Below are positions 1 through 64,000 of a DNA stretch of 64,000 nucleotides, piece after piece. A model generated the notes under the pieces. That model made no database searches, was not told the origin of the DNA, and worked only from the letters and a program-made list of their open reading frames with translations. The stretch spans positions 16,678,001 through 16,742,000 of the forward strand of contig CM038910.1 in assembly GCA_021904315.1 (NCBI GenBank), in the 5' to 3' direction. The stretch is from Sphagnum magellanicum. Its lineage: Eukaryota; Streptophyta; Sphagnopsida; Sphagnales; Sphagnaceae. A program made the position numbers and the translations under genes. How positions within the stretch are numbered: position 1 is the stretch's first letter; every line of letters starts with the position of its first letter.

Positions 1-3000
1 GGGTGAAACACCATTCGAGCCTTTCAAGGAGGAACGGGAAGAGGGGACCAAAGAGAACACGATGGAGAAACAGGTTGCTGCTTTAAACAGCACCCTGATT
101 AATTTCTTTAAGGGAAATGGGCCAGCTCTAGCACCTGCATCCTCTTCCAATGTGTTAGGAGTATGCCAGATTTGTCAAGCAGGAGATCACAGGGCCACCA
201 CCTGTCCGAGGCTCAATGAAGCACGGCCAAAATGCACCAAGTGCAATATGCCGCATAGGACAGAGAATTGTGGAATCAAGTGTACCTTTTGCACAAGTCT
301 GGGGCACTCGGAGGATCGTTGTTGGAAGAAGCCCAAGGATGAGAAGACACATACTGGGACGGCAAACTTTGTAGAAGTTATGCTGAGTGATGAAGAAGCA
401 ACGTTACAACAACTCAACAGGTTGTGTGGCAACGAAAAAGTATTTTCATATACATGGGTACCACGAAGACGAGTTCCTGTTGAGGTGGCACTAACGACCA
501 ACGCCCCCTCTCCAGAAGTTGAGGAAGAAGGTATGAGGATGAATCGGGAGACCACGGTCAAATCAAAAATACTTTCACATTTTATAAAAGGGAAGATTGC
601 TCTTAGTCCAATGGAGACAGTTCTGATGATTCCTGGGGAGCTGGAGCATTTGGAGAACTTAGTAAAGCTCGCTCGCAGGAAGAAGGATGCAAAATTGGTG
701 AGTGATCAGGTCTCGGTTGTTTCGCCTGTCCCAGCAATCAGGTGAATCTGTGTAAACAAGACCAACAGAAGCAAGACATTCCATCTACCGGTGGAGATAA
801 ACAGGTATATCATAGAAGGACTCGTAGACACAGGGGCATCAATGTCGGTAATGGCTGCCGCTATGGTGAGGGAAATGGGGATAATGCACTTAGTTGTCGA
901 CTCTGAGAGCTACAAGACGGCATCAGGGGTCGTCACGCAGGCACTAGGACGGATCGATGAGGTGGCAGTAAGTGTTGGAGGTGTTCACTGTACCATGACC
1001 TTCATGGTGGTGGATACAGATAGTTATGATGTATTACTTGGCCTGGACTTCTTGATGAAGATCGGAGCTGTCGTGGATGTGGAAAGAGGACTCATCCAGA
1101 TAAGAAGAGGACCAGGGACCAACGTAGAGGTATTACCATTGACTACTATGAATTTACTGCAGAATGTGAACATGGAGTCTTGGGAGCAAGATGCTGCTGT
1201 TAACATAAGAGGCACATCATGTGAGGCTTTGGAAGTGAATCTTGAGAAATTGTCCTTGGGTAGCCCTAATATGGACAAACGGGAGAATGTGTCAGTATCC
1301 GAAACTGATACGGATGATAATAGTGAGGAGGGATTACAACCAGTGGAGCAGATTGAAGAAGCATCCGAATTCGGAAACACCGAATTTGAAGAACTGGTAT
1401 TGCAGGAGGGACCAGAGCGAATTCTGCAGCTGACGCTGCAAGATCAAACTGATGAATTCATGAAGGAAGAGATCTCAGAGTCTGATGATTATGGTGACTG
1501 GATACAATGGGTGTCTGATGTGGAGGAGCGGAGGACACGCAGCAGGCAATTTGCAGTGAGTACAGAATTACCTGCTGTATTGCAAACCCATCGACCGACT
1601 AAGGATGAGGATCTTTCTGAGCGATCAGCAACATCACCCAAATGCTCGAATGTGAGCACAAGATGGGAAGAAATCTCTCAGAAAATTCGGATTGATCACG
1701 ATCTAGGAGAGGAGAGGAAACAATAGCTCTGGAAAATGCTAGGGAGTTACCAAGACATGTTCGCTTGGAGCAAGAGAGAGTTGGGTTGTTGCACCATGGG
1801 TGAACACAGTATTGATACGCAAGGATTTCCACCTTGCAATATGTCTCCGAGCCGTCTGTCTTTCTGGGAAGAGACTGAAGTAAAGAGGCAGATCGATGCA
1901 TTGATTGATCTGGGTAAAATGAAACCCAGCAACTCTGAATATGCTTGTCGAGTGACACTGCCAGTTAAGAAGGATGGGAGTAGGCGATTCTGCGGGGATT
2001 ATCGACCTCTCAATGCTCAAACGCGTCGAGATATGTTTCCAATGCCACTTGTTGAGGGTATAATTGATCAGCTGGGAAAATCGACCTGATTTACTACTCT
2101 TGACCTACAGTCAGGTTTCTGGCAAATTCGGATGGCGCCTGAAGATGTGAAAAAGACGGCTCTGATCACCAAGACGGGGTTATACGACTAGACCGTCATG
2201 CCATTCGGGCTCAAGAATGCAACGAGCACGTTCTCTCGGATTATGGCCGAGGTTTTCAAGGACCTGGGTAGCAGATTCTTGAAGGTGTTTGTTGATGACC
2301 TTAATGTACATAGCGAGAACTGGGGGGAACACCTTCGACACCTGGACAAGGTTCTCTGCAGACTCAAGGAAGTCAATTTGAAACTTAATCCAAGCAAGTG
2401 TTGCTTTGCCACTAAGATGATAACTTTTCTGGGTCACATGGTGAGCAAAGAGGGCATCCAACCCGACCCTGGAAAGATTGAAGCAGTATTGCACTTTCCA
2501 ACACCAAGGAATGTAACGAATGTCAGATCATTCCTAGGTCTGACAGGATACTATCGGAAGTATGTTAAAGGGTACTCAAGTTTGGCAGGTCCATTGTTTG
2601 CTTTGACCAGGAAAGATGCGGCGTTTGTATGGGATATGAGCTGTGAGCAGGCCTACTAGACATTGAAAGCAGCACTGGTAAACGCACCTGTGCTCACACG
2701 ATCGGATTTCAAGCGAACCTTCTGGTTAGATGTGGATTGGTCACCCAAAGGAGTGGGAGCAATACTATCACAAAAGGATGGGAAGTTCGAGAGGGTGGTA
2801 GCGTATGCTAGTAAGAGTCTAACTGAGGCACAAAGGAAGTTCCATCCAATGGAGGGAGAGTGCTACGCTCTGATCTGGGGTGTGATGCACTTTCGGCAGT
2901 ACCTGCACATGAAGCATTTTATTCTACGCACAGATCATAAACCACTGGAGTGGTTAGCAATTGTTTCAGATGCACATGGCAGGAGGGGTAGATGGGTTGG

Positions 3001-4873
3001 CTTGCTACAAGACTTCAACTTCAAAATTATGCACCGACCAGGACTCAAACATGCTAACGTGGATGCATTAAGTAGAAACCCAGTTGGATCAGCTGCGGAT
3101 GATGACGACTTTGGTGAAGGAATCCAAGACGTCACAGCTGATGCATCTGAAGGAGAAAGGGAGCTGCTGTATGTTCAAAGGGGAGGAGAGACAGAATGGA
3201 TAGGTGTTAGAAGGAAGGATAGGAGGTTTATCCAGCATGATGCGTGTTGCTTTGGCATCAACCACTGGATCTGTTCAAGCCACCATCATCTATACATGCT
3301 CGATGTGGCAACTGGAGAGAATCCATCTGAGGGGTCGATCCCAACTGGAGAGGTGATCTCAGGAAAGGCCGAGCCTGTGTAGCATAAAGAAGTGCCAGTA
3401 GCAATCAAAAGGAAGAGACCTCAGTACTTGAACAAGCAACAACAGTTGGAACTTGTTCTTGCAGCTCAGGAAATGTCTGAACTTGGGGACCCTAGTTTAA
3501 GCCCCACATATTTAGATGATGAGGAAGATTGCGAGGGCAAGACGAGCTGCATGGACATATGGAAGGATGTGGACTATCTGACGCTCCTGAAGGAAGGTGT
3601 ATTGGCTGATACTGTGAACCCTGATGAGAGCAAGAGGATAAGAAGAAGGGTGAGCAATTATGGCTGGAGGGAGCAAAAGCTCTTTTTCAAGAACTTATTA
3701 GTACCCAGACCTGAGGAAAGGGTGCCTCTGGTTAGGCAAATGCATGAAGATCTAGGGCATTTCGGGGAACATCGGACATTGGCAGAAATCCGCCGAAGAT
3801 ACTTCTGGCACAATCGAACTGAAGATGTCAAAGCTGTAGTTAGGGAGTGCCAACAATGCCAATTGGTGAAGAGTTCAGGCAATATGCGATCTGGAGATGA
3901 ACACTTGAAAAGCAATCCTGTTTGTGATCTATTCTATCGAGTTGCACTAGACACAGCTGGGTCGTTGCCTGAAATTAACTCAGGCAACAAATACATTCTG
4001 GTGGCCATTGACCATTATTCGAAGTGGTGTGAAGCTAAGGCTATTGTTGATCATGGGGCAAGGACGGCAGCCAGGTTCCTAGAAGATGAAATAATTTGTA
4101 GATATGGAGTTCCCAAATTTGTACTCACTGACAATGGGATTGAGTGGGCTGCAGAATTTGACGTCATGTGTGGAGATTATGCAATTCAGCACCAACGCAC
4201 GGCACCTCAGTGGCCCCAGTGCAATGGAATGGCTGAGCGCATGATCAAAACTATTAAGCATGGCATAACTGTGCTAGCCGCCAACCCTGCCAACGTGAAT
4301 TGTTGGGATCAGCAGTTAGCCAAAGTTCTATTCGGATATCGATGTCGCATTCAGTCAAGTACGAAGTTTTCTCCATTTATGATCCTCACTGGTCGAACGC
4401 CACGTCTGAGAGCAGACAACCTCTTGCAGGGACTGACTGCTGAGACGGATGATAGTGGGAGTGTGGAGGTTACTGCAGCACAATTTCTACAAAAAGTAGA
4501 ACTCATTGCAAGCATCCATGACAACGTTCTCATCAATGTAGAGCAGGCACAGACGCAACAAAAAAAGAACTATGCTACCAGGAAGGGTAAGCACTTATTC
4601 GAGGGTTTGATTACAAGTTCGACGATGGTGAAACTGAAGAAGCCAGGAAAGAGACGGGCCCTGACTGTGAGTTGGGAGGGTCCCTACAGATTCATTGGGC
4701 ACACTGATGGAAGGGGAAACCTCGATTTTGAGGAGGGTTGTAAGATGTGTATTATTCAAAATGCAGATGGCCATCAATGGGAGAGATGTCGTCGAGACCT
4801 CTAGATCTTTTATGCTCCTCTTGACTGAATGAAGTTGAGGGATTCAGCCGTTTAAAAAGGGAGGGGTTACATA
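1..4873 (+). mobile_element. Ty3/gypsy LTR retrotransposon, internal region (5' end outside window), broken
   Basis: A fossil Ty3-type element read left to right. Gag nucleocapsid lies around 60-750 and shows CCHC zinc knuckles (for example CQICQAGDHRATTC and CTFCTSLGHSEDRC). An aspartic protease follows around 800-1100 with the DTGA active-site motif. Reverse transcriptase is around 1800-2550, RNase H around 2690-3090, and integrase around 3660-4450 with an HHCC zinc-binding region and a DDE-type core. The order protease-RT-RNase H-integrase is diagnostic of Ty3/gypsy rather than copia. I see no clear chromodomain after the integrase. A purine-rich tract at about 4854-4866 precedes the 3' LTR. 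The reading is interrupted a handful of times, so the copy looks broken. Its 5' LTR is outside the window, so it cannot be dated by LTR comparison. Confidence 0.93.
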
Positions 4874-5763
4874 TGTAATCTGAAAGGAGGTTGTTTAACT
4901 AGTGTGCAATCTGATCTAATCCTGGATTTTAGGCATAATTGCATCAACCGACTTGTTGTGACGGCGCCCCATCATTGTTGCATGGAAATGCATGGTTGCC
5001 TTGTTTTCTAAGCTGTGTGGTGTGTGTAAAATTGGGCATGGCGGCTGGCATTGATGGAGCTCGACTTATGAAGGTGGCAAGGTTGAGGACGGAGCGGGGG
5101 GGAATGGAACGGCGTTGGAAAATTGGAAGAAGCTTCTGGAGGAAGCCAACGGAGAACTAGAAGAAAGGATCAGAAGTCTGTTTTGAAAAAAAAGAAAAGG
5201 AGGAGGGGCCTGAGAATTTTCGGGGGGAAGTCATCGGCAGTAAGGACGGTCTATTTTTGGAAGATAGCAGACAATGTTGTGATGAGGCTGGTAGAAGGAG
5301 AAGACTGAGTAGCTCGGTAGCAGAGAGTCTTGGCCAGCATCGTGATTTTCCGCTGCGTCTGATGTGTGGTCTAGCTCATTGCTGCAGGAGGACATAAAGA
5401 GAGAGAGAGAGGAAGAATTGGAGGGACAATCAGCGCCTCGGGTTTGTAAGAAATTGTGTTCGAGGGCAGTGCTTGCGCTCTCAGACTATGTATACAATCC
5501 ATGAATGATGTTCGAGCATTTTTCCTCAGAGGCATCTGTGTGTAATGTATGACTAAAGCTGTGTGTTGTGTCGAGTGATGCGTTGCTGGGTTTGTCAATC
5601 TTCAAGTTGCAAGTAGATCGGTGAGCGATGGCAAGAAGATAGTCCAAGTCAGGAAAGGTTAGGTGTTTGTGGATTTGAGGTGGATTGACAGAGTGTGAGA
5701 ACCAGGGTCCGTGGGAGATTGCGTCATTGCTGCAGGTTTTCTGGACCCTCCTTTTTTGTTACA
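4874..5763 (+). mobile_element. 3' LTR of the Ty3/gypsy element
   Basis: About 890 bp between a polypurine tract and the point where homology to the downstream HSPA12 repeat unit starts. It begins TGTAA and ends TTACA, a perfect 5-bp inverted terminal pair as expected for an LTR. The right boundary is supported independently: from 5764 onward the sequence matches 27244 onward, while nothing left of 5764 matches there. The short open frames inside it are not convincing genes. Confidence 0.75.
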
Positions 5764-6967
5764 GTTGCTTTGTGTTCAAATTGTGCAAACTAACAACAAT
5801 GAATTTAAAATGGGAACTTTTTATTTTTTTTCATGTAGAGAAGGAAAAGAATGTGAATTTACCAAGAAAAAAGAAAATCTTAATTAAAAAAATCTAGTTG
5901 AAAAATACACAACCTAATAGTTAAAAAGCTCAAACTTAATGTAAATCATTACATTAAAACAAGTAGAAATCATAACCTTCTTCAAGTCTAATGATGCATA
6001 CTAGAGCTTAGAATAAGCCATGTAAAAAATTTAAATAATTGACACCTTTATTTTAACAAAAATGACTTGTTTCGTCAGATTTTTTTTTTGCCAATAATCA
6101 CAATCTCGTCAGGGTTTATACAAAATGTGACTATACACGTTTAAATGACAATTCATTAGTGTCACGAAAAAAAAAAGGGGCACCAAGGGTGTAATTTTAA
6201 AGGGGGTTTATTGTACTAAGCTAAATGGTTTTGGTATCCATGTTAGACATCATCTTCTAGGAACTCCCTTGGGAGGATAGCCTCTCCATTAGACTACCAA
6301 CCCAAACCAACAAAAATTTTTAAAATTAAAAAAGAAATACCCCACTTAACTCTACCTTTATTCAGTGGTGGCCCCTGTCATTTAATGAAAATTCAATAAA
6401 ATGAAAACTAATTTTTTGGGGGAAATTGGGGTGCTTTTGTTATTGTTGCAAAGCCCTCAACACATAGGATTTTAAGGAGGCGATTTTGTTAATGTCTAGG
6501 GAAAAGGTGTGAGATATAATGAATTCTCTGTAATCCTTGTCATTGGAAATTCAATAAAAATCCCAAAAGATCTAAACTCAAAATTTACAATTCACACTTG
6601 AACTCACAACATTGGCCATGGCTAGTAGTTTTAAACATACTTGCGTTCCAATTCCCTCATCTACTTTCTGAAATTCTTTGCATGAAATATATTATGCAGT
6701 TCAATGCCTTGTGTCTGCTATCAGCCCTAGAATATACATCACAAAGCTGCTCAAACAAGGTCCTGTTCACAGATGAGAAAACCCATCCAGAAGAATTTGT
6801 TCCTTTACACCTGAATCCAAAATTCCTGGTAGGGGAAAAAAAAATAGGGCTGAACAAACACAACACCTCAGAGAGCGAGTGGTATTGCAATTCATGGCAG
6901 ACTCTCCAATCCCATGAGCATTGTTGGATTGTGAGTCTAAAACTGCAGAACAATCAGGCTACACACA
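5764..6967. other. 3' flank of HSPA12 gene A1 (repeat-unit left part)
   Basis: AT-rich sequence downstream of the minus-strand gene A1. Versions of it lie left of all four genes, and in the two gene-less fragments (24612-25295, 46478-47155). It probably includes the 3' UTR. The plus-strand frame over 6598-7002 is conserved in every copy only because the DNA is, and it runs antisense into the gene end. I see no independent gene here. Confidence 0.7.
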
Positions 6968-8833
6968 TTACATGGAAAGGATTTGGCCATCACTCCAAGT
7001 GAGAGGGAGCCGCATCTCATGAACCTTAGATTTGTCTCCAAAATTAAGACCTACAGCTTTCATCTCTATACTGCTGCGACCAAAGTACATGGAGACACTG
7101 ACTTCAGCTTTCGCATCTGTCCCTCCACTGACGTTAGAAATGTCTATCACCAACTCACCTTCCTTTTCAGCTGATCCTCCCTTTGTGTATCTTGGGGAGA
7201 CATCATCAGAGCTGTAGAGTGGGAGAGATGCTTCCTTCTGTTCAGGGTACAATGCCACAATCGTCTTGGTGACATAATGATCAACTGCTACCTGACTTCC
7301 CTTCTGCACATAAATCAAGAATCGGTTCTTGCACAGCTTCGTGTTACCTACCTGGTTACAGTACTCAGCAGGATCTCCTTCCTCAAAAGGTTCCTGGACC
7401 GCCACTCCATAGGTTTTTCTTGCAATTCTAGAAATGATTGCTCCAGGGTTCATTGCCAGCGCTACTGCACCCTGACAAACTGCACTTCCAGGATTCGGGG
7501 GACTAATTATCCGTTGAACCTCAGCAGCAAAGCTGTTCTTTATTCTTGTCATAAGGTAAGGGGAGCCTGCGAAACCACCTACCACCAACATGACCTTGAT
7601 GTCATGGGTCTGCGAGAGTTGTGCAGCAATTAGGTCAAGGTTCTCATTCACCACCGGATCGAAGATTGCTTTCATCTCTGAATGGGAAAGCTCAATTTCA
7701 TGATATGACTCACGTTCTGGTAATCCTTGCTCCCGCTCCCGATCCTCCCAGGCTCTTGCCAATTTGTGCGGGAGTTGAAGCTCTATGTCACCGCCAATGG
7801 TCGAAGGATCACCAAAAGTTCGCTTGATTTCCTCCCATCTTTTGAGCAAATCAGACTTATAGGCTGGGTTCTGCTCGAAATACTCCTGAAGACATCCGAT
7901 CTTCTGACACATGAATGTGATGAAGTTTTTGTCAATATACGTGCCCCCACAAAAGCCACCAGTGCTGCGTGTGACTTCTCTCACCCTGTAGCTATCATCA
8001 TCTCCCACCCATTCTTGAACAACTATGTCAGAGGTTCCTCCTCCAATGTCAACAACCAAAAGCTTATCACCCTTTTGGAGGTTCAGATGTTCGCTATTGC
8101 GATGGCAATGACAGGAGGCTGCCTCTGGCTCCAAAACCATGATGAGAGGATGTGGGCTCGCATATTGACGTTGCGATGATCCGTTTCGACCACCACCACC
8201 ACTACCCACTACAAGACCGGCATCAGCCATACACTGTCTCATCTTGCGCTTGGCACTGTCGCTCCAGATGGAAGGAACCGTGACACACCACTGTACTGAT
8301 TCCATGGAAAGCTGTTCCCCATAATGCGTCTGCAGATGTTCCATGATGAACCTGCCAATCTCTCGCAAGTAATCGCTGATGACTCGATTCACCGTCAGTC
8401 CCGGAGGATAGATGGTACCACTAAGGGACGCCGTTCCATCATCGCCACCCACCTGAAGAAGATCCAGCTTGAATCTCGTCAGATACGTGCCCAGAACCGG
8501 CACATCAACAGCAGCAGCTTGTTGCTGACGATGATCCCGCATCTTCCGCAGCAACCCACAGTCCTTCTCAAATTCAAGACGAGCCGGATATCCCCAAGAC
8601 TTGCACACGTACTGATCTTCGCCTCCTGCATGAGAAGAATCTACTGGTTTGTAGTAAATCCCGGTGATGGTTTTGCAGTAGGGTCTGGATGCTTTTGGCC
8701 AGTCGTAGAATGTGAAGATGTCCTTGGGCTTGAATTTGTGTGCGAAAGCATAACCAGAGTACGTGGTGCCGAAATCCAGTCCCACCACCACTCTCGCTCC
8801 TCCTCCTCCGGAAGCAGACTCCGCATGATCCAT
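6968..8833 (-). CDS. HSPA12-type atypical Hsp70, copy A1 (621 aa)
   Basis: Intronless, intact 621-residue protein of the actin/Hsp70 ATPase fold, HSPA12 branch. Visible motifs: phosphate-1 loop GLDFGTTYSGYAF (residues 18-30), phosphate-2 loop VVDIGGGTSDIVV (260-272), and the adenosine motif VVGGFAGSPYL (417-427). The last ~150 residues replace the canonical substrate-binding domain, and there is no EEVD tail (the end is DGQILSM). No signal peptide or membrane segment is seen, so it is probably cytosolic. The start is the ATG at 8833, shared by all four copies. A 50-bp duplication puts a second ATG 50 bases upstream, which opens only a 15-codon frame. The residues distinctive to this copy are AVQEP at 478-482 and EASLP at 534-538. 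Family assignment is strong; client and function in plants are unknown. Canonical Hsp70 is excluded by the divergent loops. Confidence 0.92.
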   Translation of the reverse strand: MDHAESASGGGGARVVVGLDFGTTYSGYAFAHKFKPKDIFTFYDWPKASRPYCKTITGIYYKPVDSSHAGGEDQYVCKSWGYPARLEFEKDCGLLRKMRDHRQQQAAAVDVPVLGTYLTRFKLDLLQVGGDDGTASLSGTIYPPGLTVNRVISDYLREIGRFIMEHLQTHYGEQLSMESVQWCVTVPSIWSDSAKRKMRQCMADAGLVVGSGGGGRNGSSQRQYASPHPLIMVLEPEAASCHCHRNSEHLNLQKGDKLLVVDIGGGTSDIVVQEWVGDDDSYRVREVTRSTGGFCGGTYIDKNFITFMCQKIGCLQEYFEQNPAYKSDLLKRWEEIKRTFGDPSTIGGDIELQLPHKLARAWEDREREQGLPERESYHEIELSHSEMKAIFDPVVNENLDLIAAQLSQTHDIKVMLVVGGFAGSPYLMTRIKNSFAAEVQRIISPPNPGSAVCQGAVALAMNPGAIISRIARKTYGVAVQEPFEEGDPAEYCNQVGNTKLCKNRFLIYVQKGSQVAVDHYVTKTIVALYPEQKEASLPLYSSDDVSPRYTKGGSAEKEGELVIDISNVSGGTDAKAEVSVSMYFGRSSIEMKAVGLNFGDKSKVHEMRLPLTWSDGQILSM

Positions 8834-9590
8834 TGTCACAATTCTCCTCCTCCTCCTCCGGAAGCAGACTCCGCATGATCCATTGTCACAATTCTCCTCC
8901 TCCTCCTCCTCCACATCCTCACCTTCAAAACAACAACTCCTGCAAACAAAGTCTCCGAACTTGCACTCTCCCAAAGGTTGCGGCTCCTGCACGACGATGA
9001 CTGCAGAAGCACAGAAACTCCAAACTACCCAAATTTACGACAAAACCTCAACTCAACAACCAAGTCTTACGATCACTCTCAATCGGTCAAGCAATCGATC
9101 ACAAAACCCTTTGTTCAAGAATTTCAGCAACCCAACAAAATCTTCATCAAAAAACTGGACAGGACGCAAGAGGTCTGTTGGGTACCGACAGTTCTGGAAC
9201 ACGGCCAATAGTAGCCTTTGAACTCTAGAACTCCAAAGAGGAACGAGCGAGCGAGCTGCTACTAGTTGTGCAAACGCATGAGCCACCTTTCTTCCCTACT
9301 CACAAGACTTGCTTGCTGTCTACACTGAGCAGCATCGGGCGTGCGTGCGTCATATGAAGGCGCCGGACATGCCACAAGAGTCCAAGAGAAATTGTGTGCA
9401 GAAGAAGAGGAAGAAGAAGAAGAAAACCGTAAAGCCTCGCGTTTCCGGGAAGGTCCTTACCGAGGATGAGTGGGCGACGAGAAAGCAAGATTCCGCGGTC
9501 GCATAGTCGCGCGTAAGAATCCTCGTACCACGCAAAACGAGGGACACGGACAGCGCGAAGAAAACAAACAAACCAAAATGAGGCATTTTG
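8834..9590 (-). promoter_or_regulatory. 5' leader and presumed promoter of HSPA12 copy A1
   Basis: About 750 bp upstream of A1 that is clearly richer in GC than the surrounding DNA and conserved next to all four genes. Just before the ATG lies a (GGA/AGG)n tract of copy-dependent length. No clear TATA box or canonical heat-shock element was found. A lysine-rich plus-strand frame at 9309-9506 is also present in the other copies; it may be chance or a divergent transcript. Confidence 0.45.
8836..8883 (-). other. Upstream ORF created by start-codon duplication in A1
   Basis: A 50-bp tandem duplication (roughly 8797-8846 and 8847-8896) repeats the start region of A1. The upstream ATG (8883) opens a frame of 15 codons, MDHAESASGGGGGEL, that stops two bases before the true ATG at 8833. 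The other three copies lack it. By general knowledge of uORFs it would be expected to reduce translation of A1; that effect is inference. Confidence 0.6.
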
Positions 9591-9599
9591 ATGATGAAA

Positions 9600-10140
9600 T
9601 TTAGTGGATGAGTTTTCTTGTTCTCTCTCTAGTACATGCTCTAGTTCTTCTCATCTTCACTTCCACGCACTTTTCTTCATCCAATATGCTTCTGCTTCCA
9701 AACATTCTTCGTCATTTTTACATTATCTTTACTTTCATCCAATTTCTTATGCTTTAAAACTCTTTCATCCTCTTCATTTTTCATCATTTTCACTCTCCCC
9801 AAAAACATTTGCTCGTCAACATGTTTACAACCTTCACCTTCACTTTCATCCTGTTTTTTTCCTTCTTTGTCCCCTCTTATTTTTCCGCTTGGGAACATGC
9901 TTGCTTTCTTCTCCATCATCTTGATTTCGAAATTAATTCCATCATTATATTTTTTCATCCAATATTTTTTTGGAAACAAACTTACCTTTTTCATCGTCTT
10001 CAATTTAAAATCATTTTCATCGTTCATTTTTTTCATCCAAATTGTTGGCTTCAAAACATGCTTCTTTTTTCCTCATCTTCATTTTTCATCATTATCATCA
10101 TTATCTTCATCGTCTTTATCCAATCTATTGTGTATCGGTA
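9600..10140. repeat. Pyrimidine-rich TTCATC-type low-complexity tract
   Basis: Degenerate repeats of TTCATC/TTCATT on the plus strand, upstream of A1. Shorter versions follow genes B1 (about 24430-24600), A2 (31270-31640) and B2 (46300-46470). The open frames over it are low-complexity by-products. Confidence 0.6.
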
Positions 10141-10828
10141 ACATCCCAGGATTGGGAGATTCCCATAAGGGCCCACCCAAGGCAGCGCGGAGGACCTTCT
10201 ATGGACTTCAGGAAAGCCCTTATTGTAAAAATGTCCAATTTGAGGCGATTACACCATAAAGATACCATAGACCTATTCAAAATAGGGAAGGTTTTGAAAA
10301 CAAACAAAATGATGCTTTACAAAATGGGGAACCTTTCCAAAAAAAAGTGTTCACTTGCTTTGCAAAGGAACAACTACACTCTATAGCAAAGCTTCCGTTA
10401 ACATTACAAATTAATAGCAAAGTTTTTATGATTTTGAAACATGTTTACCTGTTTCATCATCTTCATTTTGAAATCAATTTCAGCATTAGATTGAAGCTCC
10501 CTTGTTGTGAGACATCATGACACACCTTTGTAGACCTATTAAGTGTATTGCAGATGAACTTTTGATTCTACAAGATTGGAATTCTATAAACCTAGTGCAT
10601 ACTCCTTAGTTCTTCACTTTTAATACACCAAATGCAACAACTTTAATATGAATGATTACGATGGAGAAACATGCTTGACGTGCAACCGTGAATCATACCA
10701 ACTACACAAAGAAATAAAAATAGTCATTAATGCAACTTTAAGCCAAAATTAGATCAAAAATTGAGCACATATTTACAAAGACTCAACATTGACCCAAAAT
10801 CTCATAGGAAACACTACCTAATCTATTT

Positions 10829-11104
10829 CTTATGTCCCCATGGGGCAACATGCAACTGGTATTTTTTCAAAATTCTCAAATTCCTCATCTCATAAACCTT
10901 AAAATTGCATTTCATGAACCCTAGATTGCATCTCATGTTACAAGTTTGCCAAAGTGGTGTAGCAATTAAGTCAAGCCTCTCATTCACCACCAAATCCAAG
11001 TTCATTTTCATCCTTGAATGGGAAAACTCAATTTTTTCATATTTCTTGTGTCCCCATGGGGCTACATCCAAATGATATTTTTTTGAAAATTCTCAATTCC
11101 TCCC
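10829..11104. repeat. Direct repeats of about 58 bp flanking the HSPA12 relic
   Basis: The stretch at about 10829-10888 (with TGTCCCCATGGGGC and then a T-rich part) recurs at about 11046-11104 with few changes. The two copies bracket the HSPA12 relic at 10887-11046. Confidence 0.65.
10887..11046 (-). pseudogene. Degraded HSPA12 relic (fifth copy)
   Basis: Two non-adjacent parts of the HSPA12 gene are recognisable on the minus strand. Positions about 10940-11046 match residues about 377-412: the relic reads KIEFSHSRMKMNLDLVV where the genes read EIELSHSEMKAIFDPVV. Positions about 10887-10937 match the end of the gene around residues 597-610 (VHEMR), with that 21-bp piece repeated about three times. 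The roughly 185 codons between these parts are missing. The segment occurs only in duplication copy 1. It is a true pseudogene fragment, far more diverged than the four intact copies, so it is older. Confidence 0.8.
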
Positions 11105-12190
11105 ATGATCGAAACACATTGATGTCTTGCAACTTTTAAGCATCATAACCATTATGAAAGATATTTGTTTCAAACATTGGATGCCCTTATCTTATAATCA
11201 TCAAAAATTTCCAACATTTTGTCAAACTCTTCAATTAGACATGATTTATCATTCCAAATCCTATTTTGAATGGTTAAATTTTTTTTTGACATTTTTTTGG
11301 CATTACCTTTCAAAAAATCATCACTATTAAGATAAAAAAATTTCTAACAATTGAAGCCCACTATCTTCTAATTTTCATTTGGATATTTCAATTATATAAA
11401 GGTCAAGCAATTTCAACATGTTTTGAACATTCAAACCTCATTCTAGATACTTGAAACTTTGACAAAGTCTCAACTTTCATTTTCATAGTGCAATTGAAAG
11501 GGTCTTGGGAGTTTCCGGCCCATCTCTCTCACACAATTCCCACAGTGCACAAAGTTCCATTCACCTCATTTAATTTGTCCCATGCCCAAAGTTTGCTTTT
11601 ATTATGCCAAAACATGATAGCATCCATGATTAGAACGTTATGTCATTAATCATGTGTTCATGGGGGACATGTACTTGTGCATGTATGATTAGGACATTTT
11701 GTGATTTTAAGATCTTTTGTATTCCATTCTATTAGTATGTTTCATAGGACTTCAGTTTTTGTTTCAATTGTAGTGCATGTATTTTTTGTTTACTTCATGC
11801 AATTGAAAAGCATGTGTGAAACATGCCATTGCATCCTAATATTTAAATGTTCTTTTCATTTCAATCTAATTGTCATGAGGAGTTGAATAATTCATTTCAA
11901 GTCTCAAAAAACTATGTTGTTCAAATCAAGAATTACAATTCATATCACCCAACAAATTTACAAAATTGTAACCCAAGATTTAATGTTCATACTTTTTTTG
12001 TCGCACAAGTGTTCAAAATTCAATTAAGTAGTTCAATTTTTTTCTTTAACAACATCAACCATGCATGGTGCATTTTTAACCAAACTATAACTTGACATGT
12101 TTGTGTTGTCCTACACACTAATAGTTTATAATAAGAAAAGTTTCATGTTATTTACTTCAAAAACATTAGAAGAAATTTTGAAATATATGA
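11105..12190. other. AT-rich segment present only in copy 1
   Basis: This is the right part of the 2.2-kb block (about 9975-12190) that is absent from copy 2 at about 31637. I see no gene, RNA or recognisable transposon. The short frames here lack codon structure or family resemblance. Confidence 0.5.
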
Positions 12191-13010
12191 TTGAGTTTGT
12201 AATTAATATTCCAGTCAAAGCACATATGTGAAGTCTTAATTATAGTTTGGACATCATTTAATTATTTTTTATTATTACAAATTAGACCCAAAACTTGAGC
12301 AACATTATTTTTTTAGTTATAATATTTATTGTTATAAATTTATTATAAATAATAATATATTTATTTATTTCAATTATTTTTATTTCATTATTTTTCATCA
12401 TATCAATTGTTGAAATGTGTCACGACCTAAACTAGATTAAAAACCTAATTTAAATGGTTAAATAAATCATCTAATCTACCTACTTAGGCTCACTTGGGTA
12501 ACCACCTAACCTAGGTAGTCTAAGTAGATATGGAATATTCAATCAATATTCCAATGTCATTTGTGAAATTTGATCCATGTACCCCAAGGATGGAGTTCAA
12601 CTCTTGTACCACCCACCCCAGTTGTAGTGTAAATAGTTTAATGATTATTCTATTTAGACCATATTTCATTTAAACATTATACAAAATCTCAAATTTGATC
12701 ATTCATATCATATTGATAATTTGTCCAATTGAAAAAATTGAAAATTTATTCACAAATTTCTTCAATAATGTACACAATTATATAATTTAATTTTTAAATT
12801 TTAATTCATTTCCAATAAAGTATTTTAATTCTACTATCGAATAACATTTCAATGACCATTCTTTGGAAAAACTAAATTCAAACACATAATTTGTAAATGG
12901 AAAAAGCGTTGTGGCTAATACATGAATAAATAAAATATATCTTTCATATCTTCATTTGATTTAAGAATTTATGTTATACAATTTTTTTTCCACTATATAA
13001 ATCAATCATA

Positions 13011-13018
<8 letters not shown>

Positions 13019-13046
<28 letters not shown>
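13019..13046. repeat. (AT)n microsatellite
   Basis: About 28 bp of pure AT dinucleotides. The equivalent site in copy 2 (32536-32598) is more than twice as long. A second AT run lies at 14945-14971. Confidence 0.9.
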
Positions 13047-13049
<3 letters not shown>

Positions 13050-14937
13050 TATTAAATATGATATATAAATTTAATTTAAATATTTTAATTTTATTTGAGT
13101 AATAATTATTCTTATTATAAATTTTATTCATTTGTACACATATAATTTAATATAATTGTGTAAATTATTTTTAATATTTATAGTATATAAATTATTTAAA
13201 TTTATGATGAAAGTTTAACGTACAAATAAATTATATATTTCCCACATCTTACACTTCTTCTTCTTCTTTAAATTACAGTATACAAGTTTATTTACGATAT
13301 ATCATAATTTTCAATTAAATTTTATTTTTATAATATCTAATTTATTCACATTGAATATTTTAAATGGATCATATATCAAGTATATTTGAGAAAAATGTAC
13401 TAAAGGTTCTTATATTACCCCTATGTACAATGTTAACCAAAATCAATTCCTTACATGTGGTAGTTCATTATGTCTTTTTATGTTCATATTAAATTATTGA
13501 TGATCATTTTTGAATCATTGTAAAATAATTGTATGACCACATTGTCTATGTAATGACACATCATTTTGTTCATGTTATGATTTAGTCATATTTGAAATGA
13601 CTTTGTCATTACCACATTTTCAAATGATATCTTGAACATCCATGTCACTTTGTCATCAATCATGGATGCCATGTGAATGGAAACTTGCAATAAAAAAGCG
13701 ATGTCATCATTCTTATTACCATGTTATCATATACTAATCAAATGCAGCACTAATATATGACTATAACTTTTTCCACATAAGATTTGAAATAATATCCTAT
13801 GACTACAACCAATGATGTACTCGTTTAAAACAACTAATCATCAATTTTTTGGTTGCAAAGGATAGAATTCATTTTAGTGAAATAATATCATTAAAATGGA
13901 TAGTTTCACATGGAAAGTCTCATACATTAAAACAATTTTTTCTTCAAAATAAAACATTGTGATTCATTTTTTTACATACTCCCCATTGATAATAATAAAA
14001 ATGCCAAACCACAAGCCAATCACTAAGTCCCTAAAGGTTGTTAGTTGATGCGGCATTAAATGATAATCATCTTGAAACTTAAATTGTTTGATATTTCTAT
14101 TTTGTAAAAGTTATTTTATCAAAGAAACATATAGTTATTGGGAATTTAAAATAATCTTTTTTTTCCAAATGGTAGTCAAAAGACTAAACCCATGCTAAAA
14201 ATGAGTACATTCCCCTATTTTTCATCAAAAGTTTTTGTTACCATTTCTATAACAATTATGTCTTGATTACATTCAAGTTGGCTTGAGTGCAAATTTACCA
14301 TAAATCCTCTAAAATTGAGATTTTGTATGACATGTTTTAAATTTTAATACTTCATCATGTTATTGGGTTCAAACGAGTGTTAGCAAGTTTTTAATTTGAA
14401 GAAGATTCATATTTGAATTCTAAGTCAAATTCTAAGGCATCAAAATAAAAAAATTCAAGGTTTTGTTGGAAATGCCCTTGGAATTAGATTAGGTAACCAA
14501 GTCTTTAAAAGGAAGAAATAAAACCTGAATTCATGGAGGTGTTGTCCTTTTTCAAATAGTTTAAGGTTCTCTAATTAAATAAGTACAACTATTTGATAAA
14601 AATAAAAGAATGACCTTACTTTTTATGCAAATAGTTAGTTATGTGTAATGGAGATGGAATTTGACCTAATTTTAAATTGGACATGGCTTTAATTTTGTTA
14701 CAAAAAGACTATCCAACTAGATTTGTTACAAATGTAATAAGCCAATCTTAGGACTAGACTGAAGGTTCCTTTTAAAATTAAAACTAAACAATATTTGTTC
14801 AAACTTTAGTTTCAAGGCCCTCTCAAGGCCAATGCATATAAAGAATAGTAGAATGAAAATAATCCACATATGGCTAAACCTAAAACATTTTCCATCCATC
14901 CACATGTCTCATACAATAATATTATTTAATATGGATA

Positions 14938-14977
<40 letters not shown>

Positions 14978-16764
14978 TTTTGGAGGTGGAATTAGACCTA
15001 GTAATATCATATTTATCCATATTATATACATTCATTCACATCCTCATACAACCTTGCAATGTTGCTTTTGATTATTTATATGGTTTTTCAAGTTCATTGA
15101 TCATGATTAGTGCTTCATGTGTTAGCATTTTCCTCCCTTCATATGACCAAATCCATTTTCTACCAAAATTGTTTTTGTCCATGAACTATACCCTTCACGA
15201 AAAATGAATCATTATAGTTTAGCCACATATTAAGTAGGTTGATGGTGAAAAAAGGTGTAAATGTTTAGTATAAGCAAAAAGATTTCTTTGATTGCCTTAC
15301 CTATTGTTAGCCCCTAACACTATGGGGCTTTAATTTCAAGAGCAATTCCCAAAGGGTACATGTTTGTTTTTGGGCTACATTTAAGGTTTTAGTTTCAAGG
15401 GATTAGGTCCTTTTTATTTATTCAAGGTATTGGGAAAATTGATGGATATAGGACCCTTTAACACAAGTGGATGAACGCACAATTGACGGCACAATTTGGA
15501 TTCTCAGATTGTGTAATTTTTCTGGATTGTAAATGAATTTAAAATGTAAAATCATATTCAACATTAACATTATCAAAATTTTAATTATCCATGTTGTAAT
15601 AGACTTTAAAATAATATTAAAAAATATGGATGGATTTTTTTAAAAAGTATATTCATAATGAACTTTCAAAATGATAACACTAAGTTTGTCATGCAAATAT
15701 AGTAGTCCAAAATGTGAATTCAAAAAGTATGTCATATTCATGTTAGAATAAAAATTGACCACAGAAAAGGAATTTAAAAATAAGGTGCATTGAAAAAAAT
15801 TCAATATATATTTAAAAAAATTGATTTAAAAAAATTAAACACAATGATTTTCGTCATTTTTACCATTTATAATCCATTTCATAGTAAAATGATAAACTTT
15901 CACATCAATTTTTGGACCAATCACATGTTTAATGATATCTAAAAGGTGGTTTACCAATACTTTGGACCAAAATCATAATGGATAATTATATATTTACAAT
16001 TTCATAATTATTATAATAGCAAAAATGTGTGAAAACACCATGAAAACTTTGGCATACAAACATTGTACAAATTTTACATTTCAATTGCATGGAAATGATG
16101 GAACCAAATCATGACTTATGATAACATTTTTATAACAAGAATTTACACATTATTTGTACCTAAACAAATATTTGTGGATTTCACACTAATTTAATCAAAA
16201 TACAACATGACGAATGTGTTAACACTACACACAAACTTTAAACAACAAATCTATACAAAAAATTTGATTTTTTGTTAGTTAGGATTTTGTGATGGGAGTT
16301 CACAAATATGCATATAATGGAGGTTTGTTTTGATCTTGGGAGCTTACAAATGCATAATGGGGATTGATTTGGTCTTGAAAGTTGGGTGCAAATTAGTTAT
16401 GAAAAGACATTTTAAGATGTAATTATGTTTAATTTCCATTGTGATATTTGGTTATTTAAGTTGATATTAATTTTTTTGGATGAACTCTCACAACAATATT
16501 CTTGATATATTGTGAGAGTATGGAATATCCAATAAAAAACAATATAACCAATTTTTTTAATTGTTTAAAGGAATTTTTTAAACACCTAAAAACATTTATG
16601 TATATATTTACATTATAATATAAAACAACATTTTTTAAAGTCATAAGAATTGAAACTATTCTTAAATCAATTTGTAAATCATGATTTTGAGCATATTTTA
16701 TGAAATATTATGCTTAAATAAAATATTTTTAAGGTAAGTGGCTCCTTATACCTAGTTTGGATTC

Positions 16765-17080
16765 AACTCACAAATATGCATATGTGGGTCTTGTTTTCAT
16801 CTTGGGAATTCACAAATATGAAGAACATGGGTCTATGTTCATCTTAGGAATTCACAAATATACATAATGTGGGTCTTGTTTTCATCTTGGGAACTCATAA
16901 ATATGCAAAAAGGGGGGTCTATGTTCATCTTAAGAGTTTGTAAATATGCATAATGAAGATTTTTTTTCATTTTAAGAACTCACAAATATGTATAATGGGG
17001 GTTTCCTTTAGGTTTTTGGAACTCACAAATGCATAACAAAGGTATGTTTTGATCTTGGGAGCTCACAAATGCAAAATGAC
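16765..17080. repeat. Tandem repeat array, unit about 45-50 bp
   Basis: Around six to seven imperfect units built on ACTCACAAATATGCATAATG followed by GGTCTTGTTTTCATCTT. Single units also occur at about 16300-16380. The matching array in copy 2 (36340-36610) has one unit fewer. Confidence 0.8.
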
Positions 17081-17869
17081 AAGTTTGTTAATTTGACCTT
17101 AAAAGATTTGTACCATACCTAAAAGCCAAATATGGTAATCAAATGTTGACAATTTCAACACCCCATTTTTAATTTCCAAATGTATTAGGAGAATGCCTTT
17201 TTAATTTTGTGGCTCTAATTTCTTCATTTTGTTAAAAGCTTTGTTTCCACATTAAAATCTAGGTCCACATGTCAAGCTCTATGCTACTCACATTGGTTCT
17301 TGTCCATCCAAGCTTTTCTCCAATTTTTCAAATTTGGACCAAAAAAAGTGAACAATAGTATTTTTTTGTATGTTTTTTGTCCAATTAGTTTAGGGATTTA
17401 TTTGCCTTTCACTATAAGAAAATGTGAGTTTTCAAAAGGTCCAACTTCACTAAAATGTCCATATTGACCAAGGGGGATGGTCGTTTTAATTAAAGACTTA
17501 GGGCATGAAAAACTCAAGTTACTTTTGATTCAAACATTTGATTAAAGTGACTTTTTTAACGATGCGACAAACCAAATATTCAGTCAAAAAGCCCAAGGAT
17601 CCATCAAGATGACCAAGGCTTAATCAAATTGACCATACTTAGTGGCCATTGTGATTTATAATTAGTCAAATTGGCCATTCTAATTTGACACTTAGTCAAA
17701 TCAACCACATTAATTTGACCTACAAGTTTATTTTGTTTAGGGTACATACCAAACTTAAGTTCATAGTTAGTAGGCCCTAAAATAGGCATATTACACCAAG
17801 TAGGTACTTATAAAGTTTAATAGATTACTTACAAGCTACCTTTTAAGAACATTTAAATAGTTAAACTTG

Positions 17870-18350
17870 GTACATTAATTAGTTGATATTCAATAATTGA
17901 TATTAATACTCAATAATTTATGATTAATATTTTATATATTAAATTAGTCGCCAAATAAATGTTAATTAATAACCAATAACTAATTTATCCATGAAGTAAT
18001 TAATTATTAATTCATAGTAAATAATCAATAATGATTATTTAATGTTAAATAACCAATAATCAGCAATTAGTAGTAAATGATAAATAATTGGTAATAAAAA
18101 ACTAGATAATCAATTATTAATAATCAATAATTGCAAATAATCAATATAAAAAATTAATAATTAATAGTGAATTATTATTACTTAATCCTTGAAATTTAAT
18201 ACTTCATAGGAAATATTCAATAATCAACCATTTAAGTTCAATACTTATTAATTAATAGAAAATAATATTTATTTAATATTTAATATTTAATGGGAAATAA
18301 TCAATTATTAATCATTGACATTAATTTAATTATTAATTATTAATTTAGTT
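17870..18350. repeat. AT-rich TAATAATCAATAAT-type degenerate repeat
   Basis: Nearly 480 bp composed of variants of AATAATCAATAATT and ATTAATTAAT, a slipped low-complexity array. It is repeated at about 37430-37890 in copy 2. Confidence 0.65.
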
Positions 18351-19726
18351 AATAGCATGTAGTAACTTACTAGGCAAAGGTTTATCTAGGTAAATACTTG
18401 GTACATGCTATTTTTTCCTACGTACATAAGTAATATAAAAATATTGAACTTCATTGATGAATGTTACAATATGTACATCAAAACAAAAAATTCAATCAAA
18501 TTTATTACAATATGATGACAAAATTTTTCAACTTTATTTTATTTTATTTTTTACATTAATTATTAGGTAATGTAAGTAGCTAAATTTATTAATTATTGGA
18601 TAAATATATGATTATAAATATTCTATTATTTTTAAATTAACTCTTATATAGTTGTTGTCAAAATATTGTTGATTAGTAAAAATGATAGTCAAAAAATCCA
18701 TTCAAAAAACCAAAGTGGTTGCGTCTTTAACGACTTGTCCAAAATGGCACCTTAGTCAAGCTGAAGGCCATTTGGGGTACGTTTTAATTAATTTTCCAAG
18801 TCTAAAAGCCTCGTCTTGTTGTAGTGTTTGAAGTAAACAAATCTCATTTTGAAAATTTCCAAAAAATTATGAGAAATGGTTTTTTTTCAAAAATTATAAA
18901 ATTATTGAAAAATTCAAATAATTTTAGGCACATTAAATTTTAATTATTTAATGCTAAATTTGGCCCATTAATAGGAACATAAAACATAATGGGAGGCATG
19001 TCTTGGCCTTTAGAGTTCACAACATAACCCAACATATACTTTACAATGAAATTGGGTGATCCTTTACTTTTATTTTTTTCCCTTTTCTTTTGCCTTTTGC
19101 TTGTGACTTTGCTTGTCTTTGCAACTAATCCATGTGTTTAATTCACTAGGAGAAAAACCTGGTTTTTTAAGCTATTTAAGTTGATTAATTTGTCTTTTAA
19201 ATTGGTGAAATGTCCATTTTCATTAAAGGTTCTCCATATGAATAGTCATTGTAATTTTTAACTTATCAATTTGACTAATGATGACCTATTTGACTACCTA
19301 TCAAATGGGACATCTAGTCAAGTTAAAATAAATAAAAAATTGGTCCAAATGGTTAGTGCGTTCTAGTAAAATGGGACATTTAATCAAGTTAAACAAACAA
19401 AAAAACTTCCTTGTTCAAAATGACAATTGAATTTCTATTAAAATTGGACAAACTAAAATGACATCCTACCTATGTACCATCATAGTTACTTTCCTAGGTA
19501 CCTACATAGGTAGTAGTAGTGGCTACCTTAAGTAGATAGGTACCTAGGTACTATAATAGGTTAAGTTGGCATAGTAGTTTGATGGCCAATACACTTCTTA
19601 CTTATTAAGTTACATATTTCATTATTTTAAAAATATATTATACATTTAAATATGTTTTTAATATATATCATTGTAAGATGTCAATTGAAAAAATTGACAA
19701 AAGTTACCAATTTCTAAAATTGTAGT

Positions 19727-19790
19727 TCATTGGTAAGGACTTCGTTTATCATTGCGAAGGTGAAAGTGTTAGCGATACATTTTTACACCG
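19727..19790 (+). other. tRNA-like stretch, possible SINE head
   Basis: GTAGTTCATTGGTAAGGACTT resembles a tRNA 5' half with a box-A-like core, followed after about 30 bp by a weak box-B-like GCGAAGGTG. The copy at about 39300-39365 is nearly identical. No full cloverleaf can be drawn, so this is at best a degraded tRNA-derived repeat. Confidence 0.25.
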
Positions 19791-21843
19791 AATTAATCGT
19801 CCACATTAAAAATGTATCACTACTAGATTCTTGCCCTTTCCCATTATTATAAATACCATGTATCCATAATAACCAAGGCAACAAGTTCTATGTGTTATGC
19901 TACATGTGATCAACAATTATTTTGGTAAAACTTCACGCACTTGCAAATTAAGAAACAAAAATAATAATATTTTGCATGCACACACAAGTTCACAACCACA
20001 CACAAACATAGAAACACACATTACATACATGCATGAATGTTCTATCATTTATTACACCATTTTGATTACAATAGAATAATCTATGTCCACTTTGATGTCC
20101 ATGTCTTCATGTTCCATTGAATGGCTCTACTTTTTAGTTGATTAATATTCTCCTCCTTTGCCTTAGAACCAAACAACATAAATCATCACCACTATCTAGT
20201 CATCTAACACACTTTTCATCTCTCTCCCATAATTTCAAAACTCTACACCTAATCACATTCTTGCTTTTCCTCCTAGATTTCTCTACTTCAATTCCTCCCA
20301 TAATGCCCCCTATCTTGTCTTATAATGCCCTTTTCAACTCTTACCATCTCTAAATTTAGTTAAACAATTATAACTAACTATCATGTCAGCTATTTGGAGG
20401 TCGAAAGTTTTAGAGATTCATAACTTCTTCAAACAGATCTCGATTTGAACATTTTAAAGACTCATTCAATAGCCCTTGGAAAGAGCTTTCAAACACTATA
20501 TCAATCGTCTCAATCAAAGTTGATTCAACTTGTGAAATTGTCAAAAACATCTGTTGACTATCAATTACTATTGGTTACCCACATAGCTAGTTTGTATGTC
20601 TACCAGTTTGCATACTATTTGCCCATTTTCCTTTCTATTCCTTTTCCTAGTAATTTTCTTGCCTACCAAAGGGGTTTTGTTCCTAATGCTTACGACCTAT
20701 GTTCATGTTGAAGGGGTTCAGCTAGGTATGCTAAGTTGGGTAGTTAGGCTACCACCAATACCTAGGTACCTCCTTTTTCAACCTAGCTACCTACCTTTCT
20801 TGACCTACTTACCCTTATTTAAAACCTTTCTATTTACTCTATAATTTTATTTTTGAAAATAAATTCAAAAAATAAATTATCTTAATTTGAGTAGTTAAAT
20901 GATTCATTGCTTCATACGTCAAAATGACCACCCAATCACAATGGACATGTTAAAATCAACTTGTCCAAAGTGATGAAAGGTTTTTTTTATGGCCATTTAA
21001 ATGGGGACTATACACATTTAAATGACAATTCATTAGTGTCACCAAAAAAAAGGGGGCACCAAGGGTGTAATTTTAAAGGGGGTTTATTGTACTAAGCTAA
21101 ATGGTTTTGGTATCCATGTTACACATCAGCTTCTAGGAACTCCCTTGGGAAGACAGCTTCTCCATTGGACTACCAACCCAGACCAACAAAAATTTAAAAA
21201 ATTTAAAAAAAAAAACCCCACTTAACTCCACCTTTCTTCGGTGGTGGCCCTTGTCATTTAATGAAAATTCAATAAAATGAAAACTAATTTTTTCGGGGAA
21301 ATTCGGGTACTTTTGGTATTGTTGAAAAGCCCTTAACACATAGGATTTTAAGGAGGCGATTTTGTTAATGTCTAGGGCTAAGGTGTGAGATATAATGAAT
21401 TTTCTGTAATCTTTGTCCTTGGAAATTAAATAAGAATTCCAAAAGATCTAAACTCAAAATTTACCATTCACACTTCAACTCACAACATTGGCCACGGCTA
21501 GTAGTTTTAAACATACTTGCGTTTCAATTACCTCATCTACTTTCTGAAATTCTTTGCATGAAATATATTATGCAGTTCAATGCCATGTGTCTGCTATCAG
21601 CACTAGAATATACATCACAAAGCTGCTCAAACAAGATCCTGTTCACAGATGAGAAAACCCATCCAGAAGAATTTGTTCCTTTACACCTGAATCCAAAATT
21701 CCTGGTAGGGGAAAAAAAAATAGGGCTGAACAAACACAACACCTCAGAGAGCGGGTGGTATTGCAATTCATGGCAGACTCTCCAATCCCATGAGCATTGT
21801 TGGATTGTGAGTCTAAAACTGCAGAACAATCAGGCTACACACA

Positions 21844-23709
21844 TTACATGGAAAGGATTTGGCCATCACTCCAAGTGAGAGGGAGCCGCATCTCATGAAC
21901 CTTAGATTTGTCTCCAAAATTAAGACCTACAGCTTTCATCTCTATACTGCTGCGACCAAAGTACATGGAGACACTGACTTCAGCTATCGCATCTGTCCCT
22001 CCACTGACGTTAGAAATGTCTATCACCAACTCACCTTCCTTTTGAGCTGATCCTCCCTTTGTGTATCTTGGGGAGACATCATCAGAGCTGTAGAGTTCGA
22101 GGGGCATCGCCTTCTGTCTAGGGTACTGTGCCACAAGCGTTTTGGTGACACAATGATCAACTGCTACCTGACTTCCCTTCTGCACATAAATGGAGAATCG
22201 GTGCTTGCACTTCTTCGTGTTACCTACCTGGGTACAGTACTCAGCAGGATCTCCTTCCTCAAAATGTGGCAAGATCCTCACTCCATAGGTTTTTCTTGCA
22301 ATTCTAGAAATGATTGCTCCAGGGTTCATTGCCAGCGCTACTGCACCCTGACAAACTGCACTTCCAGGATTCGGGGGACTAATTATCCGTTGCACCTCAG
22401 CAGCAAAGCTGTTCTTTATTCTTGTCATAAGGTAAGGGGAGCCTGAGAAACCACCTACCACCACCATGACCTTGATGTCATGGGTCTGCGAGATTTGTGC
22501 AGCAATTAGGTCAAGGTTCTCATTCACCACCGGATCGAAGATTGCTTTCATCTCTGAATGGGAAAGCTCAATTTCATGATATGACTCACGTTCTAGTAAT
22601 CCTTGCTCCCGCTCCTGATCCTCCCAGGCTCTTGCCAATTTGTGCGGGAGTTGAAGCTCTGTGGGATCGCCAATGCTCAAAGGATCACCAAAACCTCGCT
22701 TCTTTTCCTCCCATGTTTTGAGCAATTCAGACATATAGGCTGGGTTCTGCTCGATATACTCAAGAAGACATCCGATCTTCTGAGACATGAATTTGATGAA
22801 GTTCCTGTCAACATACGTGCCCCCACAAAAGCCACCAGTGCTGCGTGTCACTTCTCTCACCCTGTAGCTATCATCATCTCCCACCCATTCTTGAACAACT
22901 ATGTCAGAGGTTCCTCCTCCAATGTCAACAACCAATAGCTTATCACCCTTTTGGAGGTTCAGATGTTCGCTATTGCGATGGCAATGACAGGAGGCTGCCT
23001 CTGGCTCCAAAACCATGATGAGAGGATGTGGGCTAGCATATGGACGTTGCGATGATCCGTTTGCACCACCACCACCACTACCCACTACAAGACCGGCATC
23101 AGCCATACACTGTTTCATCTTGCGCTTGGCACTGTCGCTCCAGATGGAAGGAACCGTGACACACCACTGTACTGATTCCATGGAAAGCTGTTCCCCATAA
23201 TGCGTCTGCAGACGTTCCATGATGAACCTGCCAATCTCTCGCAAGTAATCGCTGATGACTCGATTCACCGTCAGTCCCGGAGGATAGATGGTACCACTAG
23301 GGGACGCCGTTCCATCATCGCCACACACCTGAACAAGATCCAGCTTGAATCTCGTCAGATACGTGCCGAGAACCGGCACATCCACAGCAGCAGCTTGTTG
23401 CTGACGATGATCCCGCATCTTCTGCAGCAACCCACAGTCCTTCTCAAATTCAAGACGAGCCGGATATCCCCAAGACTTGCACACGTACTGATCTTCGCCT
23501 CCTGCATGAGAAGAACCTACTGGTTTGTAGTAAATCCCGGTGATGGTTTTGCAGTAGATTCCGGATGCTTTTGGCCAGTCGTAGAATGTGAAGATGTCCT
23601 TGGGCTTGGATTTGTGTGCGAAAGCATAACCAGAGTACGTGGTGCCGAAATCCAGTCCCACCACCACTCTCGCTCCTCCTCCTCCGGAAGCAGACTCCGC
23701 ATGATCCAT
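21844..23709 (-). CDS. HSPA12-type atypical Hsp70, copy B1 (621 aa)
   Basis: Intact, intronless and exactly as long as A1. The same three ATP-binding motifs are present, with GGFSGSPYL in the adenosine loop where the other copies have GGFAGSPYL. The start at 23709 is preferred because the frame upstream of it is closed in this copy, so the longer starts possible in A2 and B2 are not shared. Copy-specific residues are RILPH at 478-482, AMPLE at 534-538 and a distinct 336-350 patch (K336, G339, LS at 344-345, DPT at 348-350). Compared with A1, residues 316-353 carry 12 replaced codons and no silent-only change by my reading. It pairs with B2 at residues 65, 309, 319 and 326, but with A1 at 46, 68 and 88. 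Confidence 0.92.
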   Translation of the reverse strand: MDHAESASGGGGARVVVGLDFGTTYSGYAFAHKSKPKDIFTFYDWPKASGIYCKTITGIYYKPVGSSHAGGEDQYVCKSWGYPARLEFEKDCGLLQKMRDHRQQQAAAVDVPVLGTYLTRFKLDLVQVCGDDGTASPSGTIYPPGLTVNRVISDYLREIGRFIMERLQTHYGEQLSMESVQWCVTVPSIWSDSAKRKMKQCMADAGLVVGSGGGGANGSSQRPYASPHPLIMVLEPEAASCHCHRNSEHLNLQKGDKLLVVDIGGGTSDIVVQEWVGDDDSYRVREVTRSTGGFCGGTYVDRNFIKFMSQKIGCLLEYIEQNPAYMSELLKTWEEKKRGFGDPLSIGDPTELQLPHKLARAWEDQEREQGLLERESYHEIELSHSEMKAIFDPVVNENLDLIAAQISQTHDIKVMVVVGGFSGSPYLMTRIKNSFAAEVQRIISPPNPGSAVCQGAVALAMNPGAIISRIARKTYGVRILPHFEEGDPAEYCTQVGNTKKCKHRFSIYVQKGSQVAVDHCVTKTLVAQYPRQKAMPLELYSSDDVSPRYTKGGSAQKEGELVIDISNVSGGTDAIAEVSVSMYFGRSSIEMKAVGLNFGDKSKVHEMRLPLTWSDGQILSM

Positions 23710-24420
23710 TGTCACAGTTCTCCTCCTCCTCCTCCTCCTCCTCCTCGTCACCTTCTAAACAACAACTCCTGCAAACAAAGTCTCCGAACTTGCACTCTCC
23801 CAAAGGGTGCGGCTCTTGCACGACGATGACTGCAGAAGGACAGAAACTCCAAACTACCCAAGACCCAAATTTACCTCAAAACCTCAACTCGACAACCAAG
23901 TCTTACGATCACTCTCAATTGGTCAAGCAATCAATCACAAAACCCTTTCCTCAAGAAACTCAGCAACCCAACAAAATCTTCCTCATAAAAGTGGAGAGGA
24001 CGGAAGAGGTCTGTTGAGTACCGACAGTTCTGGAACACGGTCAATAGTAGCCTTTGAACTCTAGAACCCCAAAGATGAACGAGCCAGCGAGCTGCTACTA
24101 GTTGTGAAAACCCATGAGCCACCTTTCTTCCCAATTCACAAGACTTGCTTGCTGTCTACACTGAGCAGCATCGAGCGTGCGTGCGTCTTATCAAGGCGCC
24201 GGACATCCCACAAGAGTCCAAGAGAAATCGTTTGCAGAAGAAGAAGAAGAAAAAATCCGCAAAGTCTAGCGTTTCCAGGAAGGTCCTTACCGAGGACGAG
24301 TGGGCGACGAGAAAGAAAGATGCCGCGGTCGCACAGGCGCGTGTAAGAATCGTCCTACCACGGAAAACGAGGGACACCGACACCAGGAAGAAAACAAACA
24401 CACCAAAATGAGGCACGTTT
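23710..24420 (-). promoter_or_regulatory. 5' leader and presumed promoter of HSPA12 copy B1
   Basis: Conserved counterpart of 8834-9590, with a longer uninterrupted (CTC)n tract (on the plus strand) just upstream of the ATG. The lysine-rich plus-strand frame here is 24145-24411 and longer than in A1. No canonical promoter element is recognised. Confidence 0.45.
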
Positions 24421-24611
24421 GGTGATGAGATTTAGTGGATGAATTTTCTTCTTCTCTAACTAGTACTCGCTCTAGTTCTTCTCATCTTCACTTTCATCCA
24501 CTTTTCTTCATCCAACAGGCTTTTGCTTCCAAACATGCTTTCATTCTTCTTCATTTTGACATCATCTTTACTTTCATCCAATTTCTTCATCCAATAAATT
24601 TATTGTTATTA

Positions 24612-25295
24612 GTTTGCAAACTAATAACTATTAATTTATTTTTATTATTAATGCAAACAAGTAAAAGAATGTGAACTTGCCAAGAAAACAAAAAATCTTA
24701 ATTAAAAAAAATCTAGTTGACAAATACACAAGCTAATAGTTAAAGAGCTCAAACTTAATGTAACTCATTACATTAAAACAAGTAGAAATCATAACCTTCT
24801 TCAAGTCTAATAATGCATAGTAAAGCTTAGAATAAGCCATGTAAAAAATTTAAATAATTGACACTTTTATTCTAACATAAATGGGTTGTTTTGTAAGATT
24901 TTTTTTTGCCTATAATCACAATCTTGTAAGGGTTTATACGAAATGTGACTATACACATTTAAATCACAATTCATTAGTGTCACACAAAAAAAAATGGGCA
25001 TCAAGGGCGTAATTTTAAAGGGGGTTTAGTATACTACGCTAAATGGTTTTGGTATCCTTGTTAGAATTCATTTTTCTAGGAAGTCCCTTGGGAAGATAAC
25101 TTCTCCATTGGACTATTCAGTGGTGGCCCTTGTTGCACTGTATATACATTTGCATCTTTGTCATTGGAAATTCAATAGAAATTCAATAAAATCAAAACTA
25201 AAAATTTTACAATTCACACTTGAACCAACAACATTGGCCATGGCTGGTAGTTTTAAACATACTTGCATTTCAATTACCTCATCTACTTTATGAAT
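24612..25295. repeat. Gene-less fragment of an HSPA12 repeat unit
   Basis: About 680 bp matching the 3' flank found left of each HSPA12 gene (compare 27260-28390), truncated just before the point where the coding region would follow. It breaks off after CTCATCTACTTTATGAA, beyond which the sequence is the DUF707 downstream region. It implies that the array once held a further unit here. Confidence 0.75.
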
Positions 25296-26662
25296 GACAA
25301 TTGGTCTTCTTTACCATAAGATATAACATGCAATTAAACCAGAATTACCTACTTACAAAATAAAATGACATGCATAACAATGGAGTAAATATGTGAAATA
25401 AGTGGAATATTAAATCATTTGCCCTTTACTCTTTACTAGTTGGTGAATCTTTTTTTCAAAAATGAAAAAAAGAAGGGTTTATTTGTGTTTTTCAATTGAA
25501 CAAAAAGTTTAAAACAATTTTTTTTAAAACAATCACCAAATTGTACATTAGGTTCTAATAAGTAGCCAAAAATAGAAAAGGATGCTTGGTTTCTTTAGTT
25601 TCATATTTTGTTTATAGACAAATTTGAATTAATTATTCCCTAAATCGAAACAAACTCTGTTAACAAATTGCTAATTGTCCAGAAGTAGGTAAGCTCGGTG
25701 GATATTTAGTTTCTATGCAAAAGGACCTGAATGGGTTTGGTTTCATAAACCGCATACGGTTTGCTTGTAACTGTGCACTTCACAAAATGCTGTTGGCATC
25801 GTAGTAAAGCAAATTCACATAACACCCAAATGCAAAAGAGATTAGTTCTTCAGTACCAAGAAGGTCGCATTTTGCAAGAAGAAAAAATTAAAGGTTGTGT
25901 CGAACAAATAACTGCAAAACAATTGTGTGAGGGGATGGATCACCTTCCAATTGGCTGCCTAAAAACCATTCGTCTCAAATCTCCATCACTACCTTCGTGT
26001 GAAAATTTGAATCAGAGGAAAGCTGCCCGGCTCTCATCATGCATGCCAACGAAAGTATGCTCCTGCTGTTGTAGTTATGCCAATGTTCTTGATCCCTCAT
26101 CTAAGATTGCAAAGCATTTGCTTTCAACTGGGAAAGTCTGGGACCAATAGCCTGCTGTTAAACACATGGAACTGCTGTTGGAATCCACGGAAAACGCCTG
26201 CTGCCAATTTCTTAATAAGGACCAGGAGATCTTGCCATTTTTTCACTCCTGAAAGGCATGATGCAAGTAATCACAGAGCTAAGCCAGAAACCAGATTGAT
26301 CTGGTACCATTCCAGTCCTCTTTCTGACCTAAATGAATTTACCTTTTAAAGTTCTGGCTGATGTACTTTGGTTTAGCTGCAAGTTGAATATGAAGTCCTT
26401 GCATTTGACCTTTTGGCTCCTCTAGAAAACCCAAACCATGAGAGACAGGCCAACTTGTTGCATGGCAACAAAATTGCTTCAATGGAAGTTTTCCTTTTGA
26501 AGGTGGAGATTGCGGAAACTGTGCCGCAGACAATATTATTTTGCTATTATACACAACCTGAATGTTACTAAGAGAAAAGAATGGAGTTGCTGCACAACTT
26601 GATGGCAGCCCCTCAAACAGCAGTATAAATGGGAACCAAAAACGGCTTGCTAGGCCTACTAC
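25296..26662 (-). other. Duplicated DUF707 downstream region (3' UTR-like)
   Basis: This matches 47156-48531, which lies just beyond the stop codon of the intact DUF707 gene. It probably holds the 3' UTR. The plus-strand frames at 25761-26150 and 26562-26909 are antisense to it and resemble no family. Confidence 0.5.
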
Positions 26663-26800
26663 TCAAGTTTGCTGTTTCTTTTGTGCTTCAATTTCTAACT
26701 TTTGCTTTTCATCTGCCAACTTCCAACGCTCGGTGTATAAACCCCATTCATACTTGCATCTGTCCCTCACCTGCATGATACCCCACCACTTCCCATCATC
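26663..26800 (-). pseudogene. Orphan terminal exon of DUF707 gene
   Basis: Copy of the last exon of the intact DUF707 gene (48532-48669): 45 codons and a stop, starting DDGKWWGIMQVRDRCKYEW. It retains the splice acceptor and about 430 bp of the preceding intron, up to the duplication junction at 27232. All other exons are absent to its right, where an HSPA12 unit follows. The only residue change I see from the functional exon is Leu for Met in ERWKxAD. It cannot make a DUF707 protein on its own. Confidence 0.88.
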
Positions 26801-27232
26801 CTCAAAACTTCATGCCACCTTTGAAAAGTCAGAATGGCTCCTGATCTTTTGCCAGCCAGCTAACACAGAAATTAAATATGGAGCCTTAGAAGGTGAATCT
26901 TGTAGTTAACTCCAGACCCATTTCAATGACTGGGAACTAAAATCCAAATCCAAGGTATGGAATGCCCTGATTGAATGCAGATTGTTCATATCATTCTGAG
27001 AAATTTAACAAAAAACATACCCCTTCTGTGGCAGGTTTGCTAGTGTCCACTTCTCCCTGTGTAGCCACACCAATCCACCATCATGTTAGCACCTAAATCT
27101 GGTTCTGGAAATGGAACTAAATAATCTTGACAACACACACATAATACAGAGAAACCATGGAGGCCAACATTGCTAGGCGACAAAACAGAATAAATGCAAC
27201 AGTATGAACAAAAGACAGGAATGGCTGAATGG

Positions 27233-28693
27233 GGATAATGTTAATGTTGCTTTGTGTGCAAATTGTGCAAACTAACAACAATGAATTCAGTTAAAAAGGG
27301 ATTAAATTTTAATTTTTTTAATGCAAACAAGCAAAAGAATGTGAACTTGCCAAGAAAACAGAAAATCTGAATTAAAAAAGTCTAATTGACAAATACACAA
27401 GCTAAAAGTTAAAAAACTCAGACTTAATGTAAATCATTACATTAAAACAAGAAGAAGTCACAACCTTCCTCAAGTCTAATAATGCATAGTAGAGCTTAGA
27501 ATAACCAATGTAAAATATTTAAATAATTGACACCTTTATTCCACCACAAATGGGTTGTTTTGTAAGATTTTTTTGGCCTATAATCACATTCTTGAAAGGG
27601 TTTACACAAAATGTGACTATACGTGTTTCAATCACAATTAATTAGTGTAACAAAAAACAAATAGGCACCAAGGCCGTAATTTTAAAAGGGGTTTACTCTA
27701 CTAAGCTAAATGGTTTTGGTATCCATGTTAGGCATCATCTTCTGGAAGTCCCTTGGGAAGATAACTTCAACATTGGACTACCGACCCAAACCAAAAACAT
27801 TTAAATAATAAATAAATAAATACCCCACCTAACTCCACCTTTGTTCGGTGGTGGCCCTTGTTGCACTGTATATACATTCCGTCTTCCAATAGAAGTGCAA
27901 GGAAGAATTCAAGGGATTCGTGCCTTGATATGTATCTATCAAGGAAGGTAGGTTGTTTGTCATGTTGAGATCCCCCAAATCACATTGCCCCGCCGTCCAT
28001 TGTGCCCTTCATACCATCAGAAAGTTCTCAAGAAATAAGTGTACATTAGAGAACTTCCCTAATGTTTGACCTATGGTGCAAGAGTTATTGAATATTGTAC
28101 CATTCTGTCATTGAAAATTCAATAAATTGAAGATTAATTTTTTGGGGGAAATCGAGGTGCTTTCGGTATTGTTGAAAAGCCCTCAATACATAGGATTTTA
28201 AGGAGGCGATTTTGTTAATGTTTAGGCGTAAGATGGGAGAGATATTGAATTTTTTGTAATCTTTGTCATTGGAAATTCAATGAAAATTCAAAAAGATCAA
28301 AACTCAAAATTTACCATTCACACTTGAACTAACAACATTGGCCATGTCTAGTAGTTTTAAACATACTTGCATTTCATTTCCCTCATCTACTCTATGAAAT
28401 TCTTTGCATGAAATATATTATGCAGTTGAATGCCCTGTGTCTGCTATCAGCACAAGAATATACATCACAAAGCTGCTCCAACAAGGTACGGTTCACAGAT
28501 GAGAAAACCCATCCAGAAGAGTTTGTTCCTTTACACCTGAATCCAAAATTCCTGGTAGGGGAAAAAAAAATAGGGCTGAACAAACGCAACACCTCAGAGA
28601 GCGAGTGGTATTGCAATTCATGGCAGACTCTCCAATCCCATGAGCATTGTTGGATTGTGAGTCTAAAACTGCAGAACAATCAGGCTACACACA
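27233..28693. other. Junction and 3' flank of HSPA12 gene A2
   Basis: It starts at the tandem duplication junction and is equivalent to 5764-6967. It is longer than that flank because it has about 225 bp at roughly 27878-28105 that A1 lacks. No gene is seen. Confidence 0.65.
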
Positions 28694-30559
28694 TTACATG
28701 GAAAGGATTTGGCCATCACTCCAAGTGAGGGGGAGCCGCATCTCATGAACCTTAGATTTGTCTCCAAAATTAAGACCTACAGCTTTCATCTCTATACTGC
28801 TGCAACCAAAGTACATGGAGACACTGACTCGAGCTATCGCATCTGTCCCTCCACCGACGTTAGAAATGTCTATCACCAACTCACCTTCCTTTTGAGCTGA
28901 TCCTCCCTTTGTGTATCTTGGGGAGACATCATCAGAGCTGTAGAGTACGAGGTGCATCACCTTCTGTCTAGGGTAATTTGCCACAAGCGTTTTGGTGACA
29001 CAATGATCAACTGCTACCTGACTTCCCTTCTGCACATAAATGCAGAATCGGTTCATGCACCTCTTCGTGTTACCTACCTGCTTACAGTACTCAGCAGGAT
29101 CTCCTTCCTCAAAACGTTGCCGGATACTCACTCCATAGGTTTTTCTGGCAATTCTAGAAATGATTGCTCCAGGGTTCATTGCCAGCGCTACTGCACCCTG
29201 ACAAACTGCACTTCCAGGATTCGGGGGACTAATTATCCGTTGAACCTCAGCTGCAAAGCTGTTCTTTATTCTTGCCATAAGGTAAGGGGAGCCTGCGAAA
29301 CCACCTACCACCAACATTACCTTGATGTCATGGGTCTGCGAGAGTTGTGCAGCAATTAGGTCAAGGTTCTCATTCACCACCGGATCGAAGATTGCTTTCA
29401 TCTCTGAATGGGAAAGCTCAATTTCATGATATGACTCACGTTCTGGTAATCCTTGCTCCCGCTCCCGATCCTCCCAGGCTCTTGCCAATTTGTGCGGGAG
29501 TTGAAGCTCTATGTCACCGCCAATGGTCGAAGGATCACCAAAAGTTCGCTTGATTTCCTCCCATGTTTTGAGCAATTGAGACTTATAGGCTGGGTTCTGC
29601 TCGAAATACTCGAGAAGACATCCGATCTTCTGACACATGAATGTGATGAAGTTCTTGTCAACATACGTGCCCCCACAAAAGCCACCAGTGCTGCGTGTAA
29701 CTTCTCTCACCCTGTAGCTATCATCATCTCCCACCCATTCTTGAACAACTATGTCAGATGTTCCTCCTCCAATGTCAACAACCAATAGCTTATCACCCTT
29801 TTGGAGGTTCAGATGTTCGCTATTGCGATGGTAATGACAGGAGGCTGCCTCTGGCTCCAAAACCATGATGAGAGGATGTGGGCTGGCATATCGACGTTGC
29901 GATGATCCGTTTGGACCACCACCACCACTACCCACTACAAGACCGGCATCAGCCATACACTGTTTCATCTTGCGCTTGGCACTGTCGCTCCAGATGGAAG
30001 GAACCGTGACACACCACTGTACTGATTCCATGGAAAGCTGTTCCCCATAATGCGTCTGCAGTTCTTCCATGATGAACCTGCCAATCTCTCGCAAGTAATC
30101 GCTGATGACTCGATTCACCGTCAGTCCCGGAGGATAGATGGTAGCACTAGGTGACGCCGTTCCATCATCGCCACCCAGCTCAATAAGATCCAGCTTGAAT
30201 CTCGTCAGATACGTGCCCAGAACCGGCACATCAACAGCTGCAGCTTGTTGCTGACGATGATCCCGCATCTTCCGCAGCAACCCACAGTCCTTCTCAAGTT
30301 CAAGGCGAGCCGGATATCCCCAAGACTTGCACACGTACTGATCTTCGCCTCCTGCATCAGAAGAATCTACCGGTTTGTAGTAAATCCCGGTGATGGTTTT
30401 GCAGTAGGGTCTGGATGCTTCTGCCCAGTCGTAGAATGTGAAGATGTCCTTGGGCTTGGATTTGTGTGCGAAAGCATAACCAGAGTACGTGGTGCCGAAA
30501 TCCAGTCCCACCACCACTCTCACTCCTCCTCCTCCGGAAGCAGACTCCGCATGATCCAT
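28694..30559 (-). CDS. HSPA12-type atypical Hsp70, copy A2 (621 aa)
   Basis: Intact, intronless counterpart of A1 in duplication copy 2, with identical length and ATP-site motifs. The frame is open upstream to 30688, giving a possible arginine-rich N-terminal extension, but the ATG at 30559 is the start conserved in all copies. It shares residues 316-350 almost exactly with A1 (differences Q316L, D328Q and R332T), as expected from the duplication. Its C-terminal patch is however unlike A1: SIRQR at 478-482, K493, R500, M502 and VMHLV at 534-538. It also carries unique V13, E166 and C586. Function is unknown beyond probable ATP-dependent binding. Confidence 0.92.
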   Translation of the reverse strand: MDHAESASGGGGVRVVVGLDFGTTYSGYAFAHKSKPKDIFTFYDWAEASRPYCKTITGIYYKPVDSSDAGGEDQYVCKSWGYPARLELEKDCGLLRKMRDHRQQQAAAVDVPVLGTYLTRFKLDLIELGGDDGTASPSATIYPPGLTVNRVISDYLREIGRFIMEELQTHYGEQLSMESVQWCVTVPSIWSDSAKRKMKQCMADAGLVVGSGGGGPNGSSQRRYASPHPLIMVLEPEAASCHYHRNSEHLNLQKGDKLLVVDIGGGTSDIVVQEWVGDDDSYRVREVTRSTGGFCGGTYVDKNFITFMCQKIGCLLEYFEQNPAYKSQLLKTWEEIKRTFGDPSTIGGDIELQLPHKLARAWEDREREQGLPERESYHEIELSHSEMKAIFDPVVNENLDLIAAQLSQTHDIKVMLVVGGFAGSPYLMARIKNSFAAEVQRIISPPNPGSAVCQGAVALAMNPGAIISRIARKTYGVSIRQRFEEGDPAEYCKQVGNTKRCMNRFCIYVQKGSQVAVDHCVTKTLVANYPRQKVMHLVLYSSDDVSPRYTKGGSAQKEGELVIDISNVGGGTDAIARVSVSMYFGCSSIEMKAVGLNFGDKSKVHEMRLPLTWSDGQILSM

Positions 30560-31260
30560 TGTCACAGTTCTCCTCCTCCTCCTCCTCCTCCTCGTCACCT
30601 TCAAAACAACAACTCCTGCAAACAAAGTCTCCGAACTTGGACTCTCCCAAAGGTTGCGGCTCTTGCACGACGATGACTGCAGAAACACAGAAACTCCAAA
30701 CTACCCAAATTTAGGACAAAACCTCAACTCAACAACCAAGTCTTACGATCACTCTCAATCGGTCAAGCAATCGATCACAAAACCCTTTGTTCAAGAAATT
30801 CAGCAACCCAACAAAATCTTCCTCAAAAAACTGGACAGGACGCAAGAGGTCTGTTGGGTACCGACAGTTCTGGATTACGGTCAATAGTAGCCTTTGAACT
30901 CTAGAACTCCAAGGATGAGCGAGCGAGCGAGCTGCTACTAGTTGTGCAAAGCCATGAGCCACCTTTCTTCCCTACTCACAAGACTTGCTTGCTGTCTACA
31001 CTGAGCAGCATCGGGCGTGCGTGCGTCTTATGAAGGCGCCGGACATGCCACAAGAGTCGAAGAGAAATTGTGTGCAGGAGAAGAAGAAGAAGAAAACCGG
31101 AAAGTCTAGCGTTTCCAGGAAGGTCGTTACCGAGGACGAGTGGGCGACGAAAAAGCAAGATACCGCGTTCGCATAGTCGCGCGTAAGAATCCTCGTACGA
31201 CGCAAAACGAGGGACACCGACACCACGAAGAAAACAAACAAACCAAAATGAGGCACTGTT
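30560..31260 (-). promoter_or_regulatory. 5' leader and presumed promoter of HSPA12 copy A2
   Basis: Conserved counterpart of 8834-9590, without the 50-bp start-codon duplication of A1. The plus-strand lysine-rich frame is 30985-31176. Confidence 0.45.
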
Positions 31261-32532
31261 GGTGATGAAATTTAGTGGAAGAATTTGCTTCTTCTCTAAC
31301 TAGTACATGCTCTAGTTCTTCTCATCTTCACTTTCATCCACTTTTCTGCATCCAATATGCTTCTGCTTCCAAACATTCTTCTTCATTTTGACATCATCTT
31401 TACTTACATCCAATTTCTTATGCTTTAAAACTCTTTCATCCTCTTCATTTTTCATCATTTTCACTTTCCCCAAAAACATTTGCTGCTCAACATGTTTACA
31501 ACCTTTACCTTCACATTCATCCTGTTTTTTTCCTTCTTTGTCCCTTTTTTTTTCCCGCTTGGAAACATGCTTGCCTTCTCCATCATCTTGATTTCGAAAT
31601 TAACTCCATCATTATATTTTTTCATCCAATATTTTTTTGGAGAGCTTGTAATTAATATTCCAGTCAAAGGACATATGTGAAATCATTAATTATAGTTTGA
31701 TCATCATTTAATTATTTTTTATTATTACAAATTAGACCCAAAACTTGAGCAACATTATTTTTTATTTATAATATTTATTATTATAAATTTATTATAAATA
31801 ATAATATATATTTTTATTTCAATTATTTTTCATCGTATCAATTGTTGACATGTGTCACCACTTAAACTAGATTAAAAACCTAATTTAAATGGTTAAATAA
31901 ATCATCTGATCTATCTACTTAGGTTAACTTGGATAACCACCTCACCTAGGTAGTCTAAGTAGGTATGGAATATTCAATCAATATTCCAATGTTGACCACA
32001 ACAAATGTCATTTGTGAAATGTGATCCCTGTACCCCAAGGATGGAGTTCAACTCTTGTACCACCCACCCCAGTTATAGTGTAAATAGTTTAATGATTATT
32101 TTATTTAGACCATATTTCATTTAAACATTATACAAAATCTCAAATTGATCATTCATATCGTATTGATAATTTGTCTAATTGAGAAAATTGAAAATTTATT
32201 CAAAAATTTCTTCAATAATGTACACAGTTATATGATTTATGTTTTAAATTTTAATTCATTTCCAAGAAAATATTTTAAGTTTGCTATTGAATAACATTTC
32301 AATGACCATTTTTTGGAAAAACTAAATACAAACACATGATTTGTAAATGGAAAAACCGTTGTGGCTAATACATGAATAAATAAAATATATCTTTCATATC
32401 TTAAACCTTCATTTGATTGAAGAATTTATATTATATCATTGTTTTTCTAATATATAATGATTTTACCACTAACTTTTAATTTAAACATATGGGTTCATAT
32501 AATTTATCCACATAAAATATTTACAAATGATC

Positions 32533-32535
<3 letters not shown>

Positions 32536-32598
<63 letters not shown>
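32536..32598. repeat. (AT)n microsatellite
   Basis: About 63 bp of AT dinucleotides, expanded relative to 13019-13046 in copy 1. A trinucleotide (AAT)n run follows at about 32652-32682. Confidence 0.92.
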
Positions 32599-32605
<7 letters not shown>

Positions 32606-32649
32606 TAAATATGATATATAAATTTAATTTTAATATTTTTAATTTGATT

Positions 32650-32681
<32 letters not shown>

Positions 32682-35600
32682 TTTAACTAATTTTCTGAAA
32701 TTATAAATTTTATTCATTTGTACACATATAATATAATATAATTGTATACTTTTTTACATATGTAAAATAAATTCATTTTTATATTTATAGTATATAAATT
32801 ACTTAAATTTATGATGAAAGTTTAACGTACAAATAAATTATATACTTCCCACATCTTACACTTCTTCTTCTTTTTTAAATTACAATATACAAGTTTATTT
32901 ATTATATATTATAATTTTCAATTAAATTTTATTTTTGTAATATCTAATTTATTCACATTGAATATTTAAAATGGATCATATATCAAGTATATTTGAGAAA
33001 AATGTACAAAAGGTTCTTATATAACCTATATGTACAATGTTAACCAAAATCAATTCCTTACATGTGGTAGTTCAATATGTCTTTTTATATTCATATTAAA
33101 TTATTGATGATCATTTTTGAATTGTTGTAAAATAATTGTATGACCACATTGTCTATGTAATGACACATCATTTTGTTCATGTTATTATTTAGTCATATTT
33201 TAAATGACTTTGTCATTACCACATTTTCAAATGATATCTTAAACATCCATGTCACTTTGTCATCAATCATGAATGCCATGTGAATGGAAACTTGCAATAA
33301 AAAAGCGATGTCATCATTCCTATTACCATGTTATCATATACTAGTCAAATGCAGCACTAATATATGACTATAACTTTTTTCACATAGGATTAGAAATAAT
33401 ATCCTATGACTATAACCAACTATGTAGTTGTTTAAAACAACTAATCATCAATTTTTTGGTTGCAAAGGATAGAATTCATTCTAGTGAAATGATATCATTA
33501 AAATGGATAGTTTCACATGGAAGGTTTCATACATTAAAACAAAATTTTCTTCAAAATAAAACATTGTGATTCACCTTTTTACATACTCCCCATTGATAAT
33601 AATAAAAATGCCAAACCACAAGCCAATCACTAACTCCCTAAATGTTGTTAGTTGATGTGGCATTAGATGATAATCATGTTGAAACTTAAACTATTTGATA
33701 TTTCTATTTTGTAAAAGTTATTTTATCAAAGAAACATATAGTTATTGGGAATTTAAAATTAATCTTTTTGTTCCAAATGGTAGTCAAAAAACTAAACCCA
33801 TGCTAAAAATGAGTACATTCCCCTATTTTTCATCAAAAGTTTTGGTTACCATTTCTATGACAATTCTATCTTCATTACATTCAAGTTGGCTTGAGTGCAA
33901 ATTTACCATAAATCCTCAAAATTGAGATTTTGTATGACATGTTTTAAATTTTAATACTTCATCGTGTTATTGGGTTCAAACGAATGTTAGAAAGTTTTTA
34001 ATTTGAAGAAGATTCATATTTGAATTCTAAGTCAAATTCTAAGGCATCAAAATTTTTTTAAATCAAGGTTTTGTTGGAAATGCCCTTGGAATTAGATTAG
34101 GTAACCAAGTCTTTAAAAGAAAGAAATAAAACCTGAATTCATGGAGGTGTTGTCCCTTTTCAAATAGTTTAAGGTTCTCTAATTGAATAAGTACAACTTT
34201 TTGATAAAAATAAAAGAATGACCTTACTTTTTATGCAAATAGTTAGTTGTGGGTAATGGAGATGGAATTTGACCTAATTTTAAATTGGACATGGTTTTAA
34301 TTTTGTTACAAAAAGACTATCCAACTAGATTTGTTACAAATGTAAAAAGCCAATCTTAAGACTAGACTGATGGTTCCTTTTTAAATTAAAACTAAACAAT
34401 ATTTGTTCAAACTTTAGTTTCAGGGCCCTCTCAAGGCCAATGCATATAAAGAATAGTAGAATGAAAATGATCCACATACGGCTGAACCTAAAACATTTTC
34501 CATCCATCCACATGTCTCATACAATAATATTATTTAATATGGATATAATATAATATATATTATTATTTTGGAGGTGGAATTAGACCTAGTAATATTATAT
34601 TTATCCATATTATATGCATTCATCCACATCCTCATACAACCTTGCAATGTTGCTTTTGATTATTTATATGGCTTTTCAAGTTCATTGATCATGATTAGTG
34701 CTTCATGCTTTAGCATTTTCCTCCCTTCATATGACCAAATCCATTTTCTAACAAAACTATTTTTGTCCATGAACTATACCCTTCATGAGAAATGAATCAT
34801 TGTAGCTTAGCCACATATTAAGTAGGTTGATGGTGAAAAAAGGTGTAAATGTTTAGTATAAGCAAAAAGATTTCTTTGATTGCCTTACCTATTGTTAGCC
34901 CCTAACACTACGGGGCTTTAATGTCAAGAGCAATTCCAAAAGGTTACATGTTTGTTTTTGGGCTACATTTAGGGTTTTAGTTTCAAGGGATTAGGTCCTT
35001 TTTTCTTATTCAAGGTATTGGGAAAATTGATGGATATAAGACCCTTTAACACAAGTGGATGAATGCACAATTAAGGGGACAATTTGGATTCTCAGATTGT
35101 AATTTTTCTGGATTGTAAATGAACTTAAAATGTAAAGTCATATTCAGCATTAACATCATCAAAATTTTAATTATCCATGTTGTAATACACTTTAGTTAAA
35201 ATAATATTAAAAAATATGGATGGATTTTTTTAAAAAGTGTATTCGTAATGAACTTTCAAATGATAACACTATGTTTCTCATGCAAATATAGTAGTGCAAA
35301 ATGTGAATTCAAAAAGTATGTCATATTGATGTCAGAACAAAAAATTGACCACCATCAAATAAGGAATTTAAAAATAAGGTGCATTGAAAAAAATTAAACG
35401 CCATGATTTTTGTCATTTTTACCATTTATAATCCATTTCATAGTAAAATGATAAGCTTTCACATCAATTTTTGGACCAATCACATGTTTAATGATATCTA
35501 AAAGGTTGTTTACCAATACTTCGGACCAAAATCATAATGGATAATTATAATATTTATAATTTCATAATTATTATAATTGCAAAAATGTGTGAAAACACCA

Positions 35601-36339
35601 TGAAAACTTTGGCATACAAACATTGTACAAATTTTACATTTCAATTGCATGGAAATGATGGAAGCAAATCATGATTTATGATAACATTATTATAACAAGA
35701 ATTTACACATTATTTGTACCTAAACAAATATTTGTGGATTTCACATTAATTTAACCATAATACAACATGACAAATGTATTAACACTACACACAAACTTTA
35801 AACAACAAATCTATACCAAAAATTTGATTTTTTGTTAGTTAGGATTTTGTGATGGGGAGTTCACAAATATGCATAATGGGGGTTTGTTTTGATCTTGAGA
35901 GTTTACAAATGCATAATGGGGATTGATTTCGTCTTGAAAGTTGGGTGCACATTAGGTATAAATAGACATTTTAAGATGTAACTATGTTTAATTTTCATTG
36001 TGATATTTGGTTATTTAAGTTGATATTAACTTTTTTGGATGAACTCTCACAACAATATTCTTGATATATTGTGAGAGTATGGAATATCCAAGAAAAAAAA
36101 ATATAAATTTTTTTTAAATTGTTTAAAGGGCTTTTTTAAATACCTAAAAAACATTTATGTATATATTTACATTATAATATAAAGCAGCATTTTTTTAAGT
36201 CATAAGCATTGAAGCTATTTTAAAATTAGTTTGTAAATCATGATTTTAAGCAATTTTATGAAATATTATGCTTAAATAAAGACCTAGTAAAATATTTTAA
36301 AAGCAAGTGGCTCCTTACACCTAGTTTGGACCCAACTCA

Positions 36340-36610
36340 CAAATATGCATATGTGGGTCTTGTTTTCATCTTAGGAATTCACAAATATACATAATGTGGG
36401 TCTTGTTTTCATCTTGGGAACTCATAAATATGCAAAAAGGGGGGTCTATGTTCATTTTAAGAGTTTGTGAATATGCATAATGAAGATTTTTTTTCATTTT
36501 AGGAACTCACAAATATGTATAATGGGGGTTTTCTTTAGGTTTTTGGAACTCACAAATGCATAACAAAGGTATGTTTTGATCTTAGGAACTCACAAATGCA
36601 AAATGACAAG
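36340..36610. repeat. Tandem repeat array, unit about 45-50 bp (copy 2)
   Basis: Counterpart of 16765-17080, one unit shorter. Confidence 0.75.
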
Positions 36611-39600
36611 TTTGTTAATTTGACCTTAAAAGATTTGTACCATACCTAAGAGCCAAATATGGTAATCAAATGTTTAAATAATCATCTTTTAAGATGTTGA
36701 CAATTTCAACACCCCATTTTTTATTTCCAAATGTATTAGGAGAATGCCTTTTTAATTTTGTGGCACTAATTTCTTCATTTTGTTAAGCTTTGTTTCCTCA
36801 TTAAAATCTAGGTCCACATGTCAAGCTCTATGCTACTCACATTGGTTCTTGTCCATCCAAGCTTTTCTCCAATTTTTCAAATTTGGACCAAAAAAAGTGA
36901 ACAATAGTATTTTTTTGTATGTTTTTTGTCCAATTAGTTTAGGGATTTATTTGCCTTTCACTATAAGAAAATGTGAGTTTTCAAAAGGTCCAACTTCACT
37001 AAAATGTCCATATTGACCAAGGGGGATGGTCGTTTTAATTAAAGACTTAGGGCATGAAAGACTCAAGTTACTTTTGATTCAAACATTTGATTAAAGTGAC
37101 TTTTTTAACCATGCGACAAACCAAATATTTGGTTAAAAAGCCCAAGGGTCCACCAAGATGACCAAGGCTTAATCAAATTGACCATACTCCGTGGCCATTG
37201 TGATTTATAATTAGTCAAATTGGCCATTCTAATTTGACACTTAGTCCAATCAACCAAATTAATTTGACCTACAAGTTTATTTTGTTTAGGGTACATACCA
37301 AACTTAAGTTCATAGTTAGTAGGCCCTAAATTAGGCCAATTACACCTAGTAGGTACTTATAAAGTTTAATAAGTTACTTACAACCTACCTTTTAAGAACA
37401 TTTAAATAGTTAGACTTGGTACATTAATTAGTTGATATTTAATAATTGATATTAATACTCAATAATTTATGATTAATATTTTATATACTAAATTAGTCGC
37501 CAAATAAATGTTAATTAATAACCAATAACTAATTTATCCATGAAGGAACTAATTATTAATTCATAGTAAATAATCAATAATGATTATTTAATGTTAAATA
37601 ACCAATAATCAGCAGTTAGTAGTAAATAATAAATAATTGGTAATAAAAAAAAAGATAATCAAGTATCAATAATCAATAATTGCAAATAATCAATAAAAAT
37701 TAATAGTGAATTATTATTATGTAATCCTTGATATTTAATATTTCATAAAATATTCAATAATCAACCATTTAAGTTCAATACTTATTAATTAATAGAAAAT
37801 AATATTCAATTAATATTTAATGGGAAATAATCAATTATTAATCATTGAAATTTATTTTATTTATTAATTATTAATTTAGTTAATAGCGTGTAGTAACTAC
37901 TAGGCAAAGGTTTATCTAGGTAAATACTTGGTACATGGTATTATTTCCTACGTACATAAGTAATATAAAAATATTGAACTTCATTGATGAATGTTACAAT
38001 ATGTTCATCAAAACAAAAAATTCAATCAAATTTATTACAATATGATGACAAAAGTTTTGAAATTTATTTTATTTTATTTTTTACATTAATTATTAGGTAA
38101 TGTAAGTAGCTAAATTTATTAATTATTGGATAAATATATGATTATAAATATTCTATTATATATTAAATAAACAGAATATAATATATTTCAAATATGTTGT
38201 TATTATTTTAAAATTAACCCTTATACAATTGTTGTCAAATTATTGTTGACTAGTAAAAATGATAGTCAAAAAATCCAATCAAAAAACCAAAGTGGTTGGG
38301 TCTAAAACAACTTGTCCAAAATGGCACCTTAGTCAAGCCGAAGGCCATTTGAGGTACCTTTTAATTAATTTTCCAAGTCTAAAAAGCCTTCTTTTGTTGT
38401 ACTATTTGAAGTAAACAAATCTCATTTTGAAAATTTCCAAAAAATTATGAGAAATGGTTTTTTCTCAAAAATTATAAAATTATTGAAAATTTCAAATAAT
38501 TTTAGGCACATTAAATTTTAATCATTTAATGTTAAATTTGGCCCATGAATAGGAACATAAAACATAATGGGAGGATTGTTTTGGCCTTTAGAATTCACAA
38601 AATAACCCAACATATATTTTACAATGAAATTGGGTGATCCTTTGCTTTTATTCTTTTCCCCTTTCTTTTGCCTTTTGCTTGTGACTTTGCTTGTCTTTGC
38701 AACTAATCCATGTGTTTAATTCACTAGGAGAAAAAATTGGTTTTTTAAGCTATTTAAGTTGATTAATTTGTCTTTTAGATTGGTGAAATGTCCATTTTCA
38801 TTAAAGGTTCTCCATATGAATAGTCATTGTAATTTTTAACTTAACAATTTGACTAGTGATGACCCATTTGACTACCTATCAAATGGGACATCTAGTCAAG
38901 TTAAAATAAATAAAAAATTGGTCCAAATGGTTAGTGCGTTCCAGTAAAATGGGACATTTAATCAAGTTGAACAAACAAAAAAACTTCCTTGGTCAAGATG
39001 ACAATTGAATTTCTATTAAAATTGGACAAACTACAATGACATCCTACCTATGTACCATCATAGCTACTTTCCTAAGTACTTACATAGGTAGTAGTAGTGG
39101 CTACCTTAGGTAGATAGGTACCTAAGTACTATAATAGGTTAGGTTGGTATAGTAGTTTGATGGCCAATACACTTCTTATTTATTAAGTTACATACTTCAT
39201 TATTTTTTAAATATATTATATATTTAAATACGTTTTTAATATATAAAATTGTAAGATGTCAATTGAAAAAATTGACAAAAGTTACCAATTTCTAAAATTG
39301 TAGTTCATTGGTAAGGACTTGGTTTATCATTGCGAAGGTGAAGGTGTTAGCGATACATTTTTACACCGAATTATTCATCCACATTAAAAATGTATCACTA
39401 CTAGATTCTTGCCCTTTCCCATTATTATAAATACCATGTATCCATAATAACCAAGGCAACAAGCTCTATGTGTTATGCTACATGTGATCAACAATTATTT
39501 TGGTAAAACTTCAAGCACTTGCAAATTAAGAAACAAAAATAATAATATTTTGCATGCGCACACAAGTTCACAACCACACACAAACATAGAAACACACATT

Positions 39601-40597
39601 ACATACATGCATGAATGTTCTATCATTTATTACACCATTTTGATTACAATAGAATAATCTATGTCCACTTTGATGTCCATGTCTTCATGTTCCATTGAAT
39701 GGCTCTACTTTTTAGTTGACTAATATTCTCCTCCTTTGCCTTAGAACCAAACAACATAAATCATCACCACTATCTAGTCATCTAACACACTTTTCATCTC
39801 TCTCCCATAATTTCAAAACTCTACACCTAATCACATTCCTACTTTTCCTCCTACATTTCTCTACTTTAATTCCTCCCATAATGCCCCCTATCTTGTCTTA
39901 TAATGCCCTTTTGAACTCTTACCATCTCTAAATTTAGTTAAACAATTATAACTAACTATCATGTCAGCTATTTGGAGGTCGAAAGTTTTAGAGACTCATA
40001 ACTTCTTCAAACAGATCTCGATTTGAACATTTTAAAGACTCATTCTATAGCCCTTGGAAAGAGCTTTCAAACACTATATCAATCGTCTCAATCAAAGTTG
40101 ATTCAACTTGTGAAATTGTCAAAAACATCTGTTGACTATCAATTACTGTTGGTTACCCACAAAGCTAGTTTGTACGTCTACCAATTTGCATACTATTTGC
40201 CCGTTTGCCTTTCTATTCCTTTTCCTAGTAATTTTCTTCCCTACCAAAGGGGTTTAGTTCCTAATACTTACGACCTATGTTCATATTGAAGGGGTTATGT
40301 TAGGTGTGTTAAGTTGGGTAGCTAGGCTACCACCAATACCTAGGTACCTCCTTTTTCAACCTAGCTACCTACCTTTCTTGACCTACTTACACTTATTTAA
40401 TACCTTTCTACTTACTCTATAATTTTATTTTTGAAAATAAAATTAAAAATAAAATATTTTAATTTGAGTAGTTAAATGATTCATTGCTTCATAAGTCAAA
40501 ATGACCAATCAAAATGACCACCCAATCACAATGGACATGTTAAAATCAACTTGTCCAAAGTGATGAAAGGTTTTTTTTATCACCATTTAAATGGGGT

Positions 40598-42483
40598 CCC
40601 TTTTTTTACTAAAATTTTTGGTCAAAGAAACTTGATTTTCTACAAGGGTTTTATATGTAAGGATGGATGAATCCCACATAATCAAGAATGTGCATAATGG
40701 AAAATTGAAATGTAGGAGGTTGTAGGAAAGGTGTTAAGGCCCTACATTTGCAAAAGGGTTGAAAACTTTAAATCTTGTCCCTACAAATTTTTTTCATTTT
40801 TGTAAATGTAACATGCTTTGCCATCATTGCAAAGAGAGTTAACATGAGTGGAATTGAACCCATAAATGATTTAGCTTTAATGATGACAAGTTTTGTGAAA
40901 ACTATCAAAATAATTAAAAAACTAGTAAAAAAAATTATCTTAAACAATAAAAATTTAACACAACTTCCTTTCTAATCAAATGCAACCCAAGACACTTTAA
41001 ACTTCATGTTGGAGCATAAGTGGTGAATTTGAGATTTAGACTCTTATTGTGGTGGGTGTGGCTCCTAGCCATTGGTAAAATTTTGCACCAATTTGCTAGA
41101 AGAAAAAATGTTGCTAATGCAATAACATTAATGGGAACCAAGCAAGTGTAAGAAGTGTTTTTTTTTTCCATGTTTTAATGTCAAAAATAATACTAATGTT
41201 ACAAGTTTTTAATATGTTTACATCATAAAGTTTCTAATGTCTTTTTAAGAGAATCATGTATAAAACAATTTCAAATGAATTTAATGAGTATGAAGTACTA
41301 AAAGTATTTTTAAAACATTGTAACTAGTATTTTTTATGGTTTTTTCATTTAAAAAAGATTTGAAGTCCTTTCAAAATGATATGACACCAAAACCCCAAAA
41401 CCTCAAAACTTTAATCCTAAAATGTAAACCCTAAACCTAAACCTTTCAAATTAACCATTTAAAAATAAACTTTAAACCCTAGCTTAAAATATAAACCTTA
41501 AAACAAAATTCCTAAAAAAACATTTAAAAGATAACCCCTAAAACCCAAACTAAAAAAATAATAATTGAAAATTAACCCCTAATTAAACAAAACCCTAAAA
41601 CTAAAATTTTCAAACACAAAATTATAGACCTTACACCTAAAACAATGCAATAGCCCTAGAACTTCTAAATACTTGTGATCTCTACACCTAACTACAATAG
41701 CGGTCAATTCCCTTAAAGTTCAAATTGGTCTTCTATTCGTCCTTAGTTTGAAGATTTCATCCTCAATTGAGCTAATTTTAAACCACTAAAAAATATGGCA
41801 TAAAATAATAAATAATGAGTTAAATAGGATTGTAATCAAGTGTTAGTTTTGAAAATAACTTTCTAAAAAATACTTGTAAAGTGGTTCTAGCTAAGAACCT
41901 ACATGGCTAGTTTAGTGAAAACTAGTGGCAAGACCCAAAATTGGAATTGGTAGTTTTGAACTACATAAAGATAGGTGACAAAACTGAAGAAAACCTTTTC
42001 AACTCAAGGTCAAACTAATTTGGTAAGTAGGTGGGTAGGTACCTTAGGTAGGTCTTTGATTGAAGTAGGTAGACCTCTTAGGTAGGCACAAGGTCTCTAG
42101 GTATATTAAAAGAAAGAAAACATAATCATAATTTTGGAGACCTCATCCTACTAGTTTTGGGTTCCAGTTTGGAAGACTTTAAAGATAGCTACAAAGTGGG
42201 GGTGAGATGGCCAAGGGAGGATGAAAAGGGGTGTAAAATTGGACGTCAGTTTATTGATATGATTAATATATGTGCCTTTATAATCATGCCCATTTTAGTC
42301 ACATTCTTGTTTTGGCACACATTTTTCTGGTAACCATCTATTTTAGTAAGAAACACCATTCGTTATAATCATTATCACACTCCATAATAACACAAAATAT
42401 TTGCAAAGCTTTCCTTGTAAATGTGACCATAATGGGGAGAATCTATGGCAAATATTAAGATTTTGTAAATTGTAATTTTTTTC
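40598..42483. other. Spacer segment present only in copy 2
   Basis: Together with the first 380 bp of the B2 unit this forms the 2.27 kb that is missing at about 21008 in copy 1. AT-rich, with TAGGTA motif clusters around 42020-42110. No gene is supported; the 66-residue frame at 40775-40975 has no recognisable features. Confidence 0.6.
41395..41660. repeat. Degenerate CCCTAAA-rich, telomere-like tract
   Basis: Many variants of AACCCTAAA, ACCCCTAAA and AAACCTAAACC are scattered over about 265 bp. They recall the plant telomere repeat (TTTAGGG on the other strand) but are never in long perfect runs. Confidence 0.45.
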
Positions 42484-43707
42484 GATAATGTTTATGTTGC
42501 TTTGTGTTCACATTTTGCAAACTAATAACAATGAATTTAGTTGAAACGGGATTTAAATTTTCTTTTCACAATGCAAATAAGCAAAAGAATGTGAACTTAC
42601 CAAGAAAACAGAATATCTTAATTAAAAAAATCTAGTTGAAAAATACACAACCTAATAGTTAAAAAGCTCAAACTTAATGTAAATCATTACATTAAAACAA
42701 GTAAAAATCATAACCTTCTTCAAGTCTAATAATGCATAGTAGAGCTTAAAATAAGCCATGTAAAAAATTTAAATAATTGACACCTTTATTTTAACAAAAA
42801 TGACTTGTTTCGTCAGATTTTTTTTTTCCCTATAATCACAATCTCATAGGGGTTTATACAAAATGCGACTATACACATTTAAATGACAATTCATTAGTGT
42901 CACAAAAAAAAAAGGGGGCACCAAGGGTGTAATTTTAAAGGCGGTTTATTGTACTAAGCTAAATGGTTTTGGTATCCATGTTAGACATCATCTTCTAGGA
43001 ACTCCCTTGCGAAGATAGCTTCTCCATTGGACTACCAACCCAAACCAACAAAAATTTAAAAAATTTTAAAAAAAAATACCCCACTTAACTCCACCTTTCT
43101 TCGGTGGTGGCCCCTGTCATTTAATGAAAATTCAACAAAATGAAAACTAATTTTTTGGGGGAAATTGGGGTACTTTTGGTATTGTTGAAAAGCCCTCAAC
43201 ACATAGGATTTTAAGGAGGTGATTTTGTTAATGTCTAGGGCTAAGGTGTGAGATATAATGAATTTTCTGTAATCTTTGTCATTGGAAATTCAGTAAAAAT
43301 CCCAAAACATCTAAACTCAAAATTTACAATTCACCCTTGAACTCACAAACATTGGCCATGGCTAGTAGTTTTAAACATACTTGCGTTTCAATTACCTCAT
43401 CCACTTTCTGAAATTCTTTGCATGAAATATATTATGCAGTTCAATGCCTTGTGTCTGCTATCAGCACTACAATATACATCACAAAGCTGCTCCAACAACG
43501 TCCTGTTCACAGATGAGAAAACCCATCCAGAAGAGTTTGTTCCTTTACACCTGAATCCAAAATTCCTGGTAGGGGAAAAAACAATAGTGCTGAACAAACA
43601 CAACACCTCAGACAGCGAGTGGTATTGCAATTCATGGCAGTCTCTCCAATCCCATGAGCATTGTTGGATCGTGAGTCTAAAACTGCAGAATAATCAGGCT
43701 ACACACA

Positions 43708-45573
43708 TTACATGGAAAGGATTTGGCCATCACTCCAAGTGAGAGGCAGCCGCATCTCATGAACCTTAGATTTGTCTCCAAAATTAAGACCTACAGCTTT
43801 CATCTCTATACTGCTGCGACCAAAGTACATGGAGACACTGACTTCAGCTAGCGCATCTCTCCCTCCACTGACGTTAGAAATGTCTATCAGCAACTTACCT
43901 TCCTTTACAGCTGATCCTCCCTCTGTGTATCTTGGGGAGACATCATCAGAGCTGTAGAGTTCGAGGGGTAGATACTTCTGTCTAGGGTACAATGCCGGAT
44001 GCATCTTCGTGACACAATGATCAACTGCTACCTGACTTCCCTTCTTCACATAAATGGAGAATCGGTTATCGCACATCTTCCTGTTACCTACCTGGTTACA
44101 GTACTCAGCAGGATCTCCTTTCTCAAAAGGTATCTGGACCCCCACTCCATAGGTTTTTCTGGCAATTCTAGAAATGATTGCTCCAGGGTTCATTGCCAGC
44201 GCTACTGCACCCTGACAAACTGCACTTCCAGGATTCGGGGGACTAATTATCCGTTGAACCTCAGCAGCAAAGCTGTTCTTTATTCTTGTCATAAGGTAAG
44301 GGGAGCCTGCGAAACCACCTACCACCAACATGACCTTGATGTCATGGGTCTGCGAGAGTTGTGCAGCAATTAGGTCAAGGTTCTCATTCACCACCGGATC
44401 GAAGATTGCTTTCATCTCTGAATGGGAAAGCTCAATTTCATGATATGACTCACGTTCTGGTAATCCTTGCTCCCGCTCCTGATCCTCCCAGGCTCTTGCC
44501 AATTTGTGCGGGAGTTGAAGCTCTATTAAATCGCCAATCGTCAAAACATCACCAAAAGTTCGCTTGTTTTCCTCCCATCTTCTGAGCAAATCAGACATAT
44601 AGGCTGGGTTCTGCTGGATATACTCCTGAAGACATCCGATCTTCTGAGACATGAATGTGATGAAGTTCTTGTCAACATACGTGCCCCCACAAAAGCCACC
44701 AGTGCTGCGCGTCACTTCTCTCACCCTGTAGCTATCATCATCTCCCACCCATTCTTGAACAACTATGTCAGAGGTTCCTCCTCCAATGTCAACAACCAAT
44801 AGCTTATCACCCTTTTGGAGGTTCAGATGTTCGCTATTGCGATGGCAATGACAGGAGGCTGCCTCTGGCTCCAAAACCATGATAAGAGGATGTGGGCTAG
44901 CATAGTGACGTTGTGATGATCCATTTGGACCACCACCACCACTACCCACTACAAGACCGGCATCAGCCATACACTGTTTCATCTTGCGCTTGGCACTGTC
45001 GCTCCAGATGGAAGGAACCGTGACACACCACTGTACTGACTCCATGGAAAGCTGTTCCCCATAATGCGTCTGCAGATGTTCCATGATGAACCTGCCAATC
45101 TCTCGCAAGTAATCGCTGATGACTCGATTCACCGTCAGTCCCGGAGGATAGATGATACCACTAGGGGACGCCGTTCCATCATCGCCACCCCCCTGAACAA
45201 GATCCAGCTTGAATCGAGTCAGATACGTGCCGAGAACAGGCACATCCACAGGAGGAGCTTGTTGCTGACGATGATCCCGCATCTTCCGCAGCAACCCACA
45301 GTCCTTCTCAAGTTCAAGGCGAGCCGGATATCCCCAAGACTTGCACACGTACTGATCTTCGCCTCCTGCATCAGAAGAACCTACTGGTTTGTAGTAAATC
45401 CCGGTGATGGTTTTGCAGTAGGTTCCGGATGCTTTTGCCCAGTCGTAGAATGTGAAGATGTCCTTGGGCTTGGATTTGTGTGCGAAAGCATAACCAGAGT
45501 ACGTGGTGCCGAAATCCAGTCCCACCACCACTCTCGCTCCTCCTCCTCCGGAAGCAGACTCCGCATGATCCAT
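43708..45573 (-). CDS. HSPA12-type atypical Hsp70, copy B2 (621 aa)
   Basis: Intact, intronless counterpart of B1, with all ATP-site motifs conserved. Copy-specific residues include GVQIP at 478-482, YLPLE at 534-538, R498, M500, D502 and MHP at 524-526. At residues 316-350 it is closer to B1 (I319, M326). At 479-482, 493 and 528 it resembles A1, giving a mosaic pattern. PP replaces AA at 107-108. The start at 45573 is chosen by conservation although the frame is open to 45705. Confidence 0.92.
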   Translation of the reverse strand: MDHAESASGGGGARVVVGLDFGTTYSGYAFAHKSKPKDIFTFYDWAKASGTYCKTITGIYYKPVGSSDAGGEDQYVCKSWGYPARLELEKDCGLLRKMRDHRQQQAPPVDVPVLGTYLTRFKLDLVQGGGDDGTASPSGIIYPPGLTVNRVISDYLREIGRFIMEHLQTHYGEQLSMESVQWCVTVPSIWSDSAKRKMKQCMADAGLVVGSGGGGPNGSSQRHYASPHPLIMVLEPEAASCHCHRNSEHLNLQKGDKLLVVDIGGGTSDIVVQEWVGDDDSYRVREVTRSTGGFCGGTYVDKNFITFMSQKIGCLQEYIQQNPAYMSDLLRRWEENKRTFGDVLTIGDLIELQLPHKLARAWEDQEREQGLPERESYHEIELSHSEMKAIFDPVVNENLDLIAAQLSQTHDIKVMLVVGGFAGSPYLMTRIKNSFAAEVQRIISPPNPGSAVCQGAVALAMNPGAIISRIARKTYGVGVQIPFEKGDPAEYCNQVGNRKMCDNRFSIYVKKGSQVAVDHCVTKMHPALYPRQKYLPLELYSSDDVSPRYTEGGSAVKEGKLLIDISNVSGGRDALAEVSVSMYFGRSSIEMKAVGLNFGDKSKVHEMRLPLTWSDGQILSM

Positions 45574-46285
45574 TGTCACAGTTCTCCTGCTCCTCCTCCT
45601 CCTCCTCCTCCTCACCTTCAAAACAACAACTCCTGCAAACAAAGTATCCGAACTTGCACTCTCCCAAAGGCTCCGTCTCTTGCACGAAGATGACTGAAGA
45701 AGCACAGAAACTCCAAACTACCCAAATTTACGACAAAACCTCAGCTCAACAACCAAGTCTTACGATCACTCTCAATCGGTCAAGCAATCAATCACAAAAC
45801 CCTTTGTTCAAGAAATTCAGCAACCCAACAAAATCTTCCTCAAAAAACTGGACAGGACGCAAGAGGTCCTTTGAGTACCGACAGTTCTGGAACACGGTCA
45901 ATAGTAGCCTTTGAACTCTAGAACCCCAAAGATGAGCGAGCGAGCGAGCTGCTACTAGTTGTGAAAACCCATGAGCCACCTTTCTTCCCAACTCACAAGA
46001 CTTGCTTGCTGTCTACACTGAGCAGCATCGAGCGTGCGTGCGTCTTATCAAGGCGCCGGACATCCCACAAGAGTCCAAGAGAAATCGTTTGCAGAAGAAG
46101 ATGAAGAAGAAGAAGAAGAAAACCGCAAAGTCTAGCGTTTCCAGGAAGGTCCTTACCGAGGACGAGTGGGCGACGAGAAAGAAAGATGCCGCGGTCGCAC
46201 AGGCGCGTGTAAGAATCGTCCTACCACGGAAAACGAGGGACACCGACACCAGGAAGAAAACAAACAAACCAAAATGAGGCACGTT
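45574..46285 (-). promoter_or_regulatory. 5' leader and presumed promoter of HSPA12 copy B2
   Basis: Conserved counterpart of 23710-24420. The plus-strand lysine-rich frame is 46002-46277 and differs from that of B1 mainly by a longer AAG run. Confidence 0.45.
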
Positions 46286-46477
46286 TGGTGATGAAATTTA
46301 GTGGATGAATTTTCTTCTTCTCTAACTAGTACACGCTCTAGTTCTTCTCATCTTCACTTTCATCCACTTTTCTTCATCCAACAAGCTTTTGCTTCCAAAC
46401 ATGCTTTCATTCTTCTTCATTTTGACATAATCTTTACTTTCATCCAATTTCTTCATCCAATAAATTTATTGTTATTA

Positions 46478-47155
46478 GTTTGCTAACTAATAACTGTTAA
46501 TTTATTTTTATTATTAATGCAAACAAGTAAAAGAATGTAAACTCGCCAAGAAAACAAAAAATTCTTAATTAAAAAAAATCTAGTTGACAAATACACAAGC
46601 TAATAGTTAAAGAGCTCAAACTTATCGTATATCATTACATTAAAACAAGTAGAAATCATAACCGTCTTCAAGTCTAATAATCCATAGTAGAGCTTAGAAT
46701 AAGCCATGTAAAAAATTTAAATAATTGACACTTTTATTCTAACATAAATGAGTTGTTTCGTAAGATTTTTTTTTGCCTATAATCACAATCTTGTAAGGGT
46801 TTATACGAAATGTGACTATACACATTTAAATCACAATTCATTAGTGTCACACACAAAAAAAATGGGCATCAAGGGCGTAATTTTAAAGGGGGTTTACTAT
46901 ACTACACTAAATGGTTTTGGTATCCATGTTAGAATTCATTTTTCTAGGAAGTCCCTTGGGAAGATAACTTCTCCATTGGACTATTCAGTGGTGGCTCTTG
47001 TTGCACTGTATATACATTTGCATCTTTGTCTTTCAATAGAAATTCAACAAAATCAAAATTAAAAATTTTACAATTCACACTTGAACCAACAACATTGGCC
47101 ATGGCTGGTAGTTTTAAAACATACTTGCATTTCAATTACCTCATCTACTTTATGA
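46478..47155. repeat. Gene-less fragment of an HSPA12 repeat unit (copy 2)
   Basis: Counterpart of 24612-25295, ending at the same point, so the truncation is older than the 21.8-kb duplication. Confidence 0.75.
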
Positions 47156-48531
47156 ATGACAATTGGTCTTCTTCACCATAAGATATATAACATGCAATTA
47201 AACCAGAATTACCTAATTACAAAATAAAATGACATGCATAACAATGGAGTAAATATACAAAATAAGTGGAATATTAAACCATTTGCCCTTTACTCTTTAC
47301 TAGTTGGTGAATCTTTTTTTCAAAAATGAAAAAAAGAAGGGTTTATTTGTGTTTTTTAATTGAACAAAAAATTTGAAACAATTCTTTTAAAAACAATCAC
47401 CAAATTGTAGATTAGGTTCTAATAAGTAGCCAAAAATAGAAATGGATGCTTGGTTTCTTTAGTTTCATATTTTGTTTATAGACAAATTTGATTTAATTAT
47501 CCCCCAAATAAAAACAAACTCTGTTAACAAATTGCTTATTATCCAGAAGTAGGTAAGCTCAGTGGATATTTAGTTTCTATGCAAAAGAAGGACCTCAATG
47601 GGTTTTGGTTCCATGAACCGCATACGGTTTGCTTGTAACTGTGCACTTCACAAAATGCTGTTGGCATCGTAGTAAAGCAAATTCACAAAAGACCCATATG
47701 CAAAAGAGATTAGTTCTTCAGTACCAAGAAGGCTGCCTTTTGCAAGAAGAAAAAATTGAAGGTTGTGTCAGACAAATAACTGCAAAACAATTGTGTGAGG
47801 GGATGGATCACCTTCCAATTGGCTGCCTAAAAACCATTCGTCTCAAATCTCCATCACTACCTTCGTGTGAAAATTTGAATCAGAGGAAAGCTGCATGGCT
47901 CTCATCATGCATGCCAATGAAAGTATGCTCCTGCTGTTGTAGTTATGCCAATGTTCTTGATCCCTCATGTAAGATTGCAAAGCATTTGCTTTCAACTGGG
48001 AAAGTCTGGGACCAATAGCCTGCTGTTAAACACATGGAACTGCTGTTGGAATCCACGGAAAACGCCTGCTGCCAATTTCTTAATTAAGGACCAGGAGATC
48101 TTGCCATTTTTTCACTCCTGAAAGGCATGATGCAAGTAATCACAGAGCTAAGCCAGAAACCAGATTGATCTGGTACCATTCCAGTCCTCTTTCTGACCTA
48201 AATGAATTTACCTTTTAAAGTTCTGGCTGATGTACTTTGGTTTAGCTGCAAGTTGAATATGAAGTCCTTGCATTTGACCTTTTGGCTCCTCTAGAAAACC
48301 CAAACCATGAGAGACAGGCCAACTTGTTGCATGGCAACAAAATTGCTTCAATGGAAGTTTTCCTTTTGAAGGTGGAGATTGCGGAAACTGTGCCGCAGAC
48401 AATATTATTTTGCTATTATACACAACCTGAATGTTACTAAGAGAAAAGAATGGAGTTGCTGCACAACTTGATGGCAGCCCCTCAAACAGCAGTATAAATG
48501 GGAACCAAAAACGGCTTGCTAGGCCTACTAC
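47156..48531 (-). other. Downstream region and probable 3' UTR of the DUF707 gene
   Basis: Follows the DUF707 stop codon at 48532-48534. Base composition is more balanced than the spacers from about 47600 on, consistent with a transcribed 3' UTR. No polyadenylation site can be fixed by eye. Confidence 0.45.
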
Positions 48532-51500
48532 TCAAGTTTGCTGTTTCTTTTGTGCTTCAATTTCTAACTTTTGCTTTTCATCTGCCATCTTCCAACGCTC
48601 GGTGTATAAACCCCATTCATACTTGCATCTGTCCCTCACCTGCATGATACCCCACCACTTCCCATCATCCTCAAAACTTCATGTCACCTTTGAAGAGTCA
48701 GAATGGCTCCTGATCTTTTGCCAGCCAGCTAACACAGAAATTAAATATGGAGCCTTAGAAGGTGAATCTTGTAGTTAACTCCAGACCCATTTCAATGACT
48801 GGGAACTAAAATCCAGATCCAAGGTATGGAATGCACTGATTGAATGCAGAATGTTCATATCATTCTGAGAAATTTTACAAAAAACATACCCCTTCTGTGG
48901 CAGGTTTGCTAGTGTCCACTTCTCCCTGTGTAGCCACACCAATCCACCATCATGTTAGCACCTAAATCTGGTTCTGGAAATGGATCTAAATAATCTTGAC
49001 AACAGACATAATACAGAGAAATCATGGAGGCCAACATTGCTAGGCAACAAAACAGAATAAATGCAACAGTATGAACAAAAGACAGGAATGGCTGAATGGG
49101 GAAACACACCTGGTCTCCCAGTGATGGAACAACTCTATGTCGCAGCCATTGTGCATCCACCACCCCTATCTTCTCATGCGCTGGCTGTTATGACATCGAT
49201 GACATCCTCATGTAAGCATCAGTTGTCAAATGCCCTAAAACCTAAACCCTTCTTCAATCCAGGAAAAGCTACAGCTTCTCAACTGACTGACATGATCATC
49301 AATGGACAATGGACTTGTCATCCATTTTTACAAGTGTTCAATCAGAAAGTTTCCTCTACAAAGAGAAGAACACAAGTATAAGGGTGATTTCTTACCTGAA
49401 CACAACGTTGTAGACTGAAGTCTAAGCCCCACCCATGCACTAGGTCATTCTGCATGCACTCACCACAAAAAGACATCACTTTTGCATACCCATCATGGAC
49501 AGTCACCACCAAAAGACATCACTTGCGCATACCTACTCATCATGGACACTCCTCATTGGAACCCATACAAGGAAATGCATGATTAAACAAAGAAAACAAA
49601 ACCCACGTCTGTCAAATCTCAACTGTCATACAATAGTTCAGAACCACTCCAAGTGCTGCTATCAAGGAGAGTGACCAATGGGACAACTTCTATGATGACA
49701 ATGACAGAGTTTCTACAATGTCATTTACAACAATTTAGGGTAAACCCTAAACCTTGCAACAGACATACACTTTGATACCTGAATTATATGCCAAATGCAT
49801 CGCCATGCTTTTCGTGAAAACACTGGTGCCATTATCTCTACAAACCTGCAAACCACAAAATAACCCAAGTTAAATAATCCAGCATTCTTGGAGTAAGATG
49901 TTGATAATAGGCCCTCCTCTCCCTTACCTTTAAGGTATCTGAGATGACTTCGCTACTAGCTTTGAATGAAAACAGCAACAGTGATTTTGGTCCATGGAAT
50001 ACACATCATTGACAGGAACCTAGCTACAGTCAAGCGCAAGCAGCAGACTCACCCGGCACATGGGGGCTTATGGGGATCTGAACACCAACCCTGCCGCTCC
50101 ACTGTTTCCCTGAAAGAGTAACAACATTAGACAAATGGATAACAAAGTGAAGACTTTTACGCTAAGGTGAATAGCATGAACTCAGTTTAGCATTGGAGCC
50201 AGTTAAACATTGATGCAAATTACTTCATATCACTTACTTGTGGACTTCACTGGTACCCAGACGTTTCGTCATTTGCCAAGTTAAACCTCGATCTGGCTCA
50301 AGTCCTGGTTGTGATATCTCCAGCCCAAATTTCTTAATCAGCTGTACATACCTGGCACAGCAACACCCATTGAGATTGTCAGAGACCCTGACACATTCTG
50401 TTGCTGGTGAGAACTGCTGGGTCTTCTTCTACTGCATTGTAGTTAAACATGCTCCTGAGATCCTAAACCCTAAACCCAACCTCATCCAACTGCCACTGAC
50501 TCAATTCACTGCCGACCAAACCATTTGTGTGCATATCATGCCACTCACTAACTTAGGTAAATTTTGTGGGAAGTCTTGGATACAGATGAAAACATCAGTA
50601 CAGGTTCTAATTTCTCTGGCTTGTGACAACAAGAGTGGAAGGAATCAAACAAACATACTTCTCAGCATTAAAATGCTCCACATCCAAATCCTCGTCCCAA
50701 ATGAAAATGTACTCATATGGCTCCACAATATCTGGGTGCAAAAATCGCTTAGCATACCACCTGCAAAATTGAGTGACACGACTATAAAAAATCTACCCAC
50801 ACTTCCAACATGTACAAAAGCAGTAAACAACACCACCAATGACCAAACTGCATTAAAAAAGCCATGTACATTTTACCGTGCTTCTCCAACCCACTTGACA
50901 TGTCCTCTAGAAAAAAACCCAGATTTTTCCTGCTCCTAGATAGATAGCATTTTGTTATGGAGTCCTCAAAAATTTCCTCCGTTTGTCAAAATTACTATCT
51001 AGTTGGTGTTTTGGCATTTTGTGGTTTTAAGATCCCTCAAACTGTCTTGGGGTTTTTGACAGTTTAGTCACAAACAGCAGAAGGCAAAAATCACCTCAAG
51101 CATCTACCTATTAGACCCCATCTGATGCAAGAATTGCTTACCACTTTGTCTGACTGCGGGTGCTGATGTGTATGGCTCTTGCCGACCACTCCAAATCATC
51201 CCACTCATTCACATGCCCATCATAATGGAACAGGATGATTTGCCATTCCTTTGAAAACTGCATAAAATTGAAGTGTTCTGAGGTGAAATGATGTGTGCAG
51301 GTAACAAGCATCTCAACTCACTACTCACTCAAATCTTTGGGAATAGCTTCAAAGCATCATGACCCATAACAACTTTCAAACCATGTTACTTCTGGAAAAG
51401 TTGGTAATACGTGAAACTGCCTCTCAAATCCACTACAGACAAATGCCATAAGAACACAAAAGACCTGGAGGGAATAGAATACCTTTTGTACACACTGGTT

Positions 51501-52604
51501 GACAAAGTTCTTTTGCTTCAGGCCAACAGTGAGTGTGAGTAAATACTTAGGCTTGTCTTGCAAATCCTGCATCACAAACAATTAGAGTAAGCAAAAGACA
51601 ATGTGCCATTTTGTGTGAAGTTGTTGAATCCAGACCAGGTCCACAAAACAAACAGCTCCCTCCCTGAGTAAATGACTTTCTGGACTTGTGGCACACCCTC
51701 AAATGTACTGAAGAACCTGTAGGAACTTCCATAGGCAGGAGTCAGGCAGAATGGGTTGTACAATAAATGTCGTACAAAAATAATACCTCTTCTGGTTTAC
51801 CCCACAATCTGCGAGGATAGAGGTCAGACAGCGTGGCTAGTATGTCACGTGGCAGTGACTCTGTCCCCAATGGTTGCGCTCCTGGGCATGTGACTGCATT
51901 TCTGGTAGCATCTAATTGTTTCTGAGTCATGACCCCCCCACCCCCATACAACATCTGTCAGACCCATAACCCAACATTGTTACAAATAGAACCATCTTAT
52001 TGTACAAGAAATAGAGCACCAAATTCAAATTAGACACGCAACATGGATCATCCTAAAACTCCAGAAGCTAATGCATCTTCCATCATCCACTTCCTACAAA
52101 AATTTTACCTGATGTTGAACCTCTTGATTGAAAACAACTCCTGTATCTGGCACAATTCCAAACTGCACCGGAGAATACCATTCAAATCCCACCCATTAAA
52201 GTCTATCATTACAAATGGCAAGAAAGATGTGGTTTTTAGCTCTAGCATGCTGTCAAAAATTGTACCAGAAAAAACCAGAGTTCCAAATTTATTTATTTTC
52301 CATGCATTACAACCTGGAGGTAACCAAGTCAGATGTGATGTACCCAAAGAACAGAAGCTATTGAATTTACCTTCATGAATGAGACACCAATAGCAACTCC
52401 AAAAAGCAATCCAAAAAATGTGGGTACCAAGGACCGCAGAATCTCACTCCTCTTCTTTACAACTCCGCTGCACAATTACAATAAAACCAATTTCATCAGA
52501 TTCCAACATGAGATAGGGGCTGCCTTAGACCACAGTACATCTGTCGAAAGTGGGAGGAGGCGCTGGAGCTGCATATCCAGTTCACAGACAAAGAAGCTCT
52601 TCAT
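48532..52604 (-). CDS. DUF707 family protein (type II membrane protein), 12 exons
   Basis: Exons on the minus strand: 52531-52604 (ATG at 52604; donor uncertain by 3 bp), 52371-52467, 51787-51921, 51483-51566, 51142-51257, 50659-50760, 50238-50351, 50053-50109, 49779-49845, 49396-49449, 49110-49184 and 48532-48669. Splice phases agree throughout and give about 370 residues. The N-terminus has one membrane segment (PTFFGLLFGVAIGVSF) after a basic KKRSE stretch, so type II topology is likely, probably in the Golgi or secretory pathway. Diagnostic blocks in order: LYPRRLWGKPEE, KYLLTLTVGLKQK, ILFHYDGHVNEWDDLEW, WWYAKRFLHPDIVEPYEY, FIWDEDLDVEHFNAEKY, GLEISQPGLEPDRGLTWQ, GWCSDPHKPPCAGFVEIM, GWGLDFSLQRC and VVDAQWLRHR. 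The family is predicted to be glycosyltransferase-like, but no reaction is established as far as I know. The exon 3 acceptor and exon 1 donor are the weakest calls. Confidence 0.9.
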
Positions 52605-53512
52605 GGTTGTGAATTTCAAAGTTTCTACTAAAAACTAAAGATGAGCCAGATTACTTCAGGTTTTGCATTCCTAATTGTGCAAAGCATGATCATCCATCCA
52701 AAACTCCAATCAAAGCAATATGAACCCCTACAAAACTCAAAGCTCACTCATGTATACAGGCAATAACCTAAATTTTAAAAAACAAAAAAAATAATCATCT
52801 GTGTCATAACAAAAGCAAATGAATCCATTTAACCTAGGCTTCAACAATATACAACTGCAGGCAAAAGTCCTTCTACAGCTCTGAAATCAACTAAATGGGT
52901 TTAGCAATATGTGTACGAGTGACTATATAGGGCAGAGCTAAAGCTGGAAACCCATCTCTTTGATGAAGCAAACTCCAAAAATTTCAAGATTAAATCAACA
53001 AAGAAAGTCGGAGAAAAAACCCACAAAGGTGCAGATCTAGTGCCACACCCATGAAACAACGGTGCCACCCCGTTTGTTTCTCTCACATGATATGTCCATG
53101 ATACCTACATACTTGCGGATTCCTTGCAGAAACCTCCAAATGAGAAGAAACCAACGGCATACATATATATAGCAGTAGAGAAGCAAAGGGAAGTCTAATT
53201 GCAATCAGCTAACTGAACAAACCAAATTAGTGCAGAATTCAAAAGACCCACAAATCCATGAATCCAAACGAACAAAACCCATCAACTTCCATTCCACTGC
53301 TGAGCATAATAATCTAGAGAGCATTGTAGATGGGTCTTGGAGCTTGCACTCTCTAAGGCCTGCCAAACAGTTTTTTTTTTTCCCGGGGATTTTTTTCTTG
53401 CTCTCAGAGGGATGGTCATCACCATGTGATACGAATTGAGAAACTTGCGCTTCGGATTCAAATCCAAAAACAAACAAACAAAAATAAAAAATTTATAAAA
53501 AAAAAATTTTTA

Positions 53513-53550
<38 letters not shown>

Positions 53551-53800
53551 ACACAAAACAAAAAGGAGGGGAGCAGCAGCAGCAGCAAGTCGTAATAGCT
53601 GTGGGGAGTGCAAGCAAGCAAGCAAAGTGCATGATGACTGACGTACATACATACATACCTGCGAGGAGCAACGAACGCCATGAAGAGCACCAAGAAGGGT
53701 GCAGCAATGGCCACCCAAACTATGAGTTAGATTCCACCAAGCAACAAGCTCTCCAGAACTCAACATTTAACTATATTTATTATAATTCTTCTGCTGCAGC
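52605..53800 (-). promoter_or_regulatory. 5' UTR with probable intron, DUF707 gene
   Basis: A good donor (GCAG/GTATGT at 53658-53659) and an acceptor (TTTTTAG) at about 52635 suggest a 5' UTR intron of roughly 1 kb between a leader exon ending at 53659 and the coding exon. The interval holds a (CA)n run and no convincing coding sequence. Confidence 0.4.
53516..53546. repeat. (CA)n microsatellite
   Basis: About 30 bp of CA dinucleotides within the probable DUF707 5' UTR intron. Confidence 0.9.
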
Positions 53801-53987
53801 ACAACAACAACAGTAGTACTACTACTAGTACGTATCAGGTACCACCACCCGTCACCAGATGATTTTCCCATGAACCCCAAACCCTAAAAGGAAAGGGCCC
53901 CAAAAAAAGCCCTGCCAACCCAACTACTGCCCAACAATCTTCTTGCTCACACACACACCCACCCCACAAACAAACAGACTAAACCCA

Positions 53988-54197
53988 ACAAAACAATTTA
54001 ATTAGCAACCAAAACCCATTTATTTGCTACTTCTTAGCTTTGCTGCTAATCAAGAAGCTTCATCTTCTTCTTCTTCTTCCAGGAAACCCACAAAACAATT
54101 TAATTAGCAACCAAAACCCATTTATTTGCTACTTCTTAGCTTGCTGCTAATCAAGAAGCTTCATCTTCTTCTTCTTCTTCTTCCAGGAAACCCACAA
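53988..54197. repeat. Tandem duplication of a 103-bp unit
   Basis: Two nearly identical head-to-tail copies start at 53988 and 54091, each ending in a (CTT)n run plus CCAGGAAACCC. They differ by one TTC unit and one base. They lie upstream of the DUF707 gene. Confidence 0.9.
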
Positions 54198-54240
54198 AAC
54201 TCTTCCTCTGAACAATTTTAGGGATGATGATGCACACAAC

Positions 54241-54246
<6 letters not shown>

Positions 54247-54276
<30 letters not shown>
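54247..54276. repeat. (CT)n microsatellite
   Basis: About 30 bp of CT, reading GA on the strand of the DUF707 gene. It lies in its probable upstream region, where GAGA tracts are common in plant promoters; a role here is inference. Confidence 0.85.
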
Positions 54277-54279
<3 letters not shown>

Positions 54280-55195
54280 TGCTTGTTTGTTTGTTTATTA
54301 TGGTTTTGTTTTGGTTTACTTGTTAGTTTTGTAAATTGGCTACTTCAATGAATAATGTAGGGAGAATAGTAAATTTTTTTTGCAATTTTTTTGTTATCAC
54401 AAACCCAATAATAACTGATGAATTAATTAATTGAACGATTATTAATTGATTGTTTAAAGCTTCAAAAATTAAAATATTTCTCCAAATGTCAAATGAATTC
54501 CACTCCTAATAATAACCCCCTAATCTTTTATAAGGAGTCCAAAATGTGCTTCATAATAAATTGTCTTTTTGTACATGCATTTAAATTTTATAGGGAGTTC
54601 AACTTGTAGTGAACATGTGGGGAGGGTGGGGGGCTCCATAGATGATGCATGGATGAAAATTGCATGACTACATTAATGCACTCAAAGTGGATTTTTTTTT
54701 GGTGGCCCATTTCACTCAAATATGTATTTTAGTTTGCTTGTTTGGCTTTTACATATTGTAGGAAGATTGGGACTTTTTGGAGTATATATGGTTTTTACTT
54801 CAATGTTCATGTCTCGTTGTTGGGTTGAGGTCAACAACCCATTTATAGATATTAATAAAAATTTGGTGAATATTGCCCAATATGTTTTTCCCAATATTTT
54901 TCCTTTGCATAAGTAAAGAGGGAAGCTTTTGAAGGTAGTACAAAAACTGGTCAAATATATATATATTTATTTATTTATTTATATTATTTTATTTTATTTT
55001 ATTTTTAATTTCAACCTTCTGAGTTTTAACACTTCTTTGAGATCTTTTTATATGTACTATAGGAACGGGCTGGTCCACTAAGGAATGAGTCAATCCCCAG
55101 TAGGGCCACCACACCCCGTTCCATCTGTTGGGTGGTAAGGGGTTTTCTACTAGGCCCTATTCTAGACCCTAACCAGTGTTCCCCCCAACTATTCA

Positions 55196-55310
55196 TTCAC
55201 ATCACGAGAGTGAGTGTTTCCCACCGTTGATTCACATCACGAGAGTGTTTCCCACCATTGATTTCACATCACGAGGGTGAGTGTTTCCCACCATTGATTT
55301 TGCATCACAA
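55196..55310. repeat. Short tandem repeat, unit about 37-42 bp, three copies
   Basis: Three units of CACATCACGAGAGTGAGTG followed by TTTCCCACCATTGATT. The middle unit lacks four bases. Confidence 0.85.
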
Positions 55311-55824
55311 GTGGAACTGGCAGAATCCAAAATGGAATCGGCAAATTCCAAAGTGGAATCATCAGATGGATTGCTTCTAGTGCTTAAATTCATAGGTGGG
55401 AAAGGTAATCATCTTGCCGATTCCAATTTGGATTCCACCACTCGGTGTCCTATCCACATACCATAGGACACCACAACCCCCCTTTACTTACGTGTAGGGT
55501 AAAGGCCGAGGGAGGGAACAACTCTTGCAATATGGGGTGGACAACAAGGCATATTAGGTACATATAATTAACAACCAAGACTTGGTATCTTCAAATGGGG
55601 GGTAGGTACCAAATTGCCTTGCCACATGTGACTCAACAAATGGCCAAAACAATAGATATCTTTTTTTTTAATAAATTTATAAAAAAATGGAAATTATTTA
55701 AATGTTGTGTTGAGGTGCCCAAAACTACAATAGCAAGAGCCCTACTACTAAAATCAAATAGATAATAATAATGATTTAACATTTATGATATTTTATTTAT
55801 TACTTATGATTAAAACCCACCAAG

Positions 55825-55860
55825 ATAGAGAGAGAGAGAGAGAGAAAGAGAAAGAGAGGG
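55825..55860. repeat. (GA)n microsatellite
   Basis: GA dinucleotides with two GAAA interruptions. Confidence 0.85.
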
Positions 55861-58800
55861 TATGTTTGGAAAGGTGTGCTATGGTTCTGCAAACCCATTG
55901 TCAGTATTACTATTAAAGTTGCACAAACAAGCAGCAGAATGATGAAGAGAAAACACCACCACAACAACAACAACAACAAAAACAACAAAAACTCCTCTAT
56001 AAATGCTTCTGACATTTGACCTAAAAAAACACCAACAACAACAACAATTCATCATAACACACACACACACACAACTTGTCAAATTCCTATTCATAGTCTT
56101 CCCACACATTCCCCCATTTCAAATGAAATCACAGCACTTTCCCATTGGCCCCACACTTCTCACCCATAACTCGATATACTCAATAGTAGTAGTAGTAGTA
56201 TCGGCTTTTCGCTTGTTAAACACCCCACCACCCCGTTTCTCAACTTTGCCAACGGTTTGCAAGTGTCGTCTATGCAATAGTTATAGTTCTCCCTTTAAGG
56301 ACTCATTTCAAACCAAACCAAACCAAATCACGGTGTTCGCTATCACATAAAACATAACATAGTGCCTTTTTTTCTTTTCTTTTATTTTTTTTCTTTTCAC
56401 ATTTGGCAATAATTAAATTATTTTTTGAAATTTTCAAAAAGAATTGGAAAATTATTTTATTTTTGGAAAATGTTTGAAATTTAAGGAAATTACAAGGGAG
56501 AGAAAAATATTTTAAAAATTGGTGGAAACCCGAGGAGCTTCTTGCTTTATTTAGGCCCAATCCAGCATTAGGTATCTAAAAATTAACAACATTTCTATGT
56601 CCTATTGGTGGAACAATAATATGTCTCCCCCATTTTTGCCCCCAAAAAAAGAAAATAAGTACAAAAAAATTGTAAAATGCCCCACAATAATAATTTAAGT
56701 TAGCGGTTATAATATAAGAGTCTTAAAAACCTACCAAAGATGTTTTTCTAGGGGAAAAAGCCCTAGAAAAAAGGGACCTGAAAAAAGACACACCCAACCC
56801 TAACTCTGGTTACATGTGGTGGTGGGAACTTACTTACTGGAAGCAATGCAAGCAAAGCTTTCATAAGCTGCTTATATCTTGAATTCCTAGTATTTCCTTC
56901 TCCAAGCCCTTTGCCAAATTTGTTCTTACCTAATAATACCATACCTCCCTACCAAGTTAGGCCAAAATTAAATCAAACAGAAAGTGGCTTTATAATTACC
57001 TATTCATCCTGCATAATTATCAAATAAGATGCTTGAAAATGCCTAATTTCTCTATTAAAAAATTGAACTTTCAACACCTTAAGCACAATGTTGTTTATTT
57101 TAATTAATTAATTAATTAATATAATTGTGACATAGCCAAGTTGACAATCATCCATAAGATAATTTAGCCAAATTTGGCTGTTGAAGAAAAATGAAAAGGA
57201 AAAAAAATTCAAATATCCTAATATATAATACCAACTTGAACCATGTATAGAAAATCTGGCTTTTTTTTATAATAAAAAATTGAATATTTTTCTCCAATTT
57301 TTTTGTGATTTTGAAAAAAATTTGAACTTGTAGTGACTTAAAAATTCCCAAAAAATTTCCAACCCAAAAGAAAGAAAAAAAAAAAAAAAAAAAGTCTGCT
57401 TAAAGTACAAATCCTAAAAACACTGCACAGTAGTAACTCATTTAACCATGAAACTTGAAATCATGGATGGAATTTTTTTTCTTTTTCTTTCAGAGATATA
57501 ATGCCAAAAAAAAAAAAGATTTTCAGAAAATTATTTTATTATTATTATATTAATAATAATAAATAAATAATAATACCTGGGCCTACCAAGATTTACAAAA
57601 TAATTATTTGACTTTTTTCAGCTCAGCTGCAGCAACTTTCGGATGGAAAGGGGCACCTGCATGACATGCAGGAAAAAAGTGCGAGCATGTGGACGACATC
57701 ATCATGTTTTCTTCCTTTTTCTTTTCTTCCTTCCTTCCATCCAAAGAGTTATAACTTCTTGTCAAACTTGGTCCAATCTGACAATAGCTCGCTACAATCA
57801 GCGGCCTTTTGGCAAATTTCTCGCAACAAATTATTGCATGGCGATTGTTGTGGGCCTGCACTGACAATTGCAGTCTCGTCAACTGAAGTCATCGATGCTA
57901 AACAAAGGCATCACAAAGATGCAAAGATGTTGTACATCTACCTACGGTGTCAACACTCTCTGAACATCAAAAGAATCCATTCCAATCTATACACACTTTC
58001 ACCAAAGAAACCAACCAGTTCTATCTAATAAGGTAAAACATTCCAAAAGTTGGATCCAATGCAATAGTGTCCCTGGCCCAACAAACTAAACTAAACTAAA
58101 GGGAATTTGATTGTCCACAAGTAATTGAAAAATGTGTAATGATTTGAACAATTTTGTTTTTTTTTGTTTTTTTGAATTTTTTCAAGTAATACATGAGACA
58201 TATCCATGGATTTTAGGGTTTAGGGTTATAGGGTTTTTTTGGGTTTATTTGATTATTGGGTAGCAAAATTTTCAGAGTTTTAAGAAAGGTGATTTTATTT
58301 TATTTTTAAATTTTGATTTTGAGATTTCGATTGGAAAAAAGTGACTTCCAAGACAATTATGGACTTCTAGTATATAAATTGATTGTTTGGTTATTTGTAT
58401 TCTCTTTCCAGGTTGAGTGTTTTTTTTTTGTAATGTGAGAATATTTACCCATCAAGTAATGATTGGGGTTTCTTTTTCAATTTTTTTATATTAAAAAAAT
58501 TGTCTAAAATTTTCCCAAAAAATAGACAAATTAGTCAAATTTATGTGCTAGGGAAACCAAATTTCCCCAAATATTTTGGATTAAAAATGAAAATTTTTTT
58601 CCAAAAAAAAAAAAAAATTACTATGTGTACATCATTACCCACCAAAAAAAGACTCATTTGAGAATGAGCCCATCACCAATTTTTTTCTGGAACATTATGA
58701 GGCACTTCCCCAGCATAGATAGAAGCCTAGATAAGATACCCGCCCCAAAATAGAAGCATGGATATGCTTTCCTGTAGCAACTCCTTTTCACTTTAGATAC

Positions 58801-58882
58801 ATGGAAATTGAATTGTGGCCAAAGGGGATGGGATAAAATTGAGGTGCTATTGGGAACTTCTTGGGGAAGGGGGATACCTAGT

Positions 58883-59105
58883 ATTTTGATACCTACTAAA
58901 CTTTTTTTCTTTTTGGCTATATAATAACACCAGACCAACAACACTCATTTTGATACCTACTAAACTTTTTTTCTTTTTGGCTATATAATAACACCAGACC
59001 AACAACACTCATTTTGATACCTACTAAACTTTTTTTCTTTTTGGCTATATAATTACACCAGACCAACAACACTCATTTTAATACCTACTAAACTTTGTTT
59101 TTTTT
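58883..59105. repeat. Minisatellite, 64-bp unit, about 3.5 copies
   Basis: Units start at 58883, 58947, 59011 and 59075 (ATTTTGATACCTACTAAACT...), with an exact 64-bp period and very few changes. The last is truncated and diverges near 59105. Such high identity implies recent expansion. Confidence 0.93.
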
Positions 59106-59276
59106 GGGGTCCCCAGACACCAACCAGGTTGGAGCACATGCAGCAAATTGACAATTAAGTAGTTATGAGATGGCTGGTGGCTTCATGCTTTTTTGCTCAC
59201 AGACATATCTAGCTACCTTCCAGGTCTATTATTACTGTGAAAAAGTATATGATATGAGAGAGTTAGTTCCCTTTGA

Positions 59277-59282
<6 letters not shown>

Positions 59283-59309
<27 letters not shown>
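59283..59309. repeat. (GT)n microsatellite
   Basis: About 27 bp of GT. A trinucleotide (AAT)n run lies nearby at 59653-59681. Confidence 0.9.
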
Positions 59310-59650
59310 ACATCTGACAGACACAAATCATATGAATCAAATCATATGTGTGTTTTTTGCCTAGCTACATTAAAACATAAAATAAAACAAAATTTTAAAA
59401 AAATAGGCTTTTGGGTGGGGGGTTTTTTAGTAATATTACCAGATTTTTCAGGAAAAAAATTTGTGGTTTATATTCCTATAGGTAGCCAAAAATACACAAG
59501 GCATGATAAAGTCTTTCACCTTCATATCTTGTTTATATACAAAATTTGGCTATATCTTCTAATTGATGATCACCACATTTGTTGGCCTTGCCTTGCTAGG
59601 CAAGGAAGGATATTGAGTATAGTAGTTTTAAGGGATTTTGGCCCCTACTA

Positions 59651-59681
<31 letters not shown>

Positions 59682-61392
59682 GGTCTATTTTTATATGAGG
59701 ATTTTTGAAAGATGATATATTTTGGCTTGTGTTTGAAACTTGAGATTAGTTATAATAGAGTTATAATAATACCTTGAAGGATTTTGGTTTCTTTTTAAAG
59801 GATTTTTTTTTGAAGATTATAGTTTTTGCATGGTGAAATATTTGAATTTCCATAATTCTTCTTTTGCCTTATGATACATACTTTTTAATGTAAATGTTTT
59901 GGTGAAATTGCAAATTGAAAAAAAAAAAAAAGCTTTAATTTCAACTCATTAACGGAATGAAAAACTTATTGGGCTGGGCCTCAATTCACACAACCATATA
60001 CACTATTATTGTGCAGTTTTTTTTTTTTTTTTTCAATTTTGTGATGTAACCAAAACTGGTGATCATAGACGATAAAATTTAGCTTAACTTGACTATAAAC
60101 CAGATTTGAAATTTTAATTATTTTAAAGGATGTATTCTTTTATATTTTAATTAAACTATCGAACCTGTTGTAAAAATCTGGCAATTAAGTAATTTATTTA
60201 TTTCAAAATCTTGTAAATTAGATTCATTTTATTAGACACAAAAAAAAAGTCCTTCGTACATGTTGAAAATCCTATTGATCTTGTTGAAAAAAAAAAAATG
60301 AAAATTTGCAACCCTTAAAAAAAAAAAAAACACTCTTGTGTGGATAAATAAGGAGGGGGTTATGGTTTACCATAAAATTTAGCTAATTGGGTAATAGGGT
60401 ACCCTACTTTTCAACCAAAGTAGTTAAATTATGAACTCAAAAGGGTTACCATATAGTTTCAAACTTAGGCTTGCAAATTCCAAATATGAAAAGCTTAACC
60501 ACCAATCATGCCATAAATATAGTGCACATGGCATTCATATTGTTAAACTTATTCCAACCTTTCCACATATTTAATATATATGTATATATATGATCTTTTA
60601 ATAGGATGGCCTCACAAATCACATTAATAAATAAATAATATGGTAAGCATTTCATGAACTATATAAATAACAACTTCCCAATAAATTGGAGCAAACCGCA
60701 AGGTGTGGCTCCATAGATTTAACCATGGTCTATTCTTCACCCAAACCTTGGATCAGGGTATTAACCATAGTCATACCCTTTGGGGTTGGGTAGTGGGTGG
60801 GTTAAAAACAAGAGTTACTAGTTGCCAGGCAGGGCACATACAAACAATTAAGAGAGAAGTTGAAACAACAATGATTATTAAAACCCATAAATCCTAACCC
60901 TAATTTTGTTCTCGCATTGCGATTTAGATAGAACCTTTGACAACATACCCACAAACAAAAAAGCTTGTGTGAAATAAGTGAAAGGAGCATCACCTACTGC
61001 AGCAAAGTTGGACTTACAAGTCAGAAAGAGTGGGGTGCAAAAGAAGGCGTTCAAAAAAAAAATGATTTTACAAAATGCTTTCATAAGAATTCAATTTCTT
61101 GAGAAGTTCAAGTATTTCTGCCCCTACTTAAAATAAATGTTGCACTCTGACGACCTCAATGCACACCACCTCAGAAGAAACCCAAGAATGCAGCAATTGT
61201 TTGCAAAAGACAGAGAAAGAGAATCCTCATGTTTTTCAAAAACTATACCTGTTTTAATTGCGAAACCCCCTGAGTTGAAGCTGTTTACAACTGGCTGACC
61301 TCTGCACCCTGGATTCGGAGGGGGCACCCACTATGGTTCTGACATTTACCACTTGAGCATCGCATGGATTTTGATTCAAATGCATAACATTC

Positions 61393-61625
61393 TTGGTATG
61401 CAAAAATTTTACACCTGTTGATCCCGAGTTCATAATTGGGAGGAAAACTTTGAGACTTCTGCTTCAGTTTGGTATGCAAAATTTGACACCCATTGAGCTG
61501 GAGTTCATAGTCTGGAGGATGACTTTGAGACTTCTGCCAATTCAATTTGGTACGCAAAAAATTTACACCTGTTGATCTGTGGAGTTCACCTACAATCTGG
61601 AGGAAACCTTGAGCCTTCTGCTTCA
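61393..61625. repeat. Imperfect tandem repeat, unit about 77 bp, three copies
   Basis: Units start at about 61393, 61469 and 61547, each with TTGGTATGCAAAA, ACACCTGTTGA, GAGTTCA and CTTTGAGACTTCTGC. The spacing (76 and 78 bp) is not a constant multiple of three, so the minus-strand frame across it is probably not coding. Confidence 0.8.
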
Positions 61626-61993
61626 ATGACAGTTGTGTATGACAGAAAAAGGTCACAATAATTCCTTAGAAAAAAAGGGTGGAAAAGGTCACACTTGCCA
61701 TACAAGTCACACTTGTCTCCATGTCTGTACGCTGTGAACATTTTGTGCACTGAGATTTTCAGTTGAGAAATACATCTTCTGGATGGCACACCCAATCACA
61801 AGAGAATCCCAAATAGAAGAAATGACTTCCAGCGGTCTGTCACAAATGCCAACTTGGAACTTAAACCATCTGGCTTCAAATTCACAGTCCAGCCATTGTC
61901 TCTTCTTGGCATGAAGACTTTGTCACTCACCGTGTATCTATGAAATTGCAGAGAAATCTCCATAACAACAATTGAAGGTAAAATGACAATTGC

Positions 61994-62293
61994 AGTGTTG
62001 GCTGGTTATTGAGTTTGACCCAGTTATCAATCCAGTTCTTAATAACCTAAAAGTCGGTTATTGATTTTTTGATAACCGGTTAATAACCTAACTGCTTAAT
62101 ATTGAAATTTCAAAATCTAATAACCTACCCAAATGACCTGGTTATCAATCCTAAAACACTAAACTTCTTTCATGATAAAGAACTGATTTTTTTTCATAAA
62201 ACAACTGACGGTTATCAACTGTGTATTGGATAATCTGCCTTTATGCATAGCCACCAGTTATTACCAAAAATATTGATAACCTAACCAGCACAC
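61994..62293. mobile_element. Possible hAT-like non-autonomous element (MITE)
   Basis: The left end CAGTGTTGGCTGGTTATTGA is partly mirrored at the right end (ATTGATAACCTAACCAGCAC), giving imperfect terminal inverted repeats about 300 bp apart. CAGTG is a typical hAT terminus. The interior is non-coding and full of GGTTAT/ATAACC motifs. No clean 8-bp target duplication is visible, so the call is tentative. Confidence 0.4.
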
Positions 62294-62352
62294 AAACTTT
62301 AAAACAAACACAAAAAGAATAACACCAAGATGTGGAAGACAACAGCAAATCC

Positions 62353-64000
62353 CTAATATGTATGAGCATGAGATAATCTCATGGAAATACAGAAAACTTC
62401 TCTGACCTGCAAATATCTCATAGTTTCAAGGTTGAAAAGAGTTTGCTGAGAATGTCAAGATATGAGAATCCCATGTTTTTAGACTGACCTGCTCCCCAGC
62501 CAAAGGTGAAAAAGAAGAAGACCATAAGCCAAGAAAAGAGACACAAACCCTGAAAAGATCTGCAGAAAGGCCCCACTGTGATGAAACACATCTGGAGTCG
62601 TCATGACAACTTTGACACATTGCAAGGGTCATGACATATTACCAGAACAACAGAGCTTGTCTCCTGAAAGCTTGGAATGCAAATAAGGCGAACTTGCTGC
62701 CCTGAAGGACCTGGAACATAAAACCCCCACCACCTTAGTTAGTAGTACAAAAGGTGCCTTCTATGCTTGAAATCTCTTGGACCCATTTGGCTTGAAAGAG
62801 AGATATTGGAAGCATGACTGAACTAGTCTACCTAGCAATCGCTCTTTCAATTTCTCACTGTGTGTGTGTGTTTGTGTCTCTCTCTCTTTCTCTCTCCTTT
62901 TCATGTTACCTCATCATATATCCCAGGCAAGAAAATCAAATGAAAGAAGAAAGCTTGTGCCACCGGGTGTCATATGTTTCAATAGAGAAAGTTACACACA
63001 TTCAGTGTAAAGAATTTTCTACCTTTGAGTAATCTTGATGCATAACTTGGTTGGTTACCACAAAAGTAGACATGTGGGCACATCTCCACAATGAATGGAT
63101 CTCTGTCAGTAAAAGGATAACACCCTGCTAGCACCTCACCCCATGTTAGTTGTTAACAAGACTTCTATATACTTCAACAGTTGTTTCTAAACAAAAACCC
63201 ACTTGTAACATAGGTCGATGTCTCTACTGCCAGAGAGGTCAGCCACAATCATGCATCAACAAAAAGAAAAAACTGAGAAAAAGGTGGTGGCAGTTAGCAG
63301 AGAGGAAGACCTAGAGTGTCAGGGGCTGTAGGTGCCAAGTGCCGCCACACAAGAGTCCTCTCCATAAAATCGAGGCGCTCTTCAGCCTCACTGTATTTCT
63401 CCAAATCTTCAATATTCTGGCCTGATGTGCCAAGAAACCTGGTCTTGGTTCAGGGACAGCCTCACGTTGAATATAAGGCCATGAACCAGAAAAAGGTTCC
63501 CAACAGTTAAATTCACAACAAACCAAATCAGTGCTTCCAAACTGAGCTATTCAACTTCATGGATTTTGAAACTGTGCTGTCAAAATAGCACCTTACTAGA
63601 TTGGATCGAAGGAATGCACACACTTTCTTTTTCTTATAGGAGGTGGATAACTTACAAGGCACCATCAAGCTCAAACTGATGAGGATTAGTGGCTGAGACA
63701 AAGGTATTGTACAAGGAAGCCCCAGGAAATAGGCACCTGTGAAGTGGCTGGGTGAAAGGAAAAACAAACACTCCACAAACAATCATTACAGCAGACAATG
63801 GTTCAATCTGAGACAAACCCACGTATTATAATAGACATAAAGCTTGATTCACGTATTATAGCAGATCATTGAATTGCATCTCTATTCTGAGTGTGGAAGG
63901 GGGGGATATTCTCTTTGTTTACAACATGGAAATAGCAAAACTGTAAATTATACATGCAATACCCACCTGGTGGAATTCCACACAACTTTATGTGCAACAA
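62353..64000 (-). CDS. POLD2: DNA polymerase delta small subunit, 3' part (5' end outside window)
   Basis: The small (B) subunit of DNA polymerase delta is an inactive calcineurin-like phosphoesterase fold protein that tethers the catalytic subunit during nuclear DNA replication. Minus-strand exons: 63656-63747 ([20 protein letters not shown]), 63311-63438 ([20 protein letters not shown]), 63023-63124 ([23 protein letters not shown]), 62643-62710 ([14 protein letters not shown]) and, with low confidence, 62353-62445 ([11 protein letters not shown], stop at 62353). Splice phases match across the first four. These blocks are diagnostic for the family C-terminus. The exon preceding PLHRC was not found with certainty; a possible donor is at about 63965. 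The gene is transcribed toward the DUF707 gene and in the same direction. Confidence 0.88.

What the first reader, a model, noticed from the sequence alone, without database searches (positions are those of the whole stretch)
6968..45573. Four near-identical HSPA12-type genes whose differences are concentrated in a few replacement-only patches
The four 621-residue proteins have no length differences and an almost invariant ATPase core. Residues about 50-51, 126-128, 166, 216/223, 316-350, 478-482, 493-506 and 528-538 differ from copy to copy. Between A1 and B1 I count 12 replaced codons and no silent-only change in residues 316-353, and 17 replaced codons against one silent-only change in residues 466-540. 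That is the mark of diversifying selection on a recognition surface, as in immune or allorecognition families. By family knowledge, the 316-350 patch should lie in lobe II and the 478-538 patches in the region that replaces the substrate-binding domain. A diversifying Hsp70-like recognition family in a plant would be new as far as I know.
Basis: partly seen in the sequence, partly recalled or inferred. Interest (0 to 1): 0.92.

Follow-up and report, generated by a model that had tools for sequence, protein, structure and literature searches.

The report
Rapidly diversifying Hsp70-like moss gene array
A peat moss genome carries a cluster of nearly identical chaperone-like genes in which two short stretches of the protein change faster than neutral DNA, and related genes elsewhere in the genome are fused to kinases of a kind tied to plant immunity, which suggests an unrecognised defence or recognition family.

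Summary
In the C-terminal patches (478-506, 524-538) replacement divergence is 3.8 times the upstream noncoding divergence in the window copies and 3.5 times (CI 2.1-5.3) in four copies outside the window; silent-only codons are not commoner there. M2a against M1a gives 2dlnL 174; 23 simulations with recombination but no positive selection gave 4.8-43.1. The 316-350 patch did not replicate in the outside copies. AlphaFold failed (pLDDT 30), so surface mapping was not possible. The main lead on function is a C11 cluster where the same Hsp70-like domain, with degenerate ATP motifs, is fused to a DUF1221-like stretch and a kinase. A relative of that kinase module precedes NB-ARC and LRR exons in a region read on C1. 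In the fusions the replacement excess lies in the IIB-equivalent segment, not the whole Hsp70-like half. I judge a defence or recognition role most likely; function is inferred.

The parts
6968..8833 (-). G1, 621-aa Hsp70-like (HSPA12-like) gene, one open frame
21844..23709 (-). G2, 621-aa copy
28694..30559 (-). G3, 621-aa copy
43708..45573 (-). G4, 621-aa copy
7316..7402 (-). G1 codons 478-506, first C-terminal hypervariable patch
7220..7264 (-). G1 codons 524-538, second C-terminal hypervariable patch (11 of 15 codons replaced among 8 copies, no silent-only codon)
22192..22278 (-). G2 codons 478-506
22096..22140 (-). G2 codons 524-538
29042..29128 (-). G3 codons 478-506
28946..28990 (-). G3 codons 524-538
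44056..44142 (-). G4 codons 478-506
43960..44004 (-). G4 codons 524-538
7784..7888 (-). G1 codons 316-350, lobe IIB patch; variable among window copies, not confirmed in four outside copies
22660..22764 (-). G2 codons 316-350
29510..29614 (-). G3 codons 316-350
44524..44628 (-). G4 codons 316-350
6386..6907 (.). downstream flank shared by the four units (others at 21262-21783, 28112-28633, 43125-43647)
8894..9314 (.). upstream flank shared by the four units (others at 23723-24150, 30570-30990, 45587-46007); upstream 600 bases used as neutral yardstick
10823..11092 (-). relict resembling residues about 375-413 (by eye in the window; search hits for similar relicts about 2 kb upstream of four other array copies)

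Best explanation
This is a young, tandemly duplicating family of Hsp70-like (HSPA12-like) ATPases. The ATPase core is kept while two stretches of the C-terminal domain (478-506 and 524-538) are driven to differ between copies and are reshuffled by recombination. The most likely use is recognition in defence: each copy presents a different C-terminal contact face for a pathogen-derived or modified host protein, and ATP binding switches the protein between states that a kinase partner reads. Shown here: the array, intact ATP motifs, replacement rate above the noncoding rate in the C-terminal patches, recombination, broken copies, and a second cluster in which a degenerate version of the same ATPase domain is fused to a DUF1221-like plus kinase module. 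Inferred: that the patches are a binding face, that the ligand comes from a pathogen, and that array proteins act with kinases of the C11 or related type.
For: Replacement rate above the noncoding rate in the C-terminal patches in the window copies (3.84) and in four outside copies (3.46); no excess of silent-only codons. Site models on 8 copies: M2a v M1a 2dlnL 174, M8 v M8a 173; region 466-612 on its own tree 97.8; 23 recombination-only simulations 4.8-43.1. Birth and death: 8 intact copies, one open copy with an internal duplication, one with a stop, one with a lost frame and one fragment in about 190 kb. Recombination: local incompatibility 0.41 v 0.50, 0 of 2000 permutations as low. Variable residues alternate with conserved hydrophobic ones, as on exposed strand faces (inference). 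C11 cluster: five frames of 850-894 aa join the Hsp70-like domain to a DUF1221-like stretch and a kinase, and the rest of the kinase lies just downstream in 7 of 7 loci looked at. Among the five frames pN is 0.271 in the IIB-equivalent segment and 0.131 in the end of the ATPase domain, against 0.067 and 0.068 in the DUF1221-like and kinase parts. A C1 relative of the module, 33% identical to it, precedes NB-ARC and LRR exons. The Pm13 paper equates DUF1221 with the HeLo four-helix domain of MLKL proteins (PMC10951266, passages).
Against: No expression, binding, phenotype or population data. The C-terminal fold is unknown: AlphaFold pLDDT 30, comparison with the DnaK substrate-binding domain at null level, empty PDB profile search. 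DUF1221 in the C11 fusions is below the cut-off (14.1-19.8 v 25 bits), and the stand-alone relatives L051 and L053 and the C1 exon gave no DUF1221 match. In the C11 frames the Hsp70-like lobe I/IIA part has the same pN (0.070) as the kinase half; its pN/pS of 1.07 comes from a low pS (0.066 v 0.12), and a ratio near 1 with dead ATP motifs may be relaxation. The array is not next to the fusions or to any scored kinase-module or NB-ARC match (107 of 871 and 125 of 380 candidates scored). pN/pS outside the patches is 0.60, only moderate constraint. pS in the C-terminal patches is about 0.09 v 0.04 elsewhere. The IIB patch of the array did not replicate.
Confidence: 0.46

Rival explanations
1. The copies are diversifying chaperones for stress: each C-terminal variant handles different client proteins under desiccation, acid or heat, with no role in recognition of non-self.
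For: ATP motifs are intact in all 8 intact copies. Hsp70 expansions are usually read as stress adaptation, for example in P. patens and intertidal animals (passages).
Against: No three-unit heat shock element within 1 kb upstream in 9 of 9 genes looked at. Change above the noncoding rate at the same sites is unusual for client adaptation. It does not explain fusion of the same domain to a kinase module with relatives beside NB-ARC exons.
Confidence: 0.22
2. The Hsp70-like proteins are targets or decoys: pathogen effectors bind the variable faces and the variation is escape from that binding; the C11 fusions are integrated decoys.
For: The C11 Hsp70-like part has lost its ATP motifs, and its IIB-equivalent segment has pN 0.271 and pN/pS 1.86 with length changes, while the kinase part has pN 0.068 and 0.55.
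Against: No effector is known, and tandem birth-and-death with module shuffling fits receptors at least as well. Alignment of the IIB-equivalent segment is uncertain.
Confidence: 0.17
3. No positive selection: relaxed constraint, a mutation hot spot or gene conversion from diverged paralogues made the patches.
For: Recombination between copies is clear and inflates the likelihood ratio, up to 43 in 23 simulations; those simulations have only three region trees, so finer recombination is not covered. pS in the C-terminal patches is 0.09 v 0.04 elsewhere, and the 316-350 patch does not replicate.
Against: Relaxation would give a replacement rate equal to the flank, not 3.5 times it. Silent-only codons are not raised (2 of 21 v 40 of 473). 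The observed ratio, 174, is four times the largest simulated value.
Confidence: 0.1
4. Self/non-self or mating recognition inside the species rather than pathogen defence.
For: Per-copy diversity and shuffling also fit allorecognition; fungal allorecognition with HeLo-type cell death is a recalled parallel.
Against: No evidence on balanced alleles is available, and no fusion barrier is known to me in peat mosses (recalled).
Confidence: 0.05

Closest known systems
HSPA12A/HSPA12B, vertebrate atypical Hsp70s (PMC2266713, passages seen)
   Same: Divergent Hsp70-superfamily ATPase without lid or EEVD tail (those two of HSPA12 recalled); similarity of the C-terminal part recalled, not tested.
   Different: One open frame per gene, tandem array, diversifying C-terminus; lacks the 86-residue insert reported for vertebrate HSPA12, as I place it. 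That paper found homologues only in vertebrates among the genomes it examined.
Plant MLKL and Pm13-type DUF1221/HeLo-kinase proteins (PMC10951266, passages seen)
   Same: The C11 fusions carry a DUF1221-like stretch followed by a protein kinase.
   Different: A degenerate Hsp70-like ATPase domain is added at the N-terminus; DUF1221 scores below cut-off. The paper also separates an MLKL_NTD-kinase cluster, with Pm13 in it, from a DUF1221-kinase cluster.
Plant NLR arrays, including moss kinase-NLRs (PMC11218826, passages seen)
   Same: Tandem birth-and-death, recombination, localised replacement excess, nucleotide-binding switch; a relative of the C11 kinase module precedes NB-ARC and LRR exons in this genome.
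   Different: The switch is an actin/Hsp70-type ATPase, and the variable part is a short C-terminal domain, not LRR repeats.
Bivalve and other invertebrate Hsp70 expansions (PMC8910992, passages seen; HSPA12 share recalled)
   Same: Large lineage-specific expansion of Hsp70-type genes.
   Different: Read as stress adaptation; no patch-wise diversifying selection in the passages I saw.

Membership tests
Hsp70 superfamily ATPase | PF00012 match over cut-off | tested here: met
   33.7 and 43.5 bits v cut-off 20.6, residues 254-458, in 2 of 2 copies scanned
Hsp70 superfamily ATPase | Phosphate and adenosine motifs | tested here: met
   GLDFGTTYSG, VDIGGGT[SA]D and VVGGF in 8 of 8 intact array copies
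Canonical Hsp70 chaperone | Substrate-binding domain beta | tested here: inconclusive
   hhalign of the C-terminal family profile against DnaK 384-507 at the level of 60 shuffled profiles; resemblance by eye only
Canonical Hsp70 chaperone | C-terminal lid and EEVD tail | tested here: not met
   proteins end in ILSM or GVLE about 160 residues after the ATPase domain
HSPA12 subfamily | HSPA12-specific profile | not testable with these tools
   no HSPA12 model appeared in the Pfam or NCBIfam scans and no HSPA12 chain in the PDB searches; the name rests on recall
HSPA12 subfamily | 86-residue element in place of the HSPA1A segment 168-192 (vertebrates) | tested here: not met
   about 20 residues separate LEPEAAS from VVDIGGG; element described in PMC2266713; its placement here is my inference
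Diversifying recognition family | Localised replacement rate above neutral | tested here: met
   pN/flank 3.84 (window) and 3.46 (outside copies) in the C-terminal patches
Diversifying recognition family | Tandem birth and death with recombination | tested here: met
Diversifying recognition family | Variable sites form one exposed face | tested here: inconclusive
   AlphaFold pLDDT 30; second job never accepted
Diversifying recognition family | High allelic diversity in populations | not testable with these tools
   no population data
Plant MLKL-type kinase (C11 fusions only) | DUF1221/HeLo domain before a kinase | tested here: inconclusive
   14.1-19.8 bits v cut-off 25 in 4 of 4 scanned; two C6 homologues score 28.0 and 29.8 and align with the fusion query over DUF1221-like part and kinase at 35-37%; L051, L053 and the C1 exon of L065 gave no DUF1221 match

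The most novel reading that the evidence does not exclude
A previously unrecognised class of plant intracellular immune receptor built on an Hsp70-type ATPase switch instead of NB-ARC. Array members sense with a hypervariable C-terminal domain that is shuffled between copies, and C11 members are the signalling half, in which a dead Hsp70-like sensor is wired to a HeLo-type stretch and a kinase.
Probability: 0.28. Interest if true: 0.95.

Novelty: new variant of a known kind. Interest (0 to 1): 0.76.

Why it matters
Plant intracellular recognition is thought to rest mainly on NB-ARC receptors. A diversifying Hsp70-type family whose relatives are fused to kinases of the NLR/MLKL type would add a second kind of nucleotide switch to plant immunity. 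It could help explain why atypical Hsp70s expand in sessile organisms, and it gives codons and genes to test directly in a peat moss.

Tried and rejected
AlphaFold on the four window proteins gave pLDDT 30 and pTM 0.23, so no surface mapping and no fold search were done. A second AlphaFold job, on the C-terminal 160 residues, was never accepted (13 tries: machine busy).

My idea that the C-terminal patches sit on the loops that hold peptide in the DnaK substrate-binding domain (by eye) was not supported by profile comparison and is not claimed. The PDB search with the C-terminal profile was empty.

Relatives outside the genome: scans of prokaryote contigs with A1 and of viral contigs with A1 and A3 gave none; A3 on prokaryote contigs gave three weak relatives. 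NCBIfam gave for the array copy only partial matches far below their cut-offs, mostly DnaK and HscA.

Printed work: ten paper searches. Among the papers they listed (lists are capped) I saw none on HSPA12-like genes of plants under diversifying selection or on Hsp70-kinase fusions in moss. The P. patens Hsp70 survey has 0 occurrences of HSPA12 (counts and passages). Only open-licence PubMed Central papers were searched.

The chi-square p-values of the site models were set aside once simulation showed that recombination invalidates them (a first try, timed out with no output; 23 of 25 planned data sets finished; simulated sets had FastTree trees, the real data an IQ-TREE tree; three region trees only).

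bears this out only for the IIB-equivalent segment and the end of the ATPase domain.
Full report
What was checked. Over 612 codons the window copies are 90-93% identical in protein, and all 8 intact copies 90-94%. The four units also share noncoding flanks on both sides, so they are duplicated blocks, and the flanks give a neutral yardstick.

Where it is. The window is C4:16,678,001-16,742,000 of a genome of 438,994,042 bases in 31 contigs. Healey et al. give 439 Mb for Sphagnum divinum (PMC9946827, passages; also a table of PMC13120521). The contig numbers met in searches go to C19, and peat mosses have n = 19 (PMC11333200, passage). I take it to be S. divinum; no direct sequence test was possible.

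The array. A whole-genome search with G1 gave 46 matches. On C4, between 16.53 and 16.73 Mb, 8 copies are intact (618-629 aa; L002-L009, of which L002, L008, L003 and L009 are G1-G4). One more is open but has an internal duplication of about 80 residues (L011/L018), one has a stop (L010), one loses its frame after 534 residues (L012), and one is a 125-residue fragment (L024). L005, L012 and L024 are inverted relative to the rest. Dispersed relatives lie on C10 (71% and 57%) and C15 (66%, 61%, 55%), with broken relatives on C15 and C11.

Selection. Among the 8 intact copies 118 of 612 codons vary by replacement and 42 by silent change only. Sites with 4-5 residues among 8 copies are 478, 480, 481, 482, 500, 502, 506, 528, 534, 536 and 538, and outside the patches 223 and 575. 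In the two C-terminal patches (44 codons) pN is 0.221 among the window copies and 0.183 among the four outside copies, against a divergence of 0.058 and 0.053 in the 600 bases upstream; the ratios are 3.84 (2.45-5.67) and 3.46 (2.06-5.29) (bootstrap of codons and flank positions). The patches were defined from the window genes, so the outside copies are an independent test; in them replaced codons are 23 of 79 in the three patches and 49 of 533 elsewhere (Fisher p 4.7e-6). Outside the patches pN/flank is 0.41-0.44.

Cautions on the yardstick. Upstream divergence is 0.04-0.11 per 100 bases over 700 bases, and the first 300 bases downstream are 0.05-0.07, but further downstream the 8 copies diverge more (0.13-0.27), probably because the blocks end. 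Silent-only codons are not raised in the patches (2 of 21 non-replaced codons v 40 of 473), but the Nei-Gojobori pS there is about 0.09-0.10 v 0.04, largely from codons hit more than once; I count this against the reading. The patch at 316-350 gives 2.68 in the window copies but 0.69 (0.11-1.58) in the outside copies; it looks like two main haplotypes rather than a generally hypervariable site.

With separate trees, 1-299 gives 19.8, 300-465 gives 25.9 and 466-612 gives 97.8. The copies recombine: local site incompatibility is 0.41 against 0.50, and 0 of 2000 permutations were as low. Recombination makes the usual p-values wrong, so I simulated 23 data sets with three region trees and no positive selection; they gave 4.8 to 43.1. 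The observed 174 is far outside that range, but the two smaller regional values are not safe. The C-terminal modules are visibly reshuffled: 'EP' at 481-482 goes with SLP, RLV or PLR at 536-538 in different copies. The 23 most variable sites are also among the least conserved in the five dispersed relatives (identity 0.29 v 0.57 at random sites, 0 of 500 draws as low), so the C-terminal positions are changeable in the older family too.

Structure. By alignment with DnaK the local match is 182-456, lobe II from about 254 on, and 316-337 fall opposite DnaK about 249-270, in subdomain IIB (name recalled). The C-terminal 150 residues could not be assigned. In sequence, variable residues alternate with hydrophobic ones that are invariant among the 8 copies (477 V, 483 F, 505 F, 537 L) or nearly so (539 L/F), as expected of exposed strand faces and loops; this is inference.

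What points to function. A second cluster, on C11 at 12.47-12.71 Mb, holds genes in which the same Hsp70-like ATPase domain (43-50% identical in the search) is followed directly by a DUF1221-like stretch and a protein kinase. Five frames of 850-894 aa were compared (L019, L021, L022, L023, L026). Four were scanned: kinase E 3e-31 to 6e-34 over profile positions 3 or 4 to 168-178, that is the first two thirds; DUF1221 at 14.1-19.8 bits, below the cut-off of 25. The remaining third of the kinase, with its DVYSYG-type motif, lies a little over 100 bases further on in another frame in 7 of 7 loci looked at, which fits an intron; splicing was not tested. The ATP motifs are degenerate: GLHLGTT in 5 of 5, NIGYDTT, NIRYDTT or NIGYHTT for the second phosphate motif, and no VVGGF. 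The C-terminal domain of the array proteins is missing.

The kinase module. A search with the non-Hsp70 half of L021 gave 111 matches in this genome (107 of 871 candidates scored). Stand-alone relatives lie on C14 and C5 (53-57% for the long ones); L051 and L053 gave kinase but no DUF1221 match. Two C6 relatives, 35-37% identical over both parts, pass the DUF1221 cut-off at 28.0 and 29.8 bits. Four C1 relatives lie 4.2-4.7 kb, start to start, from NB-ARC matches. One of these regions, L065, was read: a kinase exon (581-aa frame, no DUF1221 match), then an NB-ARC and winged-helix frame, then a long LRR frame, all on one strand; whether they are spliced together was not tested. The Pm13 paper says that the N-terminal four-helix domain of Pm13 is also called HeLo or DUF1221 and that proteins with it regulate cell death, though it places Pm13 in an MLKL_NTD cluster apart from the DUF1221-kinase cluster (PMC10951266, passages).

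Rates in the fusions. Among the five C11 frames pN/pS is, from the N-terminus: lobe I/IIA 0.070/0.066, IIB-equivalent 0.271/0.146 with length changes (alignment uncertain), end of the ATPase domain 0.131/0.122, DUF1221-like part 0.067/0.119, kinase 0.068/0.124. So the replacement excess is confined to the IIB-equivalent segment, with some in the end of the ATPase domain; the first lobes are no faster than the kinase. The IIB-equivalent segment overlaps and adjoins the patch that varies among the window genes. This fits a sensor or bait surface on a constrained signalling part, but relaxation in a dead ATPase is not excluded.

Interpretation. Diversifying selection on the C-terminal patches is, in my judgement, shown (about 0.88). 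That the family works in recognition for defence is the best reading (0.46), helped mainly by the company its relatives keep. Stress-chaperone diversification, effector decoys, allorecognition and neutral causes are weighed in the rivals.

Comparison with the known. It belongs to the Hsp70 superfamily. It is not a canonical Hsp70: no lid and no EEVD. 'HSPA12' is a recalled likeness that I could not test; one vertebrate hallmark, the 86-residue element, is absent as I place it. In its evolution it behaves like an NLR-type diversifying family, but the array proteins share no domain with NLRs that I found; the link is the kinase module of the C11 relatives. Hence 'new variant of a known kind'.

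Noticed in passing
L019, L021, L022, L023, L026 (G000:C11:12.47-12.71 Mb): Cluster of fusions: Hsp70-like ATPase domain with degenerate ATP motifs + DUF1221-like stretch + protein kinase whose last third lies in a following frame.
   Followed up: partly
L065 (G000:C1:3671800-3681700): Kinase frame followed on the same strand by NB-ARC/winged-helix and long LRR frames; the LRR frame is a run of very regular repeats.
   Followed up: partly
window 62-4804 (+): Pieces of an LTR (gypsy-like, by eye) retroelement: zinc knuckle, reverse transcriptase and integrase frames next to G1. A frame that by eye resembles it lies close to the truncated array copy L024.
   Followed up: no
window 10823-11092 (-); also C4:16537862, 16569940, 16647308, 16665120: Short relict of residues about 375-413 roughly 2 kb upstream of G1 (by eye) and of four other array copies, part of the duplicated unit.
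   Followed up: no
array copies, codons 613-621: Two C-terminal tails: TWSDGQILSM (G1-G4, L011) and TFGGVLE (L004-L007); the C10 relative L013 ends TFGGVLQ, so the window type is probably derived.
   Followed up: no
window 8324-8878, 23200-23829, 45064-45693 (+): Open frames of 184, 209 and 209 codons antisense to the 5' part of G1, G2 and G4; probably a by-product of codon use.
   Followed up: no
L059:1052-3844: 930-codon frame in a Pirellulaceae metagenome-assembled genome that by eye joins a Ser/Thr kinase to a DnaK-like protein: an independent kinase-Hsp70 fusion in bacteria.
   Followed up: no
L006 and L013: Array copy L006 and the C10 relative share C-terminal patch letters (ETCR; KTH.GLYP.QK.MRLVL) although the C10 gene is only 71% identical to G1: old variant kept or copied between chromosomes.
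   Followed up: no
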